A stretch of DNA of 61,227 nucleotides from Paludibacteraceae bacterium (lineage in GTDB: Bacteria > Bacteroidota > Bacteroidia > Bacteroidales > Paludibacteraceae): assembly GCA_024401455.1 (NCBI GenBank), contig JAKSLA010000016.1, positions 1 to 61,227 of the forward strand, given 5' to 3'. Below the pieces are notes generated by a model. It was not told where the DNA came from. It did no database searches and worked only from the letters and a program-made list of their open reading frames with translations. This document shows positions 1 through 61,227 of the stretch, in pieces (positions within the stretch are counted from its first letter, which is position 1; the number at the start of each line of letters is the position of its first letter). Made by a program: the position numbers and the translations under genes.

Positions 1-164
1 CGCAGGCGTTGGCTTTCTATCCAATGGGCGGTCTTCGTTACAAGAGATTCCGTGTTGGTTATGCCTATCAACTTGGTTTGACGGCGTTGAACCACCACAA
101 CTCGGGATCACATGAAATCATGCTTGGATACTCTTGGTGTATCACTAAGCACTTCTGTCGATAA
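1..164 (+). CDS. PorP/SprF-family type IX secretion membrane protein, C-terminal fragment
   Basis: The reading frame from base 3 to a TAA at 162-164 gives the last 53 residues of a protein whose start lies outside the window. The fragment alternates polar and hydrophobic residues as outer-membrane beta-strands do, and contains a GSHEIMLGY segment, which resembles the end of PorP/SprF-family proteins. Members of this family are outer-membrane partners of T9SS substrates that carry type-B sorting domains, so a large type-B adhesin gene may lie immediately upstream of the window, as it does for the other family member at 44906-45916. The assignment rests on a short fragment and on resemblance only. 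It is followed by a clear terminator. Confidence 0.6.
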   Translation, partial: QALAFYPMGGLRYKRFRVGYAYQLGLTALNHHNSGSHEIMLGYSWCITKHFCR

Positions 165-185
165 GGTTTTATCCTGAAATAGTAC

Positions 186-218
186 AGGTCTCCATTCCAT
201 TGGGATGGGGACCTTTTT
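186..218 (+). terminator. Rho-independent terminator after the PorP/SprF fragment
   Basis: A hairpin with 13-base arms (AGGTCTCCATTCC and GGGATGGGGACCT, paired with G-U wobbles) and a 2-base spacer region is followed by TTTTT. It lies 21 bases after the stop codon. Confidence 0.8.
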
Positions 219-706
219 GTTTTTGGGGGAGGATAAATATAGGTAGAACAGATTGTATAAATTGCTTTGCAGTGTCTTTATAGATTGTCAGTCAATTGAT
301 GATTGTGAAGTGAATGTTTGGTTGGTTGTAATGCTCAAAGATCTCCTTTGGAAGTCTTGTTGTTTCTAACACTATTTTTGTGTTAAGAAGGCCAAGTTTT
401 GCTAAAACTATCTTGTAAGTAAATGAACAATGAATAGTGACTTGTAAAAATATCGACCATGAAATTAGGGGCCCGGGCTTGGAGTTGTAAAAATTGACCA
501 TCTCTTTTTCTTGCTCTAATTGTCAGTGAGTTATCTTGTGTTTTTGTTGCTGTTAACTATGATTATCAAGTTGATTTTGTATTTTTCGGTCATGCCTATG
601 TTGTTTTTTACCATTCGTTTTCCTTTAAATGTCATGATTTAAATCTCCAATTTTCTTCGTTGAATATCATCTACTTTTACCATCAGAAAACAAAAACATC
701 AAGACC
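219..706. other. Intergenic region without recognised gene
   Basis: About 490 AT-rich bases between the terminator and the glycosidase gene. An open frame on the minus strand (292-501) shows no family motif or convincing signal and I do not call it. A TACTTTTA near 671 resembles a Bacteroidota -7 box (TAnnTTTG) with one mismatch and could serve the gene at 707, but no clear -33 TTTG accompanies it. Confidence 0.4.
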
Positions 707-2650
707 ATGAATAAAAGTAAACTTTTAGTATTTGCATTCTTGTGCAATGTCGCATCTTATGCAGCAGACTTTAATTTAAAGGTAAATTTGGGCGATAGTA
801 TAAGGCCTGTAACTCATGTGGCAACAGGTTCTCTGTATGGACTTACGGAGACATTGCCGGCCGATATAGGTGAGCATGTAAAGCCGCTTAAGCCGAATGT
901 GTTTTTGAATCCGGCCGCTGCAGGCAATGGCCGTCAGCAGCCTATTGGTGATGCCTTCAAGGCAGCCGAGCGTCTAAAAGGTACGACTGGTAAAGTTCAT
1001 ATTCGTTTGGCCGATTTGTTGCCAGGATGGCCTTATGGATGGAAAGGCTGGGCGTATTGGGAAAGCGAGGTGAAGAACATCATCAATAAGCGGAAAACTT
1101 GCGGTTTGGACAATTTGGATGGTTATGAGATTTGGAATGAACCTTATGGAACATGGAAGGACCAAAACGGTCGCTACCATGAAGATTTGTGGAAACCGAC
1201 TTACGATCTGCTCCGTCGTTATGACCCTAATATGAGAATTATCGGACCTTCGTTCGCTTTCTATAGTAGTCAGCGTATGGAGAATTTCGTTAAGTTCTGT
1301 AAGGAAAATAATTGTATGCCCGATATCATTAGTTGGCACCAGTGGGGGTCAGATGGATTTGTGGGCGCATTGGAGCACTATCGTAGTTTGGAGAGGAAGT
1401 ACGGCATCTCGCCAAGAAAAATAAGCATTAACGAGTATTCTTCAACAACGCATGAATTAGAAGGTTGCCCAGGCGTTTCTGTGCCGTTCATCGCGAAGTT
1501 TGAGCGACATGGAGTTGAGAGTGCAATGATTTCATGGTGGTTTACCAACTTGGCTGGACGCCTTGGCAGTTTGCTCACCGCACAAAATCAAAAGGGTGGT
1601 GGCTGGTATCTCTACAAGTGGTATGGAGATATGGATGGTTATATGGCAATGGTTACCCCTCCGAACGACAAGAGTGATGGCGTGGACGGCTTTGCGGCTG
1701 TGAATAAAACAATGCGAGAGGCAAGTGTCGTTTTGGGCGGTTCAAGCATAGGTACAGTTCATGTTGATTTGCAAGGAATACCAGAATGGATGGGAAATGA
1801 GGTAGAGATTAAAGTGGAGTATGTTACATGGGAGAATAAGGACAAGGCCGTACCTGCACCGCAAACGATCTCTCGCGAGATATATACGGTAAACGGTGGA
1901 CGAGTATCTGTCCCTGTTAATGTGACGAGTGGTTATTATGCCTACCGTCTCTATATTACTCCTGCCGAGACGGTTCCCCAATCTCCCTTTTTAGGTATAG
2001 CCCATTCCATTCCTGGAACAATTGAGGCTGAGCAGTATGACAATGGAAGTGAAGGCATTTCATACCATGATTCGGACAGAGAGAATAGAGGAGGTGCTTA
2101 TCGTAAAGATTCAGGCGTTGATGTCTATGCATTAAAAGGCAAAGCTGATGAGTATGCCGTAGGATACGCAACGGCAGGCGAGTGGTTGTTGTACACGGTC
2201 AATGTGAAGAAGGAGTCTCTTTATAAGATTGATGCCATTCTTTCGTCGGGAGGTGAAGCCTCAGGAATAAAGCTCTACATGGATGATGTAGCGATAACAG
2301 GTGAACTTCGCACTTCTCCCAATGGTGAGGATTGGGAAAGTTATGAACTCGCATCAACGGAGTCGGCATTTAAGCTTGCCGAAGGCGAACATACAATGCG
2401 TCTTGAGATTGTGGGCAGTTGGATAAATATTGACAAGCTGATCTTTACGGAGATTGAAACTTCCGATGTTACTCAAGTCCAATCTGAAGAGGTTCGTGAG
2501 TTTACAGTTTTCGATATGAATGGTAAGAAATTGTGTGTGGTTAAGTCCAATCTCTTCTTGTTGCCAAAGGCTCTCAAGGAGCGAGGTGCCCGTAGAGGCG
2601 GTTTCCTTGCCAAATCCGGCGATTTCTCCTACAAGGTAATGGTTGAATAA
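707..2650 (+). CDS. Secreted clan GH-A glycoside hydrolase (GH39-like) with CBM6 and T9SS type-A tail
   Basis: The 647-residue protein starts with a signal peptide (MNKSKLLVFAFLCNVASYAA). Residues about 25-420 form a (beta/alpha)8-type catalytic region: YEIWNEPYG supplies a typical acid/base Glu (E145) and ISINEYSS a typical nucleophile Glu (E243), as in clan GH-A retaining glycosidases; the closest family by eye is GH39-like. Residues about 435-575 look like a CBM6 (IEAEQYD start, DKLIF end). The end (VFDMNGKKL ... FSYKVMVE) is a T9SS type-A sorting domain, so the enzyme is probably secreted across the outer membrane and anchored at the surface. Substrate is not readable; the neighbouring arabinanase and pectate lyase suggest plant cell-wall polysaccharide. 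It converges with the GH43 gene, with a repeat-rich gap between them. Confidence 0.75.
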   Translation: MNKSKLLVFAFLCNVASYAADFNLKVNLGDSIRPVTHVATGSLYGLTETLPADIGEHVKPLKPNVFLNPAAAGNGRQQPIGDAFKAAERLKGTTGKVHIRLADLLPGWPYGWKGWAYWESEVKNIINKRKTCGLDNLDGYEIWNEPYGTWKDQNGRYHEDLWKPTYDLLRRYDPNMRIIGPSFAFYSSQRMENFVKFCKENNCMPDIISWHQWGSDGFVGALEHYRSLERKYGISPRKISINEYSSTTHELEGCPGVSVPFIAKFERHGVESAMISWWFTNLAGRLGSLLTAQNQKGGGWYLYKWYGDMDGYMAMVTPPNDKSDGVDGFAAVNKTMREASVVLGGSSIGTVHVDLQGIPEWMGNEVEIKVEYVTWENKDKAVPAPQTISREIYTVNGGRVSVPVNVTSGYYAYRLYITPAETVPQSPFLGIAHSIPGTIEAEQYDNGSEGISYHDSDRENRGGAYRKDSGVDVYALKGKADEYAVGYATAGEWLLYTVNVKKESLYKIDAILSSGGEASGIKLYMDDVAITGELRTSPNGEDWESYELASTESAFKLAEGEHTMRLEIVGSWINIDKLIFTEIETSDVTQVQSEEVREFTVFDMNGKKLCVVKSNLFLLPKALKERGARRGGFLAKSGDFSYKVMVE

Positions 2651-2748
2651 GGGCACCGTAGGGGCGGTGCCTTGTGCCCGCCCTTGTCCTCCCCGGAGTT
2701 TTGTGCAATTTCCGGAGGAGAGGGCACCCACAAGGGGCGCCCGTACAA
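2651..2748. repeat. Dispersed palindromic repeat, two related copies between convergent genes
   Basis: Copy one (2658-2683) is a 26-base GC-rich sequence beginning GTAGGGGCGG and ending GCCCGCCC; it is identical in reverse complement to 13172-13197 and differs at one base from the reverse complement of 10699-10724. A diverged inverted copy lies at 2722-2746 (ends CGCCCGTAC). Between them is a hairpin with CTCC/GGAG arms (about 2689-2720). It sits just after the glycosidase stop and just after the GH43 stop on the other strand, so it may also end transcription from both sides, although no long T-tract is present. Confidence 0.75.
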
Positions 2749-2756
2749 TCGCCTTA

Positions 2757-5549
2757 TTATCGGTTTCTAAGAACTATCATTTGCCCCAATAGGATATATA
2801 CACCTTGTGCGAGGTTTTCAATTTGGTTCAGCCCTTGAGAGAGGTGAAGCGTTGCTACTTGCTTACCATCTACCGTATAGAGGGTAGCGCTTTGTTCTTT
2901 GGATGAGTTGACAAGGATGGCTGAGCCATTCGTTGAAATCTTATCGTTAGTAGCAAGCGGAGTATGGGAGAACGTAGCCTCTTTATCACCTACTGAGGTT
3001 TTAGTTTCTACCTTCAGTAAATCCACGAAACTCTCTTCACAAGTTAAGTTGAAGGTGATTTCGGAGGTTGGTGCATTGGCGTTTATGACGGTGTATTTGT
3101 ACACTTTGCCATTTTGTGCTTCGATGGTTATTTTGTAATTGATGGTGTTCCCTTCGCGGGAGATGTTGGCTGTGACTTTTGCGTTGGTCATCAGTTGAAG
3201 GAATTCGTCCCAGTTCTCCCAGTCTCTTTGCGAAGAGACGGTGCCAAAGATGTCGAAGCAGTAATCGTCTGCACGGACAAACATGCTCTTGCCGTCGGCT
3301 GTGGCAACGATGATGTAGTTGTCCCAATTGTCAGTGCCAACAAGGTTGCGGTAGTTGTAGAAGGAGTATTCTACTTCAAAGTCGTCCGAGAGCGTTGTTC
3401 CTCCACATTTCTGCTTGTTGAACCCAATAGGGTAGGTGCCGTCGGCGTTGCAAGTTCCGGCTGAAAGGCGGGAACTGACTTTCGATTGGGTCACTTTGGA
3501 AACCTCCAAATAGCAGGATTCTCCGCCGAGATAGATGTCCAAATCCTTTGTTGGGCAATTGGTGGCAGATGCCGTGTAATAGAGTTCTCCGTCGGCATAA
3601 GCATAGATGTCGATGACGTTTCCGCTACGTTTTACAGAGACCTTGACTTCCTTGTCTTTGAATGACATGTCTCCCGTTACATTCTTCTTGTAGTTGACCG
3701 ATGAACCGGTGAATGTTTGATTGGAGTAAGCGTCTGCGCGTTGGTGCCAGTTGGACGAACCGTCGCTTAAACGGATGGCCCAGTTGTCCCAAACGTGTTC
3801 GTCTTCCGTACGGTTGATGAACGTATATTCCATCTCAAAGTCACCGCTTACGCTTTCTTTGTAGAAATCGCTGATGTCATTCCATTGGGTGGAGTAGTCG
3901 GGTTTGCAGACGGTGAGCGCGCCTTTGCCGTATTCGGTAGTCGCTTGGGTATAAGTTTCAGGCTTTTTGTAACCCCAGATGCACAACTCGGAGTTGGCGT
4001 CCATACCCGTGAATGTTACCGTTTGAGTGGAGAGTCCATCCATCAATAAGTCCGCCAAAACGCATTGGAAGGTACCCTTGTTGGAGGTGATGGTGAGATA
4101 TTGTTTGCCGTTGGCGAAGTTGTAGTTCCATTCTCCCGAGAGAGCACCCGAAACACGTCCGCTGGCATCGAGGTGTACATTTTGTACTTGGTTGCAAGCT
4201 AAGTTCTTGTAGTCCGTACTATTGTGGACGATGAGACCATAAGCACCTGCGATGTCGTTGGGTTGGTAGGTCTCTTTTTTCAATCCAAAACCTTTCCTAA
4301 ATTCGAAAGGAGCGGCGAGGGCCCAGCCCGATTCGTTGATGAACATTTGGTGAACTTCCACATTGTGGTAGATAGTTCCCGTGTTTTCTTTGGCGTGGTA
4401 AATGACGTAACAGTTGCCGTCGTCGTCCATCAAGGCTGAATTGTGGCCTTGTGCCGTCTGTCCGATTTTCCACCATGGGTAGGTATAGTTCTGCATGAAC
4501 GAAACACCGTATTTCACATTGTCGCCATAGTTGAGTTCGTATCTTTTGAAGACGGGCGAGTCTCCCGATGGGTCGCTGTAAGGGCCACAAATGTTTTTGG
4601 AGCGGAACAGACGCATGTTGTAACCTCCCTCGGGAGAGTAGAATCCGTAAGAGACGAAGAGGTAGTACCACCCTTCACCGTCAGCATCTTCCATGTATTC
4701 GATATAGCTGCCCTCGCCACTCACGTAGGCACCACCTGCGATTTGGAAACCGCAGTATTTGTCGTAGCCTGGTGCTGAATAACTTTTGTCGCGTAATCCT
4801 GTGCGAGGGTCTAACTTGATCATCCAGATACCTCCCGACCAAGATCCGTAAATCATCCAAAGGTTTCCCTCTTTGTCGTATTCTACGGCAGGGTCAATGG
4901 CGTGCGGTTTGATGGAACGGGAATAAAGTGATCCATTATTTTTCGTGTAGTTGTTGATGAGCGAAGGCGCATCGGCTCCAACTACATCGGCAAAGTCGGT
5001 CTTCGTATAGGAGTAGGTGCCTGAGGCAGTGAAACCTGAGTAAATGACCTCGTCTTGATAAACATAAGGACCCTCTATCTGGTCGGCAGTCAGGAGGCAG
5101 ATGACCGAGTTGGCGTAGGTGTTGTTGTTGGCACTGGCGTCGCCGTTTACGGAGAAGTAGAGGCACCACTTCTTCATGGTCGGGTTGTAGATGATGTCAG
5201 GGGCCCAAAGGTTGCCGTTGAGGTCGTAGTTGTTGATGCCGAGTGAACTCCATGCGGCAGAGGGACCAAATGCTTCCCACATATTGTTGGAAGTGAATTT
5301 TGGCGAAAATTCCTTCCAGTTGATAAGGTCGGTAGAGTAGGCTCCACCTCTATGAGTTCCGAATAAGTAATAACGCTTTTCCCGGTCTTTGGCCTCACTC
5401 TGTTCAGGATATGACTTCCCGTTTTTGTCAACGTAGGCCACGATGACAGATGGGTCATGTACGGCAACTGTTGCAGCTTGCGTAGCAATTGGACAGAGCG
5501 TGCAAGCCATTGATATGGTTGGTACTAAGTGCTTTAAATATCGCTTCAT
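2757..5549 (-). CDS. Secreted GH43 arabinan endo-1,5-alpha-L-arabinosidase, multidomain, T9SS type-A tail
   Basis: The 930-residue product has a signal peptide ending near TQAA (about residue 25). The catalytic five-bladed propeller spans roughly 28-430: VHDPSV gives the general base D32, AIDPAVEYD the pKa-modulating D219, and SGEGSYIEY the general acid E279, the normal GH43 triad; GHNSALMDDDGNCYVIYH is typical of endo-arabinanases. A C-terminal arabinanase beta-domain follows (about 440-515), then two related modules of about 150 residues (about 530-680 and 690-850; both have a DNW-[AI]-I-hydrophobic core) that look like LamG-type carbohydrate-binding domains. The end (LYTVDGKQVATL ... GVYILLGQMIVLRNR) is a T9SS type-A sorting domain. 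It cleaves arabinan side chains of pectin outside the cell. It follows the pectate lyase gene in the same direction, 75 bases apart, with a hairpin between. Confidence 0.85.
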   Translation of the reverse strand: MKRYLKHLVPTISMACTLCPIATQAATVAVHDPSVIVAYVDKNGKSYPEQSEAKDREKRYYLFGTHRGGAYSTDLINWKEFSPKFTSNNMWEAFGPSAAWSSLGINNYDLNGNLWAPDIIYNPTMKKWCLYFSVNGDASANNNTYANSVICLLTADQIEGPYVYQDEVIYSGFTASGTYSYTKTDFADVVGADAPSLINNYTKNNGSLYSRSIKPHAIDPAVEYDKEGNLWMIYGSWSGGIWMIKLDPRTGLRDKSYSAPGYDKYCGFQIAGGAYVSGEGSYIEYMEDADGEGWYYLFVSYGFYSPEGGYNMRLFRSKNICGPYSDPSGDSPVFKRYELNYGDNVKYGVSFMQNYTYPWWKIGQTAQGHNSALMDDDGNCYVIYHAKENTGTIYHNVEVHQMFINESGWALAAPFEFRKGFGLKKETYQPNDIAGAYGLIVHNSTDYKNLACNQVQNVHLDASGRVSGALSGEWNYNFANGKQYLTITSNKGTFQCVLADLLMDGLSTQTVTFTGMDANSELCIWGYKKPETYTQATTEYGKGALTVCKPDYSTQWNDISDFYKESVSGDFEMEYTFINRTEDEHVWDNWAIRLSDGSSNWHQRADAYSNQTFTGSSVNYKKNVTGDMSFKDKEVKVSVKRSGNVIDIYAYADGELYYTASATNCPTKDLDIYLGGESCYLEVSKVTQSKVSSRLSAGTCNADGTYPIGFNKQKCGGTTLSDDFEVEYSFYNYRNLVGTDNWDNYIIVATADGKSMFVRADDYCFDIFGTVSSQRDWENWDEFLQLMTNAKVTANISREGNTINYKITIEAQNGKVYKYTVINANAPTSEITFNLTCEESFVDLLKVETKTSVGDKEATFSHTPLATNDKISTNGSAILVNSSKEQSATLYTVDGKQVATLHLSQGLNQIENLAQGVYILLGQMIVLRNR

Positions 5550-5567
5550 GTTCTCTTTGGGGGTTCT

Positions 5568-5604
5568 ATTCTTCGGGAAAGGAGTGCAACCTCTCCCGAA
5601 GAAT
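5568..5604. other. Hairpin between pectate lyase and arabinanase genes
   Basis: ATTCTTCGGGA and TCCCGAAGAAT form an exact 11-base inverted repeat around a 15-base loop. Both flanking genes are on the minus strand, but the T-rich tract (GAATTTTTG) lies on the plus-strand side, so it is not a classic terminator for them. A transcript-processing or stability hairpin, or a barrier to antisense transcription, is possible. Confidence 0.6.
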
Positions 5605-5624
5605 TTTTGTTTTCTGTGAATAGA

Positions 5625-7283
5625 CTATTTGTGTACGACGAGGACTTGCTCTTCGTATCTCTTTCCGTCAACGAGGGCAGAAATAAGATAAAGTCCGTTA
5701 GGAAGGTCTGATGTATTGATTTCCAATTCCTCAGATCCAGCAATGTTCTTGTTCACTTGTCTTGTGGTTGCTCCGCTGATGTTGATGAGTCGAATCTCTG
5801 CTGTCCCGTTGCCAGACAGAAGGATGTTCAGTTGGTTGTCTGCTTGATTAGATCTCAAGCGGAAGGCAGCGGCTGCTTGCTCATCGGCAACTTGGGTGTT
5901 TTCACCGATTACCTTAATGGTTCCTGTCTTGCTTACTTCAGACGAGCCGCCTATGGTTTTTACGATGAAGTTGAACACACCGCTTTCCGTTGGCGTTCCG
6001 CTGACGTCAATGCGGTTGTTTTCGGTTGATGGAGCAACGGTCAATCCCTCGGGCAATCCTTCGAAGACGATGGTTTCAGCATTTGTCCAAGAGTAGCCGA
6101 AGGAGACGATAGGTTCGCCCAATTTGATTTCTTGAGAAGAACTGCCCCCGCCTCTCTTGGTCAAAGTAGGTTCGTTGACAATGGGGTTTTCTGGTATGAC
6201 TGGGTTTGTCTCCTCTTGTGTTGTGCATCCGTTGAATTGAAGTGTGGCACCCGCACCGTTCTCGGGGTTGCTAACAACCTGTTCCACCATTCCTGCGTCA
6301 ATGGCTGAAAGTTGGTAGTATTGTGATGGAAGGAAAGCCCAACCTGTTCCTGTCGTATTTCCTGAGCAATAGCGGAATAAACAATTGTCGAATGTGAGTA
6401 GTCCTTGAGTGCCTTTACTGTTGGAGTAGTTGGCGTATGGGTTGTTGACTCCGATAAAGGCTGTACGCTCTACATAGATGCTTGAGTTGTTTCCTGCACC
6501 ACAGCAATAGTTTGCTACTGAACTCTTATAGAGACAGTTGATGATGTGTACTTTACCGAAACGCACGCGAGGCATACGCTCTCGGCATCCTTCGTCCCAC
6601 CAGCAGAATTGGAAAGTGGCATTGAGTTTGCCCTCGTCCTTGCTGGCGTTGTCGTCCGATGATCCCCAAAGATTGGTGTAGCGGTGGTCGTTTGAACCGC
6701 CAGATCCGCCTGCCAAAGGGGCTTTAAGGTATCTGAATCTACACCAAGTAACGGCAATGTTGTTTGCTCCGTTTTTACAGTCGAAGTTGCCATCTACTCC
6801 GTCTTGAAAATCGCAGTGGTCCACCCAGATGTTGTATCCGCCATCGATGCAAAGGTTGTCGTAACCGTCGCAGTCATAAGCACCTGCACTTATGAAGGTG
6901 ATGTTTCTCATGATGAAGTTGTTCGTTCCGCGCGAGAGATATAAGATTCCAGAAGTGGATTTGTCGCGCCTGTTGCTATAAAGGCAGGAGCCGGGGAGTC
7001 CGATGAGTGTCTTGTCAACGGGAACTACCTTCATAAACGTAGTGAATTCGATGGCACCTTTGACGTAGATGGTGTATTTCCCACTTTTGGAAAGGTATGC
7101 CTTCAAGTCGGCAGCGTTATCCACGACGACGCATTCTCCCCCTTCTCCCCCTGTCGGAGTGGCTTCTACTGTGGCCCATCCCACGGGCTTGTTCTGGTCG
7201 TATGGGGAAAGCGCTGCGAATGTAGTTGAACTGGCAAATCCAGCAAAAGCCAGCAATGTCATGACTAGTTTTAGTGTCTTCAT
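5625..7283 (-). CDS. Secreted pectate lyase (PL1 family) with T9SS type-A tail
   Basis: The 552-residue protein begins with a signal peptide (cleavage near TFAA, residue about 24). Residues about 30-370 form a parallel beta-helix: VDHCDFQDGVDGNFDCKNG carries the Ca-binding Asp residues, and RMPRVRFGKVHIINCLY (R236-R241) matches the PL1 motif RxPxxRxGxxHxxNN that includes the catalytic Arg. It would cleave de-esterified polygalacturonate by beta-elimination. After a linker, about 380-465 resembles an Ig/Ig-like fold (VSGTPTESGVFNFIVKT), and the last 80 residues (AEIRLINISGATTRQV ... LPNGLYLISALVDGK) form a T9SS type-A sorting domain. Together with the downstream arabinanase it fits extracellular pectin attack. 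Confidence 0.88.
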   Translation of the reverse strand: MKTLKLVMTLLAFAGFASSTTFAALSPYDQNKPVGWATVEATPTGGEGGECVVVDNAADLKAYLSKSGKYTIYVKGAIEFTTFMKVVPVDKTLIGLPGSCLYSNRRDKSTSGILYLSRGTNNFIMRNITFISAGAYDCDGYDNLCIDGGYNIWVDHCDFQDGVDGNFDCKNGANNIAVTWCRFRYLKAPLAGGSGGSNDHRYTNLWGSSDDNASKDEGKLNATFQFCWWDEGCRERMPRVRFGKVHIINCLYKSSVANYCCGAGNNSSIYVERTAFIGVNNPYANYSNSKGTQGLLTFDNCLFRYCSGNTTGTGWAFLPSQYYQLSAIDAGMVEQVVSNPENGAGATLQFNGCTTQEETNPVIPENPIVNEPTLTKRGGGSSSQEIKLGEPIVSFGYSWTNAETIVFEGLPEGLTVAPSTENNRIDVSGTPTESGVFNFIVKTIGGSSEVSKTGTIKVIGENTQVADEQAAAAFRLRSNQADNQLNILLSGNGTAEIRLINISGATTRQVNKNIAGSEELEINTSDLPNGLYLISALVDGKRYEEQVLVVHK

Positions 7284-7355
7284 GGTTATCTGTTTTTTAT
7301 ATTCTATCTTTAATTTATCTAATGTAGAACGGGTAAGAGCCCAATTCCACTAATG

Positions 7356-7363
7356 CAAAAATA
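7356..7363 (-). promoter_or_regulatory. Possible -7 box for the pectate lyase gene
   Basis: CAAAAATA on the plus strand reads TATTTTTG on the minus strand and matches TAnnTTTG, 73 bases before the start codon. No TTTG at the expected -33 distance; a second CAAAAATA lies near 7399. Confidence 0.35.
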
Positions 7364-7441
7364 TCAATATTCATGAATAAAAAAAGGTATAAAACTTTCA
7401 AAAATAGGTATTATTAGTTCAAAATAAAATTTGTCCTCTTT

Positions 7442-7525
7442 TTTGTCGGACAAACAACTTAGCCCAAGGCTGCTTCGGGGTGTAGCCAACGGAGACAGAG
7501 TGCAAAAACTACAAAAAGTTGTAGT
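7442..7525. promoter_or_regulatory. Two small palindromes upstream of the Lrp-family gene
   Basis: TTTGTC-G-GACAAA (7442-7454) and ACTACAA-AAAG-TTGTAGT (7508-7525) are exact inverted repeats in the gap between the divergent pectate lyase and Lrp/AsnC genes. Their size fits dimeric regulator operators, and the Lrp-like protein encoded next door is the obvious candidate binder. This is inference from position and symmetry. Confidence 0.4.
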
Positions 7526-7617
7526 AAAAAATTGCCTTATTGTAGCATATAGTAAGCCAATGAAAAACTTTTTATCAATAAAAGGACAATTTTATGATAG
7601 AAAATCAACAAAATTAC

Positions 7618-7625
7618 TACTTTTG
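7618..7625 (+). promoter_or_regulatory. -7 box for the Lrp/AsnC-family gene
   Basis: TACTTTTG matches the Bacteroidota TAnnTTTG box exactly and lies 27 bases before the start codon at 7652. No good -33 TTTG at 19-21 bases upstream. Confidence 0.45.
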
Positions 7626-7651
7626 CTTGCAAAACAACAAAAAGAGAAAAA

Positions 7652-8128
7652 GTGGAAAAAATAGACGATTTAGATAAGCAGATTCTTGAGATAATTACCA
7701 AGAATGCGCGTATTCCGTTTAAGGATGTGGCAAGCGAGTGTGAAGTTTCTCGTGCTGCCATTCATCAGCGTGTTCAACGTTTGATAGATATGGGTGTGAT
7801 TGTGGGTTCTGGCTATCATGTCAATCCCAAGACATTGGGCTATCAAACATGTACCTATATTGGTATTAAACTGGAGAAGGGATCTATGTATTCGGAGGTA
7901 GTTCCGGAGTTGGATAAGATTCCCGAAATTGTTGAATGTAATTTCACGACCGGTCCATATACCATGATGGTCAAGTTGTATGCTCACGACAACGAGCATT
8001 TGATGCAGTTGCTCAACGGAAAGATCCAGAGCATCAAGGGTGTGTCGTCAACGGAGACGTTGATTTCATTGGAACAAAGCATCAAGCGAGAAGTGCCTAT
8101 CAACAAGGGAGAAGCAATTTTACCTTAA
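7652..8128 (+). CDS. Lrp/AsnC-family transcriptional regulator
   Basis: The 158-residue protein has the usual Lrp length. Residues about 5-65 are the AsnC-type winged helix-turn-helix (LDKQILEIITKNARIPFKDVA ... VSRAAIHQRVQRLIDMGVI) and about 75-150 the RAM ligand-binding fold (TYIGIKLEKG, ECNFTTGPYTMMVKLYA, TLISLEQSI). Such proteins bind DNA as dimers to octamers and respond to amino acids. The ATG follows AGAAAAAGTGG at the end of a run with no upstream in-frame alternative of merit. It stands between the divergent pectinase genes and the convergent aro genes. The palindromes at 7442-7525 are candidate autoregulatory sites. Its regulon cannot be read from the sequence. Confidence 0.9.
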   Translation: MEKIDDLDKQILEIITKNARIPFKDVASECEVSRAAIHQRVQRLIDMGVIVGSGYHVNPKTLGYQTCTYIGIKLEKGSMYSEVVPELDKIPEIVECNFTTGPYTMMVKLYAHDNEHLMQLLNGKIQSIKGVSSTETLISLEQSIKREVPINKGEAILP

Positions 8129-8156
8129 GTAGTAATAGACTTTCATTCGTGATATG

Positions 8157-8190
8157 AAAAAGGGGCGGTTTTTAAACCGTCCCTTCTTTT
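8157..8190. terminator. Bidirectional terminator between the Lrp gene and aroA
   Basis: AAAAA-GGGGCGGTTT-TT-AAACCGTCCC-TTCTTTT has a ten-pair GC-rich stem (one G-U) flanked by A and T tracts, so it works in both directions. It overlaps the last codons of aroA on the minus strand. Confidence 0.85.
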
Positions 8191-9407
8191 ATGCTGAAAC
8201 CTACCGATTTTAAATTCTCCCAATAAAGAGGGTAGGATTTGCTCACTACCAATGGATCGTCAATCTTTAATTCAGGGAATCGCATGGCGGCTGGTGCGAA
8301 AGCCATTGCCATTCGGTGATCTTTGTAGGTGGCGATTGGACTTTCTTGATTCGAAGCCTTCTCTCCTCCGACCCAACTGAGGCTTGCATCCGTTTCCTGT
8401 AGGTGATACCCCAACTTCGCACATTCATTTTTCAGTGCTACAATTCGGTCGGTCTCTTTGATCTTTAAGGTTTCCAACCCTGTTATTTCGAATGGTACAT
8501 CCAGCAAACAACATGTTACGACAAATGTTTGGGCCAAATCAGGTTGGTTGACCAAGTCGAGTTGAAGTTTACCTTGGTTCTCTTGGGTATGGGTAATGGT
8601 AACGCCACTTGGAGTGTAGGTGGTAGTTACGCCAAAATGCTCAAACATTTTTGCAATGGCCGAATCACCTTGTTGACTGTCGTTTCGCAATCCGGGCAAT
8701 CGGATTTCAGATCCGATTTCGGAAAGGGCGCAGATTTGGTACCAGTAGGAAGAGGCCGACCAGTCCGACTCCACTTCATAAGCAATGGGAGCGTAGTTTT
8801 GGTGGCTGATGCGGATGACATTTTCTTCCCATTCTGCCTTAATGCCAAACTCCTCCATCATGCTTAGCGTCATACGGATATAGGGGCGGGAGATGATTTT
8901 CCCGTCCAATGTCAATGTCAATCCGTTGGCCATGGTAGGAGCCACCATTAGGAGGGCAGAGATGTATTGGCTGCTGACGCTTCCGTCCAAATGAATGCTT
9001 CCTCCCTGAAGCGGTTGTCCTTTTATGCGTAGGGGAGGAAATCCCTCTTTCTCCGTGTAGTCAATTTGAGCCCCAAGGTTTTTGAGTGCTTCCACCAAAA
9101 TTGAGATGGGGCGTTGCTTCATTCGTTCGCTTCCTGTGATGGTCCAGTCGCCGGGTGTATTGGCGAGGTAAGCCGTTAGGAAGCGCATGGAGGTGCCTGC
9201 CGCACCGATATCTATGGCGCTGTCCGAAGACGAGAGTGCCTTGACCATCACGTCTGTATCGTCGCAGTGGGCGATGTTGGCGATTGGATGGTCGGAGTGG
9301 CTGAGGGCGTGCATGATGAGAGCCCTGTTGCTTATGCTTTTTGAAGCGGGAAGTCGAATTTCCCCATTCAGTTTTCTCTGTTGAGGGGCTGTTATGTCGT
9401 ATATCAT
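8172..9407 (-). CDS. aroA: 3-phosphoshikimate 1-carboxyvinyltransferase (EPSP synthase)
   Basis: This 411-residue enzyme transfers enolpyruvyl from PEP to shikimate-3-phosphate in the cytosol, step six of the shikimate pathway. Visible motifs: LPASKSISNRALI near the N-terminus (the PEP-binding Lys-Ser; the family usually has GDKSISHRA), GAAGTSMRFLTAYLA, a KETDRIVALKNE segment and YKDHRMAMAFA near the end. It is slightly shorter than the E. coli enzyme (427), as is usual in Bacteroidales. It follows aroB by 10 bases in the same direction, so the two are very likely co-transcribed. Its last codons form part of the terminator shared with the Lrp gene. Confidence 0.93.
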   Translation of the reverse strand: MIYDITAPQQRKLNGEIRLPASKSISNRALIMHALSHSDHPIANIAHCDDTDVMVKALSSSDSAIDIGAAGTSMRFLTAYLANTPGDWTITGSERMKQRPISILVEALKNLGAQIDYTEKEGFPPLRIKGQPLQGGSIHLDGSVSSQYISALLMVAPTMANGLTLTLDGKIISRPYIRMTLSMMEEFGIKAEWEENVIRISHQNYAPIAYEVESDWSASSYWYQICALSEIGSEIRLPGLRNDSQQGDSAIAKMFEHFGVTTTYTPSGVTITHTQENQGKLQLDLVNQPDLAQTFVVTCCLLDVPFEITGLETLKIKETDRIVALKNECAKLGYHLQETDASLSWVGGEKASNQESPIATYKDHRMAMAFAPAAMRFPELKIDDPLVVSKSYPLYWENLKSVGFSIKEGTV

Positions 9408-9417
9408 AATGGCTGAA

Positions 9418-10479
9418 TTATAGACCTACTGTATCGCGATAGAAATCCAATGCGTCGAAGATGTCTTGTTTCTCTACATTGGTGTTGATTTTGATGTCGC
9501 CGATTCCGCCCAAGAGGGTGAATAGGATGCGTCCGTCACTCTCGTTCTTCTTGTCGTGCGTCATATACTCGTAAAGTTGGTCGTAGTTCTTGCAAGTGAT
9601 GCCGAGAGCTCCGTAATTCTCTTTGATGAATCGTACGCCACTCTGTAGTGTCTCTTTGTCAAGTCCAGTCTTTTTGAAAGACAAATAGAGTTCGGCAATC
9701 ATACCCCAAGCCACTGCGTAGCCGTGAAGGACAGGCTTGCCTGTGCTCATGGCGAAACTTTCGAAGGCGTGGCCCACCGTATGACCGAAGTTCAACGCTT
9801 TTCGTATTCCCTTTTCCGTAGGGTCGATCTTTACGATTTCTTCTTTTACTTTCACCGATTCGTCGATGAGGGAGGTTAGCGCCTCGTAGTTGATGTTGTC
9901 GAGGTCGAACTCGAGGATATGTTTCCATACTTCCTTTGTAGAGATGAGTCCGTGTTTGATCATCTCGGCAAATCCGGAGAGGAAATTCTCTTTGTCCAAA
10001 GTCTTTAGGAATTCCGTGTTGATAATGACACTTTCAGCGGGGTTGATTACGCCGATTTCGTTTTTAAGACCATTGAAGTTGATGCCAGTCTTTCCGCCAA
10101 CGGCAGCATCGACAGTGCCTAATAGAGTAGTCGGTATGTTGATATACTCAATGCCTCGTTTGAATGTGGATGCGGCAAATCCGCCAAGGTCGGTCACCAT
10201 GCCACCACCTAAGTTCAGCATGAATGATTTTCTTGACGCGCCGTTTTGGCTGAGGAATGTCCACACGTTAGCGAGGGCTTCCAAGGTCTTGTGGTCGTCG
10301 TTCGCCTTTATTTCTATGATCTTTGCTTTGGAGAGTATTTCTTCGTCCAAAAGCGGCAAACATAATTTGCGAGTGTTGGAATCGACTAAGATGAAAAAGC
10401 CATTGGCTGTTTTCCCATTAAGTTCTTCTTTCAAGTCCGCTTTTAGGTTGCGGCTGATTATAATCTTTTGTTGTGCCAT
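9418..10479 (-). CDS. aroB: 3-dehydroquinate synthase
   Basis: The product converts DAHP to 3-dehydroquinate using NAD and a divalent metal, step two of the shikimate pathway. GGGMVTDLGGFAASTFKRG and IPTTLLGTVDAAVGGKTGIN are the family's nucleotide- and substrate-binding motifs, and NFGHTVGHAFES carries metal-ligand His residues. I chose the ATG at 10479 (MAQQKIIISRNL, 353 residues) rather than the first possible start at 10521, because the extra 14 residues are non-conserved and would overlap the promoter-proximal sequence. It is the first gene of an aroB-aroA operon. Confidence 0.93.
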   Translation of the reverse strand: MAQQKIIISRNLKADLKEELNGKTANGFFILVDSNTRKLCLPLLDEEILSKAKIIEIKANDDHKTLEALANVWTFLSQNGASRKSFMLNLGGGMVTDLGGFAASTFKRGIEYINIPTTLLGTVDAAVGGKTGINFNGLKNEIGVINPAESVIINTEFLKTLDKENFLSGFAEMIKHGLISTKEVWKHILEFDLDNINYEALTSLIDESVKVKEEIVKIDPTEKGIRKALNFGHTVGHAFESFAMSTGKPVLHGYAVAWGMIAELYLSFKKTGLDKETLQSGVRFIKENYGALGITCKNYDQLYEYMTHDKKNESDGRILFTLLGGIGDIKINTNVEKQDIFDALDFYRDTVGL

Positions 10480-10546
10480 AAATATAGGATTAATGGATTC
10501 CGAATGAGGCGAACAGCCCAATCGTCATATGTTGTTTTCCTTAGTG

Positions 10547-10554
10547 CAAAGATA
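10547..10554 (-). promoter_or_regulatory. -7 box for aroB-aroA
   Basis: CAAAGATA on the plus strand reads TATCTTTG on the minus strand, an exact TAnnTTTG, 68 bases upstream of the aroB ATG. No clear -33 box at the standard spacing. Confidence 0.45.
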
Positions 10555-10698
10555 GGAAACAAATTTGAATTGGCTATTCGGTCGTTTCATTTCCTTGAAG
10601 AATGTTCTTTCTTGGGAGTTTTTTTAATTTCGTGGCGTGCGGCCAGATGGGTGGAGGTGGCGTACGCGTCTTACAGACGCGGGCACGAGGCAGCGCAA

Positions 10699-10724
10699 GG
10701 GCGGGCACGAGGCACCGCCCCTAC
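10699..10724 (-). repeat. Dispersed 26-base palindromic repeat, copy upstream of aroB and serC
   Basis: GGGCGGGCACGA...CCGCCCCTAC is the reverse complement of the 2658-2683 copy with one difference. Its inner arms (GGGCGG / CCGCCC) can pair. A partial tandem copy (GGGCACGAGGCAGCGCAAGG) precedes it at 10681-10700. Confidence 0.75.
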
Positions 10725-10754
10725 TTTGTGGCAATACAAAGATTTTTTATTTTG

Positions 10755-10868
10755 TCATTTTGATAGTCAAACTTGCATTTTGAAAAATCGAATTGACATT
10801 TTGTAATGCCATAATTTTAGAAATTGACAAAATGTAAGTAAAATCGACTTTATGTAAAGGAATATGAG
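10755..10868. promoter_or_regulatory. Cluster of ATTTTG-type boxes upstream of serC
   Basis: GTCATTTTGA, TGCATTTTGA, GACATTTTGTAA and GACAAAATGTAA occur within about 90 bases; ACATTTTGT (10796-10804) and ACAAAATGT (10827-10835) are exact reverse complements of each other 22 bases apart. This could be an operator cluster for serC-serA or for aroB. No regulator is identified. Confidence 0.3.
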
Positions 10869-10932
10869 GTGTTGTGGTTTGTTTTGTTATCAAAAAAAAA
10901 CGAGAAAATGCTTTTTCATCTAAATTTTATAT

Positions 10933-10940
10933 TAACTTTG
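10933..10940 (+). promoter_or_regulatory. -7 box for serC
   Basis: TAACTTTG matches TAnnTTTG exactly, about 70 bases before the serC start; a T-run (10912-10916) stands near the -33 position in place of a proper TTTG. Confidence 0.5.
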
Positions 10941-11011
10941 CGTCAATTTCTCGCAAAGAGAAAAAGAGAGTTTTATGAATAATCAGAAAATTATTTAATA
11001 TTTTAAGTGTT

Positions 11012-12097
11012 ATGAAACAACATAATTTCAACGCAGGACCATCAATCCTTCCACGTGAAGTGATCGAAGACACAGCAAAGGCAGTTTTGGATTTCGAAGG
11101 ACACGGTCTTTCAATTCTTGAGATCAGCCACCGTGCAAAGTACTTCCAACCAGTTGTTGACGAGGCTGAGGCTTTATTCAAGGAGTTGTTGAACATTCCA
11201 GATGGATACAAAGTTCTTTTCCTTGGTGGTGGTGCTAGCTTGGAATTCTGTATGATCCCTTACAACTTCCTTCACAAGAAGGCTGGTTATGTTAATACTG
11301 GCGTTTGGGCTAAGAAGGCAATGAAGGAGGCTAAGCGTTTCGGCGAAGTAGTAGAGGTTGCTTCAAGTGCTGATACTACTTACAACTACTTGCCTAAGGG
11401 TTACACAGTACCAACTGATTTGGATTATCTTCACGTTACGACTAACAACACTATCTATGGTACGGAGTTGCACGCAGATCCAAACGTTCCTGTACGTTTG
11501 ATCGCAGATATGTCTTCTGACATCTTCTCTCGTCCAATCGATGTGGCTAAATATGATTGTATTTATGGTGGTGCTCAAAAGAACTTGGCTCCTGCCGGTG
11601 TGACTTTCGTAATTGTAAAGGAAGACGCTTTGACTAAGGCTGAGGGCGAGATCCCAACAATGTTGGATTACCGTACTCACACAGCAAACGGTTCAATGTT
11701 CAACACACCTCCTGTATTGCCAATCTATACTGCATTGTTGAACCTTCGTTGGATCAAAAAGCAAGGTGGTGTTAAGGAAATGCAACGTCGTGCTGAGGAG
11801 CGTGCTAACTTGCTTTATGGTAAACTTGATAACAGCAAGATCTTCAAGCCAACAGTTGCCGACAAGAACGATCGTTCTTATATGAACATCTGCTTTGTAT
11901 TGAAGGATGAGTTGCTCGACAGAAAAGAGGAGATCGAGAAGGACTTCATGGCTTTTGCAACTGCTAGAGGTATGGTAGGAATCAAGGGTCACCGTTCAGT
12001 TGGTGGTTTCCGTGCATCTTGCTATAACGCGTTGCCACTTGAGAGCGTTCAAGCTTTGGTTGATTGTATCAACGAATACGAGGCTAATTTCAAATAA
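11012..12097 (+). CDS. serC: Phosphoserine aminotransferase
   Basis: The 361-residue PLP enzyme converts 3-phosphohydroxypyruvate and glutamate to phosphoserine, the second step of serine synthesis; it can also act in pyridoxal phosphate synthesis. The start [14 protein letters not shown] is the family's signature N-terminus, [10 protein letters not shown] binds the cofactor phosphate, and [11 protein letters not shown] contains the Schiff-base Lys (K190). [15 protein letters not shown] near the end is conserved. Length is standard. serA follows after 84 bases in the same direction, so the two likely form an operon, although a perfect palindromic repeat lies between them. Confidence 0.96.
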
Positions 12098-12110
12098 TTA
12101 ATTGGGGGCT

Positions 12111-12155
12111 GTAGAGACGGTGTGCATGTAGAGACGGTGTGCACACCGTCTCTAC
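12111..12155. repeat. 28-base perfect palindrome plus half copy between serC and serA
   Basis: GTAGAGACGGTGTGC (12111-12125) is followed after two bases by GTAGAGACGGTGTG joined to its exact reverse complement (12128-12155). The palindrome would form a 14-pair hairpin in the serC-serA transcript. No T-tract follows, so it is not an ordinary terminator. Similar GTAGAGACG...CGTCTCTAC palindromes are known as dispersed intergenic elements in several bacterial phyla. Confidence 0.85.
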
Positions 12156-12181
12156 CATCGTCGAAATTAAAAACATACAAA

Positions 12182-13099
12182 ATGAAAGTTTTAGTTGCTA
12201 CAGAAAAGCCATTCGCAAAAGATGCGATTGACGGTATAAAGAAGGAGTTGGACGCCGCTGGTTACGAAATGGTCCTTTTAGAGAAGTACACAGAGAAGAA
12301 ACAGTTGCTCGATGCAGTTGCCAATGTTGAGGCTATCATTATCCGTAGTGATATTGTCGATGCGGAGGTTCTCGATGCTGCTAAGAACCTTAAGATCGTT
12401 GTTCGTGCAGGTGCAGGTTATGACAATGTTGACTTGGCTGCTGCTACAGCTCACAACGTATGTGTAATGAACACTCCAGGACAAAATGCGAACGCAGTAG
12501 CTGAGTTGGTGTTCGGTATGTTGGTTTATGCTGTTCGTAACTTCTACAATGGCAAGTCTGGTTCAGAGTTGATGGGCAAGAAATTGGGTATCTTGGCTTT
12601 CGGTAACGTTGGTCGCAACGTGGCTCGTATCGCTAAAGGTTTCGGTATGGATGTATATGCTTACGATGCATTCTGCCCTGCTTCTGCTATCGAGGCTGCA
12701 GGTGTTAAGGCTGTTGCTAACCAGAACGAGTTGTTCAAGACTTGTGACATCGTATCGCTTCATATTCCTGCTACTCCTGAAACTAAGAATAGCATCAACT
12801 ACGATATGGTAGGTCAGATGAAGAAGGGTGGTATCTTGGTGAACACAGCTCGTAAGGAGGTTATTGACGAGGCTGGTTTGATCAAGTTGATGGCTGAGCG
12901 TGCTGACTTGAAGTATGTGACAGACATTATGCCTGCTGCTAACGACGAGTTCGCTAAGTTCGAGGGCCGCTACTTCTCAACACCTAAGAAAATGGGTGCT
13001 CAAACAACAGAAGCCAATACGAATGCTGGAATCGCGGCAGCGAAGCAAATCGTTGACTTCATTAAAAACGGCGTTGATAAGTTTAGAGTTAATAAGTAA
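12182..13099 (+). CDS. serA: D-3-phosphoglycerate dehydrogenase, short form with Lys in place of the catalytic His
   Basis: The 305-residue protein oxidises 3-phosphoglycerate with NAD, the first step of serine synthesis. LGILAFGNVGRNVARIAKGFG is the Rossmann nucleotide-binding motif and VNTARKEVIDEAGL the conserved Arg/Glu region of 2-hydroxyacid dehydrogenases. It lacks the C-terminal ACT domain, so serine feedback of the E. coli type is not expected. Where most homologues have TPHxGAxT with the catalytic His, this one reads TPKKMGAQTTEA (K269 at the His position). The first possible start (12122) lies inside the palindromic repeat; the ATG at 12182 begins the conserved MKVLVA sequence, so I use that. 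Confidence 0.93.
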   Translation: MKVLVATEKPFAKDAIDGIKKELDAAGYEMVLLEKYTEKKQLLDAVANVEAIIIRSDIVDAEVLDAAKNLKIVVRAGAGYDNVDLAAATAHNVCVMNTPGQNANAVAELVFGMLVYAVRNFYNGKSGSELMGKKLGILAFGNVGRNVARIAKGFGMDVYAYDAFCPASAIEAAGVKAVANQNELFKTCDIVSLHIPATPETKNSINYDMVGQMKKGGILVNTARKEVIDEAGLIKLMAERADLKYVTDIMPAANDEFAKFEGRYFSTPKKMGAQTTEANTNAGIAAAKQIVDFIKNGVDKFRVNK

Positions 13100-13121
13100 T
13101 TTCGGTTCGCTCCGAAGAGAA

Positions 13122-13152
13122 GGGCTGCACGTTATGTGCGGCCCTTTTTTTT
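13122..13152 (+). terminator. Terminator after serA
   Basis: GGGCTGCAC-GTTAT-GTGCGGCCC followed by TTTTTTTT: nine paired bases (one G-U) and a strong T-tract, 23 bases after the serA stop. Confidence 0.93.
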
Positions 13153-13171
13153 ATGCATGTGCGGACGGGGG

Positions 13172-13197
13172 GGGCGGGCACAAGGCACCGCCCCTAC
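13172..13197 (-). repeat. Dispersed 26-base palindromic repeat, copy after serA
   Basis: This is the exact reverse complement of the 2658-2683 copy (26 of 26 by eye). It lies just after the serA terminator. Confidence 0.8.
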
Positions 13198-13370
13198 ACA
13201 CCGCCCTTCCTGTTGATAACCTCTTGATAACTCCTTTCTCTTTGTCATTAACCTTGGAAAATCAGTTCTAAACCTGTTGGGAAAAAGTTGGATAGTCGAT
13301 TTTTTACAAGCATTTTAGGAGGGTGTTTTGTGTCGTAAAAACCTGTTGTTCAGTGTGCTAAGTGTGAATA

Positions 13371-13432
13371 AAAGTTATCAACATTTTTCTTTTGCAAAAA
13401 ATAGTTTTTTAGAATTAAATTCTCTAATTTTG
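13371..13432 (+). promoter_or_regulatory. Probable promoter region of the giant adhesin gene
   Basis: TAATTTTG (13425-13432) matches the -7 box TAnnTTTG, 80 bases before the ATG at 13512. The nearest TTTG (13391-13394) is 30 bases upstream, farther than usual. AAAGTTATCAACA at 13371-13383 recurs exactly upstream of rpmH (46011-46023). The remaining 13200-13370 stretch shows nothing recognisable. Confidence 0.45.
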
Positions 13433-13511
13433 CAAGACCTACTATAGGGTTTAGAAGTGCCGTGTTTGCGGGACTGAAAATTGAAAAAATATATAGCGAA
13501 AATTGCTGAAA

Positions 13512-16500
13512 ATGAACAATATAAGAAGTAGAGTTATGAAAAAACGATTACTTTTAACATTCATACTGTCGGGCTGTTTGGCGGTCTGCAATCTTGTTAT
13601 GGCGCAAACGACCGTTCCAAAGAACGTCGATACACCGAACTTGGACTTCTCTCAAGGTGAGCAAGGCTGGGTCTATCAGACAGGTTGGTACACGACGTCT
13701 CTAAAAACAAGTGCAGATGAGCAAATTTATGTTTGGGATAAGACGTCCGAAAATAGTACTGCATCGATAAGAAACGTTGATATAAGTAACAACAAAAATG
13801 TGGCTTTGAGTGATAAACAAAGGGCTCGTTTTTGGCGTTTCTCTATGGATGAGGCAGACCGTATATTTTCATATAAGCCTGTGATGGTAATGCCCGATGA
13901 AAACAAGTCGGGTGTTATGCGTATCGGTCGCCCAGACGCATGGATTCCAACAAGTAATGGTATAGGTTCTGTATTTACTATAAAAGGTACGATGGGAGGA
14001 ACAGGTACTGTCGATTCGAAAGGACAGCCATTCAATCTTCCTGTGTTGCCAGCTGTTGGCCGTACGGATGTGAAGTGTTTTGACACGGGATGTGAATCTT
14101 ATATGTTTAATAAACTTAGCCGTACGGGTCCGGAGTGGAGCAACCCCTATTATACGGGAACGAACAAGAAAGCAACTCCTTGGGCAGGAGCCGAGCGTAT
14201 GTACTATGATTTCACGGTGACGGAGAACTCCACATTGCTTACCTACCGCTTCTTGGCCATTTTGGCTTCTCCTGAGTCTTCTACCAACCACTCGGAGAAT
14301 GGTTATCCGGAAATGACCGTTAATGTGTATGTCCAGAATGAGAACACGAATGAGTGGGAAATCTTGGAGTGTCAAGAGCACCATGTCATTGCCAGTGCTG
14401 CAAATGAGCCGCTCAATTATCCTGGTATGCAGCCAATGTATAGAAAGGAAGATTTGGCCAATAAGAATTTTATACCTTTCAATGCAGTGCAAGACAGATG
14501 GCAGGAATATGTGAGTGCTACATGTAACAATTCGACGAAACATAGTACTGAGCATAGAATTAGTACTAAAACGTCTGAAACTACTCCGACAAACTGTTTT
14601 ATTAATTATGCTACTATCATTATAGGAACGAATGGTCAATATACAGGCAATTATTATTCACGTTACCATTATTCTGGCTGGAGAACTCGTTTCGCCGATT
14701 TGAGACAGTATGTAGGTAAAAAGGTTCGTGTGGAGGTGTTGAACCATGACTGTATTATGAATGACTATCAAGATGCGGTTGTTGCGGGTGGTCACGCTTC
14801 TTACGGATATTTCCAAGCAGAGACGCGTAAGTTGGAGATTACTTACAAGAATTGTAGCAATGAGACCCCAGACCGATATGAATTGACTGCTCCAGAAGGT
14901 TTTGTGGCAGGAACATATAACGCCAGCGGTTCCACGTCAGAGTTTGTTAGTGGACGATGGGAGGGTAGTGCATATCAATGGTCCAGAAGTTCAGGAAGAA
15001 AGTTTGTTGTAGATCCTAATGATCCGACGAAAGTATATGTGCCTTCAACAGGAGCCAATGCACCTGTAACAGGAGAAACTTATTACTGTACGATTATACC
15101 GGACTCGGAAAATACCAGAGATGGTGGTAGAGAAGGTTGTGTAAAGTTGACATTGTCCACCAAGATGGATCCAGTTCGTGTTCGTCCAGCTGTTGAATGG
15201 GACTGGGCTTGTGGTCCTATTAGGGGAGGTGTAGTCGGTAAGTTTACAGACAAGTCAACCGTGATTGAGGGCCCAGACAAGATCAAATCTTTGCACTGGG
15301 AGTGGATAGGTGATAATGCAAAGAATTTCTCAACGCATGATGATGAAGTCATAGAGGGGGATGATCCTGTTTCGCACGAGTGGACATTCGATAAAGCGGT
15401 GGAGGAGTACAACTTGCAATTGACCGTAACCACCCAATGGGGTTGTACGTTTACGGAAACATTTACGATTAAAACCCCAGAGTTCCCAGAAGAGGGTTGG
15501 TTTAAGAATTCCTATGTTTGCGAGAATGATGAGTTCACATTGATTACTAATATACCATACGCAGGATATGAGTATAAATGGTATGAAGTGGAGAATGGAG
15601 CAGAGACACTTTTGCCTTCAACAGGTGCTTCTTATACGGCTATAAATGACGGTAAGGAGCATAACTATCGAGTAAAAGTGAAATCTACGACAGGTCTTGT
15701 TTGTACATACGAGCAAGATGCAGTGTTGAAACCACTGAAGAAACCGGTAGTCAAGGCAAAGAGTAACAAGACAGAGGTTTGTCCTGGTGAAGAGTTTGTT
15801 TTGTCGGTCGCTGCCGGAAATGAACAGTATAAATATAGTTGGGCGGAGTTGTTGCCAGAGGTTGTCAATGCAAACGGTTCTGCTACAAATTCCGTAGCCA
15901 AGTCGGGTAGTTATGACTATACATTGGTGGCTGATTTGACTTATACGTATGACAAGATTGAATACACTTGTAAAGGACAAGATGTGGTGACGGTGGTTGC
16001 CCGTGAAGTTCCTGTCGTGAAAGTTGACGAGATGGCTCCTGTTTGTTATGGAGAGGCGGCTGTGGCAGAGGCTTTGTTTGACCCGACGAAAGTGGTGCCA
16101 AAGAGCGACGGTTATTATTGGTCTATCAATGGCTCAGCAGAGAAGCAGGGAAGTTCACAATATGTAATTCCGGCTTCTGCTATGACTGCAGGTTCCAATA
16201 CGGTGAAAGTTCGTGCGGTTGACGAATTTGGATGTTCAGGAACGCATACGGGATCGGTCCGAATGAAGCAACCTATCGATCCAAGCATTTCGGGTATTGT
16301 TCCTATTTGTGCAGGAGACCTACTTAGACCGACTGCTTCTCCAACGGGTGCTGATAAATATGAGTGGAGATGTGGAACAATAGATATAGACGAGGTACAA
16401 TCTCCAATGTTCCGTGTCCCTGCAGAAGCAACTCAAATTGAACTTAACGTAACAAAGGAGGGTTGTTCAAAATCTACTGCTGTAGATATCACCGTAAAGG

Positions 16501-19500
16501 ACGCTCCAGTTATTCAAGTAGAGGGTAAGACAGATGTTTGTGAGCGCGAAGATGTCGAGTTCGTTTGTAAGGTGTTTAATAAGGTCTCTGGAAAGTTTGA
16601 GGAGAGCTCTAGTTGCTCTTACACATGGCGTAAGGATGGAAGACCTATCACGGCAGACGGAAACCGATTGAAGTTGCCTGCTATCTCTTCTGCTTACCAA
16701 GGTCACTATTCCGTAACTGCAACAAGTGGAGGAACGGGATGTGAAACGATTGAGGAGTTTGATTTGGTTGTCAACCCGCTTCCAATCGTAACGGCTTCAG
16801 CCAACAAGACAACCTTCTGTCCTCAGGACGAAGTCATATTGACGGCAGATGCATCCAACTCGCCAAATGCCATTTCAAGTTGGACATGGACAACCAAAGC
16901 AGGAACTTTGTATGGCGCCAATGTTGACTTCTTGGCTGGCACAGATGCAAGCAATTCGTCAGGAGACGCACAAGAGGCGGTTTTGAAGGTGATGGACGTT
17001 AACACTTGTGAAGCCGAGGTAAGGGTACGTTACACGGTTTATCCTGCTCCTACAGTTGATCTTGGTCCAGGCGATGCTATTTGTGCTTCGGGTGTCAATT
17101 CAGATTTCACCTTGAGTGCGACTGTGAGCCCTAACACCTCAGTTGTGTGGGAGACGCCAGACGCATCCAATGATGGCGCAACTACCACTTCTATAGTTGT
17201 TAAGGAGGGTGGTAATTACAAGGTAGTCGCAACAAGAGGAACTTGTAAAGCGCAAGACACAAGATATGTTGCCGTCAACCAAAATCCTACTATCACAAAA
17301 TCAGGTTTGGCGCAGGCCTGCGTAAATAAAACAACAGAGTTGACGTTTGGTGGTGCGAGAGAATATCAAATAGGTTCAAGAACATCTACTGACGGTAAGT
17401 TTGAGTTCAACGAGTCTCAGCCTACGACCTATAATTATACGGTAGTTGGTACGGATATCAATGGATGTCAATCTTCATTGCCATTTGAGGTCAAGTTCAA
17501 TGCACTTCCGGACGTATCGATTGATGCCGCAAGTATCAATTCGGTATGTAAGGGTGCTGCAGCAGAGATTACGGCAACATCGGCAGATGAGGCTAATATC
17601 AAGTCTTGGACATGGACACCAGGCAATTTGACGGGAAAGACCGTCACCCCTGTACTTCAAAACACTTCGACCTATACGGTAACGGTTAAAGACGGAAATG
17701 GTTGTTCTAACACGGCTATTCATACGGTAACCGTTACAGATATACCTTCGTTTGAAGTAACGGGTAATCCAAGTGTATGTCCAGATCAGCCTGTAACATT
17801 GACGGCCAACAATGCCAGCCTTGAATATAGTTGGCGTATGGTAGCCTCTGGCGTTACAACTGAGTTCGACAGCAAGAGTCCGCAAATCACATTCACTCCT
17901 ACGGGCGACTGTATTGTCTATGTAAAGGCGAAATCTACCTCAGGTAAGATTTGTGAGACAGAAGAGAAGATGGTACAGGTTACTCTTCTTCCTGCTCGTA
18001 TGTTGAGCATTGATGGAGCTCCTACAGGACCTATCTGTGAGGGTACGCAACTCACGCTCGTTGCGGGTGGTTTGCCTGCAGGCGAAGAGTACCAGTGGCA
18101 AGGTGGTCTCGGAACGGGAGCAACTAAGACTGTAACTCCAAATCCTGGTACGAAGACAACTTATACCGTTCTCGCTTCTACTGCAGCAGCTGGATCTTGT
18201 CCAGCAAAAGCATCGGTCGATGTTGTTGTTATTTCCAAGCCAAAAGTTAGAATTCAAAGTGCAGAAGATGTCTGCGTTGGTAAGGAGGCCAACCTTGAGG
18301 CAGTCGTTACATTGAATACTTATGAGGTAGATGGAGTTAGTTACGATGCTTCCGTTAAGAACTATGCATGGAATTCGGCTGACGGAACATGGTCAAGACA
18401 AGGTTCGGCTTACGACAATGTGACCACATCAGCAATTGAGGCGGCAACTACGATTACATTGGAGGTTACCGACAACTATAATTGTTCGAATACAACATCG
18501 CTCCCTATAGATTTGAAGCCAAAACCAGTCTTCTCTATTTCTGGTAATACTTCAGTCTGTGAAGGCGATCAAGTGGTGTTGACTGCTAATGGTAGCAGTA
18601 ATATCAACTTTACATGGTACGACAAGGATGGTGTCAAGCTTGCCGATGGTCCAAGATATACGTATTATCCAACAGAAAGCGGACAAGTGAAGCTTGTTGG
18701 AAATTTGAATGGTTGTATCGGCGAAGAGTATGCATATGTCACTGTGAATAGAAAACCACAACTCAATGTAGATGGTAAGACGGGTCTTTGTAAAGGCGAA
18801 AAGTTGGAGTTGACGGCGAGCGGTGCTTCAACTTATACATGGGGAGATGGAACAGTGGGTGCGAACTTTACGGATGAAGCGCCAATATCGACTACATATA
18901 AGGTAACTGGTACGGATGTCAATGGATGTCATGCTACACTAGATGTCCCTGTTGATGTTCGTAAAACTCCAATTGTCAAAATTCAAGGTCCAAACAATGT
19001 ATGTAAGGGAGAAACAGTTCATTTGACTGCTACGTCTGAAACTTGTACGTCATTTAGTTGGAATAATGGAGCAATAACAAGTGCTATTGATGTCCCTATT
19101 ACGGGAAGTGCAATTATTTATAAAGTGATAGGATATGATGAATATGGATGTCCTTCCGCAGAAGATAAAAAGCAGATTAATGGTGTAACATTGCCTGTTG
19201 TTAAAATTGATGGAAAAAATGAAATTTGTGCGGGCGAGTCAGTGACTTTAACTGTATCAAGCACGACTGCTACAAAATGGGAATGGTCAACAAGTGCTAC
19301 AACTTCTAGTGTTTCTATAGATAAAATAGAGAATGATTTAAACGTATGGGTAGATGGTACGTATATAAAAGATGATGCATCTTGTACAACAAGGGCGGAA
19401 TTTCATATATCGGTAAATCCTATACCTAATTTGTCAACAAGGGAAGGAGATGCTCCGGAAGTTTGTAAAGGAGAAAACCTTGTTCTACATGCGGTAGGAG

Positions 19501-22500
19501 CCGATACATATAAATGGAGTGCTAATGATGAGGAGGGTGATATTTTGGTTTTGGATGGTGTTATGTCCGAACATAGCGAGCAATTGACTGGTTATAATAG
19601 TGTAGGATGTCAAGCAACGATAAATATTCCGATTAAAGTAAATCAAGCTCCTAAGATTTCAATTGATGCCCCTAAGGAGGTATGTAAAGGTTCTGTTGCT
19701 TCTTTGACTGCTTCAGGTGGAGTTCGTTATGAATGGAAACATAACCATACGCCTGATGTGCAAATAGAGGAGGTGATTAATAATTCAACTATTAAGTATA
19801 CTGTATATGGATGGGATGAAAAAGGATGTAAAGGCGAAGGCGTAGCACAGATCGCAGGATTAAATAATCCTAAGATTACTATTTCAGGTGATTCTATCAT
19901 CTGTTTAGGAAAAGCAGTGATGCTTACTGCCGAGTCAAACATATCAGGTACTACGTGGGAATGGAGTGATGGAGTTACAAAGTCATCAATGTATTCTGCA
20001 ACTCCTACTTCTGATAGTAAGGTTTTTGTTACGGCAACGGCAAACGGCATATGTAAAGTGGACAAAGCTGTTAACATTACGGTAAATAAGTTGCCAAACT
20101 TAAATATTCAAGGTAATACCACAGTATGTAAAGGTGACGAGTTGTCACTGACTGCTACTGGTGCATTGAATTATTATTGGAATGAGCAGTTAACAAATCC
20201 TTTCAAAGTAAATTTGAACAATGACGCCACTTATACGTTGAGAGGTGTTGATGCTAATGGATGTGAATCATCAAAGTCAATACCAGTTTTTGTCCAAGCT
20301 CGTCCAGTAGTCTCAATTGATGGAGAAAATTCGGTTTGTGAGGGAACTTCAACCACATTGACAGCTAATGCCGACCAAGATGTCGCTTACTTGTGGGATG
20401 ATGATCAACACTCAAACACACAATTTATTTCTCCTGATGTTGATGAATCACGTACTTATAAAGTAATAGTAACTGATAAAACTCCTCTTGAATGTACCTC
20501 TTCTGCAACGAAAACGGTCATAGCTAAGAAGAAGCCTAAGGTTACAATTACGGGTAATGCTCCTATTTGTGATGGAGAAACAATGAATTTGAAAGCGGAG
20601 GTAACTAATTCAGCTGAGGCTGCTGGTCCTTATGTATATAAGTGGTCAACAGCAACGACTGATAATATTTCAAGTATTTCATTTGTTCCAACTACCCAAG
20701 GTCAACAAGTATCTGTAGAAGTTGAGTCGTCAAATGGTTGTATCGGCAAGGACGATGTTGTTATTGATGTCTTGGATAGGCCTTCGTTCCAAATCGTAGG
20801 TTCTAAGAGAATATGTCAAGGAGATATACTTCACTTGGAGGCAAAATCAATTATTCCTGACGCAGAATATACTTATACGTGGAAGAAGAGTATAGTAGGC
20901 GCAGTTCTTGAGCAACAAATGTTGGACCCAGGAGAGTTCGATTTTGAGGTGACTGCTGTGACTAAGGGTCAATGTCCTTCTGTTAATGAGGAAGTAGTCC
21001 ATGTTACAGTTGTTGAAAATCCTAGAATGTCAATTGTAGGAGAATCAACGGTTTGTTATGGAGCTTCTACAACGCTCAATGCTCAAGCTGAAACACATGT
21101 AACTCAAGTGAACTATGTATGGGAGTACACGGAGAATGGTGAAACTAAATCGTCTTTGAGTGAGAACTTTACTACTCCAGCCATCAATGCTCCTCTAACA
21201 ATTAGTGTTACAGGAACTGACGTTGATCAATGTAAGGCTTATGCAACATTCACGGTTTCTCCAGTAGAAGCACCAAGGTTGGAAATTGAGCCTATTGGCT
21301 TCCCTGTCTGTGATAATGGTGAGGTGACTCTCCAAGGTAGGAATGAATTGGATAATACTAACAGTACACATTACGAGTGGTCTGTTGCAGGAACTAAAGT
21401 ACAGGAAGGTGCTCTTTATACTAAGACATATAATAGAACAACCACAGTTCGTTTGTCTGCTACGAAAGATAATTGTACGGCATTCATCGATTATGAAATA
21501 CCAGTATATTCAAGTCCTTCTATCGACTATACAGGTGTAACGGACTTGTGTGCCGGTGATCAATTGACGTTGACCGCTCGTAAGAGTACGGGAGACGGAG
21601 ACTTGAAATACACTTGGCAACGTTCGGGTGTTAATCCTGTTGATGCCGCAGTATATACGGAGACCTTGAATAGCTTCGGTACGTATGATTATAAATTGTA
21701 CGCATACGATGATCATGGTTGTAAGTCAAATGAGGTGACTGTCCCTGTTAGCGTGAGACGAACTCCTACAGTTTCCATCACTCCTTCTGTCAATGGTGTG
21801 TTGGAAGTTTGTAAGGGTCTTACTCAAGAGTTGACCGCTGTTGGTGGCGAGGACGGACTTACCTACAAGTGGTCTTATAATAACCTTGCTTCAAAGAACA
21901 TCACAGTTCCTGCTGTGACTGATGATGCTGAATATACAGTTGACGTCTTTGATGGCAAGTGTTATGGAAATGACAAGATTACCGTTAAGCCTAAGGATTA
22001 TCCTACTATCAGTGTAGATGACCAGACGGTATGTTTGGGTAGCCAATCAACGTTGACTCCTAACCTCAATGCTGACATTGAAAGCTATACGTTCCAATAT
22101 GGTACGGAGAAGGCCGAAAATGTTCAAGATTTTGATTATACTCCAACAAAGGAGTCGTCTGTCATCTATGTATATGCTAAAGGCAAAAATGGATGTGAGA
22201 CAACATCTCCTGTTTTAGTAAATATCACTGCTGTAGCGCAACCTGAAATTTCTATAGCAGGAAGTCGTGATATTTGTCAGAACGGAGAGTTGAATCTCGT
22301 TCCAAGTGTGACGAATATTACTTCTCCTATTCAATATACTTGGAGTGATGACTTTGGACATACTTACAATGGTGCTTTGAATGTCACTATGGCTAATGTC
22401 GGTTCATTCAATTACCATTTGACAGCAAAAACAGATGATGCGTTGAAATGTTCTTCAAAAGAGGATATCGTAGTTAATGTTCACAACTTGCCAGCATTGC

Positions 22501-25500
22501 AGATCAAGGGTGCTGACGTTTGTGCCGATACTTTATTTACTCTCTCTGTACAAAGAACAGATACGGAGAAGGAGAACAACACTTCATATGTATGGAAGAT
22601 TGATGGATCTGATGATGTTTTGAGTACGACTGAGCAGTTGTCAACCAAGATATCTTCTCCTACAACATTTGTGGTAGAGGCAACAGACGTTTACCAATGT
22701 GTTGGCTCGGCTACGAAGACGATAACAACTTATGGACTTCCAACAATTACGGTTACGGGTAACAATCCGGTTTGTTTAAATAGTCCGCTTACAACGCTCA
22801 AAGCCGAGGTGGTAGGAGAGACGCGTGCCGTTACTTACACTTGGTATGACGAAAAGGGAGTTAAGATTTCTACGTCAGACGTTCTTCCTTCTTATACACC
22901 AACGACTTTGGGTAACAAGCGTTTGAAGGTGGAAGCCTATGTTAATAATGAGAAGTGTGTTGCTACAGCCTATGTTGATGTAGTAGTTAACGCCTTGCCA
23001 GACTTGTCTGTAGTGGGTAATCGCTCTATTTGTAAGAACACTATGGTTAGTTTGTCAGGAGTTGACGCTAATAACACCTCTACTACATTCGAGTGGATTG
23101 ACATTAATTCAAATGCAACGCCGGGCACAGTATTTGAGAAGACATTCTCTTCAACAGGTGTTCAAACTTATCAATTGAAGGGTACGGATGGTAACAATTG
23201 TAAGAACTCTATTCCTGTAGAAATTACAGTTAAGGATTTGCCAAACTTCTCATTCAAGCCTCTTGCTCCAGTTTGTCCTAATATAGACTTTACTGTTGAA
23301 TTGGAAGGTTCCGATGCTTACAAGTACGATTGGAACAATGACGGTTCATACGAAGGAAAGCATAATTCTTATAAGATTACACAAGACACAACCATTACTG
23401 TAGTGGCTAAGGATGAAAATACCAATTGTGAGTCATCTTTGAGTACAACGGTAAGAGTAAATACAGTTCCTACTATTTCATTTGTTCCTACTACAGCCAC
23501 CATTTGTGAAGGTGAGCAAGTTACGGTAAGAGCATTGACAGGTACAGGTTTGGCTGCTGCTCAAAATTGGTTGTGGTCTGATGGCTCTACTACAGATGCG
23601 ACAACTTATACTCCAGTTATGACCGGAGAGAATAAGTTGAGCGTTAGAGGAACTAATACTGGTTCGGGCTGTTATACTGACGCAGAGTTTGTATTCAATG
23701 TTGTTGAGAAGCCAGTTATCACGATCAAGGAGACCGCAGCTTGTTTGAACGGAAATATCAAGTTGGAGGTTGACTATGCTAAGAGTGACAACTATGAGTA
23801 TAGTTGGAATGGAGGTGCATGGACCGATGTTAAGTCCTTTACCGCTAAAGCTGATATGGGCAATACGGTTCCTTCTGCTGACATTCGTAAATATGAATAT
23901 ACTGTTAAGGTTAGAAACAAGTCAGGTCTTGGATGTGACAATGTTTTGACTGGTTCAGTTGATGTATATCCATTGCCAGTGTTGACAATTACTGGAGAAG
24001 ATGTCTGTGATGGTTCTTATGCAGATTTGAGAGCTTCGGGTGTTGCAAATGGTACTTATAACTGGTATGATGCATCAGATGTTTTGTTAAAAGAAAACTC
24101 TGCAACTTATGGACCAAGGGTTACGGCTGATTTGGATTTGAAGGTAATCGCTACGGATGCACATTCTTGTCAAAGTGAGCCTCAAACAATTTCAATTAAG
24201 AAGTTGAACAAACCAGTTATTCAAATTGAGCAACCTGATCCTGCCTGTGTCAACAGTGAGGTTACTTTGGTTGACAATGGTGATTCTGATGAAAGACAAT
24301 GGAAGGTCGGTACAACAACAGGAACCGGCGTTGATTTCAAGTTCACTCCGACTGCATCAGGAAATGCTTATGTGACTTTGGATTCGAAGAAAAATTATAT
24401 AGGACGTACGGGTGCTATCGTAACTTGTGCTAGTGATCAAGTTAGACAGTTGGTTTCTGTAAAGGCATTGCCAACGGTAACTCTTCCAAGCAAGGTCGAT
24501 GTTTGTCCAAATACTCCTGCAAATTTGAATGCTGTTGCCGCTGCTGCTAATGGAACATTGTCTTATACATGGACAAACCTTTCAACAAATCAGGTGACAA
24601 CAGATGCAACAGCTACTTATACGACTCCATCAATGGCTGTGGGTTCTGCTCAATTCAAAGTTGAAGTTAAGGATGACTATTGTTCTAATTCAGCAGAGAC
24701 GGAGGTTGTAGTCCGTACCCTTCCTGAGTTTGAAATTCAAGCGCCAGAGGTGGTCTGTGAAGGAACAGATGCCACTCTAAAGCTTGTCTGCAAGACAGCC
24801 AATACATCATTTAGTGTTGATTGGACTAATGTTCAGTCTTCGGAGAACCTTCATTCAAGTTTGACTCAAATTTCGGATGTTGTTGACAATAAGTTTACAT
24901 ATGTGGCTCACGTTGTTGATGCTAATAATTGTGAGCAGGATGTTACACACAACATTAAGATAAACAAGAAGCCAGTAGTTACAATCTCTTCTAGCAGAAA
25001 CAGTGTTTGTGCTAATGATGTAACAGGTATGATATTGACGGCTAATGTTACCAATCCTACGGAGGCGTTGTCGCCTTACACATACAAGTGGAATGGTAAC
25101 AACGCATGGACTAGTCAGAATCTTGATTTGGCATCTCCTCAGAACGATCAAGTTTATTCTGTCCTTGTGACTTCTGTTTCTGGTTGTTCAGGCGAGCAAT
25201 CCATTACGATTACAAGTGTTGAGGATCAACCAGCATTGCCATTGCCTACTGGTCCATTTGACATCTGTTTGGGTGAGTCAATCAACTTGTCTTATGCTAG
25301 TGATGCTCGATTCAAGTATTCTTGGAAACCAGAGAATGGCATTCAGGTAGATGGTTATAATTATACATATTTGCCATCTCAGCCAGGCGACTATAAGATT
25401 ACGATTACGATTACAGATTTGAACTCTGCATCAAAATGTCAAGATTCTCGTGATGTTACAGTTCATGTTCATGCACTTCCAGCAGATGTGACAATCTCTG

Positions 25501-28500
25501 GCGACGAGAAACTTTGTAAGGGAAGCGATGCTATATTGACTGCATCGGCCTCTTCTTCTCCTGTGGCTTACTCTTGGTATGGCGTAAATCCAGAGACGAA
25601 TCCATCAGCTTCTCCATTGGCGAATGGACTTACTTATAGGTTGACCGATATTCAAACGGCAAAGACTATTTATTTGGTGGGTGATAATGGCTATTGTAAG
25701 AGCTACGCTAATCATACAATCACTCCTGTTGAAAAGCCTGTTTTGGCTTACACTGGTGATGTTGAGGTTTGTGAGGGTGGTTCTACAACTTTGATTGCCG
25801 ACGGTCAATCATCGGGTATCCAATATGCATGGGAAGACCAAACACCATCTGCATATACCTCTATTAATTCAGGTGCGGTTAGCCTTGGACAACAAAAGTC
25901 AATCAAGTTGACGGGTACAAAAGACAACTGTACAAACGAGTTGTTTGTTATAGTTAAGGCAAACCCAATCCCACAAGCATCTGTCCTTGCTAAGGAAGTA
26001 TGTTCAGATGAATCTTTCAATTTGACATATACACTTGGTAGCAATGGTGCTGATGTTGTTTCTGAAAAATGGTATTCAGGTGGTGAACTTCTTGGTGGCC
26101 ACTACGATGGAGTTGACCATGCTTGGATGACTTCGTTCAAGACAGCCGTTACAACTAAGATGTCAATGAGATTGGATGTCGAGTCAAGTAAGGGTTGTAA
26201 GCAATCAGTTCCTGTTGAAGTGACAGTGAAGGCATTGCCAGTAGTTGCCGTTAGCGGAAAATTGAAAGTCTGCGAAGGCACAGAGACGACCCTCTCTGCA
26301 ACCGGAGCCAACTCATACGAGTGGTATAAGGTTGATGGCGAGACGGCAACTAAGATAGAAGGTGCCTCAGAAGCAAGTTTGACCGTTACTGTTGATGGAA
26401 CTCAAACATACGGAGTCATCGGAAATGATGGTTGTGCAAGCACGATGAAGACAGCGACCGTTTCTACATTGGCTTATCCTACGATTGTGGCTGAAGACGT
26501 AACGGTTTGTAAGGGTGCTGATGCTACATTATTAGCGACTATTGCTGATCATTCAGATGCGACAGTTTCAACGGTTTATAATTGGAGTACAGGCTCAACT
26601 TCTCCAACAACAGTCGTTGAGAAAGTAAATGCTCAACCTATCAAGGAGACAATTACAGGAGGTTACAAATATTCAGACGGTACCGTATGTTCTAAGTCTG
26701 CTACTGTAACCATCAAATATCAAGATTTGCCAACTCTATCAGTCTCTCCTGCTAAGCCAGTTATCTGTAATGGCCAATCGGTTGAGATAACATTGAACGG
26801 ACCATCTACTTCTTATAAGATGGATGGCGTAGATGTTCCTAATGTTGGTGGAATCTTCAAGACAACGGTTGCTCCTACCGGAACTACTACTTATAATGTA
26901 GAGATGACCGAGGCAAAGGCAGGTGGTTTGACTTGTTCTAATTCTGCAACGTTTGAAGTTGTTGTTTATGAAGCGCCATCTATCCTTATCCAAGGCGACA
27001 AGTACGTATGTTCTGGATACTCTGCTATCTTGAAGGCTTCTTCTGAAGGTGGTGCTACTAACTATAAGTGGACATCGAATACAAATCCTTCATGGAGCGA
27101 GACGGGTGCGACTATCGAAACACATAATATTACAGAAGAGACTACATTCACTGTAACGGCTGACGGACCTTCTTCTCAGAACTCATGTCCAGCAACGAAG
27201 ACATTTACAGTGATTCCTCTTCAACGTCCTGTAATTACAGCTGCGGACAAGGAGGTTTGTGCAGGTTTGGCTGTCCAATTGGAGGCTGCTGCTACGGCTG
27301 CCGATCAGTCTTCTATGAGTTATGCATGGGATGCAGTAGAAGGCTCTTTCGCCGGACCTTCCATCTCATACAGACCATCTGCTCCAAGCGGAGAAAGCTT
27401 CGTCACTGTTACCGCTACTGCTAAATACAACTCTTCAACCGCATCTTGTTCAAGTACAAAGGATGTTAAGGTAACAATCAATCCATCGCCAGTTTTGTCG
27501 TACGTCGGTAAGACTGACTTGTGTTCTGGCTCTCAATTGAGATTGGAAGCACAGGGCATTACGGGTGTTACTAGTCCATATACATGGAAGAACGCAAGCA
27601 ACGAGAATGTTTCTTCTGAGGCAGTCTTGGTAGTTGATAATGTAACTGCGAAAGCTTCCGTTTACAAGTTGTTTGGTCAAGACGCTAAGGGTTGTACAAA
27701 CGAAATTACAATCACTGTAACTTCTCAACCTAAGCCTATCATTAATGTCTTGGGTGCAACCAGTGTTTGTGAAGGCACTTATGCTGACCTTACACTTTCT
27801 GGTACTGATGATGCAATTTATGAGTGGTATGAGGGTGATGTTCAAGTTTCTGCAGTGGATAACTTCAAGACACTTGTTAATACAGAAAAGACATATAAGG
27901 CAGTTGCTAAACTTCTTTTGGATGGTGGTGACTATTGTACGTCAGAGCAAGACGTTGTTGTAACTCCTCTTGCTAAGCCAGTTCTTTCTACTACAGGTTC
28001 TACAATCTGTTTGGGTGAGGAGGCTACGCTTTCTGCTTCGGGCGCTGATTACTACGCTTGGACGTTTGGAAGCGAGAACACTTCTGGCCCTAACGTAAAT
28101 ACATTCAAGATTAAGCCAACTACCGTGGCAAGTGATGCAAATCCTCACAAGGTATATTTGACGGCGTCTAATGTATATAACACTGCCCTCGGTCAAACGA
28201 CATGTTCAGTTAATGAGGTTATCAATGTTATCGTAAATGAATTGCCAAGCGCCGAGATTGCAGGTAATACTACGGTATGTGAAGGCCACGAAATGACGTT
28301 GACTGCTGTTGGTCCAGACGAAAACAGAACGTATGAGTGGATCTTGATTGCCACGAAGGAGGTTCTTTCAAATACGAAAACATTAAAGAGAACACCTGTT
28401 TATGGTGAGTCTTATCAGTTGAATGTAAAGAACACCGTAACTAATTGTACAAATTATGCTGTTGTAACTCCTACAATCAAGGCTAAACCTCAGATTGTGG

Positions 28501-31500
28501 TTGACGGAGCAAAGAACCTTTGTGATGGTTCGACAATCAGTTTGACGGCGAGCGGTGCTTATACTTACAAGTGGGTACTTGTGGGTGAGGACAACAAACC
28601 TGGTAGCACAACTCTCTCAAGTTTGTCAACTTATTCTGATCGCATAGCTGATAAAGATGTTGTATTGAGAGTTTACGGTACGACAGATCAACAATGTGAA
28701 GATTCAGTTGATGTAACTATTCACTCATTGGCTAAGCCTACATTTGCTATTGCAGATGTTGAGGTTTGTCACGAGAGCGAAGTTCAGTTGGTTGACACGA
28801 AAGCCGAGGCTGACGCTAATACCTACCAATGGATTATCGGTGGAGTTACTTTGGAGAGCGATGCAAATACAGCAACTTATGTAGCTTCTACAAGAAATAC
28901 GAAGACAGGTAGAGTCGTTGCTTCTAAGACATACAATACAGTAGAGGATGGCGAGGTGACATGTTCTAATACTTCAGCCAACTTCTCTATCACAGTATTG
29001 CCTTTGCCAACATTGGCTTACACATCACCAGTCGTTTGTGATAAGCAAGATTTGACTATCACTGCCAACGGTGCTTCAACTTATGCTTGGTACGATGCTG
29101 CTAAGTTCGATCAAGATAGTGCTGCGGCACGCGTTTCAACGGAGGATGCTTTGGTTCTTAAAAATGTTGACGCTTCTTTGCCATTGTCTTACAAGTTGAA
29201 GGGTGTTAGTGACAAGGGTTGTGTATCATTCAAGGATGTAAGCGTCTCATTGGTACAATTGCCTACTATCACGATTGTCGGTGATTCTGTTGTCTGCGAA
29301 AATACAAAGACAACATTCACTGCTGGTGGCGCAAGAAGCTACGAGTGGAAAACGGCAGACGGAACTACTTCTCTTGCTAAATCTGCTTCATACACAGTAG
29401 ATGTTGCTTCCGACGAAGTTAAGTATATGGTTATCGGTACTGCATCATCGGGTTGTGTTGACACTGCTTATGTAACAGTTCACCCTCAGAAATATCCAGT
29501 GTTGGCAGACCTACACAAGAGCGTCTGTGTTAATTCTCCAATTGAATTGACATTGGATGGTGGTGACGAGGGCAACTACAAGTGGCGCTTCGAGGGTAAG
29601 GATTTGGCCTCTACTTCAGCGACCGAGACGATTACTCCGACTATCGTAGGTAATGATAAGCCAGTATATGTTACGGCTTCTAAGTCTTATGAAGTTTATG
29701 GCACCTCTTTGGAATGTAAGACAACCAAGACGGTTCTTTTGGATGTTAAGCATTTGCCTCAATTGACATTGAATGGCTCATCTGAAGTTTGTATCGGCAC
29801 AGAGTTGAACTTGACCGCATCAAATGTATATACAGATGCTGAGCCTACTTACTACTACTGGTATTCGCCAATTAAGAATGATACAATCGCAAGAACTGCT
29901 AATTATGCAGTAGCTAAGATGATGAATGATTCTACATACCGTTATGGCGCTATCGACAAAAACGGATGTAGGGCTGAAGCTACAGTTTCAGTATCGGTTG
30001 TAGAAAAGCCAACAATTGCAGCGGCTGGTGACTTCTACGCTTGTGAAGGAACAGCAGCAAGCATCACGGTTTCTGGTACGAACTCATACGAGTGGACAAA
30101 TAGTAATGGTGTTGTGGTTTCTACCGCTTCAACTTACAAGCCAGTCATGAACGGTGATTCAGTTTATACGGTTGTTGGTCAAAGCAACAAGGGTTGCTAC
30201 AGTGAGCCTTTGACAGTCAATGCTTATGCTCTTGATAAGCCAACAATTGATTTGCAAGATCAAGATGTCTGCTTGGGCGGTAAGGTTAAATTTGTTGCTC
30301 AAGTTTCAATTGAGGATCAAAATGATATTGATGAGGGTGTTAATTACGGTTACACTTGGCAAGGTTATCCTGCTACGACAACAAATGAGTTGGAAGTAAC
30401 TTCTAATGTTGCTGGTACAAGTGTTATCTCATTCACCGGAACGGCATTGTACACTAGAACGGTTAACACCGTTTCCCGAAACTATTCATGTAACACAACC
30501 GCTCGCGCTGAGTTGACTACTCGTGCATTGCCAGTCTTTACGGCAAATGTTGAGAGTGTCTGTGTCGATAAGGATGTTGAGTTCACGGCTGTTTCATCAG
30601 AGTCGGGTATGTCATATGAATGGAAGAACGGAAGTGCGGTTGTAACGGATGGTGATGCTGATGATTCTAAGTTGACAACTAAGTTGGCTGCCGGTTCTCA
30701 TACGTTGCAGTTGATCGGTACAAAGAAATATACTGAGTCGCTTTCATGTTCTAAGTCAATTGATGTGACTGTTGATGTGTATGAGTTGCCTGAGGTTGCG
30801 ATTACGGGTCAATTTGACATCTGTTCTGGAACTAACACTAAATTGACCGCTGTCTCTCCAGTTGGTAGCGTAGCAACTTATCAATGGTATGAGAAGAACG
30901 GTACAGTTCTTACGGAGATAGACGTAGAGACTAGTGCAACATTTGTTACACCTTCGCTTACTGCTTCTAAGACTTACGTTGTAGTTGCTAAGAATGCTAC
31001 AGATTGCGAGTCTCAAGCCGAAGTGACAATCGACATCATCGAAAACCCTGTCATCAATGTGGTTGACAAGGCAACTTGTTTGAATGAGCCAATTACATTC
31101 GATGTCACTAATGATAATACAGCGGATGATGCTACTTCATACATATGGATGGCTAATGGTAACCAATTCGACGGACATAAGACAGCTACTTATACTCCGA
31201 CAATGGCTGGTACTATTGAAATCCAAGTTGTCGGAACCAAGGCTCACACAGTTGCAGAGGGTCGTGGTAACGCTCAAACTTGTAAAACAACAGAGCACTT
31301 CCAATTGTTGGTACGTAGTTTGCCTGAGTTGAAAGTCAATGGCAACACTTCCGTATGTTACGACAAGCAACTCTCTTTGAATGCTGAGGGTGCTGACATA
31401 TACTATTGGGCAGAGGTGAATACTCCTAATATGCATATTAGTGAAAGCAGCGAGTTGGTTGTTCCAAATCTTAAGACAGATAAGTCTTATATCTTGACGG

Positions 31501-34500
31501 GTGTTGATGGATTTGGATGTACATCCGAAAAGATCGTTAATGTCGCTGTAAACGACTTGCCAACAATTGCTGTTGAAGGTTCGTTGTATGCTTGTTACAA
31601 TACGGCTACAACATTGACCGCTAAGGGTGCTTCTTCATTCGAATGGAGAAAGGGCAGCAAGGACGGTGAAATCGTTTCGACGGATGCAGTATTCTCTCCT
31701 GTAGTGACTCAGGATGAGACTTACTATGTTTCCGGTACGGATGATAACACATGTGAAAACTTCACGACGGTAACAGTTCATCCATTGGCCTTCCCAACAA
31801 TCACAGGTTTGGATTCAGTGGGTATCTGTCTTGGAGACGAGACTCATTTGAATGCAGAGGTTAATGCACCGGGTGCTTACAGTTATGAATATGCATGGTC
31901 AACGAACGCTGACAATTACAATAGTTCTGAAACGGTTAAGCCGTTGAGCGAGGGTATTACACGCGTTCGCTTCACTGGTCGTGCCGTTTACGAATTCGGA
32001 ATTGACAAGTACAAGTGTTCTACTGATTCAATTGTTGAGGTTAGAGCATACGCATTGCCTAAGCTTGCTCAAACTGGTACAAACATCGTCTGCGAGGGTT
32101 ACCCTGTAAATATCGTAGCTTCCGGTGTTAATGCTGAAGGTTCATACGAATGGTTTGATGGTCAGACTAAGGTTGCTGACGGCAACATCTTGAACCGTAC
32201 ATTCGATGCTACCACTACATTGAGCTTGGTTGGTAAGAATAAGTACACTACTTATAAGAACGTCGAGTTGGAATGTCCTGCTACTTTGGAGAACATTTCG
32301 ATAAAGGTTAACGAGGCACAACCTGTTACGGTTGACGGACAGCTTAATGTCTGCGAAGGCTTGGCTACAACATTGACCGCTTCAGGTTCTAAGTACTATC
32401 GTTGGTTCAACTTTGATGAGGATCCTGATATGACGACAAGCATTAACGGTAAGCCAGAGTACAAGAATGTTGTTATCAATAATGATGTGACATTCGCTGT
32501 AATTGGTACGGATGCTAATACTTGTAGCGATACAGTAAAAGTTAAGGTTAATGCTAAGAAGAATCCAACAATCGAACTTCCAGTTGATCCTCAAACATGT
32601 ATTAATCGTGAAATTGAGTTGAGCGTTCAGTCTTCTGCTGCTGATGCCGTTCCTGCTGACAAGTATGAGTGGACTATCAACGGTAGATTGATGGAGGAGG
32701 CAAACGGTTCTAGTTTGAACTATACTCCGACTGTCCAAGGAAATCCTTCTATCCGAGTTCGTGGTTCAGTCTCTTACTCGACTGAGGGTGACCCTATCAC
32801 ATGTTACACGGAGAAGTCATTCCAATTGGTGGTTAATAGCTTGCCTAAACTTGTCGTTGACGGTTCAACATCTATCTGTAAGGATAGCACGTTGAAGTTG
32901 ACTGCATCTGGAGCCGATGAGTACAAGTGGACATTCAACGGCGGAGTTGAGTCTTCTACAGCTACATTGGAGGTTTCTCACTTGATGCAAGATCAAACGT
33001 ATCAATTGTACGGAAAGAGCACTATTACGACTTGTGATGTGACAATCGATGTTGACGTCGTTGTTAACGAGTTGCCAACTATCACAATCGAGGGAGATCG
33101 TTATGTATGTATGAACGGTAAGGCGAAGTTGACTGCTAAGGGTGCTTCTACATATGTATGGAAGAATAAGGCAACTGAAGAGGTCGTTGCAACGACTGCC
33201 GTATTTGAGCCTACTGTAACAGAAGAGACAACCTACGTAGTTATCGGTAACGACGCCAAGTCTTGTGGTGGAGTTGCAGAGGTTACGGTTGCTCCTTTGG
33301 AATATGCAGTTATCAAGGAACTTCGTGATACTGCCATCTGTTTGGGCGAGTCGATTACTTTCGCTCCTGTATTGGAGGCTGAGAATGCAACATTTGCTTA
33401 CAAGTGGATGGCTGACGATATGTCTCCAACTTATGAGGTTAAGCCAAATGCAGCAGGTGTGACGCCAATCAACTTCCGTGGTTCTGCAATTTATCTCATC
33501 GACGAGAAGACGTATGAGTGTCCTACGAATGTTATCGTTCGTTTGACTACTTACGCTTTGCCTACTATCACATTCGATGGTACTACAGAAATCTGTAAGA
33601 ACCTTCCTCTTGATGTTACAGCCCATGGCGCTGACACTTATGTATGGAAGCGCGGTAATGTAGATGTGACAGGTGATGTAAACGACAAGTTGACGATCGT
33701 TCCTGTTGAGTCTTATGAATACACATTGACAGGTACACAAAACCATACCTTCACTAATATGCTTGGTACAACACAAATCGCTTGTTCTACAAGTGTGGTT
33801 GTTCCTACTACAGTATATGAGTTGCCAAAGGTTAGCGTGGCTGGTGACCTTAAGATTTGTCAGGATGCTTCAACGAAGTTGACTGCAAGTGGTGCTAAGG
33901 ATTACATGTGGTACAACGAAGATGACTATACATCAGTTCTTGCTTCTACAGCAGAGTTCGAAACTGAGGTTAGTGCAGTTAAGACATACGATGTTGTCGG
34001 TACAAACACCTACGGATGTAGCGACACTGTATCAGTTACGGTTTCTCCTCTTGAAAGACCAGACTTGACAATGTCGGATGTTGCCATCTGTTTGGGTCAA
34101 GAGACTCAATTCGTTGCTCCTACTACGGCCGATGCAGGTTCTTATGTATGGTCGATCTCTGGTGCTAAGTTGGCATCTTCAGATAATGTCGCTGATGTTA
34201 AGCCTGCTGATTATGGTGCATCATACGGTACGAAGGTCGTAAACTTGACGGCATCGAAGATTTATACATTCGACCGACAAAACGATCAGAACTGTTCTTC
34301 TAAGACATCGTTCAACTTGGTGGTTAACAACTTGCCAACGGTATCAATTGACGGTAACTTGATTATATGTCCTAATGCACCATTAACTTTGACGGCGAAG
34401 GGTACTTCTTCATCTTACGAATGGCTTGCTGAAGGAACATTTACAACGTCAGGTGAGAAGAACGAAGTCTTGAATGTTGAGCATGTAACTGCCGAGTCAA

Positions 34501-37500
34501 GAGTTTACAAGGTTATCGGTACGGATGGCAATTCATGTGAGAATTCAGCTTCGGTAATCGTCGTTAAGGCTGAGACGCCAACCATTGAAATCGCAGGTGA
34601 GCCTCGTGTATGTAAGGGTGATAATACGAAGTTGACTGCTTCGGGTGCTTCTTCATTCGAGTGGTTCAAGATAGAGGCTGATAATAGCGAGACTTCAGTT
34701 AACAATGGAAAGAGCTTCAATGTGGCTGTTTCTGATACTACAGTCTATAAGATTATCGGTACTGACAATAATACTTGTGAGGGTAATACAACAATCACGG
34801 TTTATCCTTTGTCTTACCCTACAATTACACTCCAAGACACAACGCTTCTTTGTGTTGGCGATGACATTACACTTTCTGCTTCTGCTGAGGCGGCTAACTC
34901 TTCAACCATCGTTTACGAGTGGCCAGCCGCTAACGTGGCAGGTCAGACTTTGGTAGTCCTTTCTCAAGGTGAGGGTACACTTTCTCACGAACTCAAGGCT
35001 ACAGCCCGTTATGACAAGACGTCTAACACTTGTTCAAGTACGGCAGTTGCTAAGGTAATATCTCATAAGTTGCCTACACTTACAGCTTCTGGTATCAGCA
35101 ATGTCTGCTACAACGATGCTCTCGACATCACCGCTGAGGGCGCCGATACTTATACATGGAGCGGTGAGTTCTCTGAAACAGGCGATAAGTTGCAAGTCAC
35201 TCCAACAAGAAGCAGCGAGTATAAGTTGCAAGGTTGGAAGACATATGTGGATGGTAGATACAGCAAGACTTGTCAGAACTCAATTTATGTTCCGACTACC
35301 GTTTACTCATTGCCTAATGTAATGATCGCAGGTGATCGCAACGTTTGTAAGGATGCAGTTGCAGCCTTGGTTGCTGAGGGTGCTATCAATTATGTATGGT
35401 ACGACATCACTAACGAATCAGAGGAACCAGTAAAACTCAGCGAGAATCCGAGAATTTCTCCTGTCATCTCGGCTGACACTAAGATTTCTTTGGTTGGTAC
35501 GGATGCCAACGGATGTAAGAACAACTTCGATATTGACATCACGGCAGTTGATCGTCCAGTGATCACTGCAACGGATGAGACAATCTGTTTGGGCAAGTCG
35601 GCTAAGTTGCTTGCTTCTGCAGAGGGTGGTTCTTCATACTACTACAAGTGGACGGAGGCTAACGGAACTACAATTGACGAGGCCGCTTCCATCATCGTAT
35701 CACCTAAGACAACTCAAAACTATAAGGTTGAGGTTACGGCAACTTACGATGGTATGACAACAACTTGTGCCGCTTCTAAGACGGTGACAGTTCATGTAAA
35801 TAACTTGCCAGAAATTGAGTTTGATGGTGCAACGACAGTTTGTCAAAACGATGCTCTCGATTTGACGGCTAAGGGTGCTGTTGATTATACTTGGGATAAT
35901 GTTAAGGGTGAAGGTGAGCACGGTGAGTTCTTCAGAGAGGTGCCTGCTACTTCAGTCACTTACGTTCTCAAGGGTATTGATGCTAATGGTTGTGAAAACT
36001 CAATCAATATCCCAGTTACAGTTAATGCATTGCCAGAGGTTGCCATCACTGGAGATTTGAATGTCTGCGGTGGCACTAAGACAACATTGACTGCTAACAA
36101 TGCTAATACTTATGTATGGAGCACAGGTCAAACAAGTACATCTATCCAAGTGGAGGTTTCTGGTACGGAGACGATTTGGGTAGAAGGTACGGATCTTAAC
36201 AAGTGTAAGAATCGTGCAGAAGTTGAGGTTAGCCCTTATGCTTATCCTAACTTCTCTGTAAGAGATACGGCAATCTGTTTCGGTAACTCAGTGGAAATGG
36301 GTATCGCATCTTCTGAGAGCGACTACTCATATTACTGGACAGCCGCTGGCGATACGACTTACAGTTCAACATTGACAGTTGCTCCTGCACAAACCACTAC
36401 GGTTTATGTTCACGGTAGATCTGAGGCAACGGGTTGTGTGACTCGCAAGCCACTCAGAATCGAGGTTTATACATTGCCTACTCTTGCTGCTGAAGGTTCG
36501 AAGACAATTTGCTTCGGCAAGAACTTCAACTTGAAGGCTAAGGGTGCTGACGAATATGTATGGCACAGCAATTTGGGCGATGTCATAGGTGATACTTACG
36601 CTGAGGACTTGAAGAGCTCTCAGACAATCACTTTGGAAGGTACGCAAAACCACAACTTCGGTGAGGCTGTCATTGGATGTACGAATACATTGCCGGTTGA
36701 TGTGGTTGTTAATGCATTGCCTGTGATCAGTTTCGCTGGTGATGTCAAGGTTTGTGAGAACACACCAGTCTCTGTGACGGCTAAGGGTGCAAACACTTAT
36801 GAGTGGTTCGATGGAACTCAAACAGCAACAATTACCAAGGCAATTTCTGATACGACAGAATTTACCGTAGTTGGTACTGACAATAATGGTTGTCAAGGTT
36901 CTGGTTCAATCACAGTTTATACTCTTGAACCTCCAACCATCTCGGCAGAGGATGCAGCCCTCTGTTTGGGCGAGTCAGTCATGTTGTCTGTTAATGCAAC
37001 GGCTAAGGGTGGTATCAAGTACAGTTACAACTGGACTTCAACCAACGAGACTTCACAAACAATTACAGTTACGCCAGCAGCTGCAACATCTAACTATCCT
37101 GTATATGTAACGGCAACGGCAGCATACGATGGAACTCAAACAGCTTGTACATCTCAGAAGGAGGTTAAGGTTGAGGTTTACGCATTGCCAGATGTTGCAT
37201 ACGAAGGAAAGACAATCCTTTGTCAAGGTGACGAACTTCAATTGAAGGCGTTGAATGCTGACTCTTATACATGGAACGGCATCCCTGCTGAGGGTGAAAA
37301 TGCAGATATGTTGATTGTGGTTCCTTCTAACTCTCAATCTTATACATTGGTAGGAACAGAAAACCACACATTCAATGGTAAGAACATCGCTTGTAAGACA
37401 ACGGTAAATGTTCCGGTTAAGGTTAACGAGTTGCCAACAGTGACGATCACAGGTGCATCTGCAGTTTGTGAAGGAACTTCTGCAATAGTTAATGCTCAAG

Positions 37501-40500
37501 GTGCTAACAGTTATGTATGGTCGTTGGCTGATGATAGAGACAATATCCTATCTAAGGCCTCTAAGTTGGAGGTTAACGTAAATGAGCAGTTGGAATATGT
37601 AGTTGTCGGTACAGACGTCAACGGATGTAAGAACGAGGCTAAGATTACAATTTCTCCTTACCAATATCCATCATTCGAAGTTGACCCTATTGTCCTTTGC
37701 TTCGGTGAAAAGGCAACCATGACAATTAAGAATCCATCTGAGTCTATGGCTTATGTATGGACAACGGGTGATACGACAGTTACAGGTCAGACATTCGCAT
37801 TCGAACCTGCAACTACGATGAACGTATATATCAAGGGTACTTCTTCAATGACCGGATGTGAGAAGAACGAGGTGGTTAAGGTTACGGTTAATCCATTGCC
37901 AGTCATCAAGCATGATGTCATCACTCACGGATGTCTTGGTGATGAAGTTCAAATCGTCGCTACGGGTGCTACTTCTTATAAGTGGAACGGCGTTCCTGGC
38001 GAGGCAACGATGGTTTATACGCCAATCGCACTTAAGTCTTCTTACAACATTGAAGGTACGGACGACAACAACTGTTCTTCTACGGAAACTGTTACAGTTT
38101 TGTTGAACAAGTTGCCTGATGTTCAAATCAATGGTGAGACTTATGTATGTAACAATTCAGAGGCAACTTTGAATGCGACGGGTGCTCAAAACTATAGTTG
38201 GAGTACAGGCGAGGCTGGTAAGGCAGTGATTAAGCCGATCATTACTTCTGCTGATATGGTCATTACAGTAATTGGTCAAGATAATAACCAATGTGAGAAT
38301 AAAGCTTCTATAACACTTCACGCAGTGGATGTTCCAGAACTTACTCTTGAGCCTGCTACAGTCTGCTTCGGTTCATCTGCTGATATGGCAGTCTTGACAA
38401 AGGCAGATAAGGTTCAATCTTACGACTACTTGTGGTCGAATGGAACAACTACTCAAACTGCAGTAGTTCGTCCGAATGCAATCGGTGAGAATTCAGTGAG
38501 CGTAGCGGTTACTGCCAACTATGAAGGTTCTGAGGGTACAGTTTCTTGTCAGAATACGGCATACTCTACAATCACAGCGATCAAGGCTCCTACATTGGCC
38601 GTCACTGGTGCTCTTTCAATCTGTTCAGGTGATCAATTGGAACTCACTGCTTCAGGTGCTAAGTCTTATACTTGGAACGGAGCAGCCGGCGAGGGTGAAA
38701 GCGGAGAAACATTGGTTGATTCTCCTAAGTCTTCTGCTCCTGCTTATAAGTTGGTCGGTACAGATGATTACGGATGTTCTTCTGACACAACAATCGTCGC
38801 TAAGGTTTATGATTTGCCTAAGGTGACAATCGAGGGTGACCCTCGCGTCTGCGTTGATGATAATGCCGCTCTTGTTGCTACGGGTGCTACTTACTACTCT
38901 TGGAGCGACGGAACGACAAATGTCGCTGAGTTCACTCCTCTTGTAACCGATACTACAACATACACGGTTACTGGTTACATCGTAATGGCAGAGAACAATA
39001 AGATGTGTCAAAATTCTGCAGACGTTAAGATATATGCTTTGAAGAGACCAACAATCAATGTTATTGGTCACACAGACACTTGCTACGGCAAGCCTTTGGA
39101 CTTCACTGCTACGGCAGAAGCTGACAATGCAATATCTTACTCATATAAGTGGACTGACGGTACAGCCGATGAGTCTGGTAATGTTAACTTGACGGTTACG
39201 TCTAACCAAGTTCTCGGTGTTACGGCAACTGCTTATTACGCGGCTACAGACAATGCTTGTAGTTCTACTAAGACAGTCAACGTCATCTCTAACCCATTGC
39301 CTGTATTGAGCGTGGCTGGTAAGACTACGATTTGTCAAGGTGATATGCTCGATTTGCTTGCTTCGGGTGCAGCAACTTACGAGTGGCTCAATGTTAAGAT
39401 GGGTGCAGACTTGCAGACGAAGCCTATGGGCTCTGTAACTTATACCGTTCTCGGTACAGACAGCAAGGGATGTTCTTCAACATTGGCAGTTCCAGTAAGA
39501 GTTGATACTCTTCCAATCATCAAGGTGGACGGTCCAAGAGCCGCTTGTGATAACTCAAGCGTAACGTTGACGGCAAGAGGTGCTGAGTACTATACTTGGT
39601 TGAATGATGGCGTTGTAAGTCCTACTTATACGGCTACCATCACGAAGGATATGACATTCAAGATCGAGGCTATTGATGGTAACAACTGTAAGACGACTAC
39701 TTCAGTTGACATTACATTGATTGAAAATCCTGATGTTCAAATTACAGGTGCTGATGAGGTCTGCCTCGATGGCTCTGTAACATTGACGGCTACTGGTGCT
39801 CAAAACTACAAGTGGTCAACGGGCGAAACAACAGCGTCAATCGTTGTTGCTCCAGAGGCAGTTGGAACAATGACAATCTCTGTTGAGGGTACAACCGGAA
39901 CTTGTACGGCATCTGCTTCTCATAAGATTACCGTTCACGGATTGCCACAGATTTTGATTGGTGGTCTCAATGAGATATGTGCTGGAGATCTTCTCCGCTT
40001 GGGCGCTTCGGGTGCTGGCGTTGAAGGAACTTATAAGTGGAACAACGGTACATCAGGTGACTCTTTGAAGGCTTACCCTTCAGCTTCTGGTACTTATACG
40101 GTAACAGGTACAGATGCTCATCAATGTAGCAGCACTTCAAATGTTTATGTGACAGTCAATGCATTGCCTCAATTCTCAATCAAGGGTGAGGCTAAGGTCT
40201 GCGATGGTAAGCAAACAACATTGACCGCTGTCGGTTCAGATGATATGACTTATGTATGGGATGATGGTAACGGTAACTTCACTTACTCTCCTGCTATCAT
40301 GCCTGTAGTTGATAAGGAATGGACATACAAGGTGACGGGTACTAACGCTAAGGGCTGTAAGACAACACTCACGAAGGAGGTTGCGCCTATCGCTTACCCA
40401 ATCGTAACAATCAGTGGAGAACCTTCTACATGTTACGGCGGTACCGTTACTTTGATGGCAAGTACAAATGGTGGCAATGCTTCTTATGTATGGTCTAATG

Positions 40501-43500
40501 GAACAAGAGGCAATACGATGACTTACAAGCCAGAGGTTAGCGGCGAGGTCTTCGTAGAGGCTACCGAAAATACTTGTACAACGAAGGAAACTAAGGCAGT
40601 CACAGTTAATCCATTGCCAACCCTTTCTGTTGACGGTGTGACGGACATCTGTGAGGGTGGTAAGGTTGACATCACTGCTTACGGTGCTCTCACTTATACA
40701 TGGAACGGTAAGGACGGTCTCGGTCAAGGTGGTAGCAAGTGGGAGGATACTCCAACCACCACTACTATCTATAAGTTGAGAGGTGAGGACGCTTTGGGTT
40801 GCGTAAGTTATAAAGACGTGACTGCAGTAGTTCACGCTAAACCTCAAGTTAAGATCTCTGGTGAGACGGCTGTCTGCGAGGGTTCTTCTACAGTCTTGAC
40901 TGCTTCTGGTGATGTTGCATCTTACATTTGGGATGACCCAGACTTGACGAAGGGTGCTACAATCACTCCAAAGGTTGAGGTTCCTGCTAAGTACACAGTA
41001 ACAGCAACAAGCGGTTACGGTTGTGTTGCTACTGCTTCGGTTGAGGTTACTCCTGTAGCTTATCCAGAGGTTATCGTCAAGGGTGCTGATCCAGTTTGTT
41101 CGGGAACACCTGTTACTCTCTGGGTTGAGGGTGTTGATGCTCAAGTATGGCAAGATGGTTCAGTTAAGCCATTCTACAGCTTCACTCCTGAGGCTTCCAC
41201 TTCGATTTATGTAAATGGAACTAATTACATCCAAGGTAACCCTGATAGAGGTTGTACAACTAAGAAGGTAATTAATGTAGATGTTCATCAGTTGCCAATT
41301 ATCTCATTCGCTGGCGACTCTGTCATCTGTCATGGTTCTGACGTCACTTTGACGGCTCAAGGCGCTGATACTTATGTATGGAGCGATGGAACAGTTGGTT
41401 CAATCTTGACGGCAACTCCGACAACCAACACTACTTACAAGGTTTACGCTAAGGATATTAATGGTTGCGAAAACAGTAAGGAGGTTTCTGTTAAATTGTA
41501 CGACGTTCCTTCTATCACCATCAAGGGTGAGAAGACCGTTTGTATCAATGAGGCGGCTTCATTGCTCGCAACTGGTAACTGTATCAACTATAAGTGGACA
41601 GAGGGTCCTTCTTCAGCATTGTATGAGCCTATCGTTTCTGCGGAGACTACATTCGAGGTTGTAGGTGAGGATTCACATGGATGTACAAACAAGGCGTACA
41701 TTACGGTATCTCCAGTTGAGAAACCAGTCCTCTCTACAGAGGGTAATACTTACGCTTGTATCGGCAATGATGTTACATTGACAGCTCAAGGTGCTAAGTC
41801 ATACGAGTGGGAACTTGATGAGACGGGCGAACTTCTCTCTAAGGCTTCAACCGTCATCGTTAAGATGGATCAAGCGAAGTCAATTAAGTTGACGGGTCAC
41901 AGAGACAACTGCTCGAATACGATTACTATTCCTTTGACAGTTAACATGCCTCCTGTAATCGGCATCTTGGGTAACACGGAGATCTGTCAGGGTGAGATGT
42001 TACAATTGACCGCAACGGGTGCTGTATCTTACTCTTGGAGCAACGGCAGCCACGATGAGACGATGACTTCTCAACCAATGTCTTCTACATCTTATAAGGT
42101 GGATGCGGTTGACGGTAATGGATGTCAAGCTTCTAAGATTGTTCCTATCGAGGTTTACAGCAGACCAACGATCGGTATCGCTGGACCTAACGCAGTATGT
42201 AAGGGTAGTCAAGTTACTCTCTCTGCTAACGGTAGCAGCACAATGTATCAATGGATTGACCCAGTTCAAAACGATACGTTCGTAGGTGCTCAATACACTT
42301 ATGTAATTAATGATCAGTTGATGTTCAATGTCATCGGTACTGACAATAGAGGTTGTAAGAATAAGGCGTCAATTTCAGTATCGCCAATCGCTTACCCTGT
42401 TATCACATTCGCTGGTGACTCTGTCGGATGTATCAACAATACGGGAGTCTTGGTTGCTCAAGGTGCAAACGAGTACTTGTGGTCTGATGAAACAAGAGGC
42501 GCTAATATGGAGATCCTCTTCGACAACAACAAGACCATCTTCGTAAGCGGTACTAAGAACGGTTGTACAACGAAGAAGGAGGTTAACATTACGGTTAATC
42601 CTCTTCCAGTCCTCTCTATCAAGGAGGGTAATACAAACATCTGTAAGGGCGATCGTTTGAACTTGGTTGTCGAGGGTGCTACTAACTATAGATGGAGTAA
42701 TGGAGTAAGCAACTCTACTGGTGAGTTCTCTGCTTCGCCATTGGTTTCAACAACATTCTCTGTAGTTGGTACTGACGATAACAAGTGTAAGGCAACACTC
42801 CCAATCGAGGTTACAGTAAACGAGTTGCCTAAGATTACAATCGCAGGTGATGCTCAAGTTTGTGAGGGATCTCAAGCATCGTTCACAGCATCGAGCCAAA
42901 GCAATATTTTGGATTACGTTTGGAACACAGGCGCATCCGGTGCTCAAACTCAAGCAATCGTAAACGAGACAACAGTCTTCGTGGTTGATGCTACAGACGA
43001 TAAGGGTTGTAAGGCTAAACAATCTCACACGGTTAAGGTAATTCCTTATCCTGAGGTTAAGATTTTGGGTAACCCAACCATTTGCGTCGGCGATCAGTTG
43101 AGCTTGGTTGCACAAGGTGCTGTCGCTTACAAGTGGTCTAACGGTTCAACTTCATCGTCTCTCAATACTTGGCCAACGGCTGGCGGCACTTACTCAGTAA
43201 GCGGTACTTCTAACGGATGTACATCGACAGCAAGCGTTGAGGTTCAAGTTCGCTCTTTGCCTAACGTCCTTGTAGGTGGTAAGACAGCATTGTGTATGGG
43301 TGATCAACTTGAGTTGCATGCACAAGGTGCTGAGACTTATACTTGGGGTGATGGAACAGAGGGAGAAACACTCATCGCTACACCGTTGACTTCTTCAACT
43401 TACAAGGTGACAGGTGTTGACGAGTACGGATGTAAGGCAACAGAAAATGTTCAAGTAACGGTTTACTCAAGACCTGTTGTCAACGTCTCTGGTGATGATA

Positions 43501-44909
43501 AGGTTTGTGCAGGTACGGCTGCTACTTTGGTCGCTTCCGGTAACAGTATCCTTTACGTTTGGGATTACAATGATATTTCCGGTACGACGATCAACCCAGT
43601 TGTGACCGAGAAGACAACTTATACCGTAACTGGTATCGACAACAGAGGATGTTCGAACAAGCAGTCGTTCACAGTCACTCCGATTGCAGCGCCTAGTTTG
43701 GCTGTCCTTGGTAAGACGCAGATCTGTCTTGGCGAGTCGGTAACATTGGTTGGTCAAGGTGCTTCTTCTTATGAGTGGGTGATGGGTAACCAAACCGTTT
43801 CTAACTCTGCGGTATATACGGTTAAGCCTGAACACGACATTGCGTTGTTCTTGTCTGGTACAACTCAAGTTTGTAAGTCAGATACGCAAATCAATGTTCA
43901 AGTAATATTGCCGCCTAACGTGGTAGTATATGGTGATAAGGAGGTTTGTCCTAACGAGGCATTCGTCATCACTGCACAAGGTGCTACCTCATATCGTTGG
44001 AGTACAGGTGATATCACATCATCTATCTCTTACGCTCCGATTTCATCTTCTACTTACTATGTGACTGGTTACGACGACTTCGGTTGTCAAACTACGGTTG
44101 AGTATCCAGTTAGAGTAAAGGATGTTCCTAAATTGGATATCGATATCTCGAATAAGATGGGTTGTCTCGGAACTCCAGACGAAGTATCGGTTTCTGTCAG
44201 CGGTGGTGTATTCTACACTTGGTCAAGTATTCCATCATTGCCTGAGTTGGGCGACGGTGCTCACGAGGATAGCTTGTTGCTCCTCATCGACGAGCCAACA
44301 ACACTCACTGTAGTGGGTAAGGGCGAAAATGGATGTGAGGCCTCTACAAGCGTTACAGTTGACATGTTGCCTCGTCAACCATTCTTGTTCGACATTAATC
44401 CTCACTTGATTGACGCTAACAACCCTACTGTATTGTTCAAGGGTAATTCTCCTATCAATGCAGAGTGGGCATGGACGCCTGCAATTGGCTTGAACGAGAT
44501 CAAGGGTAATGACTTGAAGTATCAATATGATACAGAGTCAATCGGTGACTCGGTAGTCGTGACAGTCCGTGCAATTGACGCTAATGGTTGTGAGTACACT
44601 GGTTATGACACAGTTTATGTTTGGAAGACATTCTGGGCGCCTACAGCGTTTACTCCTAATAAGGATGGTAAGAATGAGACATTCAAGTTCTATGGCGGTA
44701 ACTTCATCGATGAGTTCGAGTTCATCCTCTACGATAGACTTGGCCAAGTCGTATTTGAGGGCCACAGCATAGACGATGAGTGGGACGGTAAATACAAAGG
44801 CAAGGAGTGTCAGGCTGGCGTTTATGGTTGGGTTGTAAGCTACAAGGGAGTTTACGCCGGAGCAGAGCGTAGCGGTGAGCAACGAGGTTATGTCACAATC
44901 TTAAAATGA
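13512..44909 (+). CDS. Giant surface adhesin, about 10,460 residues, about 120 Ig-like repeats, T9SS type-B sorting domain (SprB-like)
   Basis: The frame is open for 31.4 kb, more than half the window. A signal peptide (MKKRLLLTFILSGCLAVCNLVMAQ) starts at the internal ATG 13536; I use 13512, and a TTG at 13503 is also in frame. About residues 35-450 are unique and may form a ligand-binding tip; about 450-655 look PKD-like. From about 659 to 10,290 I count 120 tandem Ig-like modules of about 80 residues on the plan VxIxGxxxVCxGxxxTLTAxGAxxYxW...TTYxVxGTDxxGCxxxxxxTVxxLP, like the CHU_C-associated Ig-like family; the two Cys of each module could form a disulfide. Modules are grouped in threes. 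A last PKD-like module precedes the gliding-motility-associated C-terminal domain (final about 95 residues: FTPNKDGKNE, LYDRLGQVVFEG), the type-B T9SS signal. A PorP/SprF partner overlaps its stop codon. Secretion to the cell surface and adhesion are inferred by analogy with SprB. Confidence 0.9.
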   Translation: MNNIRSRVMKKRLLLTFILSGCLAVCNLVMAQTTVPKNVDTPNLDFSQGEQGWVYQTGWYTTSLKTSADEQIYVWDKTSENSTASIRNVDISNNKNVALSDKQRARFWRFSMDEADRIFSYKPVMVMPDENKSGVMRIGRPDAWIPTSNGIGSVFTIKGTMGGTGTVDSKGQPFNLPVLPAVGRTDVKCFDTGCESYMFNKLSRTGPEWSNPYYTGTNKKATPWAGAERMYYDFTVTENSTLLTYRFLAILASPESSTNHSENGYPEMTVNVYVQNENTNEWEILECQEHHVIASAANEPLNYPGMQPMYRKEDLANKNFIPFNAVQDRWQEYVSATCNNSTKHSTEHRISTKTSETTPTNCFINYATIIIGTNGQYTGNYYSRYHYSGWRTRFADLRQYVGKKVRVEVLNHDCIMNDYQDAVVAGGHASYGYFQAETRKLEITYKNCSNETPDRYELTAPEGFVAGTYNASGSTSEFVSGRWEGSAYQWSRSSGRKFVVDPNDPTKVYVPSTGANAPVTGETYYCTIIPDSENTRDGGREGCVKLTLSTKMDPVRVRPAVEWDWACGPIRGGVVGKFTDKSTVIEGPDKIKSLHWEWIGDNAKNFSTHDDEVIEGDDPVSHEWTFDKAVEEYNLQLTVTTQWGCTFTETFTIKTPEFPEEGWFKNSYVCENDEFTLITNIPYAGYEYKWYEVENGAETLLPSTGASYTAINDGKEHNYRVKVKSTTGLVCTYEQDAVLKPLKKPVVKAKSNKTEVCPGEEFVLSVAAGNEQYKYSWAELLPEVVNANGSATNSVAKSGSYDYTLVADLTYTYDKIEYTCKGQDVVTVVAREVPVVKVDEMAPVCYGEAAVAEALFDPTKVVPKSDGYYWSINGSAEKQGSSQYVIPASAMTAGSNTVKVRAVDEFGCSGTHTGSVRMKQPIDPSISGIVPICAGDLLRPTASPTGADKYEWRCGTIDIDEVQSPMFRVPAEATQIELNVTKEGCSKSTAVDITVKDAPVIQVEGKTDVCEREDVEFVCKVFNKVSGKFEESSSCSYTWRKDGRPITADGNRLKLPAISSAYQGHYSVTATSGGTGCETIEEFDLVVNPLPIVTASANKTTFCPQDEVILTADASNSPNAISSWTWTTKAGTLYGANVDFLAGTDASNSSGDAQEAVLKVMDVNTCEAEVRVRYTVYPAPTVDLGPGDAICASGVNSDFTLSATVSPNTSVVWETPDASNDGATTTSIVVKEGGNYKVVATRGTCKAQDTRYVAVNQNPTITKSGLAQACVNKTTELTFGGAREYQIGSRTSTDGKFEFNESQPTTYNYTVVGTDINGCQSSLPFEVKFNALPDVSIDAASINSVCKGAAAEITATSADEANIKSWTWTPGNLTGKTVTPVLQNTSTYTVTVKDGNGCSNTAIHTVTVTDIPSFEVTGNPSVCPDQPVTLTANNASLEYSWRMVASGVTTEFDSKSPQITFTPTGDCIVYVKAKSTSGKICETEEKMVQVTLLPARMLSIDGAPTGPICEGTQLTLVAGGLPAGEEYQWQGGLGTGATKTVTPNPGTKTTYTVLASTAAAGSCPAKASVDVVVISKPKVRIQSAEDVCVGKEANLEAVVTLNTYEVDGVSYDASVKNYAWNSADGTWSRQGSAYDNVTTSAIEAATTITLEVTDNYNCSNTTSLPIDLKPKPVFSISGNTSVCEGDQVVLTANGSSNINFTWYDKDGVKLADGPRYTYYPTESGQVKLVGNLNGCIGEEYAYVTVNRKPQLNVDGKTGLCKGEKLELTASGASTYTWGDGTVGANFTDEAPISTTYKVTGTDVNGCHATLDVPVDVRKTPIVKIQGPNNVCKGETVHLTATSETCTSFSWNNGAITSAIDVPITGSAIIYKVIGYDEYGCPSAEDKKQINGVTLPVVKIDGKNEICAGESVTLTVSSTTATKWEWSTSATTSSVSIDKIENDLNVWVDGTYIKDDASCTTRAEFHISVNPIPNLSTREGDAPEVCKGENLVLHAVGADTYKWSANDEEGDILVLDGVMSEHSEQLTGYNSVGCQATINIPIKVNQAPKISIDAPKEVCKGSVASLTASGGVRYEWKHNHTPDVQIEEVINNSTIKYTVYGWDEKGCKGEGVAQIAGLNNPKITISGDSIICLGKAVMLTAESNISGTTWEWSDGVTKSSMYSATPTSDSKVFVTATANGICKVDKAVNITVNKLPNLNIQGNTTVCKGDELSLTATGALNYYWNEQLTNPFKVNLNNDATYTLRGVDANGCESSKSIPVFVQARPVVSIDGENSVCEGTSTTLTANADQDVAYLWDDDQHSNTQFISPDVDESRTYKVIVTDKTPLECTSSATKTVIAKKKPKVTITGNAPICDGETMNLKAEVTNSAEAAGPYVYKWSTATTDNISSISFVPTTQGQQVSVEVESSNGCIGKDDVVIDVLDRPSFQIVGSKRICQGDILHLEAKSIIPDAEYTYTWKKSIVGAVLEQQMLDPGEFDFEVTAVTKGQCPSVNEEVVHVTVVENPRMSIVGESTVCYGASTTLNAQAETHVTQVNYVWEYTENGETKSSLSENFTTPAINAPLTISVTGTDVDQCKAYATFTVSPVEAPRLEIEPIGFPVCDNGEVTLQGRNELDNTNSTHYEWSVAGTKVQEGALYTKTYNRTTTVRLSATKDNCTAFIDYEIPVYSSPSIDYTGVTDLCAGDQLTLTARKSTGDGDLKYTWQRSGVNPVDAAVYTETLNSFGTYDYKLYAYDDHGCKSNEVTVPVSVRRTPTVSITPSVNGVLEVCKGLTQELTAVGGEDGLTYKWSYNNLASKNITVPAVTDDAEYTVDVFDGKCYGNDKITVKPKDYPTISVDDQTVCLGSQSTLTPNLNADIESYTFQYGTEKAENVQDFDYTPTKESSVIYVYAKGKNGCETTSPVLVNITAVAQPEISIAGSRDICQNGELNLVPSVTNITSPIQYTWSDDFGHTYNGALNVTMANVGSFNYHLTAKTDDALKCSSKEDIVVNVHNLPALQIKGADVCADTLFTLSVQRTDTEKENNTSYVWKIDGSDDVLSTTEQLSTKISSPTTFVVEATDVYQCVGSATKTITTYGLPTITVTGNNPVCLNSPLTTLKAEVVGETRAVTYTWYDEKGVKISTSDVLPSYTPTTLGNKRLKVEAYVNNEKCVATAYVDVVVNALPDLSVVGNRSICKNTMVSLSGVDANNTSTTFEWIDINSNATPGTVFEKTFSSTGVQTYQLKGTDGNNCKNSIPVEITVKDLPNFSFKPLAPVCPNIDFTVELEGSDAYKYDWNNDGSYEGKHNSYKITQDTTITVVAKDENTNCESSLSTTVRVNTVPTISFVPTTATICEGEQVTVRALTGTGLAAAQNWLWSDGSTTDATTYTPVMTGENKLSVRGTNTGSGCYTDAEFVFNVVEKPVITIKETAACLNGNIKLEVDYAKSDNYEYSWNGGAWTDVKSFTAKADMGNTVPSADIRKYEYTVKVRNKSGLGCDNVLTGSVDVYPLPVLTITGEDVCDGSYADLRASGVANGTYNWYDASDVLLKENSATYGPRVTADLDLKVIATDAHSCQSEPQTISIKKLNKPVIQIEQPDPACVNSEVTLVDNGDSDERQWKVGTTTGTGVDFKFTPTASGNAYVTLDSKKNYIGRTGAIVTCASDQVRQLVSVKALPTVTLPSKVDVCPNTPANLNAVAAAANGTLSYTWTNLSTNQVTTDATATYTTPSMAVGSAQFKVEVKDDYCSNSAETEVVVRTLPEFEIQAPEVVCEGTDATLKLVCKTANTSFSVDWTNVQSSENLHSSLTQISDVVDNKFTYVAHVVDANNCEQDVTHNIKINKKPVVTISSSRNSVCANDVTGMILTANVTNPTEALSPYTYKWNGNNAWTSQNLDLASPQNDQVYSVLVTSVSGCSGEQSITITSVEDQPALPLPTGPFDICLGESINLSYASDARFKYSWKPENGIQVDGYNYTYLPSQPGDYKITITITDLNSASKCQDSRDVTVHVHALPADVTISGDEKLCKGSDAILTASASSSPVAYSWYGVNPETNPSASPLANGLTYRLTDIQTAKTIYLVGDNGYCKSYANHTITPVEKPVLAYTGDVEVCEGGSTTLIADGQSSGIQYAWEDQTPSAYTSINSGAVSLGQQKSIKLTGTKDNCTNELFVIVKANPIPQASVLAKEVCSDESFNLTYTLGSNGADVVSEKWYSGGELLGGHYDGVDHAWMTSFKTAVTTKMSMRLDVESSKGCKQSVPVEVTVKALPVVAVSGKLKVCEGTETTLSATGANSYEWYKVDGETATKIEGASEASLTVTVDGTQTYGVIGNDGCASTMKTATVSTLAYPTIVAEDVTVCKGADATLLATIADHSDATVSTVYNWSTGSTSPTTVVEKVNAQPIKETITGGYKYSDGTVCSKSATVTIKYQDLPTLSVSPAKPVICNGQSVEITLNGPSTSYKMDGVDVPNVGGIFKTTVAPTGTTTYNVEMTEAKAGGLTCSNSATFEVVVYEAPSILIQGDKYVCSGYSAILKASSEGGATNYKWTSNTNPSWSETGATIETHNITEETTFTVTADGPSSQNSCPATKTFTVIPLQRPVITAADKEVCAGLAVQLEAAATAADQSSMSYAWDAVEGSFAGPSISYRPSAPSGESFVTVTATAKYNSSTASCSSTKDVKVTINPSPVLSYVGKTDLCSGSQLRLEAQGITGVTSPYTWKNASNENVSSEAVLVVDNVTAKASVYKLFGQDAKGCTNEITITVTSQPKPIINVLGATSVCEGTYADLTLSGTDDAIYEWYEGDVQVSAVDNFKTLVNTEKTYKAVAKLLLDGGDYCTSEQDVVVTPLAKPVLSTTGSTICLGEEATLSASGADYYAWTFGSENTSGPNVNTFKIKPTTVASDANPHKVYLTASNVYNTALGQTTCSVNEVINVIVNELPSAEIAGNTTVCEGHEMTLTAVGPDENRTYEWILIATKEVLSNTKTLKRTPVYGESYQLNVKNTVTNCTNYAVVTPTIKAKPQIVVDGAKNLCDGSTISLTASGAYTYKWVLVGEDNKPGSTTLSSLSTYSDRIADKDVVLRVYGTTDQQCEDSVDVTIHSLAKPTFAIADVEVCHESEVQLVDTKAEADANTYQWIIGGVTLESDANTATYVASTRNTKTGRVVASKTYNTVEDGEVTCSNTSANFSITVLPLPTLAYTSPVVCDKQDLTITANGASTYAWYDAAKFDQDSAAARVSTEDALVLKNVDASLPLSYKLKGVSDKGCVSFKDVSVSLVQLPTITIVGDSVVCENTKTTFTAGGARSYEWKTADGTTSLAKSASYTVDVASDEVKYMVIGTASSGCVDTAYVTVHPQKYPVLADLHKSVCVNSPIELTLDGGDEGNYKWRFEGKDLASTSATETITPTIVGNDKPVYVTASKSYEVYGTSLECKTTKTVLLDVKHLPQLTLNGSSEVCIGTELNLTASNVYTDAEPTYYYWYSPIKNDTIARTANYAVAKMMNDSTYRYGAIDKNGCRAEATVSVSVVEKPTIAAAGDFYACEGTAASITVSGTNSYEWTNSNGVVVSTASTYKPVMNGDSVYTVVGQSNKGCYSEPLTVNAYALDKPTIDLQDQDVCLGGKVKFVAQVSIEDQNDIDEGVNYGYTWQGYPATTTNELEVTSNVAGTSVISFTGTALYTRTVNTVSRNYSCNTTARAELTTRALPVFTANVESVCVDKDVEFTAVSSESGMSYEWKNGSAVVTDGDADDSKLTTKLAAGSHTLQLIGTKKYTESLSCSKSIDVTVDVYELPEVAITGQFDICSGTNTKLTAVSPVGSVATYQWYEKNGTVLTEIDVETSATFVTPSLTASKTYVVVAKNATDCESQAEVTIDIIENPVINVVDKATCLNEPITFDVTNDNTADDATSYIWMANGNQFDGHKTATYTPTMAGTIEIQVVGTKAHTVAEGRGNAQTCKTTEHFQLLVRSLPELKVNGNTSVCYDKQLSLNAEGADIYYWAEVNTPNMHISESSELVVPNLKTDKSYILTGVDGFGCTSEKIVNVAVNDLPTIAVEGSLYACYNTATTLTAKGASSFEWRKGSKDGEIVSTDAVFSPVVTQDETYYVSGTDDNTCENFTTVTVHPLAFPTITGLDSVGICLGDETHLNAEVNAPGAYSYEYAWSTNADNYNSSETVKPLSEGITRVRFTGRAVYEFGIDKYKCSTDSIVEVRAYALPKLAQTGTNIVCEGYPVNIVASGVNAEGSYEWFDGQTKVADGNILNRTFDATTTLSLVGKNKYTTYKNVELECPATLENISIKVNEAQPVTVDGQLNVCEGLATTLTASGSKYYRWFNFDEDPDMTTSINGKPEYKNVVINNDVTFAVIGTDANTCSDTVKVKVNAKKNPTIELPVDPQTCINREIELSVQSSAADAVPADKYEWTINGRLMEEANGSSLNYTPTVQGNPSIRVRGSVSYSTEGDPITCYTEKSFQLVVNSLPKLVVDGSTSICKDSTLKLTASGADEYKWTFNGGVESSTATLEVSHLMQDQTYQLYGKSTITTCDVTIDVDVVVNELPTITIEGDRYVCMNGKAKLTAKGASTYVWKNKATEEVVATTAVFEPTVTEETTYVVIGNDAKSCGGVAEVTVAPLEYAVIKELRDTAICLGESITFAPVLEAENATFAYKWMADDMSPTYEVKPNAAGVTPINFRGSAIYLIDEKTYECPTNVIVRLTTYALPTITFDGTTEICKNLPLDVTAHGADTYVWKRGNVDVTGDVNDKLTIVPVESYEYTLTGTQNHTFTNMLGTTQIACSTSVVVPTTVYELPKVSVAGDLKICQDASTKLTASGAKDYMWYNEDDYTSVLASTAEFETEVSAVKTYDVVGTNTYGCSDTVSVTVSPLERPDLTMSDVAICLGQETQFVAPTTADAGSYVWSISGAKLASSDNVADVKPADYGASYGTKVVNLTASKIYTFDRQNDQNCSSKTSFNLVVNNLPTVSIDGNLIICPNAPLTLTAKGTSSSYEWLAEGTFTTSGEKNEVLNVEHVTAESRVYKVIGTDGNSCENSASVIVVKAETPTIEIAGEPRVCKGDNTKLTASGASSFEWFKIEADNSETSVNNGKSFNVAVSDTTVYKIIGTDNNTCEGNTTITVYPLSYPTITLQDTTLLCVGDDITLSASAEAANSSTIVYEWPAANVAGQTLVVLSQGEGTLSHELKATARYDKTSNTCSSTAVAKVISHKLPTLTASGISNVCYNDALDITAEGADTYTWSGEFSETGDKLQVTPTRSSEYKLQGWKTYVDGRYSKTCQNSIYVPTTVYSLPNVMIAGDRNVCKDAVAALVAEGAINYVWYDITNESEEPVKLSENPRISPVISADTKISLVGTDANGCKNNFDIDITAVDRPVITATDETICLGKSAKLLASAEGGSSYYYKWTEANGTTIDEAASIIVSPKTTQNYKVEVTATYDGMTTTCAASKTVTVHVNNLPEIEFDGATTVCQNDALDLTAKGAVDYTWDNVKGEGEHGEFFREVPATSVTYVLKGIDANGCENSINIPVTVNALPEVAITGDLNVCGGTKTTLTANNANTYVWSTGQTSTSIQVEVSGTETIWVEGTDLNKCKNRAEVEVSPYAYPNFSVRDTAICFGNSVEMGIASSESDYSYYWTAAGDTTYSSTLTVAPAQTTTVYVHGRSEATGCVTRKPLRIEVYTLPTLAAEGSKTICFGKNFNLKAKGADEYVWHSNLGDVIGDTYAEDLKSSQTITLEGTQNHNFGEAVIGCTNTLPVDVVVNALPVISFAGDVKVCENTPVSVTAKGANTYEWFDGTQTATITKAISDTTEFTVVGTDNNGCQGSGSITVYTLEPPTISAEDAALCLGESVMLSVNATAKGGIKYSYNWTSTNETSQTITVTPAAATSNYPVYVTATAAYDGTQTACTSQKEVKVEVYALPDVAYEGKTILCQGDELQLKALNADSYTWNGIPAEGENADMLIVVPSNSQSYTLVGTENHTFNGKNIACKTTVNVPVKVNELPTVTITGASAVCEGTSAIVNAQGANSYVWSLADDRDNILSKASKLEVNVNEQLEYVVVGTDVNGCKNEAKITISPYQYPSFEVDPIVLCFGEKATMTIKNPSESMAYVWTTGDTTVTGQTFAFEPATTMNVYIKGTSSMTGCEKNEVVKVTVNPLPVIKHDVITHGCLGDEVQIVATGATSYKWNGVPGEATMVYTPIALKSSYNIEGTDDNNCSSTETVTVLLNKLPDVQINGETYVCNNSEATLNATGAQNYSWSTGEAGKAVIKPIITSADMVITVIGQDNNQCENKASITLHAVDVPELTLEPATVCFGSSADMAVLTKADKVQSYDYLWSNGTTTQTAVVRPNAIGENSVSVAVTANYEGSEGTVSCQNTAYSTITAIKAPTLAVTGALSICSGDQLELTASGAKSYTWNGAAGEGESGETLVDSPKSSAPAYKLVGTDDYGCSSDTTIVAKVYDLPKVTIEGDPRVCVDDNAALVATGATYYSWSDGTTNVAEFTPLVTDTTTYTVTGYIVMAENNKMCQNSADVKIYALKRPTINVIGHTDTCYGKPLDFTATAEADNAISYSYKWTDGTADESGNVNLTVTSNQVLGVTATAYYAATDNACSSTKTVNVISNPLPVLSVAGKTTICQGDMLDLLASGAATYEWLNVKMGADLQTKPMGSVTYTVLGTDSKGCSSTLAVPVRVDTLPIIKVDGPRAACDNSSVTLTARGAEYYTWLNDGVVSPTYTATITKDMTFKIEAIDGNNCKTTTSVDITLIENPDVQITGADEVCLDGSVTLTATGAQNYKWSTGETTASIVVAPEAVGTMTISVEGTTGTCTASASHKITVHGLPQILIGGLNEICAGDLLRLGASGAGVEGTYKWNNGTSGDSLKAYPSASGTYTVTGTDAHQCSSTSNVYVTVNALPQFSIKGEAKVCDGKQTTLTAVGSDDMTYVWDDGNGNFTYSPAIMPVVDKEWTYKVTGTNAKGCKTTLTKEVAPIAYPIVTISGEPSTCYGGTVTLMASTNGGNASYVWSNGTRGNTMTYKPEVSGEVFVEATENTCTTKETKAVTVNPLPTLSVDGVTDICEGGKVDITAYGALTYTWNGKDGLGQGGSKWEDTPTTTTIYKLRGEDALGCVSYKDVTAVVHAKPQVKISGETAVCEGSSTVLTASGDVASYIWDDPDLTKGATITPKVEVPAKYTVTATSGYGCVATASVEVTPVAYPEVIVKGADPVCSGTPVTLWVEGVDAQVWQDGSVKPFYSFTPEASTSIYVNGTNYIQGNPDRGCTTKKVINVDVHQLPIISFAGDSVICHGSDVTLTAQGADTYVWSDGTVGSILTATPTTNTTYKVYAKDINGCENSKEVSVKLYDVPSITIKGEKTVCINEAASLLATGNCINYKWTEGPSSALYEPIVSAETTFEVVGEDSHGCTNKAYITVSPVEKPVLSTEGNTYACIGNDVTLTAQGAKSYEWELDETGELLSKASTVIVKMDQAKSIKLTGHRDNCSNTITIPLTVNMPPVIGILGNTEICQGEMLQLTATGAVSYSWSNGSHDETMTSQPMSSTSYKVDAVDGNGCQASKIVPIEVYSRPTIGIAGPNAVCKGSQVTLSANGSSTMYQWIDPVQNDTFVGAQYTYVINDQLMFNVIGTDNRGCKNKASISVSPIAYPVITFAGDSVGCINNTGVLVAQGANEYLWSDETRGANMEILFDNNKTIFVSGTKNGCTTKKEVNITVNPLPVLSIKEGNTNICKGDRLNLVVEGATNYRWSNGVSNSTGEFSASPLVSTTFSVVGTDDNKCKATLPIEVTVNELPKITIAGDAQVCEGSQASFTASSQSNILDYVWNTGASGAQTQAIVNETTVFVVDATDDKGCKAKQSHTVKVIPYPEVKILGNPTICVGDQLSLVAQGAVAYKWSNGSTSSSLNTWPTAGGTYSVSGTSNGCTSTASVEVQVRSLPNVLVGGKTALCMGDQLELHAQGAETYTWGDGTEGETLIATPLTSSTYKVTGVDEYGCKATENVQVTVYSRPVVNVSGDDKVCAGTAATLVASGNSILYVWDYNDISGTTINPVVTEKTTYTVTGIDNRGCSNKQSFTVTPIAAPSLAVLGKTQICLGESVTLVGQGASSYEWVMGNQTVSNSAVYTVKPEHDIALFLSGTTQVCKSDTQINVQVILPPNVVVYGDKEVCPNEAFVITAQGATSYRWSTGDITSSISYAPISSSTYYVTGYDDFGCQTTVEYPVRVKDVPKLDIDISNKMGCLGTPDEVSVSVSGGVFYTWSSIPSLPELGDGAHEDSLLLLIDEPTTLTVVGKGENGCEASTSVTVDMLPRQPFLFDINPHLIDANNPTVLFKGNSPINAEWAWTPAIGLNEIKGNDLKYQYDTESIGDSVVVTVRAIDANGCEYTGYDTVYVWKTFWAPTAFTPNKDGKNETFKFYGGNFIDEFEFILYDRLGQVVFEGHSIDDEWDGKYKGKECQAGVYGWVVSYKGVYAGAERSGEQRGYVTILK
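15475..44375 (+). repeat. Array of about 120 Ig-like coding repeats in three-module superrepeats
   Basis: Period about 240 bases per module and about 723 bases per superrepeat. In my module numbering, linkers YP or FP occur only at positions 1 modulo 3 (for example 28, 46, 58, 67, 79, 85, 91, 103, 106, 112, 115). Position 1 modules lack the GAxxYxW core and end in VTAxY...C...VxxLP; position 2 modules often carry a GTQNHTF-like insert before the second Cys; position 0 modules carry GTDxNxC and end in SPLxYP. At DNA level the copies are strongly diverged. Confidence 0.8.
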
Positions 44910-45916
44910 TGAATGAAATGATGAAAAAGTTAGTAGTAACGGTTCTTGGTTTGTTTATGGTGTTGTCCTCCTTTGCGCAGGACTACACCTTCACAAACCA
45001 CAATATAGTGCCATTTAGCCTTAACCCGGCTTTGATTGGTAACGCCAACGCAATCAGATGTGGTTTGAATTATCGTAGGCAATGGCCTACCTTGGACAAC
45101 CATTTCAACACGTTGCGTGTGTCCTATGACCAGAACTTCTATAAGCGTATGTGCTCGTTTGCCGCTTATTATATTTATGATAATAAGGGTCAGAGTGATA
45201 TGATCACCAACGAATTCGGTTTGGGCTACGGACATACGATGCGTTTGGCCGAGGACTTGGGAACGGAGTATTTCATTCGTTTCGGTTTGACCGCTTCTGT
45301 ATTCTACAATAAGATTGGTTCGAATCACACGTTTGGTGACCAGTATTGGGATGTGACAGGTCAAGGTGATGGACAAACCTCCGAGGAAGGCGTTGAAGGT
45401 GCTTCGGCAACATTTGTCGATTTCGGTTTCGGTGCGGCATTCGTCATTTCAAATATGTTGACGGTCGGTGCATCCGTTTCTCACATCGGCCAGCCTTATA
45501 GTGGTATCGTCAATGATCAGGACGAGGTGCTTTACCGTAAGTATGCGGTCCACGCTGCTTATGTGCGCGACTTGGAGTCTGCAAACGGTTTGTGGGGTCG
45601 TACGGAGTTGTCTGATAAGTCACTCTTCGTTAATGCTAATTTCCAATATCAGGAACCGTTCTATAAGACGGCTTATCTTGGTGCCGGTGTGATGATCTCC
45701 CCAATCATTGGAGGTTTGGCCTACAAGCGTGCTATAGATGGTGGCATCAATACCGTTTCATTCATGTTGGGAGGTACCTACAAAGGTCTTCAGGCATATT
45801 ATGTCTATGACCTTTATACTTCTCATAAGGGTAATGGTTCATGGTCTCACGAACTTTCATTCATCTATATTTATCAACGTCACGAGCGTTATCCTTGTCC
45901 GGTTGTTTACTGGTAA
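44906..45916 (+). CDS. PorP/SprF-family outer-membrane protein, partner of the giant adhesin
   Basis: The 336-residue protein has a signal peptide (MKKLVVTVLGLFMVLSSFAQ) and a body of alternating hydrophobic strands typical of a beta-barrel; FSLNPALIGNANAIRCGLNYRRQW near residue 35 and the repeated F-G-x-G strands match the PorP/SprF family. In Flavobacterium, SprF is needed for secretion of SprB, and members generally follow genes with type-B sorting domains. Here the start ATG overlaps the stop of the giant gene as ATGA, implying translational coupling. In-frame ATGs at 44918 and 44921 are alternative starts closer to the signal peptide. Expected role: outer-membrane docking or export of the adhesin. 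Confidence 0.88.
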   Translation: MMNEMMKKLVVTVLGLFMVLSSFAQDYTFTNHNIVPFSLNPALIGNANAIRCGLNYRRQWPTLDNHFNTLRVSYDQNFYKRMCSFAAYYIYDNKGQSDMITNEFGLGYGHTMRLAEDLGTEYFIRFGLTASVFYNKIGSNHTFGDQYWDVTGQGDGQTSEEGVEGASATFVDFGFGAAFVISNMLTVGASVSHIGQPYSGIVNDQDEVLYRKYAVHAAYVRDLESANGLWGRTELSDKSLFVNANFQYQEPFYKTAYLGAGVMISPIIGGLAYKRAIDGGINTVSFMLGGTYKGLQAYYVYDLYTSHKGNGSWSHELSFIYIYQRHERYPCPVVYW

Positions 45917-46024
45917 TGCATTGGTATTTACGCTTTTGGTCGTGTTGCATTCCTTATTAAAGGATGTCTAATAATGGAGATTGCAAGAAAATGTTCGTAG
46001 GACAAGACAAAAAGTTATCAACAA

Positions 46025-46055
46025 TTTGTTTTTTCGCAAATAATGCGTACCTTTG
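46025..46055 (+). promoter_or_regulatory. rpmH promoter
   Basis: TTTG (46025-46028), 19 bases, then TACCTTTG (46048-46055): the full Bacteroidota primary-sigma consensus at ideal spacing. It is 45 bases upstream of the rpmH ATG and preceded by AAAGTTATCAACA (46011-46023). Confidence 0.75.
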
Positions 46056-46099
46056 CAATCCGAAAATGAGAAATAATAAATTATAAATAATATACGGCA

Positions 46100-46258
46100 A
46101 TGAAAAGAACATTTCAACCTTCAAACAGGAAGAGAAAGAACAAGCATGGTTTCCGTTCAAGAATGGAGACTCCAAATGGACGTAGAGTATTGGCATCTCG
46201 TAGAGCACACGGAAGAAAGAAGCTTACAGTTTCTGACGAGGCTGCATGTAGAAGATAA
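46100..46258 (+). CDS. rpmH: 50S ribosomal protein L34
   Basis: A 52-residue, highly basic protein: [20 protein letters not shown] is the standard L34 beginning, followed by [20 protein letters not shown], also typical. It is part of the large ribosomal subunit. It is too short for many ORF finders, but the family match is clear across its whole length. It stands alone here, with a consensus promoter before it and a terminator after it; rnpA and dnaA, its neighbours in many other bacteria, are not adjacent. Confidence 0.96.
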
Positions 46259-46279
46259 TATTCTAAATCAGAGATAAGG

Positions 46280-46309
46280 AAGGGCGGAGGTTTTACTTCG
46301 CCCTTTTTT
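46280..46309 (+). terminator. Terminator after rpmH
   Basis: AAGGGCGGAG and CTTCGCCCTT pair around a short TTTTA-containing loop and continue into TTTTT; 22 bases after the stop codon. Confidence 0.85.
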
Positions 46310-46665
46310 ATGCCTGTCCCCTATGGACCTAAAGCCTTGAGTTTATTGTACTCTCGGATTTTAGTTTGAGGTTTCCTTTCTGTTGTTGACAAGGTTTTAT
46401 CGGCGTTTTAACCTCTATCCGTTAGTAAATTTTGTTAAATAGACTATTCGGTAGGCGCTTCAATGTCAATTATGTGGAAGATAATGTTTATTTTTGTCAA
46501 AAATAGGAAGAGTGCAAAATAATAACTTCGCTCCTACGTTAAAAATTTAAGGGTGACTTCTATAAATGGCTTTGCCGTGATTTTGAAGCGTCTGTCAGAC
46601 TGATTGGAAATCATCAAGATGGTGACAAACATTCAAAAGTAGGCAAAAGATTTGCAGGAAGTTCC
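46310..46665. other. Long leader region upstream of porG
   Basis: About 355 bases with no supportable gene. It contains CCGTGATTTTG (46575-46585) and TGATTGG (46601-46607), both recurring at 56125-56145; GTGATTTTGAAG (46577-46588) recurs at 52334-52345 upstream of murI. Otherwise nothing recognised. Confidence 0.5.
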
Positions 46666-46708
46666 TAAATGTTAAACATTTATAGTCGGGGGATTTATAG
46701 AAAACCCC
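46666..46708 (+). promoter_or_regulatory. Conserved 43-base element upstream of porG
   Basis: TAAATGTTAAACATT, seven variable bases, GGGGGATTTA, then a CCCC run. The same arrangement without any insertion or deletion occurs at 52388-52430 upstream of murI. The first part is a palindrome (TAAATGTT-A-AACATTTA); the second can form a small hairpin GGGG...CCCC. It may be an alternative-sigma promoter, an operator, or a leader RNA element; 43 bases separate it from the ATG. Confidence 0.6.
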
Positions 46709-46751
46709 TAATGTGGTTCTTGTTCGCAAGACTTTAAAAATTGACGGGAAA

Positions 46752-47450
46752 ATGCGCTATAATGGCATAAGGTTTTATCTTGTTTTCACTTTTATACTTT
46801 GCTCTTTGGGCATAGCAAACTCGCAGTATGTTTGTGAAATTGGCCCGATAGGTGGTGTCTCTTACTATAATGGAGATGCTAATTCAACCACGCCGTTCTT
46901 GGAGAACAATCTTATGGTGGGTGGTATCTTTAGAGCCAACATCACTACGAGGTCAGTCCTCAAGTTGGATTTCGCCAGAGCCTCGGTTTCTGGCAATACG
47001 GAGAATTTCCCTAACAAATTTCCTCAAGACCAACAGGCAAAGTTTGAACGTGATTTTTGGGATTTGGGCTTGCAATATGAGTTGAACTTCTTCAAGTTCG
47101 GTCCTGATCAATGGGATAGAACGGTGAAGTGTCATTCGCCCTATATTCTCATCGGTCCGGGTATGGCTATGTATCAGAACTCGGATAAGAATGAGTATGC
47201 CTATAATCTGACTTTCGGTTTGGGCTATAAGTTCAAATTTGCCAATCGTTTCAACGTCGGCGCTGAATGGTCTATGCGTAAGTTGTTTCGTGACGACTTT
47301 GACGTGACCAATTCATCTAACAAGTTTTTGGACGATTCCTACAACATAGGAAGTAACTCAATAAAAAATAATGACTGGTACTCATTCGCTTTCATATATC
47401 TCACCATGGATATCATCAAAAGAAAGGGTAGATGTACAGAATTGCGATAA
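46752..47450 (+). CDS. porG: PorG-like outer-membrane protein, T9SS component
   Basis: The 232-residue protein has a signal peptide (MRYNGIRFYLVFTFILCSLGIANSQ) and a small beta-barrel pattern (DLGLQYELNFFKFG, YILIGPGMAMYQ, FGLGYKFKFANRFNVGAEW). It matches the family of PorG (DUF6089-like), which in Porphyromonas gingivalis sits in the T9SS trans-envelope machinery. The gene order porG-uppS-bamA-skp-skp is the same as PG0189-PG0193 of that species, which strongly supports the name. I use ATG 46752; the frame is open from a GTG at 46713, but that overlaps the conserved element. It heads the operon. Confidence 0.78.
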   Translation: MRYNGIRFYLVFTFILCSLGIANSQYVCEIGPIGGVSYYNGDANSTTPFLENNLMVGGIFRANITTRSVLKLDFARASVSGNTENFPNKFPQDQQAKFERDFWDLGLQYELNFFKFGPDQWDRTVKCHSPYILIGPGMAMYQNSDKNEYAYNLTFGLGYKFKFANRFNVGAEWSMRKLFRDDFDVTNSSNKFLDDSYNIGSNSIKNNDWYSFAFIYLTMDIIKRKGRCTELR

Positions 47451-47460
47451 TGTTTAGAGT

Positions 47461-48204
47461 ATGACATATAAAGAACAAATAATAAAAGAGAGGTTGCCTC
47501 GCCACATCGCCGTCATTATGGATGGTAATGGCAGATGGGCGAAAGCTCGTGGTCAGGAAAGATTCATGGGCCATAGCCAAGGCGTGGTTGCGGTCGATAA
47601 AGTAACGATGGCCGCTTCGTCTTTAGGGGTGGAGTACCTTACATTGTATGCTTTTTCTACGGAAAATTGGAATCGTCCGAAGGCGGAGGTCGATCTTTTG
47701 ATGGATCTTATTTCTGAGACGATCAAGAAATATATTGACAAAGCGAGTAAGAACAACGTTCGTATTTTGGTGATTGGCGATCTGGCTCGCCTTACGGATA
47801 AGGCTCGCAGCAACTTGAGTGAGGCTATGCGTCTCACTGAACAGAATGACGGCCTGAAATTGGTTATTGCCCTCAGTTACTCTTCTCGTTGGGAGATTAT
47901 CAATGCGGTTAAGGCAATTGCTGAAAAGGCTAAAGTTGGAGAGTTAGACCCATCTCAAATCGATGAGCAACTCTTCTCCAATTATCTTACGACAGCCAAT
48001 ATCCCTGATCCGGACTTGATGATCCGTACGAGCGGCGAGTATCGTATCAGTAACTTCTTGATGTGGCAGTTGTCTTATTCGGAACTCTATTTTACTGACA
48101 CTTTGTGGCCAGACTTTGACGAGGAGGAGTTGTGTAAGGCAATAGTTGATTACCAACGTCGTGAGAGACGTTTCGGTAAAACAAGTGAGCAGATGTCCAA
48201 ATAA
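47461..48204 (+). CDS. uppS: Isoprenyl (undecaprenyl) diphosphate synthase
   Basis: This 247-residue cis-prenyltransferase adds isopentenyl units to farnesyl diphosphate to make the undecaprenyl carrier of peptidoglycan and O-antigen synthesis. HIAVIMDGNGRWAKARG contains the catalytic Asp (D21); GVEYLTLYAFSTENWNRP, and DPDLMIRTSGEYRISNFLMWQ with LYFTDTLWPDF are the other family motifs. Length is standard. It follows porG by 10 bases and precedes bamA by 15, in an operon. Confidence 0.95.
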   Translation: MTYKEQIIKERLPRHIAVIMDGNGRWAKARGQERFMGHSQGVVAVDKVTMAASSLGVEYLTLYAFSTENWNRPKAEVDLLMDLISETIKKYIDKASKNNVRILVIGDLARLTDKARSNLSEAMRLTEQNDGLKLVIALSYSSRWEIINAVKAIAEKAKVGELDPSQIDEQLFSNYLTTANIPDPDLMIRTSGEYRISNFLMWQLSYSELYFTDTLWPDFDEEELCKAIVDYQRRERRFGKTSEQMSK

Positions 48205-48219
48205 TTTAGAATTTTTAGA

Positions 48220-50976
48220 ATGCGGAAGATATTTTGCATATTATTCATTTGTTTAACAATGGGCTCTTTGTGGGCTCAGCAGACAGATTCGACCGCTGCG
48301 GCCAATGGTTGGGAGAGTAGCGCAGCACGCTTGGATTCGTTGCAGACGGTTTCAGACTCATTGTCGAAAGTGGCAGATTCGTTGGCGGCATTGATTGGTC
48401 AAAAGCCTGCCGCAAGTGAATCCTCCGTAAGTGAGACTCCGGTCGTCACTTATTCGTTTACGCCTAAAGAGTATGTCATTGCCGATATCACCGTCGAGGG
48501 TGCAGGCAATTATGATAAGAATGTCATTGTCAATTACTCGGGTTTGCGTAAGGGTATGACAGTGAAAATGCCTGGCGATGATTTTTCGCAGGCGATTAAG
48601 CGTTTTTGGAAGCAGGGACTTTTCTCTGATGTGAAAATCATCGCTACTAAGATTGTCGATAAGAAGGTTTGGCTCCAAATTTCATTGAAGCCTCGTCCGC
48701 GCATCTCCGAAGTTAATTTCTACGGCTTGAAGAGGAAGGAGAAGGAGGATTTGGAGACTGGCGTCGGTTTGACCAAGGGCAACCAGATTTCTCCTAATCA
48801 GGTCGATCGTGCAAGAACGCTCATCAAGAGAAAACTTGAGTTGAATGGTTATGAGAATGCGGATGTCGAGGTTGTGCTTCGTGATGATCCCGCTAATCCG
48901 GGTGAAGTTATCGTTGATGTCAATGTCGATAAAAAAGGCAAGGTGAAGGTTCACCGCATCTACATCGATGGTAACCAAGAGGTGAAAGACCAAAAACTCA
49001 AGAGCGCAATGAAGAAGACGAAGGAGCGCAAATTGCGTAACCTCTTTAAGTCAAAGAAATTCATCCGCGAAGAGTATGCGAACGATAAAGGCTTGTTGGT
49101 GGACAAGTTTAACGAGAAGGGATTCCGTGATGCTGAAATCATCAGTGACAGTATAGTGCCTTATAAAGATAACAAGATCGATATTTATCTTAAGGTTTAC
49201 GAGGGCAAACGCTACTACTTCAGAAATATCACTTGGGTAGGTAATACTATCTATTCGAACGATGTTTTGTCCAAGGTGTTAAGCATCAAAAAGGGGGATG
49301 TCTATAACCAAAAGTTGTTGAACGAGCGTCTGATGTCTGACGACGATGCGGTAGCCAGCCTTTATCTTGACAATGGTTACCTCTTCTTCAATGTGGATCC
49401 TGTCGAGGTTAATATAGACGGCGACTCTATTGATATGGAGATGCGTATCTATGAGGGAAAGCAGGCAACCATCAATGAGGTGGTCATTAATGGTAATACG
49501 GATGTTTACGAACATGTCATCCGCCGTGAGTTGAGAACGAAGCCGGGCCAATTGTTCAGCAAGTCCGATTTGCAGCGTTCTGCTCGTGAGTTGGCGGCAA
49601 CCGGTCATTTTGACCCTGAGAAGTTGGATATCCGTCCCGTTCCGAATCCAGAGGAGGGAACAGTGGATATCGTCTATAATTTGGAGCAAAAGCGTAACGA
49701 CCAAGTTGAACTCTCATTTGGTTGGGGCCAGACGGGTGTGACGGGTTCGCTCGGATTGAAGTTTACGAACTTCTCTGCCCAAAACATATTCAATAAGGAG
49801 GCTTATCGCCCATTGCCTCAAGGTGATGGACAAACATTGTCGTTGTCATTCCAAACAAATGCAAGTTACTATAATTCGGCGAGCATCTCCTTCACGGAGC
49901 CTTGGTTAGGCGGTAGTCGTCCAACTTCATTGACGGCTTCCCTCTTCTGGGCCCACCAGACGGGTGTCAACAGTTCTTACTATTCAAATTACTACAATAG
50001 TAGTTACTACGACAATGGCTCTTACAACTCTTATTACGCTTTTGCGTCCGACCCTAACAAGTACATCACGACAATAGGTACTGCGGTTGGAATCGGTAAG
50101 AGGTTGCCTTGGCCAGACGATTATTTCTCGCTTTATACAGAGTTGGCTTATCGTCACTATGACTTGCAGAACTGGTCTTATTTTGACTTGGAGACTGGTC
50201 AGGCCAACAACTTGAGTTTGGGTCTTACCTTCAGTCGTAACTCAATCGACAACCCTTACTATTCAAGGAGAGGATCGTTGTTCTCATTGTCAGTTCAAGC
50301 AACGCCGCCTTATTCAATGTTCAAGGGCAACAACGCAAAATTGAAGGCGCAGTTGGCTAAGTATGGAGATGGCAGATCCGTTTCGATCGAAGATCAAGCC
50401 GACTATATGGATATGCAACAGGAACTTTATGGTTGGGTGGAGTATTGGAAGACAGAATTCAAGTCAAAGACGTTCACTCCGCTCTCATCTAACCAGAAAC
50501 TTGTCTTGATGACGCGTGTGGAGTACGGTTTCCTCGGCTATTATGACAGAGACCGTCGTTCTCCGTTCGAGCGTTATTATGTCGGTGGTGACGGTATGAC
50601 TGGTTCAAGTAGCACCTATGCAACGACGAGTGTCGCTTTGCGTGGATATGGCAACGGATCGTTGACCCCTCGCGACTGGAAGAATAGAACAATGGGTAAT
50701 CTTTACTCAAAACTCTCAATGGAACTTCGTTATCCATTGATGTTGCAGCCAACATCTACGATTTACCTCCTTTCCTTTATGGATGCGGGTAACGCCTGGA
50801 GCGAATTTTCAGAATTTGAGCCGTTTAATTTGAAGCGTTCTTGCGGTGCTGGTATCCGTGTATTCTTGCCGATGATCGGTTTGATTGGAGTGGATGTCGG
50901 TTATGGATTTGACGACCCTTATGTCAGAGGCGAAGGTGGATGGAACTTCCACTTGGTTATCGGACAGGAAAATTAA
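48220..50976 (+). CDS. bamA: Outer-membrane protein assembly factor BamA (Omp85)
   Basis: The 918-residue protein has a signal peptide (MRKIFCILFICLTMGSLWAQ), a low-complexity Ser/Ala/Asp stretch (about 20-70), POTRA domains from about 85 to 485 (for example ADITVEGAGNYDKNVIVNYSGLRKG and YFRNITWVGNTIYSNDVLSKV), and a 16-strand barrel to the end. The L6-loop motif appears as VALRGYGNGS where VRGF/Y is usual. It inserts beta-barrel proteins in the outer membrane. Two features are odd: a Tyr/Ser/Asn-rich predicted surface loop around 586-615 (SSYYSNYYNSSYY) and a C-terminus of GQEN rather than an aromatic residue. skp homologues follow. Confidence 0.93.
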   Translation: MRKIFCILFICLTMGSLWAQQTDSTAAANGWESSAARLDSLQTVSDSLSKVADSLAALIGQKPAASESSVSETPVVTYSFTPKEYVIADITVEGAGNYDKNVIVNYSGLRKGMTVKMPGDDFSQAIKRFWKQGLFSDVKIIATKIVDKKVWLQISLKPRPRISEVNFYGLKRKEKEDLETGVGLTKGNQISPNQVDRARTLIKRKLELNGYENADVEVVLRDDPANPGEVIVDVNVDKKGKVKVHRIYIDGNQEVKDQKLKSAMKKTKERKLRNLFKSKKFIREEYANDKGLLVDKFNEKGFRDAEIISDSIVPYKDNKIDIYLKVYEGKRYYFRNITWVGNTIYSNDVLSKVLSIKKGDVYNQKLLNERLMSDDDAVASLYLDNGYLFFNVDPVEVNIDGDSIDMEMRIYEGKQATINEVVINGNTDVYEHVIRRELRTKPGQLFSKSDLQRSARELAATGHFDPEKLDIRPVPNPEEGTVDIVYNLEQKRNDQVELSFGWGQTGVTGSLGLKFTNFSAQNIFNKEAYRPLPQGDGQTLSLSFQTNASYYNSASISFTEPWLGGSRPTSLTASLFWAHQTGVNSSYYSNYYNSSYYDNGSYNSYYAFASDPNKYITTIGTAVGIGKRLPWPDDYFSLYTELAYRHYDLQNWSYFDLETGQANNLSLGLTFSRNSIDNPYYSRRGSLFSLSVQATPPYSMFKGNNAKLKAQLAKYGDGRSVSIEDQADYMDMQQELYGWVEYWKTEFKSKTFTPLSSNQKLVLMTRVEYGFLGYYDRDRRSPFERYYVGGDGMTGSSSTYATTSVALRGYGNGSLTPRDWKNRTMGNLYSKLSMELRYPLMLQPTSTIYLLSFMDAGNAWSEFSEFEPFNLKRSCGAGIRVFLPMIGLIGVDVGYGFDDPYVRGEGGWNFHLVIGQEN

Positions 50977-51008
50977 TATTTTTGACAAGCGTTTAAACCA
51001 TTGGAATT

Positions 51009-51037
51009 TTTGTGATTCTAAAAAGTATATAACTTTA
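51009..51037 (+). promoter_or_regulatory. Weak possible internal promoter before the skp pair
   Basis: TTTG (51009-51012), 17 bases, then TAACTTTA (one mismatch to TAnnTTTG). Spacing is short; it may merely be chance in the bamA-skp gap. Confidence 0.25.
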
Positions 51038-51051
51038 AATTGAAAGGAAAC

Positions 51052-51570
51052 ATGAAGAAAGTTTTATTATTCGTTACGATTGCTCTTTTGAGTGCGATTT
51101 CTGCATCAGCGCAGAAGTATGCTATGGTTGACATGGAGTATATCTTGAAAAATATCCCGATGTATGAGTCAGCTAATGAACAAATAAAGCAAGTTTCTGC
51201 TAAGTGGCAGAAGGAGGTAGAGGCTAAGAATGAAGAGGCTAAAACTCTTTATAAAAACTACCAAACTGAGTCCGTATTCTTCTCAGACGAGATGAGAGTG
51301 AAGAAGGAAAATGAAATTGTGGCTAAAGAGAAAGAGGCAAACGATTTGAAGCGTAAGTATTTCGGACCTCAAGGCGAGTTGTACAAGAAGAGAGAGAGTT
51401 TGATGAAACCTATCCAAGATGAGATTTATGTGGCTATCAAGGATGTCTCTGAGGCAAAGGGTTACCAAATGGTGTTTGACAAGGCTTCAAGCATGAATAT
51501 CATCTATTATTCATCAAAGACTGACATCAGTGATGAGGTTTTGACCAAGATGGGTTACTCAAAGAAATAA
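51052..51570 (+). CDS. Skp/OmpH-family periplasmic chaperone, first copy
   Basis: The 172-residue protein has a signal peptide ending SASAQ. Residues about 20-35 (KYAMVDMEYILKNIPMYE) match the OmpH/Skp start, and a long charged helix (about 40-115: KWQKEVEAKNEEAKTLYKNYQ, KKENEIVAKEKEANDLKRKY) forms the tentacle coiled coil; the end (GYQMVFDKASSMNIIYYSSKTDISDEVL) is the conserved cap. It would carry unfolded outer-membrane proteins to BamA, whose gene lies directly upstream. I start at ATG 51052 (MKKVLLF) rather than the in-frame TTG at 51040. Confidence 0.9.
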   Translation: MKKVLLFVTIALLSAISASAQKYAMVDMEYILKNIPMYESANEQIKQVSAKWQKEVEAKNEEAKTLYKNYQTESVFFSDEMRVKKENEIVAKEKEANDLKRKYFGPQGELYKKRESLMKPIQDEIYVAIKDVSEAKGYQMVFDKASSMNIIYYSSKTDISDEVLTKMGYSKK

Positions 51571-51604
51571 GGTTGATAGATAATTAAAATTAAATAAGTC
51601 ATAT

Positions 51605-52114
51605 ATGTTTAAAAAATTATTGGTTGCGTTGTTTGTTGCCGCTCCTTTCGTAGGTTCGGTTGCACAAAATACGCAAGTGAAACTTGGGCATTTGGATGCT
51701 CAAAGTTTGTTCCTCTCATTGCCAGAGGCTAAGCAAATCGATTCTACAATGAAGAAGTTGACGGCTCAGCACGAGAATGAGATTAAGAGAATGGAGGAGG
51801 AGTATAATCGAAAGCTTGCTGAATATAAGCAAGGTGAGAGCCAATTTGACGAGACGATCAAGAGAAGTCGTACGGAGGAACTCCAAACTCTTCAAATGAA
51901 GATGCAGAACTATTATCAACAGGCTCAATCATTGCTTCAACAAAGGCAAAATGAGTTGCTCGCTCCTGTTCAAGACAAGGTGAAGAGAACGATTGAGGAA
52001 GTTGGTGCAGAAAATGGTTTCCTTTACATCTTCGATTCGTCAGTTATCTTGTTTAAGTCTGAGCAATCTATTGATGTTGCTCCGCTTGTAAAGAAGAAGA
52101 TGGGCGTGAAGTAA
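51605..52114 (+). CDS. Skp/OmpH-family periplasmic chaperone, second copy
   Basis: A 169-residue paralogue of the preceding protein: signal peptide MFKKLLVALFVAAPFVGSVAQ, core KLGHLDAQSLFLSLPEAKQID, coiled-coil arms at about 45-120 (MKKLTAQHENEIKRMEEEYN) and a conserved end (GAENGFLYIFDSSVILFKSEQSIDV). Tandem skp genes after bamA are usual in Bacteroidales (compare PG0192-PG0193). It is 34 bases after the first copy and is followed by a terminator, so it ends the porG operon. Confidence 0.9.
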   Translation: MFKKLLVALFVAAPFVGSVAQNTQVKLGHLDAQSLFLSLPEAKQIDSTMKKLTAQHENEIKRMEEEYNRKLAEYKQGESQFDETIKRSRTEELQTLQMKMQNYYQQAQSLLQQRQNELLAPVQDKVKRTIEEVGAENGFLYIFDSSVILFKSEQSIDVAPLVKKKMGVK

Positions 52115-52134
52115 TTCAATTGATATATAAGGCA

Positions 52135-52173
52135 AGAGACCCGGAAGTACAAGGCTTTCGGGTCTTCTGTTTT
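52135..52173 (+). terminator. Terminator at the end of the porG-skp operon
   Basis: AGACCCGGAAG-TACAAGG-CTTTCGGGTCTT is followed by CTGTTTTC; about eleven pairs with one wobble, 22 bases after the stop. Confidence 0.8.
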
Positions 52174-52387
52174 CATAGGTTACTCATGTTCGTCCCAGAC
52201 CTCAATGTAGCCAACTTCGGGTCTTGTGGAATTTGAATTCCGCTGAATTGCCTAATCTCATTGTGGATGTTGTCGCTTTTTCGTAGTTTTGTTTCTAAAA
52301 TATCATAGGAGGAATGAATCGATTCATTTGACTGTGATTTTGAAGGATTTCTCAGGTGGAATTAGGAAATAGGGGAATATACTTCCT

Positions 52388-52430
52388 TAAATGTTAAACA
52401 TTAAAATCCGGGGGATTTAAAGAGGCCTCC
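52388..52430 (+). promoter_or_regulatory. Conserved 43-base element upstream of murI
   Basis: Same layout as 46666-46708: TAAATGTTAAACATT, seven bases, GGGGGATTTA, then a pairing CCTCC. The hairpin is kept by a G-U pair where the porG copy has CCCC. It ends 18 bases before the murI ATG. GTGATTTTGAAG (52334-52345) lies upstream. The 52175-52333 part of this gap holds nothing I recognise. Confidence 0.6.
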
Positions 52431-52448
52431 TTGAGTATAAATCAGATT

Positions 52449-53294
52449 ATGATGACAGAACAGACAGTAGGCAAATGTGGGCCGATCGGGGTCTTTGACT
52501 CTGGTTATGGAGGGTTGACCATCTTTGATAAAATGAGAAAGTTGATGCCTCAGTATGATTATTTCTACTTGGGCGATAATGCTCGTGCTCCATACGGTTC
52601 GCGTTCTTTTGATGTGGTTTATGAGTTCACTCGTCAGTCTGTACGCCAGTTGTATGAGATGGGTTGTCCGTTGGTCATTTTGGCGTGTAATACGGCCTCT
52701 GCAAAGGCTTTGAGGACGATTCAGCAAGTGGATATACCGAAGTGGGATCCCTCGTTCAGAGTGTTAGGGGTCATTCGTCCTACGGTTGAGCATGTCGGAA
52801 TGTTGACAAGCAGCCGCCACGTCGGTCTTCTGGGTACGGTCGGAACCATCCAGTCGGAGTCTTATCCCATAGAGTTTGCTAAACTTTTCCCAGATGTGGT
52901 TGTTGCGGGCGAGGCTTGCCCTATGTGGGTGCCGCTGGTGGAGAATTCGGAATTTGCTTCGGATGGTGCCGACTATTTCGTGAAGAAGTACACCGATTCG
53001 CTACTCTCTAAAGACCCTGAAATTGATACGATTGTTTTGGGTTGTACGCACTACCCGTTGCTTTTGCCCAAGATAGAGAAATACGTGCCTTATACGATCA
53101 ATGTGGTTTCGCAAGGTGACATTGTGGCGGCCAGTCTGCAAGACTATCTTCATCGCCATACAGAGTTGGAGTCACACTTGTCAAAAGGAGGCATTTGTTC
53201 CTTCTTCACTACCGAATCGGAGGAGAAGTTCCGGCGTAGTGCTTCCGTCTTCCTAAAAGAAGATGTGAATGTAAAACATGTCAAGTTGGGGTGA
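52449..53294 (+). CDS. murI: Glutamate racemase
   Basis: The 281-residue enzyme makes D-glutamate for peptidoglycan. GVFDSGYGGLTIF is the family N-terminal motif; VILACNTASAKAL (C80) and VLGCTHYPLLLPKI (C199) carry the two catalytic Cys residues. I use ATG 52449; ATG 52452 is next to it, and the TTG at 52431 would add six residues. Transcription is probably separate from the skp genes because a terminator lies between, yet the conserved element is shared with porG, suggesting common control of envelope genes. Confidence 0.93.
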   Translation: MMTEQTVGKCGPIGVFDSGYGGLTIFDKMRKLMPQYDYFYLGDNARAPYGSRSFDVVYEFTRQSVRQLYEMGCPLVILACNTASAKALRTIQQVDIPKWDPSFRVLGVIRPTVEHVGMLTSSRHVGLLGTVGTIQSESYPIEFAKLFPDVVVAGEACPMWVPLVENSEFASDGADYFVKKYTDSLLSKDPEIDTIVLGCTHYPLLLPKIEKYVPYTINVVSQGDIVAASLQDYLHRHTELESHLSKGGICSFFTTESEEKFRRSASVFLKEDVNVKHVKLG

Positions 53295-53297
53295 TTA

Positions 53298-53322
53298 AAG
53301 AGAGTTTTTGCTCCCTTATTTC
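53298..53322. terminator. Weak bidirectional hairpin between murI and the nucleotidyltransferase gene
   Basis: GAGAG-TTTTTG-CTCCC (five pairs, one wobble) lies in the 21-base gap of two convergent genes, with short T-rich flanks on both sides. Confidence 0.3.
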
Positions 53323-54416
53323 CTCTTCACCAATCTCTTTACTGCGTCTGTAAGATAGACGAAAAGTAGGTTATTGATGGCATTGCTTGGTGAAATGGAA
53401 AACACGCGGTAGAAATGCTTTAAATTGGTGCGTAGGGAGTTCACCTTGCGGTTGAAGTAAGAGGTTGACTTCTTTTCCCAGCCGGGGTTGTATTGGCCAA
53501 AATTGCCCACGGAAAATATTATGTCGCAGAGCGTCTCCGCCTTTTTTGACAAACCTTCATTGAAGAAGATGGTTGCCTCTCGGTTTAGGTTCAGATGCTT
53601 TACGCAGAAGTAGGAGAATAGGAGCCAATCGTCCTTCATGCCGACTATATCTATCAACTGCTCCAACAACTTTTTATCCATTTCTTGATGGTGAGTGTTA
53701 AGGAAAAGTGCCCAATCGCATATTTGGCGGAGACCAAGCCCCTTGTCGGAAAAGTGGTCCACCATGTGGATTAGTAGGAATAGGGAGCAGAATTCCAAAG
53801 GGAGTAAGTCGGTCTCAACCCCTTCGATTGTCGTGTGGCGGCAAATCTTGATGAATTGTCGCTCAAGAGCTTGGTAAGCCTTGCGGCGGAACGGATTGAG
53901 CGGCGTGCCTAATTGCCAGTGTAGTTCGACGTCCACCTTCTCAAGTTCGAAGTCGGCGTGTTTGCTGGTGAGGTCGTGCCCTATGCATAGACCGTTCTTC
54001 TTGAGAAGTTGAGTGATTTTTGAAGCGTCGGCATTAGGGAGAAGGAGGTCGATGTCGCCTAATTGACGTAGGTGAGGGGTCGGGTAGAGAGCCGCGACGC
54101 TCAAACCTTTCAACAAGATGGGTTTCTCTTTGGCGAAGAGTTCATAGACCTTTGTTAGTACACAGACCTGGTGATTGTAGTGGTTCTCCATTTCGGCGAT
54201 GTAGCCATACCACTTCAAAATTTGTATTTTGTTGGGTTTCTTGTCGTCGGGGAGGGTGGTCATGCCTTGATAGGCGAGGCCTAATGAGGCTTGCTCTTGA
54301 GCGGTGCGGTAGATGGCTTTCCAATCTGTACCTTCACCAAAAAGTTCTGCATCTGCAGGCTTCTCCCACAAAGCGGAATTAATCAAATTGAGCAATTGTG
54401 CATACTCCCTTTTCAT
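53316..54416 (-). CDS. Nucleotidyltransferase-fold protein (NTP_transf_5-like), last gene of RiPP-like cassette
   Basis: About 366 residues. PILLKGLSVAALYPTP followed by RQLGDIDLLLP gives the nucleotidyltransferase GxS...DxD pattern of the uncharacterised NTP_transf_5 group; VDVELHWQL is a third conserved acidic strand. The rest is helical (LEFCSLFLLIHMVDHFSDKGLGLRQICDW), as in that group. Proteins of this kind recur next to PqqD-like genes and in some lasso-peptide clusters, where their substrate is unsettled. ATG 54416 (MKREYAQLL) is preferred; 54431 (MNKKGMK) is possible and would lie 3 bases from the PqqD stop. The last gene of a four-gene operon. Confidence 0.75.
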   Translation of the reverse strand: MKREYAQLLNLINSALWEKPADAELFGEGTDWKAIYRTAQEQASLGLAYQGMTTLPDDKKPNKIQILKWYGYIAEMENHYNHQVCVLTKVYELFAKEKPILLKGLSVAALYPTPHLRQLGDIDLLLPNADASKITQLLKKNGLCIGHDLTSKHADFELEKVDVELHWQLGTPLNPFRRKAYQALERQFIKICRHTTIEGVETDLLPLEFCSLFLLIHMVDHFSDKGLGLRQICDWALFLNTHHQEMDKKLLEQLIDIVGMKDDWLLFSYFCVKHLNLNREATIFFNEGLSKKAETLCDIIFSVGNFGQYNPGWEKKSTSYFNRKVNSLRTNLKHFYRVFSISPSNAINNLLFVYLTDAVKRLVKRK

Positions 54417-54434
54417 ACCCTTTTTATTCAATGA

Positions 54435-54701
54435 TTATTCAATGATGCCAGCCTTAGCCCATGCTTCAATCAGTTTCTGAGAGTCGGCAAGTGCTTTCTC
54501 GTTTCCCACTTCGTATTTTTGGGTAAGGAGGTCGGCCATCGTTTGAGCGTCAAACTCCTTTCCGGCTAATGATTCCCATAAGTATGCCGATGCGCTGTTC
54601 ATAGCAATCACTTTACCGAAGTTGATGTTTTCGACGCTTTGGGCTACTACGACTTGTTGCCCGGCAACGTTTCTTAGTTCAAAACCTTTTTTTTCTTTCA
54701 T
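54435..54701 (-). CDS. PqqD-family peptide-recognition protein
   Basis: The 88-residue protein matches PqqD in length and pattern: FELRNVAGQQVVVAQ, then INFGKVIAMNSASAYLWESLAG, a helical half (DAQTMADLLTQKYEVGNEKALADS) and LIEAWAKAGII at the end. PqqD proteins are RiPP recognition elements: a winged helix binds the leader of a precursor peptide and presents it to the modifying enzyme. Here no radical SAM or cyclase gene is adjacent. It lies 24 bases after the peptidase gene and 3-18 bases before the nucleotidyltransferase gene. Confidence 0.85.
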   Translation of the reverse strand: MKEKKGFELRNVAGQQVVVAQSVENINFGKVIAMNSASAYLWESLAGKEFDAQTMADLLTQKYEVGNEKALADSQKLIEAWAKAGIIE

Positions 54702-54725
54702 AATTGTATGTCGTTTTTTTTTCTT

Positions 54726-55178
54726 TTATGGAATGAGTTTGCGTTTTGCGCGATAGATGAGGAGTAGCCACCTTCTGATAGGAAGGAGTGCGTTCCAGAT
54801 TCGTCCGTATAGCCTAAACCATTTTGTTTTGCAGTCGATGCGTCTGCCTTTTCGGTCAAAGTAGTCGGCGATGCCCACGACATCAGCGCGGGTGCACCAC
54901 TCCTTTCCCTGGATGTTTCCGTCGCCTCTGAGCGTGAGTTTGTCTCCGTCTATGGCAACAATGCGGTGCATAACATATCGGCCGTTGAATTTGAAAAGTA
55001 CGACGTCGTAGAGTGACAAGGCGTCGGGGTCTGGTTTGACAAGAGTTACGTCATCGCGTCGGTGTTCGAGGATGGGACGCATGCTGTAGCCAGCCACACG
55101 AATAGTGACGGAGTGACCCTCCTTCAGCATTTCGTCGGCGCAGTCGAGCAGTAATTCGTTGTTGACCAGTTTCTTCAT
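54726..55178 (-). CDS. S24/S26-family (signal-peptidase-like) serine protease
   Basis: A 150-residue protein with the type I signal-peptidase fold: VAGYSMRPIL supplies the nucleophile (S32) and RYVMHRIVAI a His (H71) where bacterial LepB has Lys, as in the ER/SipW type; LTLRGDGN is the conserved third box. A short basic hydrophobic tail (RIWNALLPIRRWLLLIYRAKRK) may associate with the membrane; there is no N-terminal membrane anchor of the LepB kind. Its start overlaps the stop of the kinase-like gene by 4 bases, so translation is coupled. A role in trimming a leader or substrate peptide is inferred from context only. Confidence 0.78.
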   Translation of the reverse strand: MKKLVNNELLLDCADEMLKEGHSVTIRVAGYSMRPILEHRRDDVTLVKPDPDALSLYDVVLFKFNGRYVMHRIVAIDGDKLTLRGDGNIQGKEWCTRADVVGIADYFDRKGRRIDCKTKWFRLYGRIWNALLPIRRWLLLIYRAKRKLIP

Positions 55179-56053
55179 TTCGTCAGTGTTTCGTAACTGA
55201 GATAGGCGGCTTCTGCGTTAGGCAGGCACTGCAATTGGTAAACCTTGCAAATGGTGGCCAAACTTGAAATGGCGTCTGATATGCCTTGGCTGACGCGTTT
55301 GTCCCAAATCATGTTGGATATGGAAGGGATGAGTGTCGCATAGGCCTTCACGCCCGTTTGTTGTGCAATGATGTTGGCAGGATATTGTTTGAGGCGTACG
55401 AAGCCCCCGATTTCTACCATGCGGTTTTTGTAGCAAGGTGTCTTTCCGCTCCATGGAGAACCATAGACGAAAGCTTTTCCGTCGATGACGCGGACGACGG
55501 GATTGTCGTCGTTGAGCAGTGACGTCTCGGGAATGTTCTCCAGCCATAGGCGGCTGTGGGTGCTTTTGCCAGTTCCGCTCTTGCCGAGGAAAAGGAATCC
55601 TTTGCCATCCTTCTCAATGACGGATGAGTGGAAGAGCAGTGTGTTTTGGGTGGCAGAGGAGAACCCGTACATCAACATCAGGAAATTTCCAAGTGCATAG
55701 TGTCTTAATGCGGCAGGCCCATTAAGGAAAGCCTTACCGTCGGAAAAATCGCTGTTGGTGAATAAATCACACCAAAAATTAGGTTTTTGGGGGTTGCTTA
55801 TCTTATAGTGGTAACCATTGTCTTCTGATTTTGAAATGTGGAAGTTCATCCCGTCAACATCAAATTCTGTCACGAATGATTCCGTGATAGAGGTAGGCGT
55901 TACATCCATTTTAATGTTGATGGAAAATAAGTCTTTTGTCCCACACTCAATTTTGAATGGGGCGAAAGAAGGAATCCAATCCTCCACATTTACGGTATCT
56001 TGAAAGATTATTTCAAGGGTGTGACCTGCCACACAATATAGAAGTGTTTCCAA
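55175..56053 (-). CDS. HPr-kinase-like P-loop protein, first gene of RiPP-like cassette
   Basis: A 292-residue protein. FLFLGKSGTGKSTHSRLW is a Walker A loop (K163) in the HPr kinase/PEPCK arrangement, LLNDDNPVVRV the following acidic motif, and YGSPWSGKTP a second conserved loop. The N-terminal half lacks the HPr-kinase regulatory domain and resembles other proteins of this kind found with PqqD-like genes. In paeninodin-type lasso clusters such a kinase phosphorylates the precursor peptide, and the same may hold here, but the substrate is unknown. It has a strong promoter and heads a tightly spaced operon. Confidence 0.78.
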   Translation of the reverse strand: METLLYCVAGHTLEIIFQDTVNVEDWIPSFAPFKIECGTKDLFSINIKMDVTPTSITESFVTEFDVDGMNFHISKSEDNGYHYKISNPQKPNFWCDLFTNSDFSDGKAFLNGPAALRHYALGNFLMLMYGFSSATQNTLLFHSSVIEKDGKGFLFLGKSGTGKSTHSRLWLENIPETSLLNDDNPVVRVIDGKAFVYGSPWSGKTPCYKNRMVEIGGFVRLKQYPANIIAQQTGVKAYATLIPSISNMIWDKRVSQGISDAISSLATICKVYQLQCLPNAEAAYLSYETLTK

Positions 56054-56082
56054 TATCTAATCGAATAAATATTTTAATACCA

Positions 56083-56114
56083 CAAAGATAATTGTTTTTT
56101 TGAGATTTATCAAA
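56083..56114 (-). promoter_or_regulatory. Promoter of the HPrK-like/PqqD operon
   Basis: On the minus strand TTTG (plus 56111-56114), 20 bases, then TATCTTTG (plus 56083-56090), matching the Bacteroidota consensus. The start codon is 30 bases downstream, giving a short leader. CCGTGATTTTG (56125-56135) lies just upstream. Confidence 0.7.
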
Positions 56115-56209
56115 TGGGAGGGAACCGTGATTTTGCGCTGATTGGTAGGTGATAATCTTATTTTTACTGAAAAAAGCTGTAGGATGAGGATTCGTTCGAT
56201 AAAAAGATT

Positions 56210-56217
56210 TATCTTTG
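56210..56217 (+). promoter_or_regulatory. -7 box for the PepSY-like lipoprotein gene
   Basis: TATCTTTG, exact TAnnTTTG, 34 bases before the ATG at 56251; no clear -33 TTTG. Confidence 0.45.
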
Positions 56218-56250
56218 AAATGTCGAATCAAATGATTAATTGAAAAACGT

Positions 56251-57072
56251 ATGAGAAGAAAGATAGTCTTGTTTCCCTTGCTCGCAGTAGTGCTATTTTT
56301 AGGCGCTTGTTCGGTGAATATAAAGGAGAAACAAATCCCGTTTCCAGCGAAATCATTTATAAAGGCTAATTTCCCGGAGGAGACCATTGATAGTATGCAC
56401 GAGTCATTGGACAAGGAGTATTATGTTCTGCTTTCGTCGGGCGTGGAGTTGGAGTTTAACCATAAGGGAGTTTGGACGGAGATTAGTTCCAACAAGAATC
56501 CGTTGCCACAAAGCATCACCGATGAGTTGCCGGATAGGATGAAAGAGTATATTTCTACGAATTATCCGAAAAGCAAATTGAAGAAAATAGAAAAGACTTA
56601 TCCCGGATCTCGTAGTCAAGGTTACCGCGTGCGTTTGACAAAGGCGAGCAATATCGAGCTTTCTTTCAACAAGAAAGGTGAGTTGGCGATGAAGGATCCT
56701 TCGTCTGTGAAACTTCCTAAGACGGTTGGTACCTATATAGAGAAGTATTTTGCTGGGTCGGAGTTGGCGTTTGTAGAACAAGATAAAGGTCGAAATTACC
56801 GCGTCTATTTTAGTGGCGGAGAGCAGTTGGTCTTTACTCGAAAGGGTGTGTGTGAGGATATGATTGCCAAGAAGAAGGGATTGCCGGAGTCAGTCTTTGA
56901 ACTTCTCCCCAAGAAGGCGGTTGAATATATGCAGACCAATTATCCGGAGCCGAAGTTACTTCGAATCACAAAGAAAAGTTACGGTTATAAAGTGAGATTA
57001 GGAAAACCTAACGAGGTGAATCTTAGTTTTTCACGTGTGGGTACTTTGGTCGATGATGAGTTCATGGAATAA
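56251..57072 (+). CDS. Lipoprotein with four PepSY-like repeats
   Basis: The 273-residue protein has a lipoprotein signal (FLGACS, acylated Cys near residue 20). The mature part is four repeats of about 60 residues with the plan LPxxxxxYIxxNYPxxxLxxIxKxYxGYRVRLxxxxELSFNxKG; examples are LPDRMKEYISTNYPKSKLKK and LPKKAVEYMQTNYPEPKLLR. This matches the PepSY-like group (DUF2874) abundant in Bacteroidota, where the proteins are periplasmic or outer-membrane and of unknown function. It is divergent from the RiPP-like operon and has its own promoter and terminator, so it is probably a separate unit. Confidence 0.85.
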   Translation: MRRKIVLFPLLAVVLFLGACSVNIKEKQIPFPAKSFIKANFPEETIDSMHESLDKEYYVLLSSGVELEFNHKGVWTEISSNKNPLPQSITDELPDRMKEYISTNYPKSKLKKIEKTYPGSRSQGYRVRLTKASNIELSFNKKGELAMKDPSSVKLPKTVGTYIEKYFAGSELAFVEQDKGRNYRVYFSGGEQLVFTRKGVCEDMIAKKKGLPESVFELLPKKAVEYMQTNYPEPKLLRITKKSYGYKVRLGKPNEVNLSFSRVGTLVDDEFME

Positions 57073-57097
57073 TTTTTGTTAGTTATATAAAGTGTTG

Positions 57098-57137
57098 AAT
57101 CTCCGTTCCCTCGAAAGAGCGAGCGGGGATTTTTTTG
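57098..57137 (+). terminator. Terminator after the PepSY-like lipoprotein
   Basis: ATCTCCGT and GCGGGGAT pair (with wobbles), with TCG/CGA inner pairs, and run into TTTTTTT; 27 bases after the stop. Confidence 0.8.
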
Positions 57138-57281
57138 TTTTTTAGGGGATGAAATCTTTTTGGGGAGCTTTATCGCTGCATATTCTTTGCATAATTATCG
57201 AATATAAAATAAAAAAGTAACAAAATGACTGTAGAATAACAAAAAAAGCATAAAAAAGGTACGAAAATAGGTAAATGTTTG

Positions 57282-57289
57282 TATTTTTG
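57282..57289 (+). promoter_or_regulatory. -7 box for the CoA-transferase gene
   Basis: TATTTTTG matches TAnnTTTG about 105 bases before the ATG at 57394. The transcript would carry a long leader that includes a small CGCCC/GGGCG hairpin (about 57319-57343). Confidence 0.4.
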
Positions 57290-57393
57290 TATTCGGATAA
57301 AGCGAATGATATACCGCTCGCCCATTTTTAGTATAGAAGGGCGTCTTTTGTGAGTGGTTCTATCGTGTAGGAAAGAAATTAAATTAAGATATT

Positions 57394-58890
57394 ATGGCAT
57401 TCAAGATTATGACAGCTGACGAGGCTGCTCGCTTTGTTAAAAATGGTGACCAAGTAGGATTTAGTGGTTTTACTCCATCGGGAACTCCAAAGGCTGTTCC
57501 AGCGGCTATTGCTAAGATGGCAGAGGAGGAACATGCTAAAGGAAATGAATTTCAGATAAGTGTTTATTCTGGTGCTTCAACTGGTGACGCGTTAGATGGA
57601 GCTTTGGCTCGTGCTAAGGCGGTTAAGTTTAGAACCCCTTACCAAAGTAGCAAGGATCAACGCAATGCAATCAACACGCAAGAGGTGGCTTATGCAGATA
57701 TGCATTTGTCTCACTTGGCGCAAGAACTTCGTTATGGATTCTATGGCGACATTGACGTTGCTATTATCGAAGCTGCAGACTTGAATGAGAATGGTGAAAT
57801 CCTTTTGACGTCAGGCGTTGGTAACGTGATTACTTATGCCAATATGGCGAAGAGAATCATCGTTGAGGTGAATAAGAAGCATCCTTTGGAAATCAGAGGT
57901 ATGCACGACCTTTATGAGCCGGCTAATCCTCCTTATCGTGAGGCAATTCCTATCTACAAGGTGAGCGACCGTGCCGGTGCTGAAGTTTTGAAGGTTGATC
58001 CTTCTAAGATTGTGGCTGTGGTTGAAACTGACTTGGGCAATAGCGTGGCTGGTTTCACTCCTATGGATGCTGTGACTGCAAAGATTGGCCAAAACGTGGC
58101 TGATTTCTTAGCATCGCAATTGCGTTTAGGCATCATTCCTAAAGAGTTCTTGCCAATTCAATCGGGCGTGGGTAACGTTGCCAATGCAGTGTTGGGTTCG
58201 TTGGGTGAGAATAAGGAGATTCCTAATTTTACGATGTACACGGAGGTTATCCAAGATTCAGTTATTGGTTTGATGAAAGAGGGTAGAATCTCTTATGCCA
58301 GTGGCTGTTCGTTGACTGTTAGCGACCCAGTTATGGATGATATCTATGGAAATCTTGGTTTCTTCAAGGATAAGTTCGTGCTTCGTCCAATCGAAATATC
58401 TAACAATCCTGAGATTATCCGTCGATTAGGATTGATTACTATTAATACGGCTTTGGAGGCCGATATCTTTGGTAATGTGAACTCAACTCACGTCTTGGGA
58501 ACTAAGATGATGAATGGTATTGGTGGTTCAGGAGATTTCACGCGTAATGCTTACATCTCTATTTATACTTGCCCTTCTACTCAAAAGGATGGTAAGATTA
58601 GCCCTATCGTTCCGATGGTTAGTCACGTTGACCACAGCGAGCACTCTGTCAATGTGTTGATTACTGAGCAAGGTATAGCAGATTTGCGTGGCAAGTCGCC
58701 AATCGAAAGAGCAAAGACAATCATTGAAAATTGTGTTCACCCAGATTACAAGCAGTTGCTTTGGGATTACTTGAAATTGGGCAAGGCTACTCATACGCCT
58801 CATAGCTTGCAATGTGCTTTTGGCATGCACATGGAATTTGCAAAGAGTGCAGATATGCGTAATACTGATTGGAGCAGTTTCGTTAAATAA
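57394..58890 (+). CDS. Acetyl-CoA hydrolase/transferase family protein (succinate CoA-transferase type)
   Basis: The 498-residue protein matches the family that moves CoA between acetate, succinate and propionate. GFSGFTPSGTPKAVP near residue 25 and the central TEVIQDSVIGL, whose Glu (E284) is the residue that forms the glutamyl-CoA thioester in this family, are visible; GIGGSGDFTRNAY and VSHVDHSEHSVNVLITEQG are further conserved. In anaerobic Bacteroidales such enzymes make succinyl-CoA or release acetate/propionate with energy conservation. Gene order with korA-korB downstream fits a 2-oxoglutarate/succinyl-CoA link. The exact CoA acceptor cannot be read. Confidence 0.88.
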   Translation: MAFKIMTADEAARFVKNGDQVGFSGFTPSGTPKAVPAAIAKMAEEEHAKGNEFQISVYSGASTGDALDGALARAKAVKFRTPYQSSKDQRNAINTQEVAYADMHLSHLAQELRYGFYGDIDVAIIEAADLNENGEILLTSGVGNVITYANMAKRIIVEVNKKHPLEIRGMHDLYEPANPPYREAIPIYKVSDRAGAEVLKVDPSKIVAVVETDLGNSVAGFTPMDAVTAKIGQNVADFLASQLRLGIIPKEFLPIQSGVGNVANAVLGSLGENKEIPNFTMYTEVIQDSVIGLMKEGRISYASGCSLTVSDPVMDDIYGNLGFFKDKFVLRPIEISNNPEIIRRLGLITINTALEADIFGNVNSTHVLGTKMMNGIGGSGDFTRNAYISIYTCPSTQKDGKISPIVPMVSHVDHSEHSVNVLITEQGIADLRGKSPIERAKTIIENCVHPDYKQLLWDYLKLGKATHTPHSLQCAFGMHMEFAKSADMRNTDWSSFVK

Positions 58891-58901
58891 TTATGATTTG
58901 T

Positions 58902-58990
58902 GCATATATGTTGCATAAAATCGGCATATTTCTGTTAAATCCATGCTTTTGATTGAATATTAGCATATTCCGATTTGCATATTGTGCATA
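58902..58990 (+). promoter_or_regulatory. Six GCATA boxes upstream of korA
   Basis: GCATA occurs at 58902, 58913, 58924, 58963, 58977 and 58986. The first three are exactly 11 bases apart (one helical turn). AAATCGGCATATT and ATTCCGATTT also form an imperfect inverted repeat. The last boxes overlap the -33 element, so an operator function is plausible. Confidence 0.5.
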
Positions 58991-59004
58991 ATTTTCTAAT
59001 TTTG
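58974..59004 (+). promoter_or_regulatory. korA-korB promoter
   Basis: TTTG (58974-58977), 19 bases, TAATTTTG (58997-59004): full consensus and ideal spacing, 33 bases upstream of the ATG at 59037. Confidence 0.8.
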
Positions 59005-59036
59005 TATATTATAGTTTTTATAAAACCAAATAAGTT

Positions 59037-60872
59037 ATGGCTAAAGTTGAAGATTTGGATCAAGTAGTGGTTCGTTTTTCTGGCGATTCTGGTGACGGAA
59101 TGCAATTGGCTGGAAACATATTCTCTACGATTTCCGCTACAGTTGGTAATGACATCTGTACTTTCCCTGATTATCCGGCTGATATTCGTGCCCCACAGGG
59201 ATCATTAACGGGAGTTTCAGGCTTCCAAGTTCACATCGGTGCAAATAAGGTTTTTACGCCAGGTGATAAGTGCGACGTGCTTGTTGCAATGAACCCTGCA
59301 GCGTTGAAGACTCAATATAAATTCTGTAAGCCTACAGCATGTATCATCATCGATACGGATTCGTTCAAGGAGGCTGATTTGCAAAAGGCAAATTTCGCAA
59401 CAATGGATGCTATCGCAGAGATGGGTATCAAGAATGATGTTATTGCGGCTCCTATCACTCAAATGGTGAAGGATTGTTTGGCAGATTCAGGCATGGATCC
59501 TAAGGCAATCATGAAGTGCCGTAACATGTTCGCTCTTGGTTTGGTTTGCTGGTTGTTCAACCGTGACACCAATATCGCCGCAAACATGTTGAAGGAGAAG
59601 TTTGCTAAGAAGCCAGGTGTGGCAGAGTCTAACATCAAGGTTATCCAAGCTGGTTACGATTACGGACACAATACTCACTCTTCAGTGGCTCACACTTACA
59701 CAGTGGAGACTAAGAGCGCTAAGAAGGGTGTTTATATGGATATCAACGGTAACAAGGCAACTGCTTATGGTTTGATCGCCGCAGCGGAGAAGGCTGGTTT
59801 GAAGTTGTATTTGGGTTCTTACCCTATCACTCCTGCAACTGACGTTCTTCACGAACTTTCAAAGCACAAGTCATTGGGCGTTACTACTGTTCAATGTGAG
59901 GATGAGATCGCTGGATGCGCTTCTGCGCTTGGTGCTTCTTTCGCTGGTGCGTTGGCTTGTACTTCCACTTCAGGTCCTGGTATCTGTTTGAAGTCTGAGG
60001 CAATGAACTTGGCAGTAATCATGGAGTTGCCTTTGGTTGTATTGGATGTTCAACGTGGTGGTCCTGCGACAGGTCTTCCAACCAAGTCTGAGCAAACTGA
60101 CCTTTTGCAATGTTTGTTCGGCCGTAACGGTGAGTCTCCAATGCCAGTGATCGCCGCTACCTCTCCAACAGATTGTTTCGATGCGGCATATATGGCTTGT
60201 AAGATCGCTTTGGAGGCAATGACTCCAGTGGTTTTGATGACCGATGCTTACATCGCTAATGGTTCAGGTGCATTCAAGTTGCCTAACTTGGCTGAGTTCC
60301 CTGCAATCAACCCTCCATACGTTCCTGAGTCTTTGAAGGGAACATGGACACCATATATGCGCCAAGAGAACGGTGCTCGTTACTGGGCTGTTCCTGGTCG
60401 TGAGGGCTTCACCCACATCTTGGGTGGTTTGGAGAAGGACAACAAGACAGGTGCTATCTCTACCGATCCTGAGAACCACGATTTGATGACTCGTCTTCGT
60501 CAAGAGAAGATCGACAAGATCCAAGTTCCTGACGTAGTGGTTGAGGGTGACGAGAAGGACGCTGAGTTGTTGATCGTCGGCTTCGGTGGTACTTACGGAC
60601 ACTTGCACGCTGCGATGGATGAGATGAGAGCTGCTGGCAAGAAGGTGGCTTTGGCTCACTTCAAATACATCAACCCACTTCCAAAGAACACTGCTTCAGT
60701 GATGAAGAAGTACAAGAAGGTGGTTGTCGCAGAGCAAAACATGGGACAATTCGCAGGTTGGTTGCGTATGAAGGTGGATGGTTTCGCTCCATACCAATTC
60801 AATGAGGTGAAGGGTCAACCATTCATGGTGTCTGAACTTGTAGAAAAGTTCACAGAGATTTACAATAAATAA
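59037..60872 (+). CDS. korA: 2-oxoglutarate/2-oxoacid:ferredoxin oxidoreductase, fused gamma-alpha subunit
   Basis: The 611-residue protein joins a gamma-type domain (residues 1-190; VRFSGDSGDGMQLAGNIFS) to an alpha-type pyrimidine-binding domain (from about 230; LYLGSYPITPATDVLHELSK) and a transketolase C-terminal-like part (ELLIVGFGGTYGHLHAAMDEM). It uses thiamine diphosphate and ferredoxin for reversible oxidative decarboxylation, typical of anaerobes; the length and beta subunit next to it are those of KorAB. 2-oxoglutarate is the likeliest substrate, but other 2-oxoacids are possible. korB follows after 27 bases. Confidence 0.9.
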   Translation: MAKVEDLDQVVVRFSGDSGDGMQLAGNIFSTISATVGNDICTFPDYPADIRAPQGSLTGVSGFQVHIGANKVFTPGDKCDVLVAMNPAALKTQYKFCKPTACIIIDTDSFKEADLQKANFATMDAIAEMGIKNDVIAAPITQMVKDCLADSGMDPKAIMKCRNMFALGLVCWLFNRDTNIAANMLKEKFAKKPGVAESNIKVIQAGYDYGHNTHSSVAHTYTVETKSAKKGVYMDINGNKATAYGLIAAAEKAGLKLYLGSYPITPATDVLHELSKHKSLGVTTVQCEDEIAGCASALGASFAGALACTSTSGPGICLKSEAMNLAVIMELPLVVLDVQRGGPATGLPTKSEQTDLLQCLFGRNGESPMPVIAATSPTDCFDAAYMACKIALEAMTPVVLMTDAYIANGSGAFKLPNLAEFPAINPPYVPESLKGTWTPYMRQENGARYWAVPGREGFTHILGGLEKDNKTGAISTDPENHDLMTRLRQEKIDKIQVPDVVVEGDEKDAELLIVGFGGTYGHLHAAMDEMRAAGKKVALAHFKYINPLPKNTASVMKKYKKVVVAEQNMGQFAGWLRMKVDGFAPYQFNEVKGQPFMVSELVEKFTEIYNK

Positions 60873-60899
60873 GTATAACCGATATAAACGAAATATATT

Positions 60900-61227
60900 A
60901 TGAGCGAATTAAGCGCAAAAGATTTCAAGAAGGGCCAACCACGTTGGTGTCCAGGTTGTGGAGACCACTTTTTCTTGGCTTCACTTCATAAGGCAATGGC
61001 TGAGATTGGCGTTGCCCCTGAGAATGTAGCAGTTATTTCTGGTATCGGTTGTTCCAGCCGTTTGCCACACTACATGGCTACATACGGTATGAATACAATC
61101 CACGGACGTGCCGCAGCCATCGCTACAGGTGCGAAGGTGGCTAATCCAAACTTGAGCGTTTGGCAGATCTCCGGTGACGGTGATGGTTTGGCCATCGGTG
61201 GTAACCACTTCATCCATGCGAATCGTC
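60900..61227 (+). CDS. korB: 2-oxoglutarate/2-oxoacid:ferredoxin oxidoreductase beta subunit, 5' part
   Basis: The ATG at 60900 opens a frame that leaves the window after 109 codons. [15 protein letters not shown] and [12 protein letters not shown] are beta-subunit motifs, and [13 protein letters not shown] is the thiamine-diphosphate/Mg-binding loop. It completes the KorAB complex with the gene just upstream. The rest of the gene lies outside the window. Confidence 0.92.

Follow-up and report, generated by a model that had tools for sequence, protein, structure and literature searches.

Does a frame of 31.4 kb in an uncultured gut bacterium encode one intact surface protein, and what would such a protein do for the cell? 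The frame lies in a stretch of 61,227 nucleotides (hereafter the window) from an uncultured Paludibacteraceae lineage whose nearest known relatives come from the guts of grazing animals; the genome is a draft in 119 contigs with 90.3% completeness and 5.28% contamination. The explanation that we favor, with a probability of about 0.72, is an adhesive rod of fixed length that is anchored by a PorP/SprF-family protein and carries an exchangeable tip.

An uninterrupted frame with a conserved start

On the + strand of the window a single uninterrupted frame extends over 13503..44909 and would encode 10,468 aa if begun at TTG 13503 or 10,465 aa if begun at ATG 13512. The latter start had been chosen in a first-pass annotation, which read the frame as an intact protein of about 10,460 residues. 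The frame is indeed intact, and its start is better placed at ATG 13536. The DNA matching ATG 13512 in the two orthologues described below has no ATG, 'AGTTATGAAAAAACG' at 13536 is common to all three genes (3/3), and each of them has a TAnnTTTG box, which we take to be the Bacteroidota promoter motif, 111-112 nt 5′ of the start. Because start context and upstream box are kept in 3/3 genes and ATG 13512 is absent from both orthologues, 13536 is likely the real start, giving a gene at 13536..44909 (+) for a giant of 10,457 aa. In the window the putative -7 box occupies 13425..13432 (+), 111 nt 5′ of the ATG. The predicted signal peptide (MKKRLLLTFILSGCLAVCNLVMAQ) is encoded with the start codon at 13536..13607 (+); read by eye, the translation begins in a signal-peptide-like manner with KKR, a hydrophobic core and A-Q, in line with the first annotation. 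Computed from 13512, the giant has a mass of ~1.12 MDa, a pI of 4.6 and 262 cysteines.

Neighboring genes named serC, serA, aroA, aroB, UppS, BamA, Skp and ATPase in this work were assigned by eye from translations. Further 5′ of the giant, at 707-7283, the window holds GH39/CBM6, GH43 and pectate lyase genes, the pectate lyase bearing a T9SS Por tail, and these fit the lifestyle of a presumptive plant-fibre degrader. The serC-serA junction (12110-12143) contains a perfect 17-nt tandem repeat.

A type-B sorting tail with an adjoining carrier gene

The last domain of the giant, encoded at 44640..44900 (+), scores as a type-B T9SS C-terminal sorting domain with CHU_C (PF13585; 56.9 bits, cut-off 27) and TIGR04131 (45.8 bits, cut-off 35). 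The next gene, at 44906..45916 (+), overlaps the stop of the giant by 4 nt and encodes a putative carrier-anchor of the PorP/SprF family (TIGR03519, 124.8 bits, cut-off 90.55), so that both the tail and the immediately following PorP/SprF gene reported at first pass hold up. PorG, a T9SS component, is encoded 0.8 kb 3′ of this gene, at 46713..47450 (+; NF052316, 162.2 bits, cut-off 130). Since SprA (2515.9 bits) and GldK (576 bits) also exceed their cut-offs elsewhere in the genome, these profile scores indicate that it encodes a T9SS. Tail, secretion system and overlapping PorP/SprF gene together mark the giant as a predicted type-B cargo, a class that is described as secreted and anchored via a cognate PorP/SprF protein, often encoded adjacently (PMC9143113, PMC12618676).

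The carrier has a single cysteine in its C-tail (CPVVYW). Exactly one cysteine occurs within the last 22 residues in 33/33 PorP relatives, 32 of which keep the form C-P-x-x-Y-W. SprF is reported to be disulfide-linked to GldK via a Cys-X-Cys pair in its C-tail, and the lone cysteine of Porphyromonas gingivalis PorG to be required for T9SS function (PMC12635249). Like the latter protein, the PorG of the window has one cysteine in its C-tail, as read by eye. The carrier differs from SprF in having one cysteine in place of the pair; this cysteine is a possible coupling point to a GldK track.

A shaft of 121 diverged modules

Between an N-terminal tip and the sorting tail, an array of two-cysteine Ig_7 modules occupies 15180..44393 (+), as delineated by cysteine spacing, the Ig_7 profile and AlphaFold2. 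With a module joint counted wherever a Cys-to-Cys gap measures 23-28, the window giant has 121 modules, in agreement with the approximately 120 Cys-anchored Ig-like modules first proposed; their mean length is 80 aa, and the earliest of the array are degenerate. A Pfam scan of the giant returned Ig_7, PKD_4 and additional weak matches. When the giant was scanned in two pieces of ~5,000 aa each, Ig_7 (PF19081) scored 243.2 bits in one and 328.5 bits in the other, with just 5 stretches per piece passing the threshold individually. One four-module block was modeled by AlphaFold2 with a pLDDT of 97 from an alignment of 63 rows. The modules are further ordered into a three-module super-repeat: for lags of 3, 6, 9 and 12, similarity is 25.37 score units above that for the remaining lags (to 11), a value reached in none of 2000 shuffles (mean 0.03, sd 1.15, maximum 5.65). 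Identity between modules averages 28%, and a search for exact 20-mer duplicates across the 31.4-kb gene found none. Repeat collapse is therefore unlikely, as short reads could place modules that differ to this extent.

Module number is constant within the genus

The genus is represented by four draft genomes in 90-240 contigs, that of the window and three others (G001, G002 and G003). A search of related genomes, which had been suggested with the first annotation, recovered the giant in two of these three, G001 and G002, at 10,533 and 10,503 aa. In both it stands directly 5′ of PorP, PorG, UppS and BamA as a block (UppS and BamA recognized by eye). In G001 serA and serC lie 5′ of the giant as they do in the window, and the contig of G002 stops before that point. 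Searches of the G003 assembly found neither the giant nor the adjoining PorP, PorG and UppS genes, the UppS search having been run without a positive control. Loss of the giant from G003 was considered and rejected: PorG and UppS are also missing there, so an assembly gap is the probable cause. UppS is essential.

In the interval between serA and the giant, G001 carries arrays of a ~104-nt repeat with palindromic parts, which flank a 448-aa frame recognized by eye as ATPase-like. The same frame and repeats precede the giant in G002 (loci of this observation, L029:4900-9000 and L030:1-2700); the frame is absent from the window.

The Cys-gap rule yields 121 joints in each of the three giants, and the largest indel in their alignment is 19 residues. 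For 119 of the 121 window modules, the best match in either relative is the positional partner. Both relatives keep 255 of the 262 cysteines; across the three giants 97% of Cys and 92% of Trp residues are conserved, compared to 41-80% for the remaining residues. The window giant is 64% identical to either relative, and synonymous sites are nearly saturated (pS 0.64). The dN/dS ratio is 0.20 overall and ranges from 0.025 to 0.375 across 18 blocks in each of three comparisons. These alignments show an array that has stayed fixed across the genus and is under purifying selection throughout, and so conserved a frame is no product of chance. That 121 modules have been kept as synonymous sites approached saturation suggests that length itself is under selection. 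Repeat adhesins habitually vary copy number, and the constant module count runs counter to that habit.

The tip varies like a cassette, probably an exchangeable one

Conservation is uneven along the gene. Identity between the window giant and one of its relatives (g1) is 37-57% over the first 2,500 alignment columns and climbs to 84% toward the C terminus. The N-terminal tip, residues 33-556 numbered from 13512 (13608..15179, +), matches no family in the window copy, and its homologues have PKD and Ig_7 domains within the aligned stretch. AlphaFold2 modeled it poorly (mean pLDDT 59.5). Fold matches to this model were weak and of jelly-roll, MAM or CBM-like type (MAM, CBM27, CBM61 and others), with no match at E ≤0.001 in that search. 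The tip opens with NLDFSxG, which we take to be typical of carbohydrate-binding and MAM jelly-roll domains. Given a model of this quality, a binding role is something that we infer, and a binding domain is at most plausible.

The tips of the other two giants of the genus, g1 and g2, are ~50% identical, and the best shaft blocks of the same pair reach 99%; by comparison, their paralogous tips are 83, 79 and 67% identical. At the DNA level the two are identical over 203 nt 5′ of the gene and the first 22 nt inside it, fall to 62% over alignment columns 20-1620 (1,432 codons compared), and return to 91-100% from approximately column 1640, which corresponds to window residue 1513. Synonymous difference in 150-column bins of the giant ranges from 0.00 to 0.75, and five downstream neighbor genes have dS values of 0.18-0.54. 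In this genus the tip behaves as an allelic, probably exchangeable cassette. The g1/g2 mosaic could in part reflect strain chimerism of MAG assembly; both tip alleles exist regardless. A tree of 13 tips pairs the g1 and g2 giants (support 89/92) and places the window giant in a separate group (84/94), neither node being starred.

Two further ideas were rejected. The dN/dS values of 0.13-0.25 in the first two blocks, where synonymous sites are near saturation, do not show positive selection on the tip, and a general N-to-C identity gradient fails because giants of another genus, g26, show no steady gradient. Since the g26 giants keep their length without such a gradient, a variable tip is not general across the family.

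Giants and tip relatives elsewhere in the family

A first contig scan with the tip as query confirmed no relative; a tip search of 358 family genomes gave matches in 102. Frames of 6,028-10,533 aa occur in congeners and other genera. Against this background, and with a 39,678-aa giant ORF with mapped peptides published from Omnitrophota (PMC10066038), calling the window protein one of the largest in bacteria was an overstatement. Apilactobacillus kunkeei Giant1-5 (PMC12863079) and the Omnitrophota giants are likewise very large bacterial proteins linked to the surface or to attachment; they belong to other lineages, and the available text of the two sources mentions no T9SS tail (PMC12863079, PMC10066038). 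Our literature search found no published work on Paludibacteraceae giants.

Genus g26 has two triplets of giants (8,339/8,283/8,327 and 7,981/8,030/7,792 aa) that are collinear at 41-65% identity with no gap above 25 residues. By the Cys rule they have 84-86 and 79-85 joints; our view that module number is equal within each triplet draws on the lack of any gap as long as a module, and not on these counts. When eight g26 giants were divided into two ortholog groups with four members each, G322C83 (33-34% identity, gaps to 123) and G311C21 (36-38%, gaps to 51) did not fit. The three-module period recurs in 3/3 g26 giants tested, at lags 3 and 6. It was not seen in two further giants with adjoining PorP genes, G328:C18 (L055-L056; 9,016 aa) and G304:C81 (L061-L062; 6,028 aa), in which just 24 and 22 modules were testable. 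Regular Cys joints are scarcer in these two (47 and 39), which may represent another type of giant within this family.

The tip domain also occurs outside the giants. Pairs of a ~1,500-aa type-B protein and a PorP in Paludibacteraceae (e.g. G000:C87) share the tip-domain family at ~32% identity, have a type-B tail (51.5 bits) and a PorP related at 50%, and differ in that the protein is ~7x shorter than the giant. G001 and G002 each encode two neighboring proteins of ~4,330 and 3,180-3,190 aa, and a single one of 4,257 aa is encoded in G003 (L033, L035-L038); all carry the tip domain, once or twice, and have a different tail. The tip search found no protein of this kind in the window's genome.

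The shaft resembles the GhpA grappling hook

Among the 50 fold matches listed for the four-module model, the top six in the PDB are all pieces of GhpA from Aureispira (TMq 0.64-0.70), and the remaining 44 have TMq ≤0.36. GhpA (Aureispira sp. CCB-QB1; PDB 9flp, 9flu-9fly) is thus the closest solved structure to the shaft of the giant; applied to GhpA, "shaft" is our own word, and the PDB titles refer to neck, base and fragments. A profile of the shaft also matched GhpA with 1046.9 bits over 16 stretches, and in the alignments printed both module cysteines are aligned. Three pairs of these stretches start 249 residues apart (1825/2074, 2289/2538 and 3080/3329), and other neighbors are spaced differently; in our own reading, 249 residues correspond to about three modules and resemble the period of the window giant. 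At the sequence level, GhpA was not among the matches listed by a tip profile search (E ≤1), and the tail matched that of GhpA at an E of 0.03, no better.

GhpA is a 5,898-residue protein with a heptameric assembly, and a hook protein is reported to be secreted by the T9SS (PMC13319060, PMC11205867). It shares with the 10,457-residue window giant the T9SS route ascribed to a hook protein (PMC11205867), a long chain of two-Cys Ig_7-like modules, and, in part, the 249-residue recurrence. Of the features that define GhpA, tandem Ig_7-type modules are present in the giant, and a GhpA-type N-terminal head was not recovered by sequence, the tip model being poor. We therefore call only the shaft GhpA-like, as supported by model and profile, and do not call the whole protein a GhpA, since the tip profile has no GhpA match.

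For another hook protein, 49 domains are reported to span 180 nm, or ~3.7 nm per domain (PMC13319060). By this yardstick 121 folded modules would reach about 0.45 micrometre; the micrometre span first proposed would apply to an unfolded chain only.

A model, and its alternatives

The reading that we favor is as follows. The gene would be expressed as a single-chain surface fibre of ~1.1 MDa, exported by Sec and then, via the type-B C-terminal signal, through the T9SS translocon. The product of the next gene, the PorP/SprF protein, would collect the giant and, as we infer from work on F. johnsoniae and P. gingivalis, keep it in the outer membrane by way of the carrier's barrel, the N terminus facing outward. 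The 121 Ig_7 modules would then form a rod of ~0.45 micrometre whose constant module number acts like a ruler, and the N-terminal domain would be the variable, exchangeable end that makes contact, binding to plant fibre, to host material or to other cells.

The rod might also move. SprB of F. johnsoniae, named as an analogue at first pass, is likewise a giant type-B T9SS adhesin with an adjoining PorP/SprF carrier gene (PMC9143113, PMC12618676), a likeness of description; SprB has 669 kDa (PMC9143113) and the window giant ~1,120 kDa. SprB stands as an analogue, with GhpA as the closest solved relative. A giant that rides an internal track via PorP, and so powers gliding over plant fibre or mucus or contributes to it, is a possible but tentative reading. 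Our search for gliding genes covered GldB, GldD, GldH and GldJ. Among the four genus genomes, GldD and GldH exceed their cut-offs in all and GldB in three, and the window's genome has a GldJ-like protein of 391.2 bits, a score to be set beside the 79 bits that its GldK receives from the same model. The coupling reported for SprF and GldK, the PorG precedent (PMC12635249) and the C-tail cysteine of all 33 PorP relatives point the same way. Yet the GldJ-like protein is below its cut-off of 458.2, a profile search found no GldB in G002, the control Bacteroides ihuae has GldH over and GldB weakly below cut-off, the carrier lacks the second cysteine of SprF, and some type-B proteins are described as static (PMC12618676). 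Movement of the giant, judged from gene content, is thus no more than possible. The first-pass annotation had preferred adhesion over gliding; an adhesin role is plausible, and the argument that it drew from the rarity of gliding in Bacteroidales is weak, GldB, GldD, GldH and a GldJ-like protein being present. The GldJ-like protein (L097, G000:C55) has a lipobox-like start, and at L099 (G000:C43) a PorP-like gene lies ahead of the GldK gene, both by eye; with these two loci, an uncultured group of gut Bacteroidales has candidate genes of the gliding type.

In a special version of this fibre, copies would twist into an oligomeric shaft with a gripping head that snares cells as a hook or rope. 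Such a version would account for GhpA heading both fold and profile matches with its module cysteines aligned, for the resemblance between the three-module period and the 249-residue spacing, and for the parallel with a heptameric GhpA and a T9SS-secreted hook (PMC13319060, PMC11205867). It is doubtful, however, as the tip has no GhpA match, the tail match stops at E 0.03 and the period was not seen in G328 and G304. A static, fuzzy coat or biofilm matrix would equally well explain why length is constant and the outer end diverges, with tip variation serving escape from phage or immunity instead of target choice, and binding by the tip is only putative; the tip family also caps shorter paralogues with another tail, and this hint of an independent function makes such a coat improbable. 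As for an artefact of assembly or annotation, the genomes are drafts in many contigs, but the absence of exact 20-nt repeats, the close agreement in length and the shared module order of two other assemblies, and purifying selection along the whole gene make it very improbable. An adhesive rod of fixed length, anchored by PorP and carrying an exchangeable tip, remains the explanation that we prefer.

An unlikely combination of these ideas is worth stating for its consequence. If ruminant-gut Paludibacteraceae carried a 121-module, GhpA-like oligomeric hook or rope on a PorP/GldK track with exchangeable tip cassettes, swapping ~1,500 5′ codons would re-aim the cells of one lineage at other prey, partners or fibre with shaft length unchanged.

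The giant gene is thus intact and conserved, and its predicted product is a type-B T9SS surface fibre with a shaft akin to a grappling hook, a constant length and a probably exchangeable tip, its function being deduced. Type-B T9SS giants with Ig_7 repeats, widely annotated and little understood, are thereby tied to a solved grappling hook in gut Bacteroidales. The Gld genes make gliding of such bacteria a testable question, and the tip cassette offers a direct handle on the binding target of the fibre.
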